A stretch of DNA of 47,228 nucleotides from Prevotella sp. Its GTDB lineage: Bacteria; Bacteroidota; Bacteroidia; Bacteroidales; Bacteroidaceae. The DNA lies in contig JAFRYZ010000068.1 in NCBI GenBank assembly GCA_017442825.1, positions 1-47,228 on the forward strand, given 5' to 3'. A program made the translations under genes and the position numbers. Below, in pieces: positions 1-47,228 of the stretch (positions are counted from its first letter, which is position 1; every line of letters begins with the position of its first letter). Under the pieces are notes generated by a model, which did no database searches, was not told the DNA's origin, and saw nothing but the letters and a program-made list of their open reading frames with translations.

Positions 1-139
1 GACTAATAAGAAACTGATAGCAACTGAAATTAAAAGTAAACAAAAAGAGAGTCAACTAAAAGTAAAACTAAGTATTAACCAAAGTCAACCACAACTACAA
101 ATAAGACTCAAAGTAGTCAACTAAAATCGTTAAACTACA
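1..139. repeat. Left copy of 139-bp inverted repeat shared with the right end
   Basis: Bases 1-139 are the exact reverse complement of 47088-47226; I compared them base by base and the match stops at 140 (g) against 47087 (g). The sequence is A-rich and contains AGTCAAC at 50, 83 and 115. No coding potential is apparent. It could be a genuine inverted repeat flanking this 47-kb segment, or a repeat at which the assembly broke at both ends. Confidence 0.95.
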
Positions 140-168
140 GTCCCAAAACGGTAACCAGCATTTGGGAC
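140..168. other. Small hairpin beside the inverted repeat
   Basis: GTCCCAAA (140-147) and TTTGGGAC (161-168) form a perfect 8-bp stem with a 13-base loop. It lies between the 139-bp inverted repeat and the 22-bp array. It lacks a T-run on either strand, so it is not a convincing terminator. Confidence 0.6.
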
Positions 169-172
169 ACTT

Positions 173-326
173 TGTCCGGAGGCTTCGGAAAGATATTCCG
201 GATGCTTCGGAAGAGTTGTCCGAGTATTCCGGAAGAGTTGTCCGAGTATTCCAGACATAGTATCCGGATAATCTGGTCAAACTATCCGGATACTTTAATC
301 AAGTTATCCGATGCAGGAGACATTAA
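173..326. repeat. Degenerate tandem array, 22-bp period, seven units
   Basis: A TNTCCG-like core recurs at 173, 195, 217, 239, 261, 283 and 305, exactly 22 bp apart. Stretches 208-229 and 230-251 are identical over 22 bp; the others are diverged (cores TGTCCG, ATTCCG, TATCCG). The period is not a multiple of three, so the open frames across it are not protein repeats. No CRISPR-like repeat/spacer division is present. Function unknown. Confidence 0.85.
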
Positions 327-358
327 AGTTTCTCGCCGTAGCAGAGGTCGCCGCAGTA
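323..358 (-). pseudogene. Relic of a upp 3' end
   Basis: Read on the minus strand, 323-354 encodes CGDLCYGEKL followed by TAA, the same ten residues that end the intact uracil phosphoribosyltransferase at 13405. Over 35 bases (323-357 against 13405-13439) there are three differences, all synonymous. Just inside this block the homology breaks with about 7 extra bases, after which a short ATCGGCGAT-like stretch resembles upp again. Nothing further upstream of the gene is present, since the cupin stop codon lies at 378. This is a fragment of a second, diverged upp copy. Confidence 0.75.
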
Positions 359-377
359 TCGCATCGCCGATGATGTG

Positions 378-884
378 TTAATGAATTTCAGGATGTTGGA
401 CAGCCAGTGGCATGTCCTTCTGTGAGAGGTAGAACATGTAGAGGATGACGGGCTTCGGACCTCGGTTCTCACCGTGGTGGATGGTGTTCACCATTTCCAC
501 TACGGGCTCTCCCTCATGCACGGTCTTCTCCTTGCCGTCCTGTCCGATGATGGTCAGCTCGCCCTGCACCAGAATGCCGTAGTTCATCACCGGGTGGTGG
601 TGCCAGCCTAGCTTCTTGCCTGCCGGGAACACGTATTTCACGGCTACCAGTTCGGGACGTCCCTTGAAATAGTCGGGCAGTTCCACGCCGTCCCAGCTCT
701 GGCTGGTGCGAATGAGTTCGGTGCTCTGCACTTGCTGTTCGGCGGCAGCGTCCTGCGTTGTGCCATTCGTGTAACAGCAGCAACAGTTTTGTCCGAAACT
801 TAACGTCGAAGTGCTGCAAAAGAGGATAGCGGCAAGTACCCACTTTTTGCCAAAGCAAGCGATATGCGATGATTTTCTGTTCAT
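378..884 (-). CDS. Secreted small cupin-domain protein
   Basis: 168 residues. An N-terminal signal segment (about residues 13-31, hydrophobic, ending near SFGQ) is followed by an unusual run of four cysteines (NCCCC, residues 33-37). The cupin fold follows at about residues 60-160: motif 1 is visible as GWHHHPVMNYGILVQGE, with the clustered histidines and the glutamate that usually bind a metal, and motif 2 as the GEP...HHGENRG stretch. This predicts a metal-binding single-domain cupin in the periplasm or tethered to a membrane through the cysteines. Substrate cannot be read from the sequence. It is the last gene of a minus-strand run, 33 bp downstream of the PAP2 gene; the upp relic begins about 20 bases beyond its stop codon. 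Confidence 0.8.
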   Translation of the reverse strand: MNRKSSHIACFGKKWVLAAILFCSTSTLSFGQNCCCCYTNGTTQDAAAEQQVQSTELIRTSQSWDGVELPDYFKGRPELVAVKYVFPAGKKLGWHHHPVMNYGILVQGELTIIGQDGKEKTVHEGEPVVEMVNTIHHGENRGPKPVILYMFYLSQKDMPLAVQHPEIH

Positions 885-917
885 GGTTTTATTTATATTT
901 GATGGATAATCAATTTT

Positions 918-2840
918 TTATAAGTTTACGAGGAATGACAAGCCTAACGTGAAGTAGTTCATGTGCTTACGTCTTTTGTATTCCCTAGGCTGGAATCCCA
1001 TTCCGTCACCGTAGTCGCACACAGACTCCATCAAGACTCCAGCACCTGTTGTTACACCTTTCTCCATGAAGTGGAAGGGGTCGTACTTCGCCGTAAAGTC
1101 TTTACGGGTGTAGTCGTAGTCGCAGAACAGGCGCCAAGAGAAGTTGGACTTGTATTTATAGGTCAGCGAGATGCCTGTGCCAAAAGATGTCGATGATTTG
1201 GCACCTATAGTAAGATATTCCCATTCGTCGGTCCATTTCTCACCTGTGTTGTTGGGATATTCCAGGGTGTTGAAAACCAAGGTGGGGTCGCCATTGGGCT
1301 GCTTCATTTCAGGTTTATTGTCGAGTGTAACGGAGTAGTTGATATCTTTCACATTGCCCTCGGCATGACCGTCGATGTCAAGTTCCTGCGTGATGGAACG
1401 ACCGACGAGTGCCTTGGTGCCTAAGGAGAAGCGGGAGCCGAGCGGCAGGTTGAAATAGACGCCGACACTGCCCGTGAACTCCGTGATGTGGTCGCTCTTC
1501 ACCACACCGTAGAGGTCGGTCACGGGAGCGTTGGCATTCCAGGCTGCATCCGTCTCTGTCTGAAATCCTATCTTGTTCAGATAGTTGAGATAGTTCGTGC
1601 CGGCAGAGGAGACATAGTCGCCGGGGAAGGCTGCCTCGTAGTAGGGCTGCAGACTCTCCCAGGCCTCAAGGCCATCGGTGACCACGTAGTCTGTAAAGTC
1701 GCCGAAGTCTTTAGCTGACTGAGCTCTGACTCTGAGACGACCACCGACGCCAATATATTTATTGAAGAAGTAGGCTCCTTCTGCATCGACCACAGTGGCG
1801 GCACGGAACTTGATGTTTCTAGTTTCTCCATCGCTTTCGAATTCAAGGTCTTTATTGCCAAGACCCACACCCATGGAGATGCTGAAGAACGAAGGTTTTT
1901 TATTGTCAAGGATGAGGTCGTTGCGCAAAAGTCCTTTCTGCTTGAAGAAGAGGTCGCAGAGGGCATAACCCAACTCACCGGAGAGGATACCGATACCGGC
2001 ACCTGACATCACGTCGCTAATCCAGTGGCGGTTGTTGAGAACACGCATCACACCTGTTGCGGTGGCTACACCGTAACCGGCAACCGACCACCAGGGTGAG
2101 CGGGTGAGACCATACTCCTTGTGGAGCAACGTGGCACCAACGAAGGCTGTGGCGGTGTGACCTGAAGGCCATGAGTTGGCGGTGGAACCGTCTGGACGCA
2201 TTTCCTTGGCAGAATACTTGATACCGTTGACAAGGGCTGCCATGATAGCGTAGGACATACCAGCACTTGCCAACAGTCGAGGCCAGTCGCTACGACCTTC
2301 ATATCCGCCAAGTTTCAGACCCACTACCATGGCAGGACCAAAGAACTGTGTATAGTCGTCAATACCTGTCTTGAAGTCGGTCAGCAACTGGGTGTTCTTC
2401 TTGCCGCCGTCTTGAGCTTTCTGGTTGACGCGGAACATCGCTTTGTCACCCTTGACAGCTAAGCCTGCTACAAAGAGGGGGATGCCGACGAAGGTCATGT
2501 CGTCCATGAACTTGTAGGGTTTGACACCTGGATTCGTTTTCGACTTGAAGAAGTCGAAATCCATCTTCGTATTGACCTTCATCTCCGGCACCTCTAATGT
2601 GGTGACGGAAGGGGTAGAGAGATCCAGTGTGTTACTGTTTTGTTCTGAATAGTTTGCTAAAGAGACGCTCATTTCAGGAACCTCGAAAGTAATGGGTTCC
2701 ATGTTGCGATAGTCTTCTACGTTAAAACTTTCTTCGGTCAGACTCTCAGCATTGGGCTGAACTGTCAGTTCCTCAGCGTTGGCCTGAGCGGTCAGGACAA
2801 CGACAAACATTGTGAATAGATGTCGGATTTTCATAATCAT
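918..2840 (-). CDS. PAP2-family phosphatase with C-terminal barrel-like domain
   Basis: 640 residues with a signal peptide (about 1-22, ending AQANA). Residues about 105-300 are a PAP2 phosphatase domain with all three signatures: K208...R215-P216, PSGH at 225-228, and R266-x5-H272-x3-D276. These catalyse phosphate-ester hydrolysis, commonly on lipid phosphates such as undecaprenyl pyrophosphate or lipid A. The remaining 340 residues are rich in alternating aromatic and polar strands and end NYFTLGLSFLVNL, suggesting an outer-membrane beta-barrel. Residues 23-95 hold a short duplicated EVPEM motif. Only 18 bp separate it from the upstream antiporter gene, so they are probably co-transcribed. 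Start could be residue 1 or residue 3 (both ATG). Placement of the phosphatase relative to the membranes is uncertain. Confidence 0.85.
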   Translation of the reverse strand: MIMKIRHLFTMFVVVLTAQANAEELTVQPNAESLTEESFNVEDYRNMEPITFEVPEMSVSLANYSEQNSNTLDLSTPSVTTLEVPEMKVNTKMDFDFFKSKTNPGVKPYKFMDDMTFVGIPLFVAGLAVKGDKAMFRVNQKAQDGGKKNTQLLTDFKTGIDDYTQFFGPAMVVGLKLGGYEGRSDWPRLLASAGMSYAIMAALVNGIKYSAKEMRPDGSTANSWPSGHTATAFVGATLLHKEYGLTRSPWWSVAGYGVATATGVMRVLNNRHWISDVMSGAGIGILSGELGYALCDLFFKQKGLLRNDLILDNKKPSFFSISMGVGLGNKDLEFESDGETRNIKFRAATVVDAEGAYFFNKYIGVGGRLRVRAQSAKDFGDFTDYVVTDGLEAWESLQPYYEAAFPGDYVSSAGTNYLNYLNKIGFQTETDAAWNANAPVTDLYGVVKSDHITEFTGSVGVYFNLPLGSRFSLGTKALVGRSITQELDIDGHAEGNVKDINYSVTLDNKPEMKQPNGDPTLVFNTLEYPNNTGEKWTDEWEYLTIGAKSSTSFGTGISLTYKYKSNFSWRLFCDYDYTRKDFTAKYDPFHFMEKGVTTGAGVLMESVCDYGDGMGFQPREYKRRKHMNYFTLGLSFLVNL

Positions 2841-2858
2841 GATATTTATAGGTTGGGA

Positions 2859-4574
2859 TTAATTATCTTTTGCCGTCAGATTGTCGGTGAAGTTCTGTGC
2901 CAACTCCTTGCTGTGCTTCTCCAAATGTGGCGAGTAGAAGATGAAGAACATGATGGCGACAAGGAGGAAGATGCCGAGCCAGCTGCTCCAGGGAACAGCA
3001 TAATCAACGAAGCAACTGACGAAGGCTATGGTGATGAAAAAGCGCAACAAGGCACAAGCTGTCAGTCTGACGCGCCACCGAGGACCGCTCTCCCACAGAG
3101 TGTTGGCTTCGTAGCTGTCGCCTTCGGCACGCAGTAGCATCCACAGGAAGGGGGAACAGAGCGCGAGCGTGATAGCTGCGGTCACGGGGTGAAGCCATGC
3201 GGAGGGAACCAGTTTGGCAAGAAGGGGTTCACCATAGTAGAACATGATGGAGATGATGGCTATGCAGAGCACGCTGTTGATGAGCAAGACGAAAACGAAA
3301 CGCTTGAAAGCACGGCTCCAAAGTTGCTGAAGCTCGTTGGCAACCTTCTCTTCTTTCTCGTCGGTATTGCGCTCTAGTCTGACTATCCACTTACGGGGCA
3401 ACAGGCGTGCTGCAACGTTGTAGGCGGGTTCTGCCAAACGAATCATATAAGGTGTGGTGAAGGTTGTGAAAACGGATACAGCCACTACGATGGGGTAGAG
3501 GAAGTCGCTGGTGACATGCAAAGATGTGCCGAGGGTGGCAAGGATGAATGCGAACTCGCCAATCTGAGTCAGCGAAAACGAACACTGCATGGAGGTTTTC
3601 AGTGACTGACCAGAGAGCAGGAAACCACAGGTGCTCAGTAAGGTATGTCCCACCATGATGGCGGCTATGATGCAGAGGATAGGAACGATATACTCAACGA
3701 TCAGTGCCACATCGACCATCATGCCGACCGACACGAAGAAGATAGCACCGAATAGGTTTTTCACTGGCGACACCAAGTGTTCTATCTTCTTGGCTTCAAC
3801 GGTTTCGGACAGGATGCTGCCCATGACGAAGGCTCCGAAGGCTGCCGAGAATCCCGCCGCCGAAGCTGCCACCACCATGCCGAAACAGAGGGCGAGAGCG
3901 GTGATGAGCAGCGTCTCCTCGTTCATCAGGCGTTTCAGTTTGCGCAGTATCATGGGGATGAAATAAATACCTACGGTGAACCAGAGTATGAGGTAGAGCG
4001 CCAGCTGGAGAATGGAACCAAGCATCTGTTCTCCTTCGAACTCCTTGCTCACTGCGAGGGTCGAAAGCATCACCATGAGTACGATAGCCAGTATGTCTTC
4101 GATGATGAGCACGCTGAGGACAAGACCTGCAAAACGTTCTTTTCTCAGACCCATGTCGTCGAAGGCTTTAAAGATGATGGTTGTTGACGACATGGCAAGC
4201 ATACCACCCAAATAGATGCAGTCCATCTTGCTCCATCCGAAGAGCTCGCCAGTGCATGCTCCAACGTACATCATGGCAAGGATGATGGCGATGGCAGCAA
4301 TGATAGGTGCTGCTCCCATTTTCAGGATTTTCTTAAATGAAAATTCCAAACCAAGTGCAAACAACAGGAAGATAACGCCGATTTCACTCCAAAGGTGAAT
4401 GCCGTGCATGTCATGGACACTGGGCATATAGGGCATATTTGGCGAGGCAAGGAAGCCTGCCACGATGTATCCAAGCACTATGGGTTGTTTGAGGCTCTTG
4501 AAAAGGAGGGTCATGGCTCCTGCACAGATGAGGATTAGTGCAAGGTCGGCTATGAGTGGTTCAAGTTGTGACAT
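2859..4574 (-). CDS. CPA2-family cation:proton antiporter (Kef/NhaS type)
   Basis: 571 residues, very hydrophobic. Residues about 1-385 form the usual 12-13-helix monovalent cation:proton antiporter-2 domain (motifs LGYIVAGFLASP and GLEFSFKKI are typical of the family). A charged stretch around 390-415 (RNTDEKEEKVANELQQ) is followed by four more predicted membrane segments up to about residue 555. No TrkA-N/RCK nucleotide-binding domain is visible, so it is not a full KefB/KefC. It probably exchanges K+ or Na+ for H+ at the inner membrane. It lies 20 bp after the efflux outer-membrane-factor gene and could belong to the same transcript. Ion specificity cannot be told from sequence. Confidence 0.85.
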   Translation of the reverse strand: MSQLEPLIADLALILICAGAMTLLFKSLKQPIVLGYIVAGFLASPNMPYMPSVHDMHGIHLWSEIGVIFLLFALGLEFSFKKILKMGAAPIIAAIAIILAMMYVGACTGELFGWSKMDCIYLGGMLAMSSTTIIFKAFDDMGLRKERFAGLVLSVLIIEDILAIVLMVMLSTLAVSKEFEGEQMLGSILQLALYLILWFTVGIYFIPMILRKLKRLMNEETLLITALALCFGMVVAASAAGFSAAFGAFVMGSILSETVEAKKIEHLVSPVKNLFGAIFFVSVGMMVDVALIVEYIVPILCIIAAIMVGHTLLSTCGFLLSGQSLKTSMQCSFSLTQIGEFAFILATLGTSLHVTSDFLYPIVVAVSVFTTFTTPYMIRLAEPAYNVAARLLPRKWIVRLERNTDEKEEKVANELQQLWSRAFKRFVFVLLINSVLCIAIISIMFYYGEPLLAKLVPSAWLHPVTAAITLALCSPFLWMLLRAEGDSYEANTLWESGPRWRVRLTACALLRFFITIAFVSCFVDYAVPWSSWLGIFLLVAIMFFIFYSPHLEKHSKELAQNFTDNLTAKDN

Positions 4575-4594
4575 AACAGGGTTTATTGAGGGTT

Positions 4595-6016
4595 TTACTT
4601 CGACCCGCCACCGAGGGCGATATACAGTTCTATGACAGCCTGGGCTGCATCGTACATATTCATGGCTTGACTGAGTTGTGCGTCGAGCAGCGTTTCCTGT
4701 GCCTTCAGCACCTCAAGGTAGCTCGCCTTGCCGTTGTCCATCAGTTCGTGTGTACCGATATATGCTTCGTGAAGCACTCTTACCTGACGACTGTAGTACT
4801 GGTGCTTCTCGCGGGCTGCCTGACAGTCTGCCATGGCTTCGTTTACCTCGTTGCCCGCATTGATGACGGTCTGCACATACTTCTTCTGCAGGTCTTCCTC
4901 GGTGAGCTCGGCTATCCGCCTGTTGGCTTTCAGTTTGCCGCGGGCAAAAATGGGCTGAGTGAGCGAGCCGATGGCAGAGAGCAGAATTTTACCAGGGTCA
5001 ACGATGAGTCCGCCGGCTGAGTTGGTCCATCCAGCAGAGCCGTTGAGTGTGATGCTGGGATAGAAGGCTGCACGGGCGGCAGCGGTGTTATAGAAAGCTT
5101 CTTCCATGGCGTGGTTTGCCATGCGTATGTCGGGACGGTTCTCCAGCAACATGGCAGGCACGCCAAGATGCAGATACCGAGTGTCGAACATGCGCTGTTC
5201 TGCATCGCCCGTAGCATCGGCATGATGCAGGAAGGTGGTTCCCCACCGCTGGCGGTTGACGTGTTGCGGAGCTACACCCAGCAACTTGCAGATGGCATTC
5301 TCGACGGCGCGGATGTTGCGACGGGTATCAACGATCTGCGTCTTCACACTCAGGTAGGAAGCTTCCATCTGGTTGACGGCAGTGCTATAGACTTTTCCAT
5401 AGACCCAGAGAGCCTGCTCTGTCTCGAGAGAGGTATTCCAGAGGCTGTCGGTCATCATGAGAACCTCCAGCTGGCGGTCGAGCACCTGCAACAGGAAGTA
5501 CTGCTGAGCTGTGACGGAGATGAGGTTGGCACGTACTGCCTCTTCTTGCATCTGGGCTTGCAGTAGCAAGGCTTGTGCTGCCCGCTTCTTGTTGGTAATG
5601 GACCCGAACACGTCGATGTCCATCGAGAGTTGCAACGGCAGGTTGTAGGTCTTCGAGGCAGGACTCTTGCCGAAGGTGGCTATAGAGGCTTGCGGTGCAA
5701 AGGCAAGCGATGGTAGGTAGGCCAGTTTGGAAGCCTTCAGCGAGGCTTCTGCTTTCTCCACGGTGATGCGGGCGGAGTTCAGGTCGGTGTTGTTTGCCAA
5801 CACTTGTTCGATGAGTTGCTGCAGCAGTGGGTCGGTGAAGAACTCGCGCCACGACATCTGGGCAATGGAGGTGTTGCCGGTGGCTTGCTGAATGTCCTGA
5901 CTGGTGCCAAACGCATCGGCAGGCAGCGGAGTGTTTTGTTCGAATTTGTTATACATGCCGCAGCCCGTCAGCAGGAGGCATGCGGCAGTAGCAGTGATGA
6001 TATTCTTGATTTTCAT
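4595..6016 (-). CDS. RND efflux outer-membrane factor (OprM/NodT family lipoprotein)
   Basis: 473 residues. The N-terminus carries a lipoprotein signal with lipobox LTGC (Cys19). Two TolC-type outer-membrane efflux repeats follow (about 60-255 and 285-470), with the long alpha-helical hairpins of the family. This is the exit duct of a tripartite pump, anchored to the outer membrane by lipidation and a trimeric barrel. The start codon overlaps the stop of the pump gene by 4 bp (ATGA), so translation is coupled. Length fits OprM/NodT proteins. The upstream overlap lies in a low-complexity region (see 6016-6087). Confidence 0.92.
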   Translation of the reverse strand: MKIKNIITATAACLLLTGCGMYNKFEQNTPLPADAFGTSQDIQQATGNTSIAQMSWREFFTDPLLQQLIEQVLANNTDLNSARITVEKAEASLKASKLAYLPSLAFAPQASIATFGKSPASKTYNLPLQLSMDIDVFGSITNKKRAAQALLLQAQMQEEAVRANLISVTAQQYFLLQVLDRQLEVLMMTDSLWNTSLETEQALWVYGKVYSTAVNQMEASYLSVKTQIVDTRRNIRAVENAICKLLGVAPQHVNRQRWGTTFLHHADATGDAEQRMFDTRYLHLGVPAMLLENRPDIRMANHAMEEAFYNTAAARAAFYPSITLNGSAGWTNSAGGLIVDPGKILLSAIGSLTQPIFARGKLKANRRIAELTEEDLQKKYVQTVINAGNEVNEAMADCQAAREKHQYYSRQVRVLHEAYIGTHELMDNGKASYLEVLKAQETLLDAQLSQAMNMYDAAQAVIELYIALGGGSK

Positions 6017-9000
6017 TCGTTTGTCGTTTTGTCGTTATTTATTTCGTTATCTCGCTCTCCCGCTCTTCCGCTTTCTCGTACTTTCACTCCTTGAAACTTC
6101 TCGTGAAGTTTTTGGAACACGATGAAGAAGGCTGGGACGACGAAGAGCAGGGCAAGGGTGCCAATGCTCATACCGCCAATGACACCCAGTGCAAGGGCAC
6201 GGTTACCATTGGCACCGGCACCGCCCTCTATCACGAGGGGAATCATTCCGATAATCATCGTTGCTACAGTCATCAAGATGGGGCGCAGACGCTCCTTGCA
6301 TGCTGAGAAGGCAGCATCTACAATGCTCAAACCTTGTTGGCGTCGCTCGGTGGCAAACTCGGTAATGAGGATGGCTGTCTTTGCCAACAAGCCAATGAGC
6401 ATGATGACTCCCGTCTGCAAATAGATGTTGTTGTCCATGCCTGGTATCTGCTGTGTGTAGCCCAGGTAGGCGAACACGAAGGCTCCCATCAGACCAAACG
6501 GCACACTGAAAAGTACTGCCCACGGGGTAAACCAAGAGTTATACAAGGAAGCCAGGATGAGGTAGATGAGGATGGCGCAGATGACATAGATGACGGAGGT
6601 GGCACTGGAGCCGGCAGCCTCTTCCAATTCGCGTGACATGCCGCTATACTCGAATGTGGCGGTGTTGGGCATTTCCTCCTTGAACACTTCGGCAATGACC
6701 TTGTGGGCATCGCCCTCGGTGTAGCCGCTACCGGGTTTCACGATACAGGTAATGCTCTGGAACAGGTTGAAGTGTTCGATATTGGCAGGACCGACGATTT
6801 GTGTCAGGGAGACAAACTCGGAGATGGGTGCCATCTTGCCGTCTTTCACTCGTACGAAGATGTTCTGCAGCGACTGCGGGTCGAGACGATATTCGGGTGA
6901 GGCGGCAGCCATTATGCGATAGACCTTGCCAAACTGGTTGAAATTGCCGATATATGCGCCACCGCAGAAAGAACCAAGCGTGTTGAGCACGGCGGCAGGT
7001 GACACTCCGGCACGGTCGCACTGCGCTGCATCAACATCGACCTGATACTTCGGGAAACGCTCTGAGTAGGTGGACATGGCGGAGGCTATCTCCGGACGCT
7101 CCGCGAGCTTGGCAAGGAAGCGTTCGGTGTGTTTTGCAAATTCTGACAGGTTGCCATCGGTAGGATCTTCTACCACGAGCATCACGTCGTTACTGGTACC
7201 ATAGCCAGGAATCTGTGGCATCTCAAAAGGAATTACTACCAGGTTTTTGATTTCTTGACAGTCGTAGTAGAAACGCCCGGCTACGAGTTGAAGCAGATGG
7301 TTCATGCCTGGACGTTCCTCCCAGTTCTTCAGGCGTACAACCATAGTGGCGTAGTTGGAACTGGCACCTGATATCATTCCGTAGCCACAGACCACAGCGA
7401 AATTCTCTAATTCAGGAATCTTCTTTACTTTAGCCTCTACCTGTTTCACCATTTCTCGCGTCTGCTTCAGCGTGGAACCTTCAGGAGCTTGTATCTCAAC
7501 GAGAAAAACTCCCTGGTCTTCCTGAGGAACAAGACCCGAAGGAAGATTCTTCATAAAGAACACCAACAGCACGGCAGCCAGTGCCAGCAGGCTCCAGGCT
7601 AAGACGGGACGCTTGATGAACTTCTGCACACTCTTGCTATACTTATTATATATGGCATTGTAACTCGTCTCATAGGCCTTTTTTGTATAATAGGTCAGGC
7701 TTTTTCCCTTCTTTTTGCCTTCCGTTACGCGCATCATGATGGCGCAGAGGGCAGGGCACAGCGTGAGGGCTGATACGCACGACAAACCCACCGACGAGGC
7801 TATCGTCACACCAAACTGGGTGAAGAACGTACCGGATGTGCCTGGCATGAAGGTTACGGGGATGAACACTGCCATGAATACCAATGTACAAGAGACAACA
7901 GCTACCGACACCTCGTTCATTGCCTGACGGGTGGCTTCGCGGGCATCGCTGATGCCGTTCTCCATCTTCGCCATGACAGCCTCGACCACCACGATGGCAT
8001 CGTCGACCACCGTACCAATCGCCAGCACGAGGGCGAATAGCGTAAGGATGTTGAGAGAGAAGCCTGCCAGCGAGACGATGGCAAAGGTTCCCAGCAGCGA
8101 AACGATGATGGAGATGGAAGGAATGATGGTGGCCTTGAAGTTTTGCAGGAAGAAGAACACCACGAGCACCACGAGGATGATGGCGATGACAAGCGTTTCC
8201 ACCACATTGTGGATGGCAGCAAACAGGAAATCGTCGCTGGTCATCATGGTTACGAACTCCAGACCGGCAGGCATTGTTGCCTTCAACTCGTCAAACGTCT
8301 TGTTGATGCGGGCGTTCACTTCCGTGGCGTTGGCACCTGGTGCAGCGAACACCATGAAGAGGGCACCAGGACGGTCCTGAATGTTCGAGGTGAAGTTGTA
8401 ACTCATGGCACCAATTTTTACTTCGGCAACATCGCTCAGGTGCAGGATGCCGCCGCCGCTGGTGCGTAGCACGATGTCATTGAACTCCTCAACATTCTTC
8501 AGCGTACCTTTGTACTGCATGGTGTATTGGTAAGAGTTTTCCGACTGCTCTCCTAAGGATCCTACAGCAGACACGAAACTTTGTCCGCCGATGGCTGCAA
8601 AAATGTCGTCGGGGCTCAGGTTGTACTGAGCCATCACGTCGGGCTTCAGCCAGATGCGCAGGGCATAGGTGTTACCCATGCTCTGTACGTTACCAACACC
8701 GGTGATACGCATTAGACGTGGCTTGACGTTGATATCGACATAGTTCGATACGAAATCCTCGTCATACTTGCCGTCGGCACTCTTTACGGCGAAAATTTGC
8801 AGGATATTGTTCTGACGTTTCTGTACAGTCACACCTATCTTGTTAACGTCGGCTGGCAGCAAGGCTTGTGCACGCGTCACGCGGTTCTGGACGTTCACAG
8901 CTGCCATATCGGGGTCAGTGCCCTGCTTGAAATAGACCGTAATCTCTGCATCACCGTTAGAAGAAGCCTTGGAAGTAATGTAGGTCATGTCCGGCACACC

Positions 9001-9213
9001 ATTGATAGCCTCTTCCAAAGGCTGGATGACCGACTTCATTACCGTGTTCTCGTCGGCACCGGAATAGCTGGTAGAAATCGCCACCGTTGGCGGTGCAATA
9101 TCCGGATATTGTTCTACTGGCAGTGAACTCATGGAGAGATAGCCCACCAGTGCAATCACAATCGAGATGGCACATGCCATCACATATTTGTTGATAAATA
9201 TATTATTCTTCAT
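6013..9213 (-). CDS. RND multidrug efflux pump, AcrB/HAE1 family
   Basis: 1066 residues, full length for the family. It has the hydrophobic first helix, two large periplasmic loops and twelve membrane helices. Proton-relay residues are present: D404-D405 in GTVVDDAIVVVE and the lysine in GLLAKTAILITEFA. This inner-membrane pump uses the proton gradient to drive export of drugs, bile salts or dyes through the adaptor and outer-membrane factor encoded on either side. The gene is 40 bp from the adaptor gene and overlaps the outer-membrane-factor gene by 4 bp. The last 24 residues are a charged low-complexity tail encoded by an octamer-like repeat, absent from typical AcrB. Substrate range unknown. 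Confidence 0.95.
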   Translation of the reverse strand: MKNNIFINKYVMACAISIVIALVGYLSMSSLPVEQYPDIAPPTVAISTSYSGADENTVMKSVIQPLEEAINGVPDMTYITSKASSNGDAEITVYFKQGTDPDMAAVNVQNRVTRAQALLPADVNKIGVTVQKRQNNILQIFAVKSADGKYDEDFVSNYVDINVKPRLMRITGVGNVQSMGNTYALRIWLKPDVMAQYNLSPDDIFAAIGGQSFVSAVGSLGEQSENSYQYTMQYKGTLKNVEEFNDIVLRTSGGGILHLSDVAEVKIGAMSYNFTSNIQDRPGALFMVFAAPGANATEVNARINKTFDELKATMPAGLEFVTMMTSDDFLFAAIHNVVETLVIAIILVVLVVFFFLQNFKATIIPSISIIVSLLGTFAIVSLAGFSLNILTLFALVLAIGTVVDDAIVVVEAVMAKMENGISDAREATRQAMNEVSVAVVSCTLVFMAVFIPVTFMPGTSGTFFTQFGVTIASSVGLSCVSALTLCPALCAIMMRVTEGKKKGKSLTYYTKKAYETSYNAIYNKYSKSVQKFIKRPVLAWSLLALAAVLLVFFMKNLPSGLVPQEDQGVFLVEIQAPEGSTLKQTREMVKQVEAKVKKIPELENFAVVCGYGMISGASSNYATMVVRLKNWEERPGMNHLLQLVAGRFYYDCQEIKNLVVIPFEMPQIPGYGTSNDVMLVVEDPTDGNLSEFAKHTERFLAKLAERPEIASAMSTYSERFPKYQVDVDAAQCDRAGVSPAAVLNTLGSFCGGAYIGNFNQFGKVYRIMAAASPEYRLDPQSLQNIFVRVKDGKMAPISEFVSLTQIVGPANIEHFNLFQSITCIVKPGSGYTEGDAHKVIAEVFKEEMPNTATFEYSGMSRELEEAAGSSATSVIYVICAILIYLILASLYNSWFTPWAVLFSVPFGLMGAFVFAYLGYTQQIPGMDNNIYLQTGVIMLIGLLAKTAILITEFATERRQQGLSIVDAAFSACKERLRPILMTVATMIIGMIPLVIEGGAGANGNRALALGVIGGMSIGTLALLFVVPAFFIVFQKLHEKFQGVKVRESGRAGERDNEINNDKTTNE
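6016..6087 (-). repeat. Octamer-like simple repeat encoding the pump's C-terminal tail
   Basis: On the minus strand this is a run of purine-rich 8-mers ending in GCG or ACG, encoding the charged tail RESGRAGERDNEINNDKTTNE-like residues of the RND pump and reaching the start codon of the next gene. A similar GAGCG-rich stretch lies inside the methyltransferase gene at 27914-27964. Confidence 0.55.
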
Positions 9214-9253
9214 AATTTGGAAGCAAATAATTTTCTCTAAACTCTCTCAGCTT

Positions 9254-10378
9254 TCAACTCTTCACCTCCTTAGGGAACAGTACCTTCTGTCCCTCCGTTA
9301 CATTGTTAGCTCCTACGGAAATAATCCTGTCGCCCACTTTCAGACCCGTAGGCACAATGAAGTCTTTTCCGTTTCCTGTATCTTCTGTTGTCACGTCAAC
9401 GGCAGTAGCCGTACTGTCGGCTTTGACCTTATATACCAAAGACTTGTCCTGAAGGCGTACAACAGCATTTTGGGGAACCACGATGACGCCCTTCTCGGCG
9501 AATGGCATCACCACAGTACCCTGGATGCCGGAGTACAGATGACCATCAGGGTTAGGGAACGATACCTTGCAGGTCAGCGTTCCCGTAGAAGAGTTGACGA
9601 CACCCGTCAGACTGACAACACGTCCTTTGTATGGAAACTCGGTACCGTTTTTCATTACAAATGTTGCCTCGGGAAGACGGGAGATGTATTGATCTACGTC
9701 TTTTGCTTTCATTTTCGTCTGCACCATTTGCTCGACAATGGCTTCGGTAACAGAGAACTCAGCATACATCGTAGTATTGCCACTGAGTATGGTCAACTGT
9801 GTCATGGGAGAAACTTGATCGCCAATGCGTACGGGTATTTCGCCGATGACACCAGAAACGGGTGCCGTGATGGTGCAGAATCCTAGGTTCACCCTGGCAC
9901 GGTTCACCGCTGCACGCGCCTGAGCAACAGCAGCCTGTGCCTGTTTATAGGCGTTCTCGCTATTGCGAAGCATGTAGCTGCTTACGATTTTTCGCTCAAA
10001 CAGGTGCCTGTTCGAATCGTACTCCAGCCGTGCAGAGTTTTCTGAAGCCAGCGCTGCCTGAAGGTTAGCTTGGGCAGATTCCAAGTCCAACTGGGCATTG
10101 CGGTTATCGATGACAAAGAGCGTCTGCCCCTTTGCTACCACCTGTCCTTCGCTGACGGCAATCCTCATCAACTGTCCCGACATCTGCGGCATAACTGTCA
10201 CGTCGTTCTGGCCCTTCATCCTGGCACTGAACTTATAAGGAACAACAATGTCAGACTTCTTTACTGTCATTGTTTCGAACGATGTGTTTTTCTCCTGCGG
10301 CATATCAACGTTGCAAGAGACTAGTCCACTAACAATTCCACATACGACCAAGGTCGTTTTGAATGATGTTCTTTTCAT
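9254..10378 (-). CDS. RND efflux periplasmic adaptor (AcrA/MexA family, HlyD-like)
   Basis: 374 residues. Lipoprotein signal peptide with LVSC lipobox (Cys22). A biotinyl-lipoyl-like half near residues 60-90 (VMPQMSGQLMRIAVSEGQ...), a coiled-coil hairpin at about 95-165 (ALASENSARLEYDSN ... AQARAAVNRARV), the second lipoyl half (APVSGVIGEIPVRIGD), a beta-barrel and a membrane-proximal domain follow in order. It bridges the inner-membrane pump to the outer-membrane factor. First gene of the adaptor-pump-factor order usual for AcrAB-TolC-type operons; start ATG lies 63 bp after the preceding gene, whose intergenic space holds a GCCGC-TAT-GCGGC hairpin at 10417-10429. Confidence 0.93.
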   Translation of the reverse strand: MKRTSFKTTLVVCGIVSGLVSCNVDMPQEKNTSFETMTVKKSDIVVPYKFSARMKGQNDVTVMPQMSGQLMRIAVSEGQVVAKGQTLFVIDNRNAQLDLESAQANLQAALASENSARLEYDSNRHLFERKIVSSYMLRNSENAYKQAQAAVAQARAAVNRARVNLGFCTITAPVSGVIGEIPVRIGDQVSPMTQLTILSGNTTMYAEFSVTEAIVEQMVQTKMKAKDVDQYISRLPEATFVMKNGTEFPYKGRVVSLTGVVNSSTGTLTCKVSFPNPDGHLYSGIQGTVVMPFAEKGVIVVPQNAVVRLQDKSLVYKVKADSTATAVDVTTEDTGNGKDFIVPTGLKVGDRIISVGANNVTEGQKVLFPKEVKS

Positions 10379-10441
10379 GTTATTTTTAATTTAATTATTT
10401 CTTACTGTTAAGTTAGCCGCTATGCGGCAGGATGTTTGCTA

Positions 10442-11011
10442 TTAGGTCTGCTCTTTCATTTTCGCTTCTGTTACAAAGCAAGCCACAAGCCCATAAGTGA
10501 TGGTGGGGCGAATCCATATCTCGGTAAGCAGAAAGTTGGTATATTTGTCGATATGCTCAAGACAAGAGATGTCATAGTGATAGAGTATTGCAATGACGAC
10601 ATCTACGATAAAGATCATCCAAAGGTTCAACTTGGTATAACTCTCCCATTCCTTTCGTGCATAAAAGTAAGTGAGCATCAGGAGTAGCCATACTGAGAGC
10701 GTAAGGCACGTCAAGCGGATAGGGTAACTCGTCAGTTCGGGGGAAAAGAGTATGTCGCGCAATAGCACGGTAATGCCCACACACAGTGTACACCAATAGT
10801 TGAACTGTTTAGGATGAAGTCGGTTGAACAAGTACATCAAAATCATAACAAAGCAGGCGATATAAAAAAGGTCGAGGATGAGTTCGAATGCCCCCTCGCT
10901 AAGTCCGAAATTAGATACGCCATAGAGCATAAAACACACCGACAACATGCCTGCTATGACGGTAATCCCCACATCTAAGACTTTGGTTTTTTTCTTAAAT
11001 CGTATCTGCAT
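10442..11011 (-). CDS. Small integral membrane protein, unknown function
   Basis: 189 residues with about five to six hydrophobic segments (roughly 14-33, 42-63, 73-88, 98-117, 130-146, 165-182), a basic N-terminus (MQIRFKKKTK) and a short charged C-terminus. I do not recognise a family. It lies between the AraC/DUF4421 gene and the efflux operon on the same strand and has its own promoter-like box (11029-11038). It may be transcribed with the efflux genes, but nothing in the sequence shows a functional link. Confidence 0.6.
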   Translation of the reverse strand: MQIRFKKKTKVLDVGITVIAGMLSVCFMLYGVSNFGLSEGAFELILDLFYIACFVMILMYLFNRLHPKQFNYWCTLCVGITVLLRDILFSPELTSYPIRLTCLTLSVWLLLMLTYFYARKEWESYTKLNLWMIFIVDVVIAILYHYDISCLEHIDKYTNFLLTEIWIRPTITYGLVACFVTEAKMKEQT

Positions 11012-11028
11012 GAATGTTTTTCTTTCTC

Positions 11029-11038
11029 TGCAAAGATA
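11029..11038 (-). promoter_or_regulatory. Probable promoter -7 box of the small membrane protein/efflux run
   Basis: Minus-strand TATCTTTGCA matches the Bacteroidetes -7 consensus TAnnTTTGCA, 18 bp upstream of the ATG at 11011. The expected TTTG about 19 bp further upstream is not evident, so this may be a weak or activated promoter. Confidence 0.5.
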
Positions 11039-11085
11039 GTTTAATTTTTAAGAATGCTGGGCTTATGGAGGGACTGCATGATGTG

Positions 11086-11125
11086 TTTTTGCAGATTTTG
11101 AAACTTTTTTTGCAAATTTTGAAAA
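11086..11125. repeat. Two-copy 21-bp direct repeat downstream of the AraC/DUF4421 gene
   Basis: TTTTTGCAGATTTTGAAA (11086-11103) recurs as TTTTTGCAAATTTTGAAA (11107-11124), one change, 21 bp apart. It follows the stop codon of the fusion gene. No hairpin is apparent. Role unknown. Confidence 0.6.
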
Positions 11126-11139
11126 TAAATATATGTTTT

Positions 11140-13398
11140 TTATAGTCGTATGCCGAGAGAAGTGTTCACGAACCAGTCGTTCAGATAGCCGTGAGTGTTG
11201 TTGTGATGGTAACGGATATTGTTGAATTGTCCGTAGGCATTAAGAAAGAATCGCCCAAAGTTGTAGGTTAGAGACATGCGGGCATCGAAACCGAGGCTGA
11301 TGCCACTGTCGAATGTCTTGTTGCCCATGGGGGTGATATGCAGGTTGCCATAGAACCACTTGTCCCACTCTTCATCGGTCACCGTAGGGTCCCAGCAGTA
11401 GGGGTCTGCCATCAGCTCTTCCACATTGGTGGCGTAGCCGTAGGCTTTGAGTTTGTTGACGAGAGTCAGCATAGGCATCGCCATGATGTTGATGAGTAGT
11501 CCGCGTGTTGGTACCCAATTGTAGGCATAGCCTACGCCAAGACTTCCCTGCCACAGTTTGATGCGTCCTAGACCCTCCATCAGGTAAATCAAATCGCCGT
11601 TAAGATCAGAGGAATAGTTGATATGCGTATAGTTATACATCAGTCCAGCCATTAGCGACCCTACCGACAGTTTTTGTATCACCGATTGGTCGTAGGCAGC
11701 AGCATAGGAGAACTTCTTGCCGTTGAAGAGGTAGTATCCATCGGCGATGACAGTACGAATATGGATTGGATCAGTCAAATGAACTGCGTTCCAATCGTCT
11801 TTGGATTCTTCGGGGATGATGTCGCTGTTGAGATGAAAATTAGGGGAATGGTTTTCAAATGAATGGATGCGTACGTTAATGCCGTATGAACCTCCCGTGG
11901 CACCAAAAGTGAGATAACTACCTTTGTCGCCTCCAATGTTCACGGTATAGCCCAGACCGTAGCCTCTATAGCCTGCCCATACACCGATATATTGCGATGG
12001 AACGGTCTTTAAGGTGGGCTTGGCATGGTATTCTTTTCCTGCCATATTACCCTGGGTGCTCATGCTGACGAGGGTTTGGCTCACATTACCTCTAACTATG
12101 AGTTGCCAGGGTTTCTCCGGAGCTTCTATATAGCGGCGGTCAACACCCTTGACGGCCATGGAGTCCATCTTGGTACCCACTTTCTTGATGAGGGAGACGA
12201 TTGTCTGTTGTGCCATAGCTTGGCTGCAAAGACAGATGGATATGATCAGCAAGACGTACTTCAACGAACCTCCCTTGGTGGTGGTGCGCATCCATGCTGT
12301 CACACTCTTTCCTATGCGCTGTTTGAAGGCGAGGCTGAAGGTGCTGTAGCTTCGGTAGCCGCTGTCGTGGGCAAGTTGCTGGACAGTGAAGGGCTGCTGC
12401 GCCTCGACGACGTCGTGGTAGCGGCAGAGGAAATGGTTGATGCGAAGGTCGTTAATATAGGTATTGTAGTTGAGTCCCTGGTGCGAAAAATACTGACTGA
12501 GATAGTTGCGGTTAGTGCCAATGGCTTGGGCAAGTTGCAAAAGGGTCAGGTCGTGTTGTAGATAAAGTTGTGTGTCTATGCAATATTTTTGCAACAACGG
12601 TCCGATGTCGTCGTGGGTGGTTTCAGGAAGGTTGTTCGATTCCAGGTACTTGACGGCGGTCGTTTCGTCGAACATGGAAGTGGAAGTGGACGGGGATGGG
12701 GCGATGCTGAGGTCGGTCAGCGTTTCAACGCGCCATAGCAGGTAACCAATCATCACCATGATATTCAGTCGAAGGATGTATTTGTATGCAGGTCCGCCGA
12801 GACCACTAACGTAAATGACGAAAAAAATCGTAAATGCTGCCAGCACTAAGAATGTGTGCCACACCTCTTTGTGCTCCAGGTCAGCATAGTTGTCGCGCAA
12901 CCAGTGTCCATACTGTATCAGCGCGCGAACCATATAAATTGTTAAGCCTATACCCAACAGAAGAAGATAGCCGTATAAAAAGGGACCGAGCACATCGCTA
13001 TGACAGGCAACACACCATGCCATACCCGCTACAAGTGGTGCCACTACCACTCCGGCAAACCACAGCGGTCGCCTGCGGTTTTGTAACATGGCAAGCAACA
13101 CAGCTATTGCCAAAGGAAAAATCGTCATGCAGTCTAGCAATCCACCTACAAGATATACTTGCTGAGCATCATCGTTTGGCGAAAGAAACGCAAGCGGCAT
13201 ATACCATATGTGGCCTAAGGCTATTGCGGCAAAGAATGCGGCAGTACACTTGCGAAGGCGAATAGGTGTTGTTATGTCGTTGGCGAAAGCGTTCCCCTTG
13301 CGCAACAACAGATAACAGCTAGCTATCATCGCCATCATTGCACCACCACCATAGAGAATATAGTAAAAGAGGTCTTCTTGACTCGGTATCTCGTACAT
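11140..13398 (-). CDS. Membrane AraC-type regulator fused in frame to a DUF4421 outer-membrane protein
   Basis: 752 residues in one uninterrupted frame. Residues 1-225 contain about seven hydrophobic segments, 280-370 an AraC-type DNA-binding domain (two helix-turn-helices; end motif YSTFSLAFKQRIGKSVTAW). Directly after it, residues 370-397 look like a complete signal peptide (Met370, basic n-region, YVLLIISICLCSQAMA, then QQ), followed by a 350-residue DUF4421-like beta-barrel rich in glycine and aromatic strands. Read simply, two neighbouring genes share a frame without a stop. The second protein could start at the internal ATG at 12291-12289, which has GGAAAGAG some 12 bases upstream. A true fusion, internal initiation or a sequencing error removing a stop are all possible. 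It follows upp by 6 bp. Domain calls are by eye; DUF4421 from recalled family features. Confidence 0.75.
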   Translation of the reverse strand: MYEIPSQEDLFYYILYGGGAMMAMIASCYLLLRKGNAFANDITTPIRLRKCTAAFFAAIALGHIWYMPLAFLSPNDDAQQVYLVGGLLDCMTIFPLAIAVLLAMLQNRRRPLWFAGVVVAPLVAGMAWCVACHSDVLGPFLYGYLLLLGIGLTIYMVRALIQYGHWLRDNYADLEHKEVWHTFLVLAAFTIFFVIYVSGLGGPAYKYILRLNIMVMIGYLLWRVETLTDLSIAPSPSTSTSMFDETTAVKYLESNNLPETTHDDIGPLLQKYCIDTQLYLQHDLTLLQLAQAIGTNRNYLSQYFSHQGLNYNTYINDLRINHFLCRYHDVVEAQQPFTVQQLAHDSGYRSYSTFSLAFKQRIGKSVTAWMRTTTKGGSLKYVLLIISICLCSQAMAQQTIVSLIKKVGTKMDSMAVKGVDRRYIEAPEKPWQLIVRGNVSQTLVSMSTQGNMAGKEYHAKPTLKTVPSQYIGVWAGYRGYGLGYTVNIGGDKGSYLTFGATGGSYGINVRIHSFENHSPNFHLNSDIIPEESKDDWNAVHLTDPIHIRTVIADGYYLFNGKKFSYAAAYDQSVIQKLSVGSLMAGLMYNYTHINYSSDLNGDLIYLMEGLGRIKLWQGSLGVGYAYNWVPTRGLLINIMAMPMLTLVNKLKAYGYATNVEELMADPYCWDPTVTDEEWDKWFYGNLHITPMGNKTFDSGISLGFDARMSLTYNFGRFFLNAYGQFNNIRYHHNNTHGYLNDWFVNTSLGIRL
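12289..12291 (-). promoter_or_regulatory. Candidate internal start codon for the DUF4421 protein
   Basis: ATG encoding Met370 of the fused frame. It sits at the natural end of the AraC domain and begins a canonical signal peptide. A purine-rich GGAAAGAG lies about 12 bases upstream on the minus strand. If used, the barrel protein would be 383 residues (11140-12291) and exported on its own. Confidence 0.45.
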
Positions 13399-13404
13399 AG
13401 TGTT

Positions 13405-14061
13405 TTACAGTTTCTCGCCATAGCAGAGGTCGCCACAGTCACCGATGCCTGGGACAATGTATTTATGTTCGTTCATGCCAGGGTCGATGGCTGCGCACCA
13501 GAGGGTGATGTCGTCGGGGAGGTTCTGTCTTAGAAACTCAACACCTTCGGGTGCTGCAATCACGCAGCAGATATGTATCTTTCTGGGCTTGCCTGTCTTG
13601 AGGAGTGCTTCCGTGGCTGCAACCATCGAACCGCCTGTTGCCAGCATGGGGTCGGTGATGACGAGTGTTTTACCTTTGATGGAGGGGGCTGCCAGATATT
13701 CTGTATGAATGCCAACCTCGGTGTGTTCGCGGTTGGTGTACATGCGAAAGGCTGAAACAAAGGCATTCTCTGCACGATCGAAAACATTTAGAAAACCTTG
13801 ATGGTATGGTAGACCAGCACGCAGTACTGTGGCGAGCACGATGTCGTCCTTGGGCAATGACATTTCGATGGATCCTAGCGGCGTGGTGATTTTCTTCTTC
13901 TTATAGTCGAGGGTTTTCGACAGTTCGTATGCCATCATTTCGCCTACCCTTTCTATGTTGCGACGAAAGACCATACGGCCTCTTTGATAGGCTTTGTCGC
14001 GTAAAAGTGCCATATATTGATTGATGACACTGTTTTGTTCTGTGAAATTGATAACTTTCAT
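13405..14061 (-). CDS. upp: Uracil phosphoribosyltransferase
   Basis: 218 residues. Converts uracil and PRPP to UMP in pyrimidine salvage, in the cytoplasm. The PRPP-binding motif VITDPMLATGGS and the C-terminal uracil-binding stretch IDPGMNEHKYIVPGIGDCGD are both present, as is the usual YGEKL-like end. An upstream in-frame ATG at 14127 would add 22 residues but lies above the likely promoter at 14083-14092, so I use MKVINFTEQ at 14061. The gene runs divergently from pckA and is followed after 6 bp by the AraC/DUF4421 gene. A relic of another upp copy lies at 323-358. Confidence 0.93.
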   Translation of the reverse strand: MKVINFTEQNSVINQYMALLRDKAYQRGRMVFRRNIERVGEMMAYELSKTLDYKKKKITTPLGSIEMSLPKDDIVLATVLRAGLPYHQGFLNVFDRAENAFVSAFRMYTNREHTEVGIHTEYLAAPSIKGKTLVITDPMLATGGSMVAATEALLKTGKPRKIHICCVIAAPEGVEFLRQNLPDDITLWCAAIDPGMNEHKYIVPGIGDCGDLCYGEKL

Positions 14062-14082
14062 AGCTTGGTTTTTAAAAGTGGA

Positions 14083-14115
14083 GTCAAAGGTACGATTAAG
14101 CGAGAACAATGCAAA
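14083..14115 (-). promoter_or_regulatory. upp promoter P1 inside palindromic element A
   Basis: Minus strand: TTTG (14112-14115), 19 bases, TACCTTTGAC (14083-14092). This is an exact fit to the Bacteroidetes TTTG-N19-TAnnTTTG pattern, 22 bp upstream of the upp ATG. Confidence 0.75.
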
Positions 14116-14156
14116 GGGAAATCCCAATTTCTTTTGCTTTGTAGAGCGAAAGTACC
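14084..14156 (-). repeat. Promoter-bearing palindromic element, copy A
   Basis: Imperfect palindrome running GGTACTTTCGC at one end to GCTTAATCGTACCTTTGA at the other, with CAAAGCAAAAG and CCTTTGCATTG arms around the centre. It resembles copies B (32578-32652), C (46801-46863) and, more loosely, D (46710-46780). The right arm contains promoter P1 of upp. Confidence 0.7.
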
Positions 14157-14165
14157 TACGGCGGA

Positions 14166-14199
14166 GCCAAAGGTACGAAAGAAGACGGATGTTTGCAAA
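14166..14199 (-). promoter_or_regulatory. Possible second upp promoter P2
   Basis: Minus strand TTTG (14196-14199), 20 bases, TACCTTTGGC (14166-14175). It lies upstream of element A, and GGAGYCAAAGGTACGA occurs here and again at P1, giving tandem promoter-like boxes. Confidence 0.45.
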
Positions 14200-14289
14200 C
14201 TCTATTTGTCAAAAATGGTATCAAGGTTGAATATTTTGTAATATTTAACCTAATAAATAGGTATGAAAGTCTGATTTTGGTACATAAAC

Positions 14290-14322
14290 TTTGTTGTTAA
14301 AAGGAAAATAATTACCTTTGCA
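14290..14322 (+). promoter_or_regulatory. pckA promoter
   Basis: TTTG (14290-14293), exactly 19 bases, TACCTTTGCA (14313-14322): the full Bacteroidetes consensus. Transcription would start near 14329, leaving a leader of about 75 bases. Confidence 0.8.
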
Positions 14323-14330
14323 TCCGATTT

Positions 14331-14391
14331 GGTGTGCGGACACACCGCAAGTAAATAGCTTTTTTAAGGAAAAAAGGATAAGTAACTATTT
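14331..14391 (+). promoter_or_regulatory. Structured 5' leader of pckA
   Basis: The leader begins with a tight hairpin GGTGTG-CGGA-CACACC (14331-14346). A second possible pairing is AAATAG (14353-14358) with CTATTT (14386-14391). A 5' hairpin could stabilise the transcript; no riboswitch class is recognised. Confidence 0.4.
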
Positions 14392-14404
14392 AATAAAAGA
14401 CAAA

Positions 14405-16018
14405 ATGGCAAAGTTAGATTTGACACAGTATGGCATTACCGGTTCTACCGTGATTGCCCACAATCCATCGTATGAGTTCCTCTTTGAGGAAGAGACCAAG
14501 GCTGAGCTAACGGGTTATGACAAGGGTCAGAATACCGAACTCAATGCCGTCAACGTGATGACAGGTATCTATACCGGTCGTTCTCCTAAGGACAAGTACA
14601 TTGTCTGTGATGAGCAGAGCAAGGACAAAGTGTGGTGGACCACAGAGGAATATAAGAACGACAACCATCCGATGTCTGAAGAAGTTTGGGCACAGGTGAA
14701 GGACATCGCCATCAAGGAGCTTTGCAACAAGAACCTGTACGTGGTAGACGCTTTCTGCGGTGCCAATGAGGCTACGCGTTTGGCTGTGCGCTTTATCGTT
14801 GAGGTGGCTTGGCAGGCTCATTTCGTAAAGAATATGTTCATCCAGCCTACAGAAGAAGAACTTGCTAACTTCGAGCCGAACTTTGTTATCTACAATGCTT
14901 CGAAGGCTAAAGTGGAGAACTACAAGGAGTTGGGTTTGAACTCAGAGACTTGTGTTGCCTTCAACACGACCAGCCGCGAGCAGTGTATCATTAACACTTG
15001 GTATGGTGGTGAGATGAAGAAGGGTATGTTCTCTATGCAGAACTACTATCTGCCCCTGCAGGGTATCGCTTCCATGCACTGCTCTGCTAACACGGATATG
15101 GAGGGTAAGAACACAGCCATCTTCTTCGGACTCTCGGGTACAGGTAAGACAACGTTGAGTACCGACCCGAAGCGTTTGCTCATTGGTGACGACGAACACG
15201 GATGGGACGATGAGGGTGTGTTCAACTTGGAGGGTGGCTGCTATGCCAAAGTGATCAACCTGGACAAAGAGAGCGAACCTGACATCTATAATGCTATCCG
15301 CCGCGATGCCCTGTTGGAAAACGTTACGGTTGATGCTGAAGGAAAAATCGACTTCGCTGACAAGAGTGTAACAGAGAACACTCGTGTGAGCTATCCTATC
15401 AACCATATCGAGAAGATAGCCCAAAAGGTGAATGGCAAGAGTGCTGGTCCTGAGGCAAAGAACGTTATCTTCCTTTCTGCCGATGCTTTCGGCGTGCTGC
15501 CACCGGTGTCAATCTTGACTCCTGAGCAGACAAAATATTACTTCCTCTCAGGTTTCACGGCAAAGTTAGCGGGAACTGAGCGTGGTATCACCGAACCTAC
15601 TCCTACTTTCTCTGCTTGCTTCGGTCAGGCGTTCCTCGAGCTGCATCCAACCAAGTATGCTGAGGAATTGGTGAAGCGTATGGAGAAGAGTGGTGCCAAG
15701 GCATACCTCGTGAACACGGGTTGGAACGGTACTGGCAAGCGCATTTCTATCAAGGACACACGCGGTATTATCGATGCTATCCTCGGTGGTGCTATCCTGA
15801 ACGCACCTACCAAGAAGATTCCTTACTTCAACTTCGAGGTTCCGACAGAGCTTGAAGGCGTTGACACCAACATCCTCGACCCACGCGACACTTATGCTGA
15901 CGCTACTGAGTGGAATAAGAAAGCGGAGGATTTGGCTTCACGCTTCATCAAGAATTTCAAGAAGTACGAAGGCAACGAGGCCGGAAAGGCACTGGTCGCT
16001 GCAGGTCCGAAGCTGTAA
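14405..16018 (+). CDS. pckA: Phosphoenolpyruvate carboxykinase (ATP)
   Basis: 537 residues from the ATG at 14405; an in-frame ATG at 14318 would lie within the -7 box and is rejected. The enzyme interconverts oxaloacetate and phosphoenolpyruvate with ATP/ADP. In Bacteroidetes it typically runs towards CO2 fixation on the way to succinate and propionate. The P-loop [11 protein letters not shown], the kinase-2 motif [11 protein letters not shown] and the substrate-site [10 protein letters not shown] identify the ATP-dependent class. It is monocistronic: its own promoter is at 14290 and a strong hairpin follows at 16182-16218. Its last 28 bases are duplicated just downstream. Confidence 0.97.
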
Positions 16019-16077
16019 AGCATTGGGCCGAAAGCAACGAGTATTCATGCTGGTCGCTGCAGGTCCGAAGCTGTAAA
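15992..16077 (+). repeat. Direct duplication of the pckA 3' end
   Basis: The 28 bases at 15992-16019 (last nine pckA codons with the stop TAA) recur exactly at 16050-16077, 58 bp downstream. A weaker match (AAGGCAACGAG at 15969 against AAAGCAACGAG at 16031) extends the duplication leftwards with an indel between. The second copy is not preceded by a pckA reading frame and appears non-functional. Confidence 0.9.
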
Positions 16078-16170
16078 AGTTGAGAGACTATAGTCTAGAG
16101 TTTAGAGAAGCCTCCTAACCCTTGAAGGGGGGCCTTAGTTTCTAGACTCTCAACTCTCATCTCTCAACTA
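16078..16170. repeat. Imperfect inverted repeat of GAGAGTTTAGAG type
   Basis: GTTGAGAG/TCTAGAGTTTAGAG on the left pairs with TTTCTAGACTC/CTCTCAAC on the right, around a CCTCCTAACCCTTGAAGGGGGG core. A related sequence (GTTGAGAGTTTAGAGCC and a CCCCTAAAGGGG core) lies at 46514-46555. Dispersed intergenic repeat; no gene in this stretch. Confidence 0.55.
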
Positions 16171-16181
16171 TAAACTTATAG

Positions 16182-16218
16182 AAGAAGCGCTCTTCCTATA
16201 TGGGGAGGGGCGCTTCTT
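16182..16218 (+). terminator. Terminator after pckA
   Basis: AAGAAGCGC (16182-16190) pairs perfectly with GCGCTTCTT (16210-16218), extended inwards by TCTTCC/GGAGGG. It is followed by TGTTTATGTT. Most likely ends the pckA transcript. Confidence 0.7.
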
Positions 16219-16324
16219 GTTTATGTTATGGAATTTATCCGAATAAAACTTAAAAAAACGAGGTTTTAGACTATATTTTGCATAATAAAAGGTGGAAATG
16301 GCGTTTTATTTGCGGAATTCTGAT

Positions 16325-16334
16325 TAAATTTGCA
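16325..16334 (+). promoter_or_regulatory. Probable promoter -7 box for the DUF6242-murI run
   Basis: TAAATTTGCA fits TAnnTTTGCA, 22 bp upstream of the ATG at 16357. No clear TTTG is found at the right distance, so confidence is moderate. This is the only promoter-like box I see before the long plus-strand run to 25906. Confidence 0.45.
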
Positions 16335-16356
16335 GGCAAAAATTCAAAAGCAACTG

Positions 16357-17727
16357 ATGAAAAGAAACATAGCAACCGTCATCTTGGTAGTGGCAATGAC
16401 CATGATGTGCGCCTCTTGTTTGGACCGTCGTTCGAATGAAGAATATAATTTTTATGGCGATGCTGCCATTACCAGCTTCTCTTTGGGAACGGTCAACCAG
16501 TATCTGATAGGCATTAGGAAATCTACTGGCGTGAAGGACAGTCTCTACAAACAAACTTATGCCGGTTCGAACTATATTTTTAATATCGACCACGTCAACG
16601 GACTTATCTTCAATGCCGACTCGTTGCCTTATGGCACAGACCCTGCTCATATTCTTGCTACAATCACGGCTAAGAATAGTGGAACAGTGTTGCTGAAGGA
16701 CTATTTGGACGAAGACTTTTACTATTATTCTTCCAGTGATTCGATTGACTTCACAGGACCTCTTACTATCCGTGTTAATTCACAATCTGGCGAAAACCAA
16801 AGGGACTATACGGTCAAGGTGAATGTGCATCAGCAGGAGGGTGATGTCTTCAATTGGACGACAATGGGAACGGTTGCGGAGTTAGCTGTAGCTCCGACTT
16901 TCAATATCAGAGCGGCTGCAGATGATATCTATGCTCTGGTGCCGACAACAGCATTGGACCGCACGTTTGTTTATGACTTGAAGAAAAAATTGGATGGTGC
17001 TGCACCTACTGTTTATGAGCTGGGAGCTGAGGCTTATAAAAACGCTGCCGCTTTCAACGGAAAATTGTATGTCCTTGATGGTCAGCAGATGAAAGTTTTC
17101 GAGGATGGTAATCTCGTGCTGACTCAGACGGCTGATGCACAGGTGAAACGATTGTTGGGTGCTGGAGAAACGGAGTTGTATGCGCTGTCTGATGGTGGAA
17201 AGTTTTTGTCTTCTGTTGATAATGGTGTAACCTGGAAAGAGGAAATCTTCAACGACGACAAGAGTCTGTTGCCAACAGTTGATTTGAACTTCTTCTCTTA
17301 CGACGTGGAGACCAACGAGGGCATGGAACAGGTGGTGTTGGCTGGATATGTCACTGGTATCAACCGCATGATGGTTTGGTCGAAACTTTTTGAAGTGAAT
17401 ACGCAGGCTGCATGGACTTATGTCGATTTGGCAGGCGACTACCGATATGCTGCTCCGAAACTCACTGGACTGACGGTGCTGCCTTATGGCGACGAGGATA
17501 TTGCTATCGGCGTGAAAGCTGACGGCACTTACAGTAACTTCATGGTGAGCACCGATGGAGGAATCACGTGGCACACCAGTAGCCAGTATGCTTATCCTAC
17601 GGGGTTCAATAAGTCGAAGAGTGTATTCTCGGCAACGACCGACTCGAATTATTACATCTGGTTGGTGGATAACACCGGACAGGTGTGGAGAGGACGATTG
17701 AACAAAATGGGATGGGAGAAGAGATGA
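16357..17727 (+). CDS. DUF6242-like secreted/lipoprotein
   Basis: 456 residues from the ATG at 16357 (an upstream TTG-type extension begins at 16330 but spoils the signal peptide). The N-terminus KRNIATVILVVAMTMMCASC resembles a lipoprotein signal with Cys21 as acceptor. A beta-rich N-terminal domain (about 25-165) is followed by a region with repeated motifs such as DGGKFLSSVDNGVTWKEE and STDGGITWHTSS, which resemble BNR/sialidase-type beta-propeller blades. Family assignment is from recalled Bacteroidetes proteins. The role is unknown, but it is translationally coupled (ATGA overlap) to the DUF6089 gene and precedes uppS and bamA, hinting at an envelope role. Confidence 0.7.
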   Translation: MKRNIATVILVVAMTMMCASCLDRRSNEEYNFYGDAAITSFSLGTVNQYLIGIRKSTGVKDSLYKQTYAGSNYIFNIDHVNGLIFNADSLPYGTDPAHILATITAKNSGTVLLKDYLDEDFYYYSSSDSIDFTGPLTIRVNSQSGENQRDYTVKVNVHQQEGDVFNWTTMGTVAELAVAPTFNIRAAADDIYALVPTTALDRTFVYDLKKKLDGAAPTVYELGAEAYKNAAAFNGKLYVLDGQQMKVFEDGNLVLTQTADAQVKRLLGAGETELYALSDGGKFLSSVDNGVTWKEEIFNDDKSLLPTVDLNFFSYDVETNEGMEQVVLAGYVTGINRMMVWSKLFEVNTQAAWTYVDLAGDYRYAAPKLTGLTVLPYGDEDIAIGVKADGTYSNFMVSTDGGITWHTSSQYAYPTGFNKSKSVFSATTDSNYYIWLVDNTGQVWRGRLNKMGWEKR

Positions 17728-18416
17728 AAGCTGCCGTTATCTACATATTGTTGTTGCTTGCCGTTCTGCCTGTTAGGGCGCAGGACGACATGGAGTACCG
17801 CATGGAGGTGGGTGCTGGCGGTGGTCTGATGGGATATTTGGGCGATTTCAACGGAAATCTAACGAAAGACCTGCAGCCGATGGGAACGGTTTTGCTGCGA
17901 TATAATTTCGATACGTATAAGACGATGAAACTGAACGTCAGCTACGGAAAACTGAAAGGAAACTCGAAGGATGTGGAAACATACTATCCACCGTATGCCA
18001 ACAATCCCTATAAGGTGGATAACTCGCTGATTGACGTGGGGATGACGTTCGAATATAATTTCCTTCCCTATGGTACAGGGAAGGAGTATCGAGGAGCAAA
18101 ACGATTGGTGCCGTTCGTATTCGGAGGCTTTGGAGCAACGTTTGTCAGCCTGAAGAATAGTGAAAAGAAGAGTGTCTTTACAGCAAATGTACCGATAGGT
18201 ATCGGATTAAAATATAAAGTGGGTGACAGGATGAATGTCGGATTGGAGTGGGCGATGCACTTCTCGTTGAGTGACGAACTCGACGGTGTAAAAGACCCGT
18301 ACGGCATTCCAAGCAAGGGTGCATTCAAGAATACTGATTGCTATCACACCCTGCAGGTAACTTTCTCCTATAGTTTCATGGCTAAATGCCGCGTATGTCA
18401 TAACCAAGATGAGTAA
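17724..18416 (+). CDS. DUF6089-like outer-membrane beta-barrel protein
   Basis: 230 residues from the ATG at 17724, which overlaps the preceding stop as ATGA. Signal peptide about 1-19 ([13 protein letters not shown]). The mature protein shows alternating strands typical of small OmpA/PorT-type barrels ([54 protein letters not shown]). After the last strand comes a short tail with a CxxC pair ([11 protein letters not shown]), unusual for an outer-membrane barrel. It overlaps the uppS start by 8 bp. Commonly found between DUF6242 and uppS/bamA in this order; function not established. Confidence 0.75.
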
Positions 18417-19143
18417 TAACAACAGCATAAATGTTCCGCAACATATTGCCATTATCATGGATGGTAATGGACGTTGGGCAATGGAACAAGGTAAAGAACG
18501 CACATACGGTCATCGGGCTGGTGTGGAAACGGTACGGCGCATCACGGCGGAGTGTGTGAGGATGGGAGTGAAATATTTGACGCTCTACACCTTCTCTACC
18601 GAGAATTGGAACCGACCTTCAGACGAGGTGGCTACGCTCATGGGACTGGTGCTTTCATCGTTGGAGGATGAAATATTCATGAAGCACAACGTCCGTTTTC
18701 GCGTAATAGGCGACATGAATCGGTTGCCAGAAGATGTACAGCAGAAGTTGCGCGAGACGGAAGAGCATACGGTGAAGAATGATGCTATGACAATGGTAGT
18801 GGCGCTGAGCTACTCCAGCCGTTGGGAAATTACAAATGCTGTGAAGGAAATCGTACAAGAGGTGCACGAAAAAGGAAAAATGCCTCAAGTGACAGAGGAG
18901 TTTATCAGTCAGCACTTGCAGACCAATTTCATGCCCGATCCTGACTTGATGATTCGTACCGGAGGCGAACTGCGCATCTCAAATTATCTGCTATGGCAGA
19001 TAGCTTACAGCGAGTTGTATTTCTGTGATACCTATTGGCCAGACTTCAGAGAGGAAAACCTTCACATGGCGATAGAAAGCTATAATCAAAGGCAACGCCG
19101 TTACGGAAAGACGGAAGAACAGGTAGAGAACGGAAAATTGTAA
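18409..19143 (+). CDS. uppS: Isoprenyl transferase (undecaprenyl diphosphate synthase)
   Basis: 244 residues. Condenses isopentenyl diphosphate units onto farnesyl diphosphate to make the C55 carrier for peptidoglycan and polysaccharide synthesis. The cis-prenyltransferase signature IMDGNGRWA with catalytic Asp18, the [11 protein letters not shown] motif and the C-terminal [25 protein letters not shown] region are all present. It starts inside the end of the DUF6089 gene and is followed by bamA after 19 bp, so it belongs to the envelope operon. Confidence 0.95.
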
Positions 19144-19162
19144 AGAATGAAAAGATAGACCG

Positions 19163-21784
19163 ATGAATTTCGCTTATATATATAATAAGGTATATGTGTT
19201 GCTGGTCTTGCTTTGTGCTTTTGGCATACAAGCAAGGGCGCAGGAGAAGATAGTGAACCCTTCTGTTAGCTATTCTGATAACGCTCGCGAGGTGGTTATC
19301 GGAGGGTTGGCTGTTTCGGGGGTGCAAGGCTACGAAGACTTTGTGTTGACAAGTATCTCTGGATTGGCAGTAGGACAGCGGATAGAAATGCCGGGTAGTC
19401 AGATTACACAGGCTGTGAAGCGTTACTGGAAGCACGGATTGTTCTCCGACGTGGCTATTTCAGCAGATTCTATTGTTGGTGATACGGCATACCTACATAT
19501 CTATTTGAAACTCCGTCCGCGCGTCTCTTCTATCAATTACATCGGATTGAAGAAAAGTGAGCGTGAGGATTTGGAGCAGAAACTCGGTATCATCAAAGGG
19601 GGACAGATTACACCGAACATGACAGCCCGTGCTAAGTTGATAGCTCAACGTTATTTTGAGGATAAGGGTTACAAGAATGCAGATATCAATATCTATCAGC
19701 GCGACGATGTGTCGAACGAGAATCAGGTAATTCTATACGTTGATGTTGATAAGAAGCAGAAAATTAAAGTTAAGCAAATCGTTATTGAGGGGAATGACAA
19801 ACTGACCGACAAGAAATTAAAGGGTGGACTGTTCAGAAAAGGGGCTTTCAAGAAACTTCACGAAACGGGCAAGTTCTCTAGTTTTCTCAAGTCGAAGAAA
19901 TATACACCGGAACGTTGGGCAGAAGATAAAAAGAATGTTATCGAAAAATACAACGAAAACGGATATCGTGATGCTGTCATTGTGAAAGACAGTGTCTGGA
20001 ACATCGACGACAAGCATGTGGGAGTCTATCTGAAGATTGACGAAGGCCAGAAATACTACCTGCGCAATGTGACTTGGGTGGGTAATACGGTTTATTCAAC
20101 GGCTCAATTGGACAATATCCTTGATATGAAGAAGGGTGATGTATATAACCAGAAGCTCTTGAACAAGCGTCTGACCGAAGATGACGATGCTGTGGGTAAT
20201 GCTTACTGGAACAATGGTTACCTTTTCTACAATCTGCAACCTACCGAAGTGAACATCGTCGGAGACTCCATTGACCTTGAAATGCGTATTTTCGAAGGGC
20301 AACAGGCCCACATCAACAAGGTGCGCATCAATGGTAATACACGTATCTATGAGAATGTGGTGCGCCGTGAGTTGCGTACCAAGCCGGGTGACCTCTTCTC
20401 GAAGGAAGCTCTTAGTCGTACTGCACGTGAATTAGCTTCAATGGGACATTTCGATCCAGAGGCTGTCAGCCCTGATGTCAAACCCAATTATGAAGACGGA
20501 ACGGTGGATATCAACTGGAACCTGAAACAGAAGTCGAACGACCAAATTGAGTTCTCGTTGGGTTGGGGACAGACGGGAGTTATCGGTCGTGTAGGTCTGA
20601 AACTGAACAATTTCTCCATGGCAAACCTGTTCAAGAAGAAAGGTGAGCGACGTGGCATCATGCCGATAGGCGATGGTGAAGTCATTTCGTTGGGCGTGCA
20701 GACAAATGGTCGTTACTACCAGTCGTACAATGCTTCTTATTCCACGGGTTGGCTCGGTGGTAAGCGTCCCAATCAATTTAGTGTCGGTGTTTCCTATAGT
20801 AAAATGACGTCAGTATCGGACAACTACTACAATAGTGCTGTCATGAACAACTACTGGAATTACTATGGTGGAGTAGGCAGTTTTGGTACAAACAATTACG
20901 AAAACTACTACGACCCGGACAAGTATATCCAGATGTTGGGGGCTAATATTGGGTGGGGTAAGCGTCTGCGTTGGCCTGACGACTATTTCACATTGTCGGT
21001 ACAGTTAGCCTACACCCGCTACATGATGAAGAACTGGAACTACCTGATGATTACGAACGGAGCTTCCAACAACTTGAATATGAGTATCGCGTTAAATCGT
21101 ATTTCTACCGACAACCAACTTTTCCCACGTCGAGGTTCTGAGTTTACGGTTTCGCTGACTCTCACACCGCCATGGTCAGTGTTCAACAATAAAGACTATG
21201 CCAATCTTGCAAAGGATGTCAACTCTTCAACTTATCAGTCAGAAGTTCAGGAAAAATACCGTTGGATTGAATACCACAAGTGGAAGTTCAAGTCAAAGAC
21301 TTATACAGCTCTGACAGGAGGACAGAAATGCTTTGTGTTGATGACGCGTATAGAAATGGGTCTTTTGGGTTCGTATAATAAACACAACAAGTCGCCATTT
21401 GAAACATACTATGTTGGTGGTGACGGTATGAGCGGCTATTCATACGGCTATTCGGAAGAAACGATTGGTCTGCGTGGTTATGAGAATGGTTCTATCGGAT
21501 ATCCTACTTACGCATACGACCGCTTTACACTGGAACTTCGCTATCCGTTCTTGCTCGGCAACACTACCATCTATGGTCTTGGCTTTGTAGAGGCAGGTAA
21601 CGCATGGCAGGAAATCTCAGACTTTAATCCGTTTAAGATGAAGCGGTCTGCTGGTATTGGTGTGCGTCTCTTCCTGCCAATGGTGGGTATGATGGGTATT
21701 GACTGGGCATACGGCTTCGATAAAGTATCCAATGGTTCACGTGGCGGAAGCCAGTTCCATTTTGTGCTCGGACAAGAATTCTAA
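19163..21784 (+). CDS. bamA: Outer-membrane protein assembly factor BamA
   Basis: 873 residues. A signal peptide (about 1-27, ending QARAQ) is followed by a series of POTRA domains (about 45-450; for example VEGNDKLTDKKLKGG-like and VRINGNTRIYENVVRREL segments) and a C-terminal 16-stranded Omp85 barrel (about 460-873). The barrel region shows GLRGYENGSIGYPTYA and FVEAGNAW motifs and ends with phenylalanine (HFVLGQEF), as expected for substrates and members of the BAM machine. It inserts beta-barrel proteins into the outer membrane. Position directly upstream of the skp genes is conserved widely. Confidence 0.95.
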   Translation: MNFAYIYNKVYVLLVLLCAFGIQARAQEKIVNPSVSYSDNAREVVIGGLAVSGVQGYEDFVLTSISGLAVGQRIEMPGSQITQAVKRYWKHGLFSDVAISADSIVGDTAYLHIYLKLRPRVSSINYIGLKKSEREDLEQKLGIIKGGQITPNMTARAKLIAQRYFEDKGYKNADINIYQRDDVSNENQVILYVDVDKKQKIKVKQIVIEGNDKLTDKKLKGGLFRKGAFKKLHETGKFSSFLKSKKYTPERWAEDKKNVIEKYNENGYRDAVIVKDSVWNIDDKHVGVYLKIDEGQKYYLRNVTWVGNTVYSTAQLDNILDMKKGDVYNQKLLNKRLTEDDDAVGNAYWNNGYLFYNLQPTEVNIVGDSIDLEMRIFEGQQAHINKVRINGNTRIYENVVRRELRTKPGDLFSKEALSRTARELASMGHFDPEAVSPDVKPNYEDGTVDINWNLKQKSNDQIEFSLGWGQTGVIGRVGLKLNNFSMANLFKKKGERRGIMPIGDGEVISLGVQTNGRYYQSYNASYSTGWLGGKRPNQFSVGVSYSKMTSVSDNYYNSAVMNNYWNYYGGVGSFGTNNYENYYDPDKYIQMLGANIGWGKRLRWPDDYFTLSVQLAYTRYMMKNWNYLMITNGASNNLNMSIALNRISTDNQLFPRRGSEFTVSLTLTPPWSVFNNKDYANLAKDVNSSTYQSEVQEKYRWIEYHKWKFKSKTYTALTGGQKCFVLMTRIEMGLLGSYNKHNKSPFETYYVGGDGMSGYSYGYSEETIGLRGYENGSIGYPTYAYDRFTLELRYPFLLGNTTIYGLGFVEAGNAWQEISDFNPFKMKRSAGIGVRLFLPMVGMMGIDWAYGFDKVSNGSRGGSQFHFVLGQEF

Positions 21785-21863
21785 TTTGGAAGTCGTAAAT
21801 GACAGAATAATAAACGATTAGAATGTGGTTGCGTCAAACAAAAGAATAAAAACAATAAAGAAT

Positions 21864-22373
21864 ATGAAAAAGACGATGATGATAGCTCTCTTCGCTGTAG
21901 CAGCGATGACGGCAAATGCGCAGAAGTTTGCACTCATAGATATGGAATATATCTTGAAAAATGTTCCTGCTTATGAGCGTGCCAACGAACAGTTGAATCA
22001 GGTCAGCAAGAAATGGCAGGCTGAGGTAGAGGCTCTCAATACAGAAGCTAGCACGCTGTATAAGAACTACCAGAACGAGGTGGTATTCCTTTCTCAAGAG
22101 CAAAAGAAGGCGAAGCAGGAGGCTATCATGCAGAAAGAAAAGGAGGCTTCTGATTTAAAACGTAAATATTTCGGTCCTGAAGGTGAACTCTTCAAGAAAC
22201 GTGCTTCGTTGATGACGCCGATTCAGGACGAAGTCTACAATGCCGTTAAGGATATTTCCGACCAACGTGGTTACTCACTTGTCGTTGACCGTGCTGCTAA
22301 TGCCGGCATCATCTATGGCTCACCGAAAGTTGATATAAGCAATGAAGTGCTGCAGAAACTAGGCTATCAATAA
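21864..22373 (+). CDS. skp: OmpH/Skp-family periplasmic chaperone, paralogue 1
   Basis: 169 residues from the ATG at 21864 (an upstream in-frame GTG-type extension at 21825 would bury the signal peptide). Signal peptide about 1-19 (AAMTANAQ), then the small beta body (KFALIDMEYILKNVPAYERANEQL) and long charged helices (about 40-125) forming the tentacles that hold unfolded outer-membrane proteins, then the closing strand (YSLVVDRAANAGIIYG). It escorts barrel proteins from SecDF to BamA. First of three tandem paralogues. Confidence 0.9.
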   Translation: MKKTMMIALFAVAAMTANAQKFALIDMEYILKNVPAYERANEQLNQVSKKWQAEVEALNTEASTLYKNYQNEVVFLSQEQKKAKQEAIMQKEKEASDLKRKYFGPEGELFKKRASLMTPIQDEVYNAVKDISDQRGYSLVVDRAANAGIIYGSPKVDISNEVLQKLGYQ

Positions 22374-22430
22374 CCTTAGCAATTCCTAGCAACTCCTAGG
22401 CTCTCCTAGAAAATCCTAGTTCCACCTAGA
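22371..22430. repeat. 10-bp-period array with CCTAG core, six units
   Basis: CCTAG stands at 22385, 22395, 22405, 22415 and 22425, exactly 10 bp apart, with a diverged unit (CCTTAG) at 22374. It fills the gap between two skp genes. A related array, inverted or shifted (CCTAGGAAA units), lies before tyrS at 36311-36370. Confidence 0.9.
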
Positions 22431-22475
22431 AAAAGAAAACAACAAACAATTACAAAATAAAAAACAGAAAGAAAA

Positions 22476-22970
22476 ATGAAAAAGATTATTATCATGTTGA
22501 TGCTGTGCGCACCAATGGCTGTGTTTGCACAGAAGTTTGGTCATCTTGACTCTCAGGCTCTTATCCAGTCTCTTCCTGAGGCTATCAAAGTTCAGAGCGA
22601 ATTGGAAGCCCAAGGTAAGATTTATGAAAACGACCTCAAGGCTATGCAGGACGAATTGCAGCGCAAGGCTGAGGAATATGACAAGACTAAGAGTACGATG
22701 AATGCTACAAAGCAGGCAGAGACCGAAAAGACCCTGCAGGATATGTACACCAAGATTCAGCAGCAGGCTCAGGACAACCAGACTGCATTCAACAAGTTGC
22801 AGCAAGAGAAGCTCGGCCCGATTCTCGACAAGGTGCGCAAGGCTATAGAAGAAGTTGCCAAGGCTGGCGGCTACGTCTATATTATGGAGAAGGCTGCAGG
22901 TCAGCCCCTATACATCAACGAGGCTGTCAGCAAGGATGTAACTGCTGAGGTTAAGGCTAGGTTGAAGTAA
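22476..22970 (+). CDS. OmpH/Skp-family periplasmic chaperone, paralogue 2
   Basis: 164 residues. Signal peptide about 1-18 (LCAPMAVFAQ). Residues 20-40 (KFGHLDSQALIQSLPEAIKVQSEL) and the C-terminal strand (YVYIMEKAAGQPLYINEA) make the Skp body; the middle is a glutamine/lysine-rich coiled coil (about 42-120). It lies 102 bp after paralogue 1, separated by the CCTAG array, and its stop overlaps the start of paralogue 3 as TAATG, so translation of the two is coupled. Role presumed as chaperone for outer-membrane proteins. Confidence 0.88.
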   Translation: MKKIIIMLMLCAPMAVFAQKFGHLDSQALIQSLPEAIKVQSELEAQGKIYENDLKAMQDELQRKAEEYDKTKSTMNATKQAETEKTLQDMYTKIQQQAQDNQTAFNKLQQEKLGPILDKVRKAIEEVAKAGGYVYIMEKAAGQPLYINEAVSKDVTAEVKARLK

Positions 22971-23485
22971 TGAAAATGAGAAGAACTGTCATCATACTTT
23001 TCGCACTCCTCTTTACGGCAGTCCTGCAGGCGCAGGATTTGAAGTTTGGAATCTTCAGCTATGAAGCCGTGCTTCAATCAATGCCCGACTATATTGCGGC
23101 ACAGCAGGACTTGTCACAGTTGCGTTCGCAATACGATGCTGAGACGAAACGTACCGAAGACGAATTCAACGTAAAGTATGAAGCGTTTCTTGAAGAACAG
23201 TCAGGCCTTGCTCCAACCATCCGCAACAAGCGACAGCTGGAGTTGCAGGACATGATGGAGCGAGGCATCACCTTCAAGAAAGAGGCGAAACGTTTACTGG
23301 AGCAGGCAGAGAAAGATGCGCTCACTCCTGTCAAGAACCGCTTGTCGGAGGCCGTCAAGCAGCTTGGGCGTGAACGCGGATATGCCTTCATCCTTAATGC
23401 CGACAGCGAGGCAGTACCCTACATGAGTGCTGATAAGGGTGAAGACGTCACCGAAGTACTCAAAGCCCTGCTAATGAAAAAATAA
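22970..23485 (+). CDS. OmpH/Skp-family periplasmic chaperone, paralogue 3
   Basis: 171 residues. Signal peptide about 1-21 (FALLFTAVLQAQ), Skp body start LKFGIFSYEAVLQSMPDYIAAQQDL, helical tentacles about 40-125, closing strand RGYAFILNADSEAVPYMS. Compared with paralogues 1 and 2 the helices are richer in arginine. Starts at the last base of the previous stop codon (TAATG). Followed after 16 bp by murI, so probably in the same transcript. Confidence 0.85.
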   Translation: MKMRRTVIILFALLFTAVLQAQDLKFGIFSYEAVLQSMPDYIAAQQDLSQLRSQYDAETKRTEDEFNVKYEAFLEEQSGLAPTIRNKRQLELQDMMERGITFKKEAKRLLEQAEKDALTPVKNRLSEAVKQLGRERGYAFILNADSEAVPYMSADKGEDVTEVLKALLMKK

Positions 23486-23501
23486 TCATCAATCGTTACA
23501 A

Positions 23502-24335
23502 ATGATGCAGCCCCCCACTGGTCCCATAGGCATTTTCGATTCTGGCTACGGCGGACTTACCATCTTACATGGTATCCGTCAGTTGCTTCCAGAGTACGAT
23601 TATCTATATCTCGGTGATAATGCCCGTGCGCCCTATGGGTCTCGTTCGTTTGAGGTGGTCTATCAGTTCACTCGTCAGGCGGTGATGAAGCTTTTCGAGA
23701 TGGGTTGCCATTTGGTAATCCTCGGATGTAATACGGCTTCGGCAAAAGCATTGCGTACCATTCAGCAGCGCGATTTGCCCTTGATAGATTCTTCTCGACG
23801 TGTTCTCGGTGTCATACGTCCTACGGCAGAGGTTATCGGTAGCCTGACCACTAGTCGTCATGTGGGTTTGTTGGCTACCGAAGGAACTGTGCGCAGTGAC
23901 AGTTATCGATTGGAAATACAAAAACTCCATCCCGATATTCAAGTAACAGGTATAGCCTGTCCTTTGTGGGTTCCCATCATTGAAAACAACGAAGCAGACT
24001 CTCCTGGTGCTGATTACTTCGTCAAGAAACGGTTAGACCAGTTGATGCGTCTCGACCCTGAAATTGATACCATCATCCTCGGATGTACTCATTATCCTAT
24101 TCTCATGCCAAAAATCCTGAAACATATTCAACCTGGCGTTCGCATTGTTCCGCAGAGCGAATATGTAGCAGAGAGTTTACAGGGCTACCTGCAACGTCAT
24201 CCAGACATTGAGCGGCGCATAACCAAAACTGGTCATTGCCAATACTATACAACAGAAAATCCTGATAAGTTCAAGGAAACAGCACAGATATTTCTCCACG
24301 AACACGTCAATGTTAGGCACATAGACTTGGAATAA
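23502..24335 (+). CDS. murI: Glutamate racemase
   Basis: 277 residues. Converts L-glutamate to D-glutamate for peptidoglycan stem peptides. The family signature GIFDSGYGGLTI is at residues 10-21, the first catalytic cysteine is in LGCNTASA (Cys76) and the second in ILGCTHYPIL near residue 196. Two adjacent ATGs allow a start at residue 1 or 2. Placement after skp is common in Bacteroidales and closes the envelope cluster. Confidence 0.94.
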   Translation: MMQPPTGPIGIFDSGYGGLTILHGIRQLLPEYDYLYLGDNARAPYGSRSFEVVYQFTRQAVMKLFEMGCHLVILGCNTASAKALRTIQQRDLPLIDSSRRVLGVIRPTAEVIGSLTTSRHVGLLATEGTVRSDSYRLEIQKLHPDIQVTGIACPLWVPIIENNEADSPGADYFVKKRLDQLMRLDPEIDTIILGCTHYPILMPKILKHIQPGVRIVPQSEYVAESLQGYLQRHPDIERRITKTGHCQYYTTENPDKFKETAQIFLHEHVNVRHIDLE

Positions 24336-24361
24336 GCAACAGAACTAACCCAACAATTACT

Positions 24362-25906
24362 ATGCTACACATCCATGAAGAGGCGGCACGCTGCCTGTTG
24401 TGCAAGGATGCCCCCTGCACAAAAGCGTGTAAAAAAGGAGATCCTGCACGCGTTATCCGCGCCATTCGTTTTGACAATACTGCCAATGTTTGGCGTTGGC
24501 TGGAAGGTTGCACAGATGCCGACCTCGACCGAGCAGAGCAAGCCTGTATCCACTATGACCGACCGATACGTATTAGAGAATTGGTAAATGCTGTGTCTTC
24601 TTCGCAAATAAAAGCAGAAACACTTCCCTCCCTTGCCATAGACTTTTGTAATATTCCATGTGAAAATCCGTTCTTCCTAGCATCGTCTGCCATTTGTACG
24701 AATTACGAGATGGTTGCTCGCGCCCTTGAAATGGGGTGGGCAGGTGTCTTTTATAAGACCATTTGCAAGCAAGAAATCAAGGAAGTTTCGCCTCGCTTTG
24801 ATGCTGTTGGGAAGGAAGGAACTTCTTTTGCCGGATTCCGCAATATGGAACAGTTGAGCGAAAATCCCTACGAGGTGGATTTCGAGATCCTCCGCCGCCT
24901 GAAACAAAACTATCCTACAAAGATTATCGTTGCTAGCATCATGGGGCAATATGAAGAAGAGTGGATAGACTTGGCGGTAATGGCTGAAGAGGCTGGCTGC
25001 GATGCTGTGGAACTGAACTTTTCTTGTCCACAGATGCGACTGACTGGAATGGGCAGTGACGTTGGACAAAACCCCGAATTGGTTACCTTTTTCACGGCAA
25101 ACGTCAAACGTAATGTAAAGATACCCGTCATCCCCAAGATGACACCTAATATTACCCATATCAATGATCCTGCAACGGGGGCTTATTTTGCAGGTGCCGA
25201 CGCTATTTCAGCCATCAATACCATCAAGAGTGTGACGATGACCCCAGAGGCAGAAGTCAGTCAACAGAAAACAATATCAGGTTATAGCGGGCGGGCAGTG
25301 AAGCCCATAGCCCTGCGTTTCATTCTTGATATGGCAACGAATCCCATTCTTCATCAACACAATAGGGAGCGCAAAATCGGGTATGACTATCTGGTTGGAT
25401 ATGATGAGAAGCATGCCAAGACAAAGAGCATCCAACTAAGCGGTATAGGCGGAATAGAGACATGGCGAGATGCGTTGGAATTTATCCAACTCGGTTGCCA
25501 TAACGTGCAGATATGTACTGCCGTCATGCAATTTGGCTATCGTATCATCGACGATCTTATTTTAGGTTTGCAGACTTATTTGGCAGAAAGAGGTATCGAG
25601 CATTTGGAAGATATTGTGGGCGAACAACTGCCTTTCTTTGTCCCACCTTCCGATCTCGACCGTGAGACAATGATCTATCCGACTATTGACCGAGAGCGTT
25701 GTGTTGGTTGTGGACGCTGTTATGTCTCTTGTCAGGATGGTGGTCATCAGGCCATCACCTTTGATGAGGACAGCCGTCAGCCACATATCGTAGGTACAAA
25801 TTGTGTAGGGTGTCATCTCTGCCGACTCGTTTGTCCTACAGGTGCTATTGGACAGACAAAACGAGTTGCCAAGAAGAGCGTCAGAAAGCCGTCAGCCTGC
25901 GACTGA
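24362..25906 (+). CDS. preA: PreA-like dihydropyrimidine dehydrogenase with N-terminal iron-sulfur extension
   Basis: 514 residues. Residues 1-80 carry CxxCxxxxCxxxC (Cys11, 14, 19, 23) in an AARCLLCKDAPCTKAC context like the N-terminal iron-sulfur region of single-chain dihydropyrimidine dehydrogenases. No FAD/NADPH domains follow. Residues about 90-420 form the FMN barrel (ELNFSCPQM, KMTPNI, SGYSGRAVKPIALRF, SGIGGIETW). The C-terminus has two 4Fe-4S motifs (CVGCGRCYVSC and CVGCHLCRLVC). It therefore resembles E. coli PreA plus a fragment of its partner PreT; no PreT is seen in the window. Likely acts on pyrimidines, though an amino-acid or other substrate cannot be excluded. Its 3' end overlaps the opposite-strand permease gene by 26 bp. 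Confidence 0.8.
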   Translation: MLHIHEEAARCLLCKDAPCTKACKKGDPARVIRAIRFDNTANVWRWLEGCTDADLDRAEQACIHYDRPIRIRELVNAVSSSQIKAETLPSLAIDFCNIPCENPFFLASSAICTNYEMVARALEMGWAGVFYKTICKQEIKEVSPRFDAVGKEGTSFAGFRNMEQLSENPYEVDFEILRRLKQNYPTKIIVASIMGQYEEEWIDLAVMAEEAGCDAVELNFSCPQMRLTGMGSDVGQNPELVTFFTANVKRNVKIPVIPKMTPNITHINDPATGAYFAGADAISAINTIKSVTMTPEAEVSQQKTISGYSGRAVKPIALRFILDMATNPILHQHNRERKIGYDYLVGYDEKHAKTKSIQLSGIGGIETWRDALEFIQLGCHNVQICTAVMQFGYRIIDDLILGLQTYLAERGIEHLEDIVGEQLPFFVPPSDLDRETMIYPTIDRERCVGCGRCYVSCQDGGHQAITFDEDSRQPHIVGTNCVGCHLCRLVCPTGAIGQTKRVAKKSVRKPSACD

Positions 25907-27113
25907 TGTTACGAACGGGATACCATACAGCGAGCCAGCCGACTACGATAACGGTAACGAAGATAAGGACGATATCCCACGGGTGAACGCTAATGGGATA
26001 GGCATCAACGACAAAGGAACCGCTGCTGTCACCAAGTCGGACAAGACCAAATTGCTGTTGCAACCAACAGAGCAACAGACCTATAAGTATGCCGATAACA
26101 GCTCCTGCAAGTGATATCATACGACCTTCGAAAAGGAAGATTTGTGTAATTTGCTTGCTTGAAGCACCGAGATTGCGTAGAGTTACCACATCGTCTCTCT
26201 TGTCAATAATCAACATGGAAAGAGAACCAATGATGTTGAAGCAAGCCACCAACAAGATGAAAGTTAGGAAAACATAGGCAAAGAACTTTTCTATCTGCAT
26301 GATTTTGAACGTGTCTGCCTGTTGTTCGTAACGATCCAGCACACGATACTTCTCGCCGACAATCTCTTGTATCTTTTTCTTTGCCGATGCTATATCCACG
26401 TTCGCTTTCATCCGCAGTTCCAAACTGCTCAGTTCGCCTTGTCTGTTAAACAAATTACGTGCAAAAGCGATGGAGGTAATGATGTAGTCTTTATCGTATT
26501 TTGATTGTTTCACTTGGAACACTAACCCCGGAGAAACCAGCGAGTCTTCCACGAAGGCTCCTTCTGGATTCATCATGTCTAGTTGTCCTTCTCGTTGTGG
26601 TGCGTAGATATGCAGATAATCTTGCCACTTGGCACCCGTTCCGAGATTTTGTGCTAACTGTATGCCGACAATCCCATATTGCAGATTGGCAGCATGCAAC
26701 TTGTAGTCACCATCACCATAAAGGATACTTTGGATGTTTGTTAGTGAGTCGAAATTATCTTCCACCCCCTTTACCATTACCATAGCCTGTCGTTCGCGAT
26801 AGATAGCAAGAGCCATATCTTCCACACTCTCCGTTGCCACCTCAACCTCGGGCAAGGCCTTTACCTTCAGCAGCACAGGGTCGTCAGCAGGAACAGTTTT
26901 ACCCGTGGCGGGAACCACTTTCATTTGTGGGTCGAAGGTGGTGAAGAAAGAAGCTACAAGGTCGCTGAAACCATTGAATCCACTTAATACAACCACCAAA
27001 GCCATCGTTGCTACGGCAACACCGATAACGGAGATGGCACTGATAATGTTTATAGCGTGTGTGCTCTTCTTTGAAAAAAGGTAGCGTCGGGCAATGTAGA
27101 ATGGGAAACTCAT
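25881..27113 (-). CDS. FtsX/LolC-LolE-like ABC transporter permease
   Basis: 410 residues. One N-terminal membrane helix (about 20-45, INIISAISVIGVAVATMALVVVLSG), a large periplasmic domain (about 50-265), and three C-terminal helices (about 270-300, 318-345, 372-395). The architecture is that of MacB/LolCE permeases, which move lipoproteins or other hydrophobic molecules out of the inner membrane using a separate ATPase. None is encoded next to it here. Its start overlaps rbfA's stop by 4 bp (ATGA), an arrangement seen in Bacteroidales. Ends convergently over preA by 26 bp. LolC/LolE role is inferred. Confidence 0.82.
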   Translation of the reverse strand: MSFPFYIARRYLFSKKSTHAINIISAISVIGVAVATMALVVVLSGFNGFSDLVASFFTTFDPQMKVVPATGKTVPADDPVLLKVKALPEVEVATESVEDMALAIYRERQAMVMVKGVEDNFDSLTNIQSILYGDGDYKLHAANLQYGIVGIQLAQNLGTGAKWQDYLHIYAPQREGQLDMMNPEGAFVEDSLVSPGLVFQVKQSKYDKDYIITSIAFARNLFNRQGELSSLELRMKANVDIASAKKKIQEIVGEKYRVLDRYEQQADTFKIMQIEKFFAYVFLTFILLVACFNIIGSLSMLIIDKRDDVVTLRNLGASSKQITQIFLFEGRMISLAGAVIGILIGLLLCWLQQQFGLVRLGDSSGSFVVDAYPISVHPWDIVLIFVTVIVVGWLAVWYPVRNISRRLTAF

Positions 27114-27445
27114 TTTTTCAGCAGTTCGTCAATGCGTTCGATGTAGTCGAGAGAGTCGTCGATGAAAAAACGTAGTTCAGGTATGATACGCACCTGATGA
27201 CGAATGCGCTTGCCCAGTTCGTAGCGAATAGCTTTTTCGTTTTTATGGATGTTTTCCAACAACTCTTCCGCCTTTTCGCTGGGAAAAATGCTCAAGTAAG
27301 CCGTACAGATGCCGAGGTCTGGAGAAATCTTAGTCCGCGTTACACTGACCATTACACCGTGCATCATGCGCGTCTGACTTTGAAAAATCTCCGCCAACTC
27401 TTTCTGCAGCATGCGTGCTATTCGGTTTTGTCTTGTTTCTTGCAT
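27110..27445 (-). CDS. rbfA: Ribosome-binding factor A
   Basis: 111 residues using the ATG at 27445 (MQETRQNRIARMLQKELAEIF); a longer frame from 27496 lacks family support. RbfA binds the 30S subunit and helps the 5' end of 16S rRNA mature. The KH-type fold is recognisable from VSVTRTKISPDLGICTAYLSIF and the final LRFFIDDSLDYIERIDELL. Followed by the permease gene with a 4-bp overlap. Confidence 0.93.
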   Translation of the reverse strand: MQETRQNRIARMLQKELAEIFQSQTRMMHGVMVSVTRTKISPDLGICTAYLSIFPSEKAEELLENIHKNEKAIRYELGKRIRHQVRIIPELRFFIDDSLDYIERIDELLKK

Positions 27446-27520
27446 GATATTGTTTTTTGATTGAGCGCAAAAGTAGCCAATACTTTTGAAAGACACAAGA
27501 AAAAAAGGAAAAAACCAATC

Positions 27521-28186
27521 TTACTCCTTACGGATAATGGTGAGTCCATCGCGTAGGGGGAGAATGAGAACTTCTACGCGGGAATCTTGTGCCACATGGT
27601 CATTGAAACGACGGATGCCAACAGTTTGTTGGTCGTGGTCATATTCTGGGTCGGTGACATGTCCGTCCCAGAGAGTATTATCAGCTACGATAAAACCACC
27701 GCTTTTAAGTGTGGGAATAGCCATTTCGTAAGTTTCAACATAGGTTCGCTTGTCGCCATCGATGAATACCAAATCAAAATCGATACCGAGTTTTGGAGCT
27801 TCAGTTATAGCATCGCCAATACGAAAATCAATGAATTCGGCAACGGGCGAGTTTTCTATCCATGGTCGCGTGAAATCCTCCTGTTCATCGTTTATTTCGA
27901 AGGTGATTATTTTGGATTTCTTCGCTCCCTCGCTCCCCCGTTTTTTAGCACCCTCGTTCTCCTTTAATCCTTCCGCCATGCAAATAGCAGAATAGCCACT
28001 AAACGTTCCTACTTCAAGAATATATTGCGGACGCATCATCATCACGAACATCTTCAGCAGACGTCCTTGCAGGTGTCCGCTTGCCATACGTCCATGCAGC
28101 AATTGCACGTTTGTAGCTCGCCACAGCCGGTAGAGGTAGTCCCCTTCTGGCTCTATATGGTTGGTGATATATTCTTCAATTGTCAA
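27521..28186 (-). CDS. SAM-dependent O-methyltransferase (COMT-like family 3)
   Basis: 221 residues. Motif I EVGTFSGYSA is at 58-67, the acidic metal-binding FIDGDKRTY at about 140-148 and VADNTLWDG at about 167-175, as in cation-dependent catechol-type methyltransferases. The start is a TTG at 28186: an in-frame stop lies two codons upstream, and the first ATG (residue 34) would remove a conserved helix. The TTG itself lies in a heptamer repeat array. Residues 75-91 (a KENEGAKKRGSEGAKK-like stretch) are an extra low-complexity insert after motif I. It follows aroQ by 10 bp. Substrate unknown. Confidence 0.87.
   Translation of the reverse strand: MTIEEYITNHIEPEGDYLYRLWRATNVQLLHGRMASGHLQGRLLKMFVMMMRPQYILEVGTFSGYSAICMAEGLKENEGAKKRGSEGAKKSKIITFEINDEQEDFTRPWIENSPVAEFIDFRIGDAITEAPKLGIDFDLVFIDGDKRTYVETYEMAIPTLKSGGFIVADNTLWDGHVTDPEYDHDQQTVGIRRFNDHVAQDSRVEVLILPLRDGLTIIRKE
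27914..27964 (-). repeat. In-frame low-complexity insert in the O-methyltransferase gene
   Basis: A GAGCGA/GGGAGCG-rich purine stretch encodes about 17 charged residues between motif I and the next beta-strand, where family members have a short loop. The reading frame is preserved. It resembles the repeat-encoded tail of the RND pump at 6016-6087. Confidence 0.6.
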
Positions 28187-28210
28187 TTGTCAGTTGTCAA
28201 TTATCAATTC
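28176..28210. repeat. Heptamer array (TCAATTG-like, five units) across the aroQ/methyltransferase junction
   Basis: TCAATTG, TCAATTG, TCAGTTG, TCAATTA and TCAATTC follow one another without spacing. On the minus strand the array encodes the last residues of aroQ (RIDN and stop) and the start codon region of the methyltransferase. The same heptamer recurs at 46582-46616. Confidence 0.9.
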
Positions 28211-28622
28211 GTAAAATCGCCTCTATCGCCAATCGGTAGCTGTCAAGTCCGAAACCGGCAATAACTCCTTTGCATCCGGCACTAATCATAGAATAATTGC
28301 GGAACTCTTCACGCGCGTGTACATTACTTATATGTACCTCTACAACGGGAGTCTTCAATGAGCGAATGCAGTCGAGTAAGGCTATAGACGTGTGGGTATA
28401 AGCTCCAGCATTGAGCACGATTCCGTCGTAGGAGAATCCTACGTCCTGGAGTTTGTCTATGAGTTCGCCTTCGTGATTGCTTTGAAAGTATTCGATGTCA
28501 ACGTTGGGAAATCGCTCTCGCAAGTCGTTTAAGCAGTCCTCCATGGCCTTTTTGCCATAGATTTCCGGTTCACGTGTACCCAAAAGATTTAGGTTTGGGC
28601 CGTTCATGATGAGTATTTTCAT
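28197..28622 (-). CDS. aroQ: 3-dehydroquinate dehydratase, type II
   Basis: 141 residues from the ATG at 28622; a longer frame to 28706 overlaps xerD and adds no homology. Third step of the shikimate pathway. The signature MNGPNLNLLGTREPEIYG holds Tyr22 and the arginine of the mobile loop, and EVHISNVHAREEFR holds the catalytic His97. The C-terminus (RIDN) is written by the heptamer array, slightly altering the usual end. Divergent from xerD, as in many Bacteroidales, and probably co-transcribed with the methyltransferase. Confidence 0.93.
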   Translation of the reverse strand: MKILIMNGPNLNLLGTREPEIYGKKAMEDCLNDLRERFPNVDIEYFQSNHEGELIDKLQDVGFSYDGIVLNAGAYTHTSIALLDCIRSLKTPVVEVHISNVHAREEFRNYSMISAGCKGVIAGFGLDSYRLAIEAILRIDN

Positions 28623-28642
28623 GTTCTGTTGAAAAAAGTTTG

Positions 28643-28662
28643 TATATTTGTATGCAAAATTA
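28643..28662. promoter_or_regulatory. Back-to-back divergent promoter boxes for xerD and aroQ
   Basis: TATATTTGTA (28643-28652, plus strand) abuts TAATTTTGCA read on the minus strand (28653-28662). Each fits the -7 consensus for its gene. The junction TTTGTATGCAAA is nearly palindromic. The two promoters share core DNA, so their use may be mutually exclusive. The -33 elements are weak. Confidence 0.5.
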
Positions 28663-28671
28663 AGCAATAAA

Positions 28672-29625
28672 ATGGAAACCGACAAGAAAACGGGTACGAA
28701 TGTCACTAAGCTTTATCAGCGGTATCTAAAATTAGAGCGAGGTTATTCGCCTAATACAGTTGATGCTTATATGCGAGATGTGGAAAAACTGGTGAGGTAT
28801 TTAGAAACCACGAAAATCGATAGCTTTTCTTCCGTTTCATCAGAAAAAAACGAATCTACACTCCTTGACGTGCGGTTGGAAGACCTGGAAAATTTCTCAG
28901 CGATGCTCGCCGACATAGGTATTGGTCCCCGTTCGCAAGCTCGTATCCTCAGTGGAGTGCGTGCGTTCTATCGTTTTCTGGTGCTCGATGGTTTCCTTCA
29001 GGATGATCCTACAGAACTATTAGAGTCTCCCAAGTTACCCGACCACCTTCCAGAGGTTCTTTCAACGGAGGAAGTGGATATGTTGGAAGCCGCTATCGAC
29101 GTTGGTGGCACCTGGGAAGGTCATCGTAACCGTGCTATCATCGAAGTTCTTTTCTCTTGTGGCTTGCGTGTTTCAGAATTGGTCAATCTTCGCCTTTCCA
29201 ACCTCTATCTTGACGAAAAGTTCATTCGCGTTTTGGGAAAAGGATCCAAAGAACGTCTTGTCCCCATTTCCGAACGCGCCATCGAGGAGTTAGGCTATTG
29301 GTTTGCGTGCCGCAACGAGATGGTTATAAAAACTGGCGAGGAAGACTATGTGTTTTTAAATCGACGTGGGGCACACCTGACGCGAACCATGATTCTCATC
29401 ATGATAAAAAAATATGCGGAACAGGCAGGCATTAAGAAGACCATCTCTCCACACACTTTGCGCCATTCTTTTGCAACAGCGTTGTTGGAAGGCGGTGCCG
29501 ACCTGCGTGCTATTCAGGCAATGCTGGGACATGAGAGTATTGCTACCACGGAGATTTATACCCATATTGATACCACGACGCTTCGCCAGGAAGTACTACA
29601 ACACCATCCTCGTAACATTCGCTAG
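28672..29625 (+). CDS. xerD: Site-specific tyrosine recombinase XerD
   Basis: 317 residues from the ATG at 28672. Resolves chromosome dimers at dif with XerC and FtsK. Catalytic residues are all in place: Arg166 (SCGLRVSEL), Lys190 region (VLGKGSKERLVP), His261/Arg264 (PHTLRHSFA), His287 (LGHESI) and Tyr296 (IYTH). The N-terminal SAM-like core-binding domain covers about 10-125 and holds roughly ten extra residues (FSSVSSEKNEST) compared with typical XerD of about 300. Context (aroQ divergent, no other mobile genes) supports the housekeeping recombinase rather than an element integrase. Confidence 0.92.
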   Translation: METDKKTGTNVTKLYQRYLKLERGYSPNTVDAYMRDVEKLVRYLETTKIDSFSSVSSEKNESTLLDVRLEDLENFSAMLADIGIGPRSQARILSGVRAFYRFLVLDGFLQDDPTELLESPKLPDHLPEVLSTEEVDMLEAAIDVGGTWEGHRNRAIIEVLFSCGLRVSELVNLRLSNLYLDEKFIRVLGKGSKERLVPISERAIEELGYWFACRNEMVIKTGEEDYVFLNRRGAHLTRTMILIMIKKYAEQAGIKKTISPHTLRHSFATALLEGGADLRAIQAMLGHESIATTEIYTHIDTTTLRQEVLQHHPRNIR

Positions 29626-29656
29626 TTTTGAAAAAGTGTTAAAACACAGCTGATTA

Positions 29657-29689
29657 TCTGGCGGAAATGTATATTTTGTTACCTTTGCA
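29657..29689 (+). promoter_or_regulatory. Promoter of the M16 protease gene
   Basis: TCTG (29657-29660), 19 bases, TACCTTTGCA (29680-29689); one base from the TTTG consensus at -33. The ATG is 41 bp downstream. Confidence 0.65.
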
Positions 29690-29730
29690 AAACGTAATTA
29701 AACTTCAAATCATAAACAAGTAGTACAACC

Positions 29731-32553
29731 ATGAAATTGAGAAACTTTTTTGTTTTAGTACTGTTGGCAGTGGTCGGAGCCACCTTTGCACAGCCTGGTA
29801 TGCAGATGCCGCCGATTCCTGTAGATACAGCCGTACGTATTGGTCAACTTGACAACGGACTGACATACTATATCCGCCACAACAACTGGCCGGAGAACAA
29901 GGCAAACTTTTACATTGCCCAACGTGTTGGTTCTATTCAAGAGAATGACGACCAGCGTGGTCTTGCTCACTTCTTGGAGCATATGGCTTTCAACGGTTCG
30001 GAGCATTTCCCCGATTCAGCACTGTTGGAATATACCCGCAGTTTAGGTGTTGAGTTTGGAAGCAATCTGAATGCCTATACCAGTATCGACCAGACGGTCT
30101 ATCGCATCTGCGATGTTCCTACGAAGCGTGCAACAGCTATCGATTCGTGTATCCTCATCCTGAAGGACTGGTCAGGCGGTCTCACTTTGGCAGACAAAGA
30201 GATTGACAAAGAACGTGGTGTCATTCATCAGGAATGGCAGTTAGGCGAAGGTCCCACACAGCGCATGATTCAGAAGGCTCTGCCAAAACTTTATCCCAAC
30301 TCAAAGTACGGACATCGAATGCCGATTGGTTTGATGGAGATCGTGGACAACTTCCCTCCGCAGGTATTACGCGATTATTATAAGAAATGGTATCGCCCCG
30401 ACAACCAAGCAATTATCGTTGTCGGCGATGTTGATGTGGATCGCGTTGAGGCTTATATCAAGCAACTCTGGGCTGGTGTCACTGTACCTGCCGATGCCTC
30501 AAAAGTTGTCGACGAGTTGGTTCCCGATAATGCGCAAGCTATCTATGTCACCGAAAAAGATAAGGAGCAACAGTTCTCCATGGTCAGCATTGCCATGAAG
30601 CACGATCCCGTTCCTGAGGAGATGAAGGCGACGATGGCATATCTGGTTGCTGACTATGTGAAAGATCTCACCACGATGATGCTCAACCAGCGTCTGGCAG
30701 AGGCAGCGCAGAAACCCGACTGTCCGTTTGTTGCCGCTTCTTCCGATGACGCTCAGTATATCTTGTCAAGAACTAAGGATGCCTTCCAGTTGGATGCCTT
30801 TGCCAAGGATGGTCAGGACAAGGCAGCTTTAGCAGCTATCTATCGTGAAGGTCTGCGTGCAAAACAGTTTGGATTTACACCTTCTGAGTTCCAGCGTGCC
30901 AAAGACGAGTATATGAGTCTATTGGAGAAGGCGTACGAGAATCGTAATAAGATTAAGAACGAGCAGTTTGGTAACCAGTATCGCGACCACTTCCTTGAGA
31001 AAGAACCTATTCCTTCTATCTCTGATAAGTATCAGATTATGAAGCAGGTGGCACCCGCTATTGGTGTTGATGTCGTTAACATGTATGCAAAGGAAGTTAT
31101 TAGTGACAACGACTCAAATCTAGTTATCTTGTCTTTTGCTCAGGAAAAAGACGGAAAGGAATATCTTACTGATGCAGTGATGGCTGATGTCATCAAGAAT
31201 GTACGCGGCGAGAAACTTGAGGCTTTTGTTGATAATGTGAAGAACGAGCCGCTGATTGCTCCGGATGCCATGCCGAAGAAAGGCAAAATCAAGAAGGAAA
31301 CAGAAAACAAAGTCTTGGGCTATAAGGAACTGGAACTCTCCAATGGTGCTCGTGTCATCTTAAAGAAGACAGATTTCAAGGACGATGAAATTGTCTTCCA
31401 GGCCATGGCAAAGGGTGGCAAGGGACTCTACGGAGCTGCCGACTATTCCAACCTGAAACTTTTCGACACGGCAGTCAATGCTTGTGGCTTGGGTAATTTC
31501 TCCAACATGGAGATGGTTAAGGCGCTCTATGGCAAACAGGTGAGTGTGAATATGGGAATGGACAACTACTACCAGTACCTCAGTGGACACTGTGTTCCTA
31601 AGGATATTGAGACCCAGATGCAACTTATCTATCTGCACTTCACCAGTCTGAAGGAAGATCAAGAGGCTTATCAATCTACTTTGTCGCAGGTTGAACTCAT
31701 GTTGAAGAACAAGAACCTGAGTCCGGAGAGTGCATTTGCTGACTCTGTTCCTACAACACTCTACAAGGGCAATCCACGTTTCCTGGCACTCGATACCATG
31801 GATGTGAAGAATGCTTCGCAGTCTCGCATCTATCAGATGGCATGCGAGCGCTTTGCCAATGCCAACGGTTTCTTCTTCTATTTCGTTGGCAACTTCGACG
31901 AGGCTACTATCCGCCCGCTCATCGAGCAGTACATTGCTTCACTTCCCAGTCAGAAGAAAGTGGAAAGTTGGAAGGCTGTTCCCTTCTTTGCTATTGGTCA
32001 TGTTGAAAACAAGTTCACGCGCAAGATGATGTCACCGAAGGCTATGGCATTAGACCTTTGGCACATGCCATCGCCTTATACCTTGGAGAACAGCATTCTT
32101 GCTGATGCAGCAGGACAAATTCTGTCGATGGTCTATCTGAAAGATATCCGTGAAGATGCCAGTGCAGCTTACTCCGTCTTTGCCCAAGGTTCTCTGAAAC
32201 GTCAGGGAGAAAACGCTCATGTGGTCATGCAGGCTGTTTGTCCTATGGATCCAGCAAAAGCACAGACAGCCCTCGACTTGTTGGCGAAAGGTATTGCCGA
32301 CAACACGGTGAAAGTGGATGCCGATAAGGTTGCCAAGGTTAAAGAGAACATGTTGAAAAATGCTGATGCCGATGCCAAGAATAACCACCATTGGGTTGAC
32401 GTCATTGATGAGTATGTATGGACAGGTGTCGATTTGCAAACGCAGTATAAGGATATCGTCAGTAACCTGACTCCAGAGAAGATAGCTGTATTCCTGAAGC
32501 AACTTGTTCAGGCAGGAAACCACATCGAAGTAGTGATGACTCCTGCTGAATAA
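29731..32553 (+). CDS. M16-family zinc metalloprotease (PqqL/insulinase-like)
   Basis: 940 residues. Signal peptide about 1-20 (VVGATFAQ), so it acts in the periplasm or at the outer membrane. The inverted zinc motif HFLEH is at residues 80-84, with the distal glutamate in the ERGVIHQEWQ region near 160. The N-terminal catalytic half is followed by the non-catalytic half (about 500-940), giving the clam-shell architecture. Related enzymes degrade small proteins and peptides; this one's substrate is unknown. Own promoter upstream, hairpin at 32557-32579 downstream. Confidence 0.92.
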   Translation: MKLRNFFVLVLLAVVGATFAQPGMQMPPIPVDTAVRIGQLDNGLTYYIRHNNWPENKANFYIAQRVGSIQENDDQRGLAHFLEHMAFNGSEHFPDSALLEYTRSLGVEFGSNLNAYTSIDQTVYRICDVPTKRATAIDSCILILKDWSGGLTLADKEIDKERGVIHQEWQLGEGPTQRMIQKALPKLYPNSKYGHRMPIGLMEIVDNFPPQVLRDYYKKWYRPDNQAIIVVGDVDVDRVEAYIKQLWAGVTVPADASKVVDELVPDNAQAIYVTEKDKEQQFSMVSIAMKHDPVPEEMKATMAYLVADYVKDLTTMMLNQRLAEAAQKPDCPFVAASSDDAQYILSRTKDAFQLDAFAKDGQDKAALAAIYREGLRAKQFGFTPSEFQRAKDEYMSLLEKAYENRNKIKNEQFGNQYRDHFLEKEPIPSISDKYQIMKQVAPAIGVDVVNMYAKEVISDNDSNLVILSFAQEKDGKEYLTDAVMADVIKNVRGEKLEAFVDNVKNEPLIAPDAMPKKGKIKKETENKVLGYKELELSNGARVILKKTDFKDDEIVFQAMAKGGKGLYGAADYSNLKLFDTAVNACGLGNFSNMEMVKALYGKQVSVNMGMDNYYQYLSGHCVPKDIETQMQLIYLHFTSLKEDQEAYQSTLSQVELMLKNKNLSPESAFADSVPTTLYKGNPRFLALDTMDVKNASQSRIYQMACERFANANGFFFYFVGNFDEATIRPLIEQYIASLPSQKKVESWKAVPFFAIGHVENKFTRKMMSPKAMALDLWHMPSPYTLENSILADAAGQILSMVYLKDIREDASAAYSVFAQGSLKRQGENAHVVMQAVCPMDPAKAQTALDLLAKGIADNTVKVDADKVAKVKENMLKNADADAKNNHHWVDVIDEYVWTGVDLQTQYKDIVSNLTPEKIAVFLKQLVQAGNHIEVVMTPAE

Positions 32554-32556
32554 GTT

Positions 32557-32579
32557 CCTTTACGGGCAAGCCGTGAAGG
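32557..32579 (+). terminator. Hairpin after the M16 protease gene
   Basis: CCTTTACGG (32557-32565) pairs with CCGTGAAGG (32571-32579), one G-T pair, loop GCAAG. It begins three bases after the stop. A related hairpin links the promoter elements at 46780-46806, so it may belong to the element rather than being only a terminator. Confidence 0.5.
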
Positions 32580-32652
32580 TACTTTTCGTACGACAAAGCA
32601 AAGAAAAAAAAAGTTTTTCTTTGCTTTGTCGTCGCTTAATTGTACCTTTGCA
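32578..32652 (+). repeat. Promoter-bearing palindromic element, copy B
   Basis: The centre is an 18-bp perfect stem: CGACAAAGCAAAGAAAAA (32591-32608) and its complement at 32614-32631, with a five-base loop. The left end is GGTACTTTTCG and the right end CGCTTAATTGTACCTTTGCA. Closely similar to copies A and C. Its right arm is the metK promoter. Confidence 0.85.
32620..32652 (+). promoter_or_regulatory. metK promoter
   Basis: TTTG (32620-32623), exactly 19 bases, TACCTTTGCA (32643-32652). TTTG lies within the right arm of the palindrome. Transcription would begin about 12 bases before the ATG at 32672, leaving no room for a SAM riboswitch. Confidence 0.8.
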
Positions 32653-32671
32653 GCCCAAATAACAATAGATT

Positions 32672-33928
32672 ATGCCATATCTTTTTTCTTCAGAATCTGT
32701 GTCGGAAGGACATCCCGACAAAGTTGCCGACCAAATCAGCGACGCGTTGCTTGACCAATTTTTGGCTTACGACGATAAGGCGCACACTGCCATTGAGTCG
32801 TTTGTGACCACTGGACAGGTCGTCATCATGGGAGAAGTGCGCTCCGATGTCTATATCGATTTGCAGACTATTGCCCGCAATACCATCAACCGTATCGGCT
32901 ATACCAAGGCCGAATACCAATTCGATGGCAACTCCTGTGGTATTATGACTGCTATTCATGAGCAGAGTGACGACATCAACCGAGGTGTAGAGCGTGAAGA
33001 GGAGGACAATCAGGGGGCTGGTGACCAAGGTATGATGTTCGGTTATGCCACGACGGAGACTGACTCCTATATGCCTGTTTCGCTCGACTTGGCGCATTTG
33101 ATTGTGCGGACGTTGGCTGATATCCGCAAGGAAGGTAAGGTGATGACTTATCTCCGTCCCGATGCCAAGAGCCAGGTGACAGTGGAATACTCCGACGATA
33201 ACATACCACAACGTATCGTTACCATTGTTGTCTCTACCCAGCACGACGAATTTGACCCAGATGAGCAGAAGATGTTGGCACAAATCAAGGAGGATGTGAA
33301 GAACATCCTGATGCCTCGCGTTAAAGCACAACTGGGCGAAAAAGAACTGCAACTCTTCAAGGGAGAGATTGATTATAAAGTAAATCCCACGGGCAAGTTT
33401 GTTATCGGAGGACCTCATGGCGATACCGGACTGACGGGTAGGAAGATAATCGTTGATACTTACGGTGGTAAGGGTGCTCATGGTGGTGGTGCCTTCTCTG
33501 GCAAAGACTCATCGAAAGTTGATCGCTCAGCAGCTTATGCCGCACGTTATATAGCCAAGAACATGGTGGCTGCTGGTGTAGCCGACGAAATGCTGGTGCA
33601 GTTAGCCTATGCCATTGGTGTGGCACAGCCTGTCAGCATCTATGTGAACACCTATGGCAGAAGTCATGTTCAGATGAGCGACGGCGAAATAGCAGAACAG
33701 ATTGGTAAGATGTTCGATTTGCGTCCGAAAGCTATCGAGCGTATGCTCAAGTTGCGTCAACCTATGTATTTGGAAACGGCAGCCTACGGACACATGGGGC
33801 GTAGGAATGAGGTGGTGAAAAAGACGTTCACCAGTCATTACCATGAAACAAAAACTATCGACGTGGAACTCTTTACGTGGGAGAAGTTGGATAAGGTAGA
33901 GCAAATCCGCCAGCAATTCGGTCTTTAA
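32672..33928 (+). CDS. metK: S-adenosylmethionine synthase
   Basis: 418 residues. Makes SAM from methionine and ATP. Motifs: [18 protein letters not shown] near the N-terminus, [30 protein letters not shown] and [19 protein letters not shown], which includes the P-loop-like and metal-binding residues. It is about 30 residues longer than E. coli MetK, mostly through an insert near 160-200, as in other Bacteroidetes. Driven by promoter element B; the DUF4271 gene begins 56 bp later. Confidence 0.96.
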
Positions 33929-33984
33929 GCCTGTTGCTGCAGCAATTCGCTAAAAGTAAGAGAAGAAATATAATAGAGGAAGCC

Positions 33985-34869
33985 ATGTCTAAGGTGGATA
34001 CCACAGCGTTCTTGCCCATCATCGCTGAAGACGACAGCGTGCAAAGCGATACGCTTGCTGCCACAGGGTTGTTGCGCATGGAGAACCATACGTTGACACC
34101 GCATGATTTTCTCGAAGACAGCTATTTTGCTGGCAGTCCTTATTTTCACCCAGAACTAGGAATTGCCCAAAATGGTGAAATAGGCAATCCGGTTCCTTAT
34201 ACCCTTGCGGGCGATGACATCATTATCGGGCTTTTGCTTGGATGTTTTATGTTCATCATGGTGGGCCTTTCCGTCTCGCGTCAGACCTTTTTCCGTCAGA
34301 TGCGGGGTTTCTTTTATCTATCTCGTCGTGAATCCGAGATTACACCAACAGCGGTGGAACAAAACTTCCAAACATTATTGCTCATACCGGCAGCATTGTT
34401 GGCAGGACTTGTTGTTTATGTGTGTCAATGTCATTTCTTTGGCATGACATATAGTATTCATCCGATAGCTCTCCTGCTGGGAATAGACATTCTTGTCCTT
34501 GTCGTTTATTTTGTTTTGAAATATATTCTTTACCAAATGGTCAACTGGGTATTCTTTGATAAGAAAAATAATGAACAATGGAATGCTACACTATGTTTCC
34601 TGACTGAAACAGAAGGTATCCTTATGTTGCCTCTTCTCTTGTTGTCTATTTATGGTGACATGCCGCTGGGATTCTTGCTGATAAGTATTCTTTTTGTTGT
34701 GTTTTTGGCGAAATTACTGACATTTTACGAGTGTTTCCTCATCTTTTTTAAAAGAACTCGTGTCTATGTTCAAATATTTTTGTACCTTTGTGCCCTCGAA
34801 TTGATGCCCTTGTTTGGCTTATGGGGTGTTTTGATGACAATTACTAACAGTTTGCAAATAAAATATTAG
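33985..34869 (+). CDS. DUF4271-like membrane protein
   Basis: 294 residues from the ATG at 33985, which is preceded by AGAGGA; a longer frame from a TTG at 33934 is less likely. A soluble N-terminus of about 70 residues is followed by some six to seven membrane segments (about 77-97, 135-157, 165-190, 220-250, 253-270, 275-290). The family is found in Bacteroidetes next to a uroporphyrinogen-III synthase gene, as here (11 bp upstream of it). No function is established. The family name is from memory of this gene context. Confidence 0.75.
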   Translation: MSKVDTTAFLPIIAEDDSVQSDTLAATGLLRMENHTLTPHDFLEDSYFAGSPYFHPELGIAQNGEIGNPVPYTLAGDDIIIGLLLGCFMFIMVGLSVSRQTFFRQMRGFFYLSRRESEITPTAVEQNFQTLLLIPAALLAGLVVYVCQCHFFGMTYSIHPIALLLGIDILVLVVYFVLKYILYQMVNWVFFDKKNNEQWNATLCFLTETEGILMLPLLLLSIYGDMPLGFLLISILFVVFLAKLLTFYECFLIFFKRTRVYVQIFLYLCALELMPLFGLWGVLMTITNSLQIKY

Positions 34870-34880
34870 GACAATAGAAG

Positions 34881-35630
34881 ATGGAGAAGATTTTGATATC
34901 GCAGCCGAAACCGGCAAGCGAAAAGTCGCCCTATTTCGATCTTGAGAAAAAGTACAACGTAGAGTTTGTATTCCGTCCTTTCTTTAAGGTGGAGGGATTG
35001 ACAGCCAAGGAGTTTCGTCAACAGAAGATTTCTATTTTGGATTTTACTGCTGTCGTGTTCACTTCTCGCCACGCGATAGACCATTTTTTCCGTCTGACCA
35101 AGGAGATGCGTCTCACAGTTCCCGAGACTATGAAATACTTCTGCGTGACAGAGCAGATAGCCCTCTATATCCAAAAATATGTGCAATATCGCAAGCGTAA
35201 AGTCTTTTTCGGTTCAACAGGCAAGGTTGACGATCTTGTGCCAACGATGGTTAAGCACAAGGCTGAAAAGTACCTGGTGCCCCTGAGTAGCGTTCACAAT
35301 GATGCTATCAAGGACCTCCTTGACTCCAAGAAACTGCAACATGCCGAGTGTGTGATGTACAGGACCGTCAGCAACGATTTCTCTGAAGAAGAAAAAGCGA
35401 CTTTCGACTACGATATGCTCATTTTCTCCAGCCCAACCGGTGTGAAGGCGTTGCAGAAGAATTTCCCCAATTTTGAACAAGGGAATATTAAAATAGGTGC
35501 CTTTGGACCGGCAACGGCAAAAGAGGTGACGGCTCAGGGGCTGCGTCTGGACTTGGAAGCTCCTTCCAAGGAATACCCCTCTATGGCAAGTGCTCTCCAA
35601 GCTTATCTGAAGAAAGCAAACGGAAAATAA
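34881..35630 (+). CDS. hemD: Uroporphyrinogen-III synthase family protein
   Basis: 249 residues. The HEM4 fold (two Rossmann-like lobes) is suggested by VVFTSRHAIDHFFRL, KYFCVTEQIALYIQKY and the late LIFSSPTGVKALQKNF...IGAFGPATAKEVTAQGL segment. The enzyme cyclises hydroxymethylbilane to uroporphyrinogen III for haem and corrinoids. No other haem genes are nearby, and the family diverges strongly in sequence, so a related role is possible. Lies 9 bp before rnpA. Confidence 0.82.
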   Translation: MEKILISQPKPASEKSPYFDLEKKYNVEFVFRPFFKVEGLTAKEFRQQKISILDFTAVVFTSRHAIDHFFRLTKEMRLTVPETMKYFCVTEQIALYIQKYVQYRKRKVFFGSTGKVDDLVPTMVKHKAEKYLVPLSSVHNDAIKDLLDSKKLQHAECVMYRTVSNDFSEEEKATFDYDMLIFSSPTGVKALQKNFPNFEQGNIKIGAFGPATAKEVTAQGLRLDLEAPSKEYPSMASALQAYLKKANGK

Positions 35631-35639
35631 TCCTCCTGC

Positions 35640-36041
35640 ATGTCTGCCTTGGCGAAGTTCACACTGAACAAAGGAGAGCGGATATGCAGCAAGAAGCTGA
35701 CAGACCGTCTCTTTGGTGGAGGCAGAAGCCATGCCTTTACGGCATTTCCTGTTAAAACCGTTTTCATGGAGGCCGATCGCGAAAGTAATGAGCCACAGGC
35801 ACAGATTTTGGTGAGTGTGCCGAAGCGTTGTTTCAAGCGTGCTGTGAAACGCAATCGTGTAAAGCGACAGATTCGTGAGGCCTATCGTCATCAGAAATCC
35901 ATATTGGCAACGGCGATGGAGGATTATCCCGAACGAAAGATGGTAATTGCGTTCATTTGGTTGGACGTTCAGTTGCATCCTTCCGAGGTTGTCCACAAAC
36001 GCATAGGTCAACTGTTGGAGCGTATCAAAGAACAGTTATGA
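35640..36041 (+). CDS. rnpA: Ribonuclease P protein component
   Basis: 133 residues, basic. The RNase P protein helps the catalytic RNA trim tRNA 5' leaders. Family motif [17 protein letters not shown] is clear near residues 75-92, with the N-terminal [17 protein letters not shown] aromatic/helix part. Its stop overlaps the yidD start as ATGA. In many bacteria rnpA sits with rpmH; in Bacteroidales it is here with hemD and yidD. Confidence 0.93.
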
Positions 36042-36289
36042 GCATTCTGAAGGTGGTAATAAATGCCTGTCGTAAGGCTGTAACATGGGTACTTTTGCTC
36101 CCCATCACGTTCTATCAGACGTGTATATCCCCCTTTACCCCACCTTCCTGCCGCTTCACGCCGACTTGCTCGGAATATGCTCGGCAGGCTTTGCTCAAAC
36201 ACGGACCGCTGAAAGGATTGTGGCTCGCTACAAAACGCATCCTGCGATGCCATCCCTGGGGAGGATCTGGATATGATCCGGTGCCTTGA
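36038..36289 (+). CDS. yidD: Membrane protein insertion efficiency factor YidD
   Basis: 83 residues from the ATG at 36038, overlapping rnpA by 4 bp. A short amphipathic/hydrophobic N-terminus ([19 protein letters not shown]) and the DUF37 signature [15 protein letters not shown]...[12 protein letters not shown] mark YidD, which aids YidC-dependent membrane insertion. Coupling with rnpA is widespread. Confidence 0.93.
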
Positions 36290-36310
36290 GGAAATGATAG
36301 CTCTTTGCAA

Positions 36311-36370
36311 TCCTATGAAACTCTAGGAAAACCTAGGAATCCCTAGGACCTCCTAGGAAAACCTAGAAAT
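36311..36370. repeat. 10-bp-period array with CCTAGGAAA-like units, six units
   Basis: TCCTATGAAA, CTCTAGGAAA, ACCTAGGAAT, CCCTAGGACC, TCCTAGGAAA and ACCTAGAAAT follow at exact 10-bp spacing, between yidD and tyrS. The CTAG tetramer recurs in five of six units. Same period and core as 22371-22430. Confidence 0.92.
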
Positions 36371-36402
36371 AACGACAACAAATAAAAAAAGAAGATATAA
36401 CA

Positions 36403-37704
36403 ATGACAAAGAATTTTGTTGAAGAACTGAAATGGCGTGGTATGTTGGCGCAAGTGATGCCAGGTACCGAAGAGTTGCTCCAAAAGGAGATGGTAACGGC
36501 ATATCTGGGTACTGACCCTACGGCAGACTCTCTGCACATCGGACATCTTTGCGGCATCATGATGTTGCGTCATCTGCAGCGTTGTGGGCATAAACCCATC
36601 ATTTTGGTCGGCGGTGCTACTGGTATGATTGGCGACCCGTCTGGAAAGAGCCAGGAGCGCAACCTTCTCAATTCCGAAACGCTCTACCACAATCAGGAGT
36701 GCATCAAGAAGCAGGTAGCTAAGTTCCTGGACTTCGAAGCCCAAGGATCTAATGCTGCCGAGATGGTCAACAACTACGACTGGATGAAGGATTTCACCTT
36801 CCTTGACTTTGCACGCGAGGTGGGTAAGCATATCACCGTGAACTATATGATGGCAAAGGAGAGTGTTCAGCAGCGCTTGAATGGTACTGCTCGCGATGGT
36901 CTTTCTTTCACCGAATTCACCTATCAGTTGTTGCAGGGTTACGACTTTCTGTATCTCTATCAGCACAAAGGTGTGAAGTTGCAGCTTGGCGGTAACGACC
37001 AATGGGGCAACATGACGACGGGAACAGAACTGATACGCCGTACACTGGGTAACGAATGTGAAGCCTTTGCCTTGACATGTCCGCTCATCACAAAGTCGGA
37101 TGGCAAGAAGTTCGGCAAGACAGAGAGTGGCAACGTATGGCTCGACCGCAACCGCACCAGTCCTTACCAGTTCTATCAGTTCTGGCTCAACGTCAGTGAC
37201 GAAGAAGCCGAGAAGTACATCAAGATCTTCACCAGTCTGGAGAAAGAAGTCATCGACGCTCTTATCGCTGAACATCAGCAAGACCCTGGTCGCCGTGTGT
37301 TGCAGAAGCGTCTGGCAGAAGAAGTGACAGAAATGGTACATTCACAGGCAGACTTGGATATGGCAAAAGAAGCCAGCAACATCCTCTTCGGAAAATCTAC
37401 CAAGGAGAGTCTTTTGAAATTGGACGAACAAACCTTCTTGGATGTTTTCAATGGAGTACCCCGCTTCCAGTTGGGAAAAGACCAGTTGGGTGTTCCCGCC
37501 GTAGAACTCTTTACCCGCGACGATGTGAAGATCTTCCCCAGCCGTGGTGAGATGCGCAAGATGGTACAAGGTGGCGGCGTTTCCTTGAACAAGGAGAAGT
37601 TGACGGCTTTCGACCAGGTGGTTACTGCCGATGATCTTATCGACGGCAAATATCTGCTTGTACAGAAAGGAAAGAAGAATTACAACCTCATAGTCGTTCA
37701 ATAG
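36403..37704 (+). CDS. tyrS: Tyrosyl-tRNA synthetase
   Basis: 433 residues. Charges tRNA-Tyr. Class I signatures: HIGH at 45-48 ([10 protein letters not shown]) and KFGKT near residue 230 ([11 protein letters not shown]), with the tyrosine-binding [12 protein letters not shown] and GGNDQWGN between them. The C-terminus (about 370-433) is an S4-like RNA-binding domain ([18 protein letters not shown]). The leader is A-rich and preceded by the CCTAGG array. A 6-bp hairpin (37723-37744) follows the stop. Confidence 0.96.
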
Positions 37705-37722
37705 GTGGCCTTCCCTTTCGTT

Positions 37723-37744
37723 CGTCCCTATGACAGAAGGGACG
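37723..37744 (+). terminator. Weak hairpin after tyrS
   Basis: CGTCCC (37723-37728) pairs with GGGACG (37739-37744) over a 10-base loop, followed by TTTAGGG. Stem is short and the T-run poor, so termination may be partial. Confidence 0.4.
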
Positions 37745-37768
37745 TTTAGGGATATTCTTCTGTAAAAA

Positions 37769-37802
37769 TTTGGTGGGAAACTAAAATTTATATACCTTTG
37801 CA
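37769..37802 (+). promoter_or_regulatory. tRNA-Gln promoter
   Basis: TTTG (37769-37772), 20 bases, TACCTTTGCA (37793-37802), 18 bp before the tRNA. Confidence 0.7.
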
Positions 37803-37820
37803 CCGCTTTTTAAGCGTGAT

Positions 37821-37894
37821 TGTCCAATGGTGTAATGGTAGCACAACAGGTTTTGGTTCTGTTTGTGGTGGTTCGAATCCGCCTTGGACAACCA
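37821..37894 (+). tRNA. tRNA-Gln (anticodon TTG), CCA encoded
   Basis: A complete cloverleaf can be drawn: acceptor TGTCCAA/TTGGACA, D-arm GTGT..GCAC, anticodon stem ACAGG/TCTGT around loop TTTTGGT giving TTG, T-arm GGTGG-TTCGAAT-CCGCC, then A and a genomically encoded CCA. Reads CAA. Stands alone with its own promoter and terminator. Confidence 0.95.
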
Positions 37895-37901
37895 GAGAAA
37901 G

Positions 37902-37933
37902 CGTAACCGATATTTGTCGGTTACGTTTTTTTT
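37902..37933 (+). terminator. Rho-independent terminator of tRNA-Gln
   Basis: CGTAACCGA (37902-37910) pairs with TCGGTTACG (37917-37925), loop TATTTG, followed by a run of eight T. Confidence 0.9.
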
Positions 37934-37945
37934 ACCCTTTTTTCT

Positions 37946-37978
37946 TTTGTGTTATCTTCGACTTTCACTATCTTTGCA
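37946..37978 (+). promoter_or_regulatory. kduI promoter
   Basis: TTTG (37946-37949), exactly 19 bases, TATCTTTGCA (37969-37978). It starts just after the tRNA terminator and leaves a leader of about 80 bases before kduI. Confidence 0.8.
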
Positions 37979-38002
37979 GAACATTTAGCGGCACTCGGCA
38001 AA

Positions 38003-38071
38003 ATGAATGGTTGCATTCCTTTGCTCTTGCTGGCAAAATCTATGCAGATGATAATTGAAAAACAACGATGA
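38003..38071 (+). CDS. Possible 22-residue leader peptide upstream of kduI
   Basis: ATG at 38003 opens a frame MNGCIPLLLLAKSMQMIIEK-plus-two residues ending in TGA at 38069-38071, which overlaps the kduI ATG as ATGA. The frame contains a leucine run and lies wholly within the leader mRNA. It could couple translation to kduI or regulate it. No Shine-Dalgarno-like sequence is apparent (often absent in this phylum), and it could be chance. Confidence 0.3.
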   Translation: MNGCIPLLLLAKSMQMIIEKQR

Positions 38072-38910
38072 GGACAAACTACCAAATCCGTTATGCTGCC
38101 CATCCTGAGGATGCCAAGCACTATGATACGTCACGACTTCGTCGCGACTTCCTGATAGAGCGGCTGTTTGCCGCTGACGAAGTGAACATGGTCTATTCCA
38201 TGTACGACCGCATGGTGGTAGGTGGCGCAATGCCTGTCGGTGAGTCGTTGAAGTTAGAGGCTATCGATCCGTTGAAATCGCCCTTTTTTACCACCCGACG
38301 TGAAATCGGCATTTTCAATGTCGGCGGCGATGGGGTAGTGCGTGTCGGAGAAGAAACTTTTGACCTGTCCTACAAAGATGCTTTGTATATAGGCAGTGGC
38401 GACCGTGAAGTCTTTTTCGAAAGCAAGGACGGCAGTAAGCCTGCTTTGTTCTATTTCAATTCAACCACAGCTCATACCTCATTCCCCTGTCGCAAGGTGA
38501 CGAAGTCCGATGCTGACAGTGTCCACATGGGTTCTTTGGAAATGTCCAACGAGCGCACTATCAACAAGATGCTGGTCAATCAAGTATTGCCCACCTGTCA
38601 ATTACAGATGGGAATGACCGAACTTGCCACGGGCAGTGTGTGGAATACCATGCCCGCACATGTTCACAGTCGTCGCATGGAAGCCTACTTCTATTTTGAA
38701 ATACCCGAAGGACAGGCCGTCTGCCATCTTATGGGCGAACCTCAGGAAACACGTCACATCTGGATGCAGGGCAATCAAGCCGTTCTCTCTCCGGAATGGA
38801 GCATACACAGTGCTGCTGCCACCCATAACTACACGTTCATCTGGGGCATGGGCGGCGAGAACCTCGACTATGGCGATCAGGATTTCTCAGAGATTACGGA
38901 TCTGCGTTAG
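38068..38910 (+). CDS. kduI: 5-dehydro-4-deoxy-D-glucuronate isomerase
   Basis: 280 residues. Isomerises 4-deoxy-L-threo-5-hexosulose uronate to 3-deoxy-D-glycero-2,5-hexodiulosonate in breakdown of unsaturated uronates from pectin or glycosaminoglycans. Typical KduI features: N-terminal YAAHPEDAKHYDT, central LYIGSGDREVFFES, and the zinc-binding cupin-like C-terminal half (NTMPAHVHSRRMEAYFYFEI, WSIHSAAATHNYTFIWGMGGEN). Forms an operon with kduD, 77 bp downstream. No lyases or transporters for uronate polymers are in this window. Confidence 0.95.
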   Translation: MRTNYQIRYAAHPEDAKHYDTSRLRRDFLIERLFAADEVNMVYSMYDRMVVGGAMPVGESLKLEAIDPLKSPFFTTRREIGIFNVGGDGVVRVGEETFDLSYKDALYIGSGDREVFFESKDGSKPALFYFNSTTAHTSFPCRKVTKSDADSVHMGSLEMSNERTINKMLVNQVLPTCQLQMGMTELATGSVWNTMPAHVHSRRMEAYFYFEIPEGQAVCHLMGEPQETRHIWMQGNQAVLSPEWSIHSAAATHNYTFIWGMGGENLDYGDQDFSEITDLR

Positions 38911-38987
38911 TCCCTCCAGCAGCTGTAACAATAGGAAAAGTGAAAAATAAAACATATTGTCTAACCCTTAAATAATAACTAAAAGAA

Positions 38988-39794
38988 ATGGCAAACTTAC
39001 AGAATTTCTCACTCGAAGGTAAGAACGCTTGGATTACTGGTGCTTCTTACGGAATCGGTTTCAACATTGCCAAGGCTTTCGTAGCTGCCGGCATCAAGAA
39101 CATCATTTTCAATGACATCAACGAGGCTGCCCTCGAAAGAGGTCTGGCTAACTACAAGGAGGCAGGCATTGAGAATGTTCACGGCTATGTATGCGACGTA
39201 ACGAAGGAAGACGACGTGAAGGCTCTCGTAGAGAAGATTCATGCTGAGGTAGGTCAGATTGACATCCTCGTCAACAATGCCGGTATCATCAAGCGTATTC
39301 CTATGCACGAGATGAAGCGTGCTGAGTTCCAGCAGGTCATCGACGTAGACCTCGTGGCTCCGTTCATTTGTGCTTCTGCAGTTCTTCCTGAGATGATGGA
39401 GCGCAAGGAAGGTAAGATTATCAATATCTGCTCAATGATGTCTGAGCTGGGTCGTGAAACAGTTTCTGCTTATGCTGCTGCCAAGGGTGGTCTGAAGATG
39501 CTCACCCGAAACATCTGCTCTGAGTACGGCGAGTACAACATCCAGTGTAACGGTATCGGTCCGGGTTACATCGCTACACCGCAGACTGCACCGCTTCGCG
39601 AGCGTCAGCCGGACGGCAGCCGCCATCCGTTCGACAGCTTCATCTGTGCTAAGACACCGGCAGGTCGCTGGCTTGACCCGTCAGAGCTCGGTGGTCCGGC
39701 AGTATTCCTCGCTTCTAAGGCTTCAGATGCTGTCAATGGTCACATTCTCTATGTTGACGGTGGTATTCTTGCTTACATTGGCAAGCAGCCTTAA
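38988..39794 (+). CDS. kduD: 2-dehydro-3-deoxy-D-gluconate 5-dehydrogenase (KduD, SDR family)
   Basis: 268 residues. Reduces the KduI product to 2-keto-3-deoxygluconate with NAD(P)H. Short-chain dehydrogenase motifs: cofactor TGASYGIGF, NNAG (LVNNAGIIKR), catalytic Ser in INICSMMSE and YxxxK (YAAAKGG). Follows kduI in the same transcript and ends at a strong terminator. Codon use is notably more biased (TTC, CGT, GCT) than in the kduI gene, which may mean higher expression. Confidence 0.93.
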   Translation: MANLQNFSLEGKNAWITGASYGIGFNIAKAFVAAGIKNIIFNDINEAALERGLANYKEAGIENVHGYVCDVTKEDDVKALVEKIHAEVGQIDILVNNAGIIKRIPMHEMKRAEFQQVIDVDLVAPFICASAVLPEMMERKEGKIINICSMMSELGRETVSAYAAAKGGLKMLTRNICSEYGEYNIQCNGIGPGYIATPQTAPLRERQPDGSRHPFDSFICAKTPAGRWLDPSELGGPAVFLASKASDAVNGHILYVDGGILAYIGKQP

Positions 39795-39821
39795 TGTCAT
39801 GATATAGACGTTAATCAATAA

Positions 39822-39853
39822 TTAGGGGCGACTCCTTTCGGAGCCGCCCCTAA
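39822..39853. terminator. Bidirectional terminator between kduD and hup
   Basis: TTAGGGGCG-A-CTCC, loop TTTC, GGAG-C-CGCCCCTAA: a near-perfect 13-bp stem with one mismatch, between two convergent genes. Confidence 0.85.
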
Positions 39854-39875
39854 TAAAAATCTTTACAGATTTAGA

Positions 39876-40148
39876 TTAGTTTACTGCGTCAGCAAGTTCT
39901 GCACCAGCCTTGAACTTAGCCACCTTCTTAGCAGCGATCTTAATCTTCTGCTTTGTAGCTGGGTTGATACCCTCACGAGCGGGGCGCTCTGCTACTGCAA
40001 ATGTACCGAAGCCTACCAACTGAACTTTGTCACCAGCTGCGAGAGCAGCCTTGATAGCTTCAACTGTTGCGTCCAATGCTTTCTTAGCATCTGCCTTGCT
40101 CAGACCTGCGCCTGCAGCAATCTTCTCTACTAATTCTGTCTTGTTCAT
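39876..40148 (-). CDS. hup: HU-family DNA-binding protein
   Basis: 90 residues, basic, alanine- and lysine-rich. Histone-like nucleoid protein that bends and compacts DNA as a dimer. The sequence starts [27 protein letters not shown] and shows the [23 protein letters not shown]-arm region (saddle and flexible arms). Promoter at 40198-40230. Convergent with kduD across the shared terminator. Confidence 0.95.
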
Positions 40149-40197
40149 AATTTTGATTATTTAATGAAATGATTAGTGAATTGTTTGAAAAAACTTT

Positions 40198-40230
40198 CGC
40201 AAATATAGAAGATAGTTTCCATAAAACAAA
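40198..40230 (-). promoter_or_regulatory. hup promoter
   Basis: Minus strand TTTG (40227-40230), exactly 19 bases, TATATTTGCG (40198-40207), about 50 bp before the hup ATG. Confidence 0.75.
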
Positions 40231-40312
40231 CAAAAAATAGAAAAAAGTGAAGAAAAACCCGAAAAAAATCCTTAATCCAGTTGTTTTTATGCCTTTTCAA
40301 TGGTTTTTTTCG

Positions 40313-40322
40313 TATTTTTGCG
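40313..40322 (+). promoter_or_regulatory. Probable rhomboid-gene promoter -7 box
   Basis: TATTTTTGCG fits TAnnTTTG. No good TTTG lies 19 bases upstream. Leader of about 65 bases to the ATG at 40393. Confidence 0.45.
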
Positions 40323-40392
40323 CCGCTAAAGCGATTGTGCATGCTTGCAGACAATCAGCTTGTAAACAACTGTTTTCAAAGATAATAACGGT

Positions 40393-41316
40393 ATGCGTAA
40401 CATTCCCATCATAACCAAAAACCTGCTTATCATTAACTTGATAGCGTTTATTGCCTGTGTGGTATTGGAGAAACAAGGTATAGATTTGAATGCCCTGTTG
40501 GGACTTCATTTTTTCATGGCAAAAGATTTCCATGTTTATCAGTTGCTTACTTACATGTTCATGCACGGCAATCTGACCCATATCTTTTTCAATATGTTTG
40601 CCTTGTGGATGTTTGGTTGTGTTGTGGAGAATGTTTGGGGACCGATGAAATTCCTTTTTTATTACATTGTCTGCGGTGTCGGAGCCGGTCTAATGCAGGA
40701 GTTGGCGCAATATGTGTCGTATTCCGTCGATGGCTTGGCAGCCTATGACTTTGTACATACCCCGTTAGGCAACCTCCCCGTGGCCGACTATCTGAATCTG
40801 TGGACCACCGTGGGAGCTTCAGGAGCCGTTTATGCCATCCTGTTGGCGTTTGGTATGATTTTCCCCGAACAGCGCATCTTCATTTTCCCACTACCCATTC
40901 CCATCAAAGCCAAATGGTTTGTGATGATTTACGCCGGCATCGAACTGTTTTCTGCTATCAGCACATCTAACGATGGCGTGGCACACCTTGCCCATTTGGG
41001 CGGCATGCTCTTTGGTTTCTTCCTTATCCGTTATTGGAAGAAACATCCTTATCAAGGCTTTGGCGACTACGGCATGTCGAGGGGACAGCAGTTCTTCGAC
41101 CGTATGCGTAGCAGTTGGGAACAACACAATCGTCGCCAGTCTCCCGACAATCGACGTACCGAGCAGACCCGTCGCGAAAACGATTGGGAGTATAATGCCC
41201 GTAAGAATAGTGAACAGGACGAGATAGACAAGATTTTGGACAAGATTCGCAAGAGCGGTTATGATAGTTTGTCGAAAGAAGAGAAAAAGAAACTCTTCGA
41301 CAACAGTCGGAAATAA
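40393..41316 (+). CDS. Rhomboid-family intramembrane serine protease with DUF6576-like tail
   Basis: 307 residues. Six membrane helices (about 12-27, 48-76, 84-105, 136-156, 174-190, 196-214). Catalytic Ser143 in GASGAVY and His201 in AHLAHLGGMLFG; HGNLTHIFFNMFALW is the second-helix/third-helix signature. The cytoplasmic tail is charged (about 225-270) and ends with SEQDEIDKILDKIRKSGYDSLSKEEKKKLF-like residues, the small helical domain common on Bacteroidetes rhomboids. It cleaves single-pass membrane proteins; substrate unknown. 33 bp before the next gene. Confidence 0.9.
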   Translation: MRNIPIITKNLLIINLIAFIACVVLEKQGIDLNALLGLHFFMAKDFHVYQLLTYMFMHGNLTHIFFNMFALWMFGCVVENVWGPMKFLFYYIVCGVGAGLMQELAQYVSYSVDGLAAYDFVHTPLGNLPVADYLNLWTTVGASGAVYAILLAFGMIFPEQRIFIFPLPIPIKAKWFVMIYAGIELFSAISTSNDGVAHLAHLGGMLFGFFLIRYWKKHPYQGFGDYGMSRGQQFFDRMRSSWEQHNRRQSPDNRRTEQTRRENDWEYNARKNSEQDEIDKILDKIRKSGYDSLSKEEKKKLFDNSRK

Positions 41317-41349
41317 TGCTAATCTGTTCATAATAACAACAGCAAGCAC

Positions 41350-42438
41350 GTGAAGAAAGTCATCATCTGGACAGTAGCTGTTCTCAACATCATCCTCATT
41401 TTTATGATGTTGGCGGTAGGCTATAGCGGATACCTCAATCCCTTGTCGCACCCGATGTGGGCAAGTTTAGGGTTGTTTTTTCCCTTGTTCTTGTTGGCAA
41501 ACGTCTGTTTCGTGGCGTTCTGGTGCATTTTCCGTTGGCGTATGCTTTGGCTTCCCGTTCTGGGTTTCCTCCTTTGTTTTCCCCCGTTGCGACTCTATTT
41601 TCCCTTGAATCCTCCCTCTTCCCCCCCCGAAGGATCCATCAAGGTGTTGTCCTATAATGTCATGGGCTTCGACAGTCGTCACATGGAAGAAAACGAAGTC
41701 AATCAGATTGCCGAATACGTTGTCGAGAGCGATGCCGACATCGTCTGTTTGCAAGAATCCGGCAAGTGGGGCAAATGGGGACAGCGCATCGACTCCATGT
41801 TGCAGGCACGCTATCCCCACTATGTAGCCACCCCCCATCCAGGCAAAAGTCCCGACCATCTGTCTGTCTATAGTCGTTTTCCTGTCCTCAGTTCTGAGAT
41901 GATTCCCTTCGAGTCGAATCAGAATTTCAGCATGGCTTACGTGCTGAATGTCAACGGCGAGCGTGTGTTGGTTGTCAACAACCACTTAGAGAGCAATAAA
42001 CTCAGCTACGACGACAAAGACAGTTTCGACCTGATGACGCGTGGCAAACTGTCCAACGACTCAGCCAAACATGAAACGAAGCACATCTTCGACAAACTGG
42101 CAGAAGCCCTGAAGAAACGTGCTCCGCAAGCTGATGCTGTGGCAGCCTATATCCAAAACTACCGCGACAAGGGTATGAGTGTCATTGTCTGCGGCGACTT
42201 CAACGACAGTCCGCTTTCCTACACCCACAGGAAGGTGTGCGACGGACTTACCGACTGCTATGTCTCCAGCGGAAACGGTCCTGGTTTCACCTATCATCAG
42301 AACCGCATCTATGTGCGCATCGACAACATTTTCTGCTCCGACGACTGGAAACCCTACGCTTGCAAAGTGGATACAAAAGTGGCGCAATCCGACCATTATC
42401 CTGTTGTTTGTTGGCTCAAAAAGCAGCCAAAACGATAA
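41350..42438 (+). CDS. Membrane-anchored endonuclease/exonuclease/phosphatase-family protein
   Basis: 362 residues starting with GTG at 41350, chosen because it supplies the basic N-terminus and first helix. Three membrane helices (about 4-25, 39-62, 66-82) precede the EEP domain (about 97-360) with SYNVMGFDSR, DIVCLQESG, GDFNDSP and the final SDHYPVVC motif. Family members hydrolyse phosphodiesters in nucleic acids, sphingolipids or inositol phosphates. Anchoring in the membrane with the domain probably outside suggests a phospholipid or polymer substrate, but this is inference. Probably co-transcribed with the rhomboid gene. Confidence 0.85.
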   Translation: MKKVIIWTVAVLNIILIFMMLAVGYSGYLNPLSHPMWASLGLFFPLFLLANVCFVAFWCIFRWRMLWLPVLGFLLCFPPLRLYFPLNPPSSPPEGSIKVLSYNVMGFDSRHMEENEVNQIAEYVVESDADIVCLQESGKWGKWGQRIDSMLQARYPHYVATPHPGKSPDHLSVYSRFPVLSSEMIPFESNQNFSMAYVLNVNGERVLVVNNHLESNKLSYDDKDSFDLMTRGKLSNDSAKHETKHIFDKLAEALKKRAPQADAVAAYIQNYRDKGMSVIVCGDFNDSPLSYTHRKVCDGLTDCYVSSGNGPGFTYHQNRIYVRIDNIFCSDDWKPYACKVDTKVAQSDHYPVVCWLKKQPKR

Positions 42439-42464
42439 AAATTGCATAATAAAGCGGTGGAAAT

Positions 42465-42497
42465 TTTCTTAAAAACTAAAAAATAGCTATCTTTGCA
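42465..42497 (+). promoter_or_regulatory. secDF promoter
   Basis: TTTC (42465-42468), 19 bases, TATCTTTGCA (42488-42497): one base off the -33 consensus. Confidence 0.6.
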
Positions 42498-42511
42498 CGC
42501 TCATTGTGGAC

Positions 42512-42535
42512 TGTCGGCAGGCGACACCTCCGACA
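42512..42535 (+). promoter_or_regulatory. Hairpin in the secDF leader
   Basis: TGTCGG (42512-42517) with CCGACA (42530-42535), extended by AGG/CCT with a one-base bulge, loop CGACA. It lies 44 bp before the secDF ATG. It could affect message stability or translation; no known regulator is recognised. Confidence 0.4.
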
Positions 42536-42578
42536 ACCGAAGCAAAGGAATTCACAATTAAACAATAAATAAACAAAA

Positions 42579-45500
42579 ATGCAGAACAAAGGATTAGTAA
42601 TTTGTATTGCCGTCTTACTGACGCTTGCAAGCATCTTCTACCTGTCTTTCTCTGTAGCCACAAGCTACTACGACAGCCAGGCAGCTAAGATTGAAGACCC
42701 GATTAAGCAGCAGGACTACAAGGACTCTGTGAAGTATCTGGGCATCTACTCTTACCAGAAGTGTTTGGAGACGCAGATTGGTCTTGGACTTGACCTGAAA
42801 GGCGGTATGAACGTCATCCTTGAAATCTCGGTTCCTGACGTACTCGACGTACTGGCAGACCACAAGACAGACCCTGTCTATGTGAAGTCTATGCAGGAAG
42901 CCAAGAAAGCCGAGGAGACCAGTCAGAGCGATTTCATCTCGCTCTTCATCGATGCTTACAAGAAGAATTCCAACGGCGGTCGTCTGGCAACAGTCTTTGC
43001 CACCCAGCAGTTGAAAGGTAAGGTAAGCACACAGAGCAGCGACAGCGAAGTAGAGAAAGTGCTTCGCGATGAAGTAGCTGCCGCTATCGAGAACTCCTAC
43101 AATGTTGTACGCAACCGTATCGACAAGTTCGGTGTCGTACAGCCCAACATTCAGAAACTCGAAGGACAGGACGGTCGTCTCATGGTCGAGATGCCAGGTA
43201 TCCGCGAGCCGGAGCGTATGCGTAAGCTCCTGCAGGGTAGTGCCAACCTTGAGTTCTGGGAGACGTATAACAACCAGGAAATTCAGCCCTATCTCGTACA
43301 GCTCGACCAGCGTCTGGCAGGTGGTGGTTCAGCTGCTACCGACACGACGGCTACCGACACCACGAAGGTTGCCCAGGCTGCCGACAAGAAGGCTGCTGAA
43401 GCCCAGCCGGCTGCCAAGCTCCAGTTGAAGAACAAGGACGCTGCCGCTGCTGCTGGTAAGAGCGAAACCAAGGAGTTGGAGGCAGCCAAGAAGCAGCACC
43501 CGCTGCTCGCTCTCTTGCAGACCATTCCTGGCGATGCCCTCAGTCTAGTAGGATATGCCCATGTTCGCGATACTGCTGAAATCAATAAGGCTTTGCAGTC
43601 AGCTGTTGCCAAGCAGGTTCTTCCTTCCGACGTCCGTCTGTTGTGGAGTGCCAAGCCTATCGAGAGCAACAAGAATGTCTATGAGCTCCATGCCCTGAAG
43701 GTGACCACCAGCGACGGTCGCGCTCCGTTAGAGGGCGATGTCGTTACCGATGCCAAGGACCAGTTCGACAACTTCGGTCGTCCTGAGGTTTCCATGTCGA
43801 TGAACGGCGACGGTGCCCGTGCCTGGGCTCAGCTCACCAAGGCTAACATCGGTAAGGCAGTAGCTATCGTCCTCGACGGCGTAGTCTATTCTGCACCGCG
43901 TGTCAACGGTGAGATTACCGGTGGACAGTCGTCTATCAGCGGTAGCTTCACCATCGAAGATACCAAAGACCTTGCCAACACGCTGAAGTCTGGTCGTATG
44001 CCGGCTCCTGCCCGTATCGTACAGGAAGAAGTTGTCGGTCCTACCCTCGGTGCACAGTCTATCCAGCAGGGTATCATGTCGTTCATCATTGCCTTCGTGC
44101 TGCTGATGATCTACATGGTCGTCATGTACGACTTCATTCCGGGTATGCTTGCCAACTGTGCACTGTTGCTCAACCTCTTCTTCACGTTGGGTATCTTGGC
44201 ATCGTTCCAGTCGGCACTCACCATGCCGGGTATTGCAGGTATCGTGCTGACACTCGGTACGGCTGTCGATGCCAACGTGCTCATCTACGAACGTATAAAA
44301 GAGGAAATGCGCGCGGGTAAGGGCATCAAGCAAGCGCTGCAGGCTGGTTACAGCAATGCCTTCTCCGCTATCTTCGACTCCAACTTGACTTCGTTGATTA
44401 CCGGTATCATCCTTTTGGTAACTGGTACAGGTCCTATCCGCGGTTTCGCTACGACATGGATCATCGGTATCGTCTGCTCGTTCTTCACCGCTGTCTTCCT
44501 CACCCGTCTCGTCTATGAGAACCGTCTGAGCAAGGACAAGTGGCTCGGTCAGAAGTTCTGCACCGCCCTGTCGAAGAACCTCATGCAAGGCACTCACTTC
44601 CGTTTCATGTCTATCTACAAGAAGACCTTCATCGTCGTTGCCATCGCCATCGTTGGCTTCTGCGTAAGTTTCGCTGTTCGCGGTCTGAGCCAGAGCATCG
44701 ACTTCACGGGTGGTCGCAACTATGTTGTCACCCTCGACAAGCCTGTTCAGGTGGAAGATGTCCGTAAGGTCATCGAAGGTGCCTTTATCAACTCTATCGG
44801 CGAGAAGGCAGGTCAGCCTGCCAACACCAGCGTCATCGCCCTTGGTACCGACGGTAAGACCATCCGTGTTTCTACCAACTGGAACATCGAGTCTAACGAT
44901 GTGAAGACCGACGATGAGGCTGAGACCATCCTTTACAACACACTGAAGAAAGCCAACCTCGTCAGCCAGAAGAACGTTGAGTCGTTCAAGAACCCTGACG
45001 TACGCGAAGGCGGCAGTATCATCAGCAGTGCCAAGGTAGGTCCGTCCGTAGCTAAGGATATCACCTATGGTGCTATCATCAGTGTAATCCTGGCGTTGAT
45101 CTTCATCTTCATCTACATCCTCATCCGATTCCGTAACGTCGGTTTCTCTGTCGGTTCCATCGTGGCATTGGCATGCGATACCGTCATCGTCATCGGTCTC
45201 TATTCTGTGATGTGGGGCTGGGCACCGTGGTCACTCGAAATCGACCAGACCTTCATCGGTGCTATCCTGACCGTGATCGGTTACTCTATCAACGACAAGG
45301 TGGTAGTATTCGACCGTATCCGTGAGAACATGAAGTTGCATCCGAAACAGGATCTGCAGACCCTGTTCAATGACTCTATCAACCAGACGTTGGCACGTAC
45401 CATCAACACCTCTGTATCAACCCTCATCGTGCTGCTCTCGATCTTCATCCTCGGTGGTGACAGCATCCGCAGCTTCGCATGGGCAATGATTCTTGGTGTC

Positions 45501-45587
45501 GTCTTCGGTACGCTGTCTTCCATCTTCATTGCTTCGCCCGTTGCCTATCTGGTACTCGGTCGCAAGATCAAGGAGACAGAGGAATAA
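42579..45587 (+). CDS. secDF: Protein translocase subunit SecDF (fused)
   Basis: 1002 residues, a natural SecD-SecF fusion. Uses the proton gradient to help pull exported proteins through SecYEG. The SecD part (about 1-665) has the first helix, the LGLDLKGGMNVILE motif (72-76), the periplasmic P1 domain and helices 2-6 (VGPTLGAQSIQQGI, GTAVDANVLIYERI). SecF starts near 668 (THFRFMSIYKK) with IDFTGG and INDKVVVFDRIRENM. Residues about 248-305 form a long Ala/Lys/Thr-rich low-complexity linker, longer than in E. coli SecD. Own promoter and terminator; it belongs functionally with Skp and BamA. Confidence 0.96.
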   Translation: MQNKGLVICIAVLLTLASIFYLSFSVATSYYDSQAAKIEDPIKQQDYKDSVKYLGIYSYQKCLETQIGLGLDLKGGMNVILEISVPDVLDVLADHKTDPVYVKSMQEAKKAEETSQSDFISLFIDAYKKNSNGGRLATVFATQQLKGKVSTQSSDSEVEKVLRDEVAAAIENSYNVVRNRIDKFGVVQPNIQKLEGQDGRLMVEMPGIREPERMRKLLQGSANLEFWETYNNQEIQPYLVQLDQRLAGGGSAATDTTATDTTKVAQAADKKAAEAQPAAKLQLKNKDAAAAAGKSETKELEAAKKQHPLLALLQTIPGDALSLVGYAHVRDTAEINKALQSAVAKQVLPSDVRLLWSAKPIESNKNVYELHALKVTTSDGRAPLEGDVVTDAKDQFDNFGRPEVSMSMNGDGARAWAQLTKANIGKAVAIVLDGVVYSAPRVNGEITGGQSSISGSFTIEDTKDLANTLKSGRMPAPARIVQEEVVGPTLGAQSIQQGIMSFIIAFVLLMIYMVVMYDFIPGMLANCALLLNLFFTLGILASFQSALTMPGIAGIVLTLGTAVDANVLIYERIKEEMRAGKGIKQALQAGYSNAFSAIFDSNLTSLITGIILLVTGTGPIRGFATTWIIGIVCSFFTAVFLTRLVYENRLSKDKWLGQKFCTALSKNLMQGTHFRFMSIYKKTFIVVAIAIVGFCVSFAVRGLSQSIDFTGGRNYVVTLDKPVQVEDVRKVIEGAFINSIGEKAGQPANTSVIALGTDGKTIRVSTNWNIESNDVKTDDEAETILYNTLKKANLVSQKNVESFKNPDVREGGSIISSAKVGPSVAKDITYGAIISVILALIFIFIYILIRFRNVGFSVGSIVALACDTVIVIGLYSVMWGWAPWSLEIDQTFIGAILTVIGYSINDKVVVFDRIRENMKLHPKQDLQTLFNDSINQTLARTINTSVSTLIVLLSIFILGGDSIRSFAWAMILGVVFGTLSSIFIASPVAYLVLGRKIKETEE

Positions 45588-45601
45588 GCAACCCCTTCCC
45601 T

Positions 45602-45623
45602 CCTCCCCCCTTATGAGGGGAGG
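45602..45623. other. GC-rich hairpin after secDF
   Basis: CCTCCCC (45602-45608) pairs with GGGGAGG (45617-45623). Resembles other CCCCTCC...GGAGGGG intergenic repeats in the window (16110-16130, 46530-46560). Confidence 0.5.
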
Positions 45624-45634
45624 GGATATATATA

Positions 45635-45672
45635 TAAAATAGGTGAACGCATTTTTGCGTTCACCTATTTTA
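45635..45672. terminator. Bidirectional terminator between secDF and the ADP-ribosylglycohydrolase gene
   Basis: A 17-bp perfect stem (TAAAATAGGTGAACGCA and its complement) around TTTT, between convergent genes, A/T-rich at both flanks. Confidence 0.9.
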
Positions 45673-45676
45673 TATT

Positions 45677-45721
45677 GTCCTTAAGGTCTCTAAGGTCTTT
45701 AAAGTCCTTAAGGTCCTTAAC
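45677..45721. repeat. Tandem 9-bp repeat, five units
   Basis: GTCCTTAAG, GTCTCTAAG, GTCTTTAAA, GTCCTTAAG and GTCCTTAAC run without spacing. The last unit contains the stop codon of the minus-strand gene ending at 45717. Confidence 0.9.
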
Positions 45722-46514
45722 CCCCAACCAACCCCTCCTTCTGTTTTTCCAAGAACTGGTCGAGGATGTCCAGCATGTCTTTCGGCAGGTAGCTCACCGC
45801 CTGCTCCACCAAGTGGCTGGGCACCGGGTAGTAGGCTTCGGCAATACTTCCCGCTATGGCAGCCTTCGTGTCCGTGTCGCCGTCGCACATCACCGCCAGG
45901 CGTATCGTCTCCTCGAAGTTGTTCGCGTTGATAAAGCAACGAATAGCCCACGGCACCGTCTCCTGGCAGATGCTGTCGAAGTGTCCCGTGCTGCCGATGC
46001 GCATGATGTCGCGCAGGGGCAGGATGTCGTAGCCGAAGAATTTTTTTACTTTCCGTGCCAGTTCCTCCTTTTTGAAGCGCATGTGGCGCAGCCAGAGAAT
46101 TACCTCCGCTATGCACTGTGCCCCGCGGATGCCCTCCGAGTGGCAATGCGACACCTCCGCACTCCGCTGGGCCTCCATGAGCACCTGCTTGTAGTCGTCG
46201 AAGAGCCAGCCCACCGGACTCACCCTCATGGCAGCCCCGTTGCCGCAGCTGTTGTTCGGCAGAGCCTTCTCCGACTCTATCCAGTCCAGGAAGCGCGGAC
46301 CGTAGCCCCCCATCGGGTTCGGGTAGCGGCGGCACCACTCCAGCAGCGCGTCTCTGTAAGGCTTCCCGTTCATAATGGCATCAGCCACCGCCACCGTACA
46401 GATGGTGTCATCCGTGTAGCTGCAGTCGTCAGTAAATAACTTGAAATCCTTCTCTGGTGGTCCGCCGAATTCAAAGCGCGAACCAACAATGTCACCAATA
46501 ATTGCGCCGATCAT
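45717..46514 (-). CDS. ADP-ribosylglycohydrolase-family protein
   Basis: 265 residues. The all-alpha ADP-ribosylhydrolase fold is recognised by its metal-binding motifs: TDDT at 34-37 (CSYTDDTICT), and the late CDGDTDTKAAIAGSIAEAYYPV. Members remove ADP-ribose from proteins or small molecules, including DraG, which reverses regulation of nitrogenase; the substrate here is unknown. Stands alone on the minus strand. The stop codon is inside the 9-bp repeat array. Confidence 0.9.
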   Translation of the reverse strand: MIGAIIGDIVGSRFEFGGPPEKDFKLFTDDCSYTDDTICTVAVADAIMNGKPYRDALLEWCRRYPNPMGGYGPRFLDWIESEKALPNNSCGNGAAMRVSPVGWLFDDYKQVLMEAQRSAEVSHCHSEGIRGAQCIAEVILWLRHMRFKKEELARKVKKFFGYDILPLRDIMRIGSTGHFDSICQETVPWAIRCFINANNFEETIRLAVMCDGDTDTKAAIAGSIAEAYYPVPSHLVEQAVSYLPKDMLDILDQFLEKQKEGLVGG

Positions 46515-46560
46515 AGTTGAGAGTTTAGAGCCCCCCTCTAATCCCCCCTAAAGGGGGGAG
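46514..46560. repeat. Dispersed intergenic repeat, GAGAGTTTAGAG type
   Basis: GTTGAGAGTTTAGAGCC and a CCCCCCTAAAGGGGGG hairpin resemble the repeat at 16078-16170. It starts at the first codon of the ADP-ribosylglycohydrolase gene. Confidence 0.5.
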
Positions 46561-46581
46561 GAGGGTTTATGGTTTAGGGGG

Positions 46582-46616
46582 GTAATTATCAATTGTCAAT
46601 TATCAATTATCAATTG
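46582..46616. repeat. Heptamer array (TCAATTR), five units
   Basis: GTAATTA, TCAATTG, TCAATTA, TCAATTA and TCAATTG, just past the 3' end of tRNA-Arg (minus strand). Same unit as 28176-28210. Confidence 0.85.
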
Positions 46617-46623
46617 AATAAAG

Positions 46624-46695
46624 TAGTCCCACCGGGAATCGAACCCGGATCTAATCTTTAGGAGAGACTTATTCTATCCATTGAACTATGGGACC
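46624..46695 (-). tRNA. tRNA-Arg (anticodon CCT), CCA not encoded
   Basis: Minus strand cloverleaf: acceptor GGTCCCA/TGGGACT (one G-T), D-arm, anticodon stem AGTCT/AGATT around CTCCTAA giving CCT, T-arm CCGGG-TTCGATT-CCCGG. The discriminator A is followed by CTT, so CCA must be added by the nucleotidyltransferase, unlike tRNA-Gln here. Reads AGG. Confidence 0.93.
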
Positions 46696-46709
46696 AGCCG
46701 TTTACAAGT

Positions 46710-46780
46710 TGCAAAGGTAGTGAAAGTCGAGCGCAGAACAAAACAAATTCATTTGTTTTTTTGCCGAGACGCATCCTACC
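46710..46780 (-). repeat. Promoter-bearing palindromic element, diverged copy D (tRNA-Arg promoter)
   Basis: Minus strand TTTG (46739-46742), exactly 19 bases, TACCTTTGCA (46710-46719), 15 bp before tRNA-Arg. Arms AAACAAAT and ATTTGTTT flank the centre. The outer end GGTAGGATGCG corresponds to GGTACTTTTCG of copies A and B, but the spacer is different. Confidence 0.65.
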
Positions 46781-46806
46781 TTCACGGGGCTTGTCCCCGT
46801 AAAGAT
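46779..46806. other. Linker hairpin between elements C and D
   Basis: ACGGGG (46784-46789) pairs with CCCCGT (46795-46800), extended by CTT/AAG. The same kind of hairpin precedes copy B at 32557-32579. Confidence 0.6.
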
Positions 46807-46863
46807 ACGATTAAGTGAGCACAAAACAAAGAATTAGTTCTTTGTTTGTCGAGCAAAAGTATC
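46801..46863 (-). repeat. Promoter-bearing palindromic element, copy C
   Basis: Perfect 10-bp arms AAACAAAGAA/TTCTTTGTTT around TTAG. Minus-strand TTTG (46827-46830), 19 bases, TATCTTTA (46800-46807). Spacer contains CACTTAATCG, nearly as in A and B. Points towards tRNA-Arg. Confidence 0.8.
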
Positions 46864-46874
46864 TTCGATGTAAT

Positions 46875-46893
46875 CAAAGATACGATTAAGTGA
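46875..46893 (-). repeat. Partial palindromic element, copy E
   Basis: The 18 bases at 46876-46893 repeat 46801-46818 exactly (AAAGATACGATTAAGTGA), 75 bp apart. It has the right end and -7-like box only. Confidence 0.75.
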
Positions 46894-46990
46894 TTGAAAT
46901 GCCAAATATATTTGAGCAATTCCGAACGTGAGTATCTTCATGACAAATCTCATCCCGTGATGCTCTTGTTACAAAATTGCCTTAAGACTT
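46894..46990. other. Unassigned intergenic stretch
   Basis: No gene, hairpin or clear repeat is visible here. It separates the promoter elements from the right-hand 22-bp array. Confidence 0.5.
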
Positions 46991-47087
46991 CAGTACGAAG
47001 GCTTCGTACTAGCAGTTTTTGTGGTTAAAACTATCAGTACGAAAGCTTCGGACTTGCAGTTCGAACTTTTAAAACTAGGGCGTACTG
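46991..47087. repeat. Right-hand degenerate array, 22-bp period
   Basis: CAGT begins units at 46991, 47013, 47035 and 47057, exactly 22 bp apart, and units end in ACTAG, ACTAT, ACTTG and ACTAG. Unit 1 is a palindrome (AGTACGAAG-G-CTTCGTACT). CAGT appears again at 47211, seven periods on, so the register seems to run on into the inverted repeat. Confidence 0.75.
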
Positions 47088-47226
47088 TGTAGTTTAACGA
47101 TTTTAGTTGACTACTTTGAGTCTTATTTGTAGTTGTGGTTGACTTTGGTTAATACTTAGTTTTACTTTTAGTTGACTCTCTTTTTGTTTACTTTTAATTT
47201 CAGTTGCTATCAGTTTCTTATTAGTC
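47088..47226. repeat. Right copy of the 139-bp inverted repeat
   Basis: Exact reverse complement of 1-139. Two further bases (AC) close the window. Confidence 0.95.
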
Positions 47227-47228
47227 AC

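Follow-up and report, generated by a model that had tools for sequence, protein, structure and literature searches.

A dispersed hairpin repeat of Prevotella with a promoter-shaped right end that has probably captured existing promoters

The BrickBuilt MITE of Porphyromonas gingivalis, likewise a member of Bacteroidales, is intergenic and dispersed, with no transposase left inside; the passages of PMC4596501 concerned report its promoter activity and suggest it as a putative mobile promoter. Its leader and tail enclose a series of 23-nt repeats, and strain ATCC 33277 has 19 forms of it. Correia elements of Neisseria are also MITEs with promoters and lie mostly immediately upstream of genes (passages of PMC10969869). 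REP palindromes of the GTAG and CGTC superfamilies are likewise short and sometimes clustered; excerpts of PMC3733652 report CGTC repeats from Bacteroidetes among other phyla, seemingly without a dedicated transposase. The σABfr promoters of Bacteroides, as given in excerpts of PMC7366714, have TTTG near −33 and TAnnTTTG at −7, as do the elements described here. In the titles and abstract openings retrieved by searches of an open-access paper library, and in the passages of the four papers above, no description of the present hairpin family was apparent.

Prevotella is a genus common in the rumen. The window analysed here is a stretch of 47,228 nt from a draft genome nearest to Prevotella. All four palindromic copies proposed in a sequence-only reading of the window were present, with positions within two bases, and TTTG, 19 bases, and TAYCTTT were found in 4/4 of them. 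The right-end pattern had 4 matches in the window at three or fewer mismatches vs. 0.12 expected. In total, the window contained five copies and one right-half copy. The fifth copy, C1, in line with the two copies before tRNA-Arg, and the right-half copy were both absent from the sequence-only reading.

13405..14061 (−): upp, uracil phosphoribosyltransferase (Pfam UPRTase, 8.2e-41)
14085..14156 (−): element A, before upp; R1 match 83.5 bits, E 3.8e-16; outer GGTAC/GTACC, hairpin arms, CTCGCTTAATCG, right end TACCTTTG; promoter shape TTTG-N19-TACCTTTG, upp ATG 23 nt downstream
14168..14199 (−): second promoter-like pair, TTTG-N20-TACCTTTG, directly preceding element A at its left end
32578..32650 (+): element B, between the M16 peptidase gene and metK; R1 72.9 bits, E 1.4e-13; near-perfect hairpin; TTTG-N19-TACCTTTG, metK ATG 21 nt downstream
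32672..33928 (+): metK (Pfam S-AdoMet_synt domains)
37946..37976 (+): right-half copy, second subfamily, TTTG-N19-TATCTTTG, 2 mismatches
46623..46695 (−): tRNA-Arg(CCT), downstream of the three-element row (ARAGORN, Rfam)
46712..46780 (−): element D, third of the row, second subfamily (GGTAG...CTACC); R1 28.4 bits, E 0.0074
46800..46863 (−): element C2, second of the row; R1 60.9 bits, E 1.1e-10; spacing 19; right box TATCTTTA at 46800
46875..46936 (−): element C1, first of the row before tRNA-Arg; R1 68 bits, E 2.1e-12; spacing 20

Element A probably drives upp and element B metK, and the pair at 14168..14199 is a candidate for an older upp promoter. The DNA fold of element B had a z of −7.79. 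Element D scored weakly with the model of the first subfamily, as its E value indicates, and matched the second-subfamily pattern with 1 mismatch; its box ends 16 nt before tRNA-Arg. A KduI/IolB-like gene starts 91 nt after the right-half copy.

The search for further copies, proposed in the sequence-only reading, covered the whole draft genome (79% complete). The right-end pattern yielded 82 near-exact matches at two or fewer mismatches, the reversed control giving 0, and a covariance model gave 103 matches, a few places being counted on both strands. As in a MITE, the units are short dispersed hairpins of 60–75 bp without a gene of their own, and their consensus ends are GGTACT and TACCTTTG. 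Terminal inverted repeats, a further MITE feature, were found as an exact 5-bp outer complement in 35/63 copies; the outer pairs were GGTAC/GTACC (23), GATAC/GTATC (11), and the mixed GATAC/GTACC (5) and GGTAC/GTATC (1). A second subfamily exists alongside the first, and tandem arrays are present, with a step between units of mostly 73–87 bp. The left end was unrecognised in 26 of the 60 first copies by a motif test that likewise misses the metK copy, whose left end carries an indel; the left box was retained in 16/60, and about eight first copies (by eye) kept the right arm alone. A hairpin at the junction between units, which looks palindromic by eye, was rejected, as an inner stem of at least 3 bp occurred in 3/39 junctions and in 7% of shuffles. 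One inverted pair of copies, at C61, encloses a broken transposase-like gene, perhaps ISL3-like.

The right end of the element has the σABfr form, with TAnnTTTG at −7 and TTTG near −33. TTTG was situated 19 or 20 bp before TAYC in 85 of the 89 copies of this genome, in 58/65 copies of three congeners, and in 15/16 copies from contigs catalogued as viral, and TTTG at 18–22 was missing from 6/15 copies in three other genomes (G124, G212, and G331). Cluster (array) ends lay within 60 nt before an ATG in 50/60 cases vs. 1435/6360 for random points (Fisher p 5e-23), and two array ends preceded tRNA genes, by 12 and 42 nt. The elements differed in their distance to the ATG from a set of 15 further sites of promoter-like form (KS p 0.02), a point against the reading preferred below. 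Beyond the G of the −7 box the similarity drops, save a preference for C and then A (44/60 and 40/60). The left end had been described as a near −7 box on the other strand, as if the element were once bidirectional. The outline of such a box was recovered (56/63 copies begin with TA and 24/63 end with TTCG), but the full TANNTTTG with TTTG at 19–21 occurred in 0/63, and the bidirectional origin has to be abandoned. The spacer shared beyond the promoter consensus, in turn, proved to be conserved across the family. In genomes G234 and G241, 10/16 copies keep the internal motif without a −7 box, and the shared spacer therefore looks like a family mark rather than a promoter requirement.

We consider it probable that the family is a non-autonomous hairpin repeat which carries a σABfr-type promoter as its right end and which spread and took over existing promoters. 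The repeat would be a dispersed, non-coding, probably non-autonomous unit of about 60–75 bp, whose right end supplies a complete σABfr-type promoter shape, with the −33 TTTG inside the right arm, a spacing of 19–20 bp, and the −7 box forming the final eight bases of the repeat. Within Bacteroidales it would have passed from genome to genome, and in Prevotella it would have captured existing promoters: its right box occupies the place of the ordinary −7 box of related species, and the gene would then be read from the −33/−7 pair of the element. In tandem arrays, upstream copies tend to lose their left side first, as if selection kept only the promoter half. If this reading is true, being a promoter itself is what makes the arrival of an element tolerable.

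The sequence of the hairpin arms varies, whereas their complementarity stays. The covariation score was 0.380 vs. 0.188 shuffled for a structure-free alignment of 38 of the 89 copies of this genome, 0.411 vs. 0.162 for 65 congener copies, and 0.520 vs. 0.194 for 31 copies from other families; the measures falling inside the shuffled range had shuffle counts of 23/500 and 85/500 (A2) and 255/500 (A4). Two covarying stems flank a conserved internal loop. This architecture would also suit a structured RNA (a leader, 3′ UTR, or small RNA) overlapping promoters by chance, as would the G-T mispairs in other families (22 vs. 9 A-C). We hold such an RNA to be very improbable: the inferred start is situated downstream of the element, 31/51 upstream neighbours are divergent, a further 9 cases having no neighbour within 500 nt, and overall G-T and A-C mispairs number 97 and 70. 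Rfam gave just two tRNAs in the window and nothing credible in 8 loci, where its three matches had E values of up to 5 and fell far short of the gathering score.

Quasi-palindrome template switching repairs imperfect palindromes by itself. It would yield compensatory changes without selection, so that the hairpin could be maintained without a function and selection would act on the promoter only; the copies that keep the right arm alone agree with this. The mismatched loop (CTCACGCTCG opposite CTCGCTTAYTCG), however, recurs uncorrected in aligned copies and in other families, and we regard this explanation as rather unlikely. The folded single strand may be the form that a mover recognises.

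Orthologous upstream regions were compared for metK, as the sequence-only reading had advised, and for pheS; element-free sites were found, and the sampled orthologues were mostly without an element. Upstream of pheS, TANNTTTG was present within 130 nt in 30/30 loci, our own included, vs. a background of 7%, and a weak same-strand element match in 2/29 congener loci. Any element match upstream of metK was found in 8/55 loci; among the 19 loci that keep the upstream gene, a full element was found once and a right half once. Locus L061 has the right half only, behind a terminator-like hairpin. Element-driven genes of three congeners were orthologous to the 57 here in 5/36 cases, which may indicate some inheritance or preference. 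These common genes, together with the conserved spacer and position, could also point to a regulon in which a single factor, or an alternative sigma factor, binds a conserved operator and promoter, selection acting per gene without spread. We find this quite unlikely, since the sampled orthologues mostly lack the element, the arms change in sequence with pairing retained, the left end went unrecognised in 26/60 first copies, some of which, metK included, have a left end with an indel, and the genes appear unrelated in function (by eye).

The closest comparison of an occupied and an empty site comprised one pair. Loci L265 and L266 carry the unit, and the close replicon L267 is without it; the outgroup L269 has the 15-mer of L267, TTCGTAACTTTGCAG. 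In L265/L266 a −7-like box is present on both sides of the unit, with letters differing from the empty site. About 9 bp before the left box differ as well, and the boxes are TAAC vs. TACC/TATC; thus no clean target-site duplication was seen at this element-free site. An exchange of the promoter segment would fit the L267 difference as well, and loss of the unit in L267 is conceivable because ATTTCTTCG resembles the TTATTCG end of the element. Among three further attempts to find empty sites, one gave three occupied relatives and two only the query contigs.

At least one match was found in 29/35 congeners, with counts of 0 to 78 per genome as lower bounds; about 82 candidates were scored per congener genome. 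The family, with its conserved promoter-shaped end, is thus dispersed and patchy among species, as the 82 copies here and the range among congeners show. Elsewhere in the class, 0/197 genomes gave a match, with 20–25 candidates scored per genome, as also in one further search; filters were stricter, so that the counts of these searches are lower bounds. Relatives of the element occur in other Bacteroidales families, some without the −7 box. Among contigs catalogued as viral, a degenerate 20-mer matched 14, with 16 stretches in all; an exact 18-mer was not found in viral contigs, and INPHARED and PLSDB gave no match among phage and plasmid records.

Y1 transposase (PF01797, Y1_Tnp) had no match in this genome, 79% of which is represented in the draft, nor in G008, G019, and G020, which carry 18–33 copies. 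RAYT/IS200 mobilisation was rejected on this ground and because the Y1 count was not correlated with copy number in 22 genomes, G000–G021 (Spearman 0.12, p 0.58). No adjacent transposase was recognised by eye at the clusters L259 (G241) and L260 (G234). The element may have spread passively, copied by homologous or microhomology recombination between promoters and helped by transfer on large replicons, without dedicated mobility. The TTTG and TAYCTTTGCA ends, common to promoters, would be the substrate; the promoter segment at the element-free site looks exchanged, with the right break in the common CTTTGCAG; and the right half at L061, the viral-catalogue copies, and the lack of a Y1 match in this genome point the same way. 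Passive spread alone leaves the retained pairing of both arms and the box-less copies of G234/G241 unexplained; we see it as a serious possibility, short of an even chance. The mobile or spreading promoter module of the sequence-only reading was supported in part, as to dispersal, patchiness, and element-free orthologous sites; present-day mobility and a moving enzyme would be hypothetical.

Under the preferred reading of a spreading repeat, the elements have presumably moved from gene to gene and act as promoters where they lie. More tentatively, and with the balance of our judgement against it, they may represent a new kind of mobile element whose moving form is a folded single strand, which is recognised by its conserved mismatched loop and lands on host −7 boxes, each insertion swapping the promoter without breaking the gene; dozens of promoters would have been rewired in some Prevotella, and large replicons of plasmid- or phage-like type could have been the carriers. 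If the preferred reading is true, a spreading repeat keeps replacing housekeeping promoters in Prevotella, and bacterial promoter turnover becomes directly testable through many copies per genome, element-free orthologous promoters, and variation between species. The elements may also serve to locate promoters in draft genomes of Prevotella and supply promoters for genetics in the genus.

Compared with the described systems, REP sequences are 20–40 bp long and carry at one end a GTAG or CGTC tag that stays unpaired (excerpts of PMC3733652); membership was rejected, as the consensus here has no such tag at either end and no RAYT (Y1) match was found in the genome. Correia promoters are sigma-70-like, and an element end that is itself the −7 box is undescribed in the passages of PMC10969869 considered. 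The σABfr consensus, as excerpted from PMC7366714, has no common spacer or hairpin, unlike the elements here. BrickBuilt ends such as GAGACCTTTGCA contain ACCTTTG, like our elements (passages of PMC4596501); membership was rejected, as there is no tandem 23-nt direct repeat and the units are hairpins repeated at the longer step given above. According to the same passages of PMC4596501, BrickBuilt lies 49–591 nt from coding sequences and is bidirectional, whereas the elements described here are 60–75 bp hairpins with a fixed −33/−7 spacing, one direction, and 50/60 positions within 60 nt of an ATG.

The genome to which the window belongs (G000; 2.31 Mb in 69 contigs, 79% complete) contained 82 matches to the right-end 18-mer of the element at up to two mismatches, and the reversed control gave none. 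The window alone held four matches at up to three mismatches vs. 0.12 expected from shuffles. Fifty-three segments (212 kb) were fetched around the 82 sites, and 89 element copies were recognized in them at up to three substitutions. A covariance model of the first subfamily (R1), made from 38 selected full copies, yielded 103 matches in G000 at E ≤ 0.01; owing to the near-palindromic form of the element, at least two places were scored twice, once per strand. Judged by MetK, the nearest named relatives belonged to Prevotella (79–85% protein identity), including P. ruminicola and several bins from ruminant samples.

From left to right, the element consists of an outer GGTAC (or GATAC), CTNNCGCTCG, the left arm, a loop, the right arm, CTCGCTTAATCG, and TAYCTTTG. 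Despite the variable sequence and length of the arms, exactly 19 or 20 bases separated TTTG from TAYC in 85 of the 89 copies. Successive members of tandem arrays were mostly 73–87 bp apart. A −7-like box stood before the left end in 39 of 63 copies, at a distance of 5–26 bases, mostly 11–15; the other-strand promoter that the sequence-only reading had suggested there was absent from all 63 copies with a recognized left end. Among first copies, the left end was recognized by motif in 34 of 60, with a preceding −7-like box in 16. Some of the other 26 (metK) have a left end with an indel, and about eight, judged by eye, kept the right arm alone. The second subfamily has the right end TCGRYTTGCACTACCTTTG (32 matches at up to three mismatches vs. 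2 in the reversed control) and, by eye, the outer pair GGTAG/CTACC. Both subfamilies were mixed within some arrays.

Other repeats were seen near the elements. A simple repeat, TCAATTATCAATTATCAATT, lies at 46580–46616 of the window, and in some elements a similar string directly preceded the left box (C11:3203, C61:113603). An oppositely oriented element pair (L022/L023, G000 C61:113586–115080) surrounds a broken transposase-like gene with the ends GGGTCACCTGYATAACC, and ATTATTTATCGTACCTTTGACC is mirrored on either side; a further inverted pair was found at G034 C20:105400–106252 (L145). A second palindromic repeat, roughly TAATCGCGAAGCGCTTGCAGAGCGAAGCGGCGCAAGAA, stood immediately to the left of several elements in a seemingly nested arrangement (by eye).

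Sites of the TAATCGCGAAGCGCTTGCAGAGCGAAGCGGCGCAAGAA-type repeat in G000 (contig:position, fetched locus)
C1:207379, L004
C62:5974, L024
C60:6336, L019
C20:26962, L009
C14:21627, L039
C65:85160, L057

In the 38-copy alignment built without structure (A2), 88% of pair cells held standard pairs, and the covariation score was 0.380 vs. 0.188 when shuffled and never above 0.157 when slid; two of five measures fell within the shuffles (23/500 and 85/500). Double changes occurred at 17 of 18 pairs in 65 copies from three congeners (score 0.411 vs. 0.162 in shuffles) and at 16 of 18 in 31 copies from other families (0.520 vs. 0.194), both alignments being fitted to the model, so that structure is favored by construction. 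Further pair types in the 31 copies were unremarkable in number (255/500 shuffles). Mispairs comprised 97 G-T and 70 A-C overall, and 22 and 9, respectively, in the other families; therefore, a DNA form of the hairpin is favored, short of proof. Folded as single-stranded DNA, the five window copies gave z from −7.8 (metK) to −1.6 (the copy at 46875).

Counting only ATGs that begin an ORF of 80 aa or more, 50 of 60 array ends lay within 60 nt of an ATG; random points drawn from the same segments did so in 1435 of 6360 cases. Of the ten ends beyond this distance, three were followed by a second-subfamily unit (C58:36177, C63:2952, C63:69739), that at window position 46817 by element D and then tRNA-Arg, and C50:70321 was 12 nt upstream of another tRNA-Arg. 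The array end at C8:43211 had tRNA-His 42 nt downstream. The sole strong preference 3′ of the box was C then A (44/60 and 40/60).

Upstream of metK, any model match (E ≤ 0.05) was present in 8 of 55 loci examined. Nineteen metK loci shared the upstream M16 gene: a full element was present at L192, a right half at L061, and a terminator-like hairpin with an ordinary box (by eye) at four others (L064, L190, L194, L203); the remaining 13 had no element, 11 of them having an intergenic gap of only 13–65 nt. For mnmA and pheS, matches were obtained in 59 and 53 genomes, respectively; the best 30 loci of each gene were inspected, own genome included. Promoter element matches were found in none of 29 congener loci for mnmA and, weakly, in 2 of 29 for pheS (L342, L339). 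A full copy lay farther upstream on the opposite strand at pheS locus L334, and G031, outside these 30 loci, has an element before pheS. That the element was mostly missing, yet TANNTTTG occurred within 130 nt upstream in 30/30 pheS and 18/30 mnmA loci (background 7%), means that the element stands where other genomes have an ordinary box. Five of 36 element-driven genes of three congeners were orthologous to the 57 in G000. Just 5′ of the upp element is a second TTTG-N20-TACCTTTG pair, as would be expected of a displaced older promoter.

Among congeners, 29 of 35 had at least one match and 21 had ten or more; the six without any included G003, G016, and G026 at 99% completeness. Matches occurred in 3 of 24 genomes of other genera, in 17 of 246 other genomes sampled across the order, and in none of 197 sampled across the class. 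In G124, G212, and G331, TANNTTTG ended all 15 fetched copies, with TTTG at 18–22 in nine. In G234 and G241, copies lay at various gene borders and 6 of 16 ended in the box. Thus, it is the internal motif more than the promoter that unites all groups. In other Bacteroidales families (L259 in G241, L260 in G234), longer repeats of about 100 nt lie close to the ends of genes; those of L259 have the internal motif and lack the −7 box.

Elements were also found on 14 contigs catalogued as viral (16 stretches). Seven scanned proteins, ParA, SNF2/methylase-like, and HU-like among them, did not discriminate between phage and plasmid. Viral-catalogue contigs of 15–145 kb (L228, L235, L276–L287) carried ParA or a 1626-aa SNF2/methylase-like protein; some of these may be plasmids, not phages. 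A 200-aa gene had one unit upstream in L265 and L266 and none in L267, which has a 95% identical protein, the same DNA farther upstream, and a retained neighboring element-like match. The sequence before the gene in L267 is ...TTCGTAACTTTGCAGCC; the more distant L269 shares TTCGTAACTTTGCAG, which makes the empty state the probable ancestral one. The occupied site has a box on each side of the unit, TACC and TATC vs. TAAC at the empty site; downstream, CAGCCAATATGG in L265 is identical to the empty site, and about nine bases 5′ of the left box differ. Three accounts could explain the difference: an insertion that changed afterwards, a swapped promoter segment, or loss of the unit from L267.

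Our bet is that the element would be maintained as a promoter and spread as a hairpin. No RAYT-type Y1 transposase was found in the 79% complete G000. The data fit movement by an enzyme that acts on the folded strand as well as passive exchange between promoters with −33 and −7 boxes in common. The retrieved texts describe mobile promoters in BrickBuilt of Porphyromonas (PMC4596501) and Correia elements of Neisseria (PMC10969869), REP palindromes seemingly without a transposase (PMC3733652), and the σABfr consensus (PMC7366714). The mobile-promoter idea is already known; in none of the retrieved texts does an element end in the −7 box.
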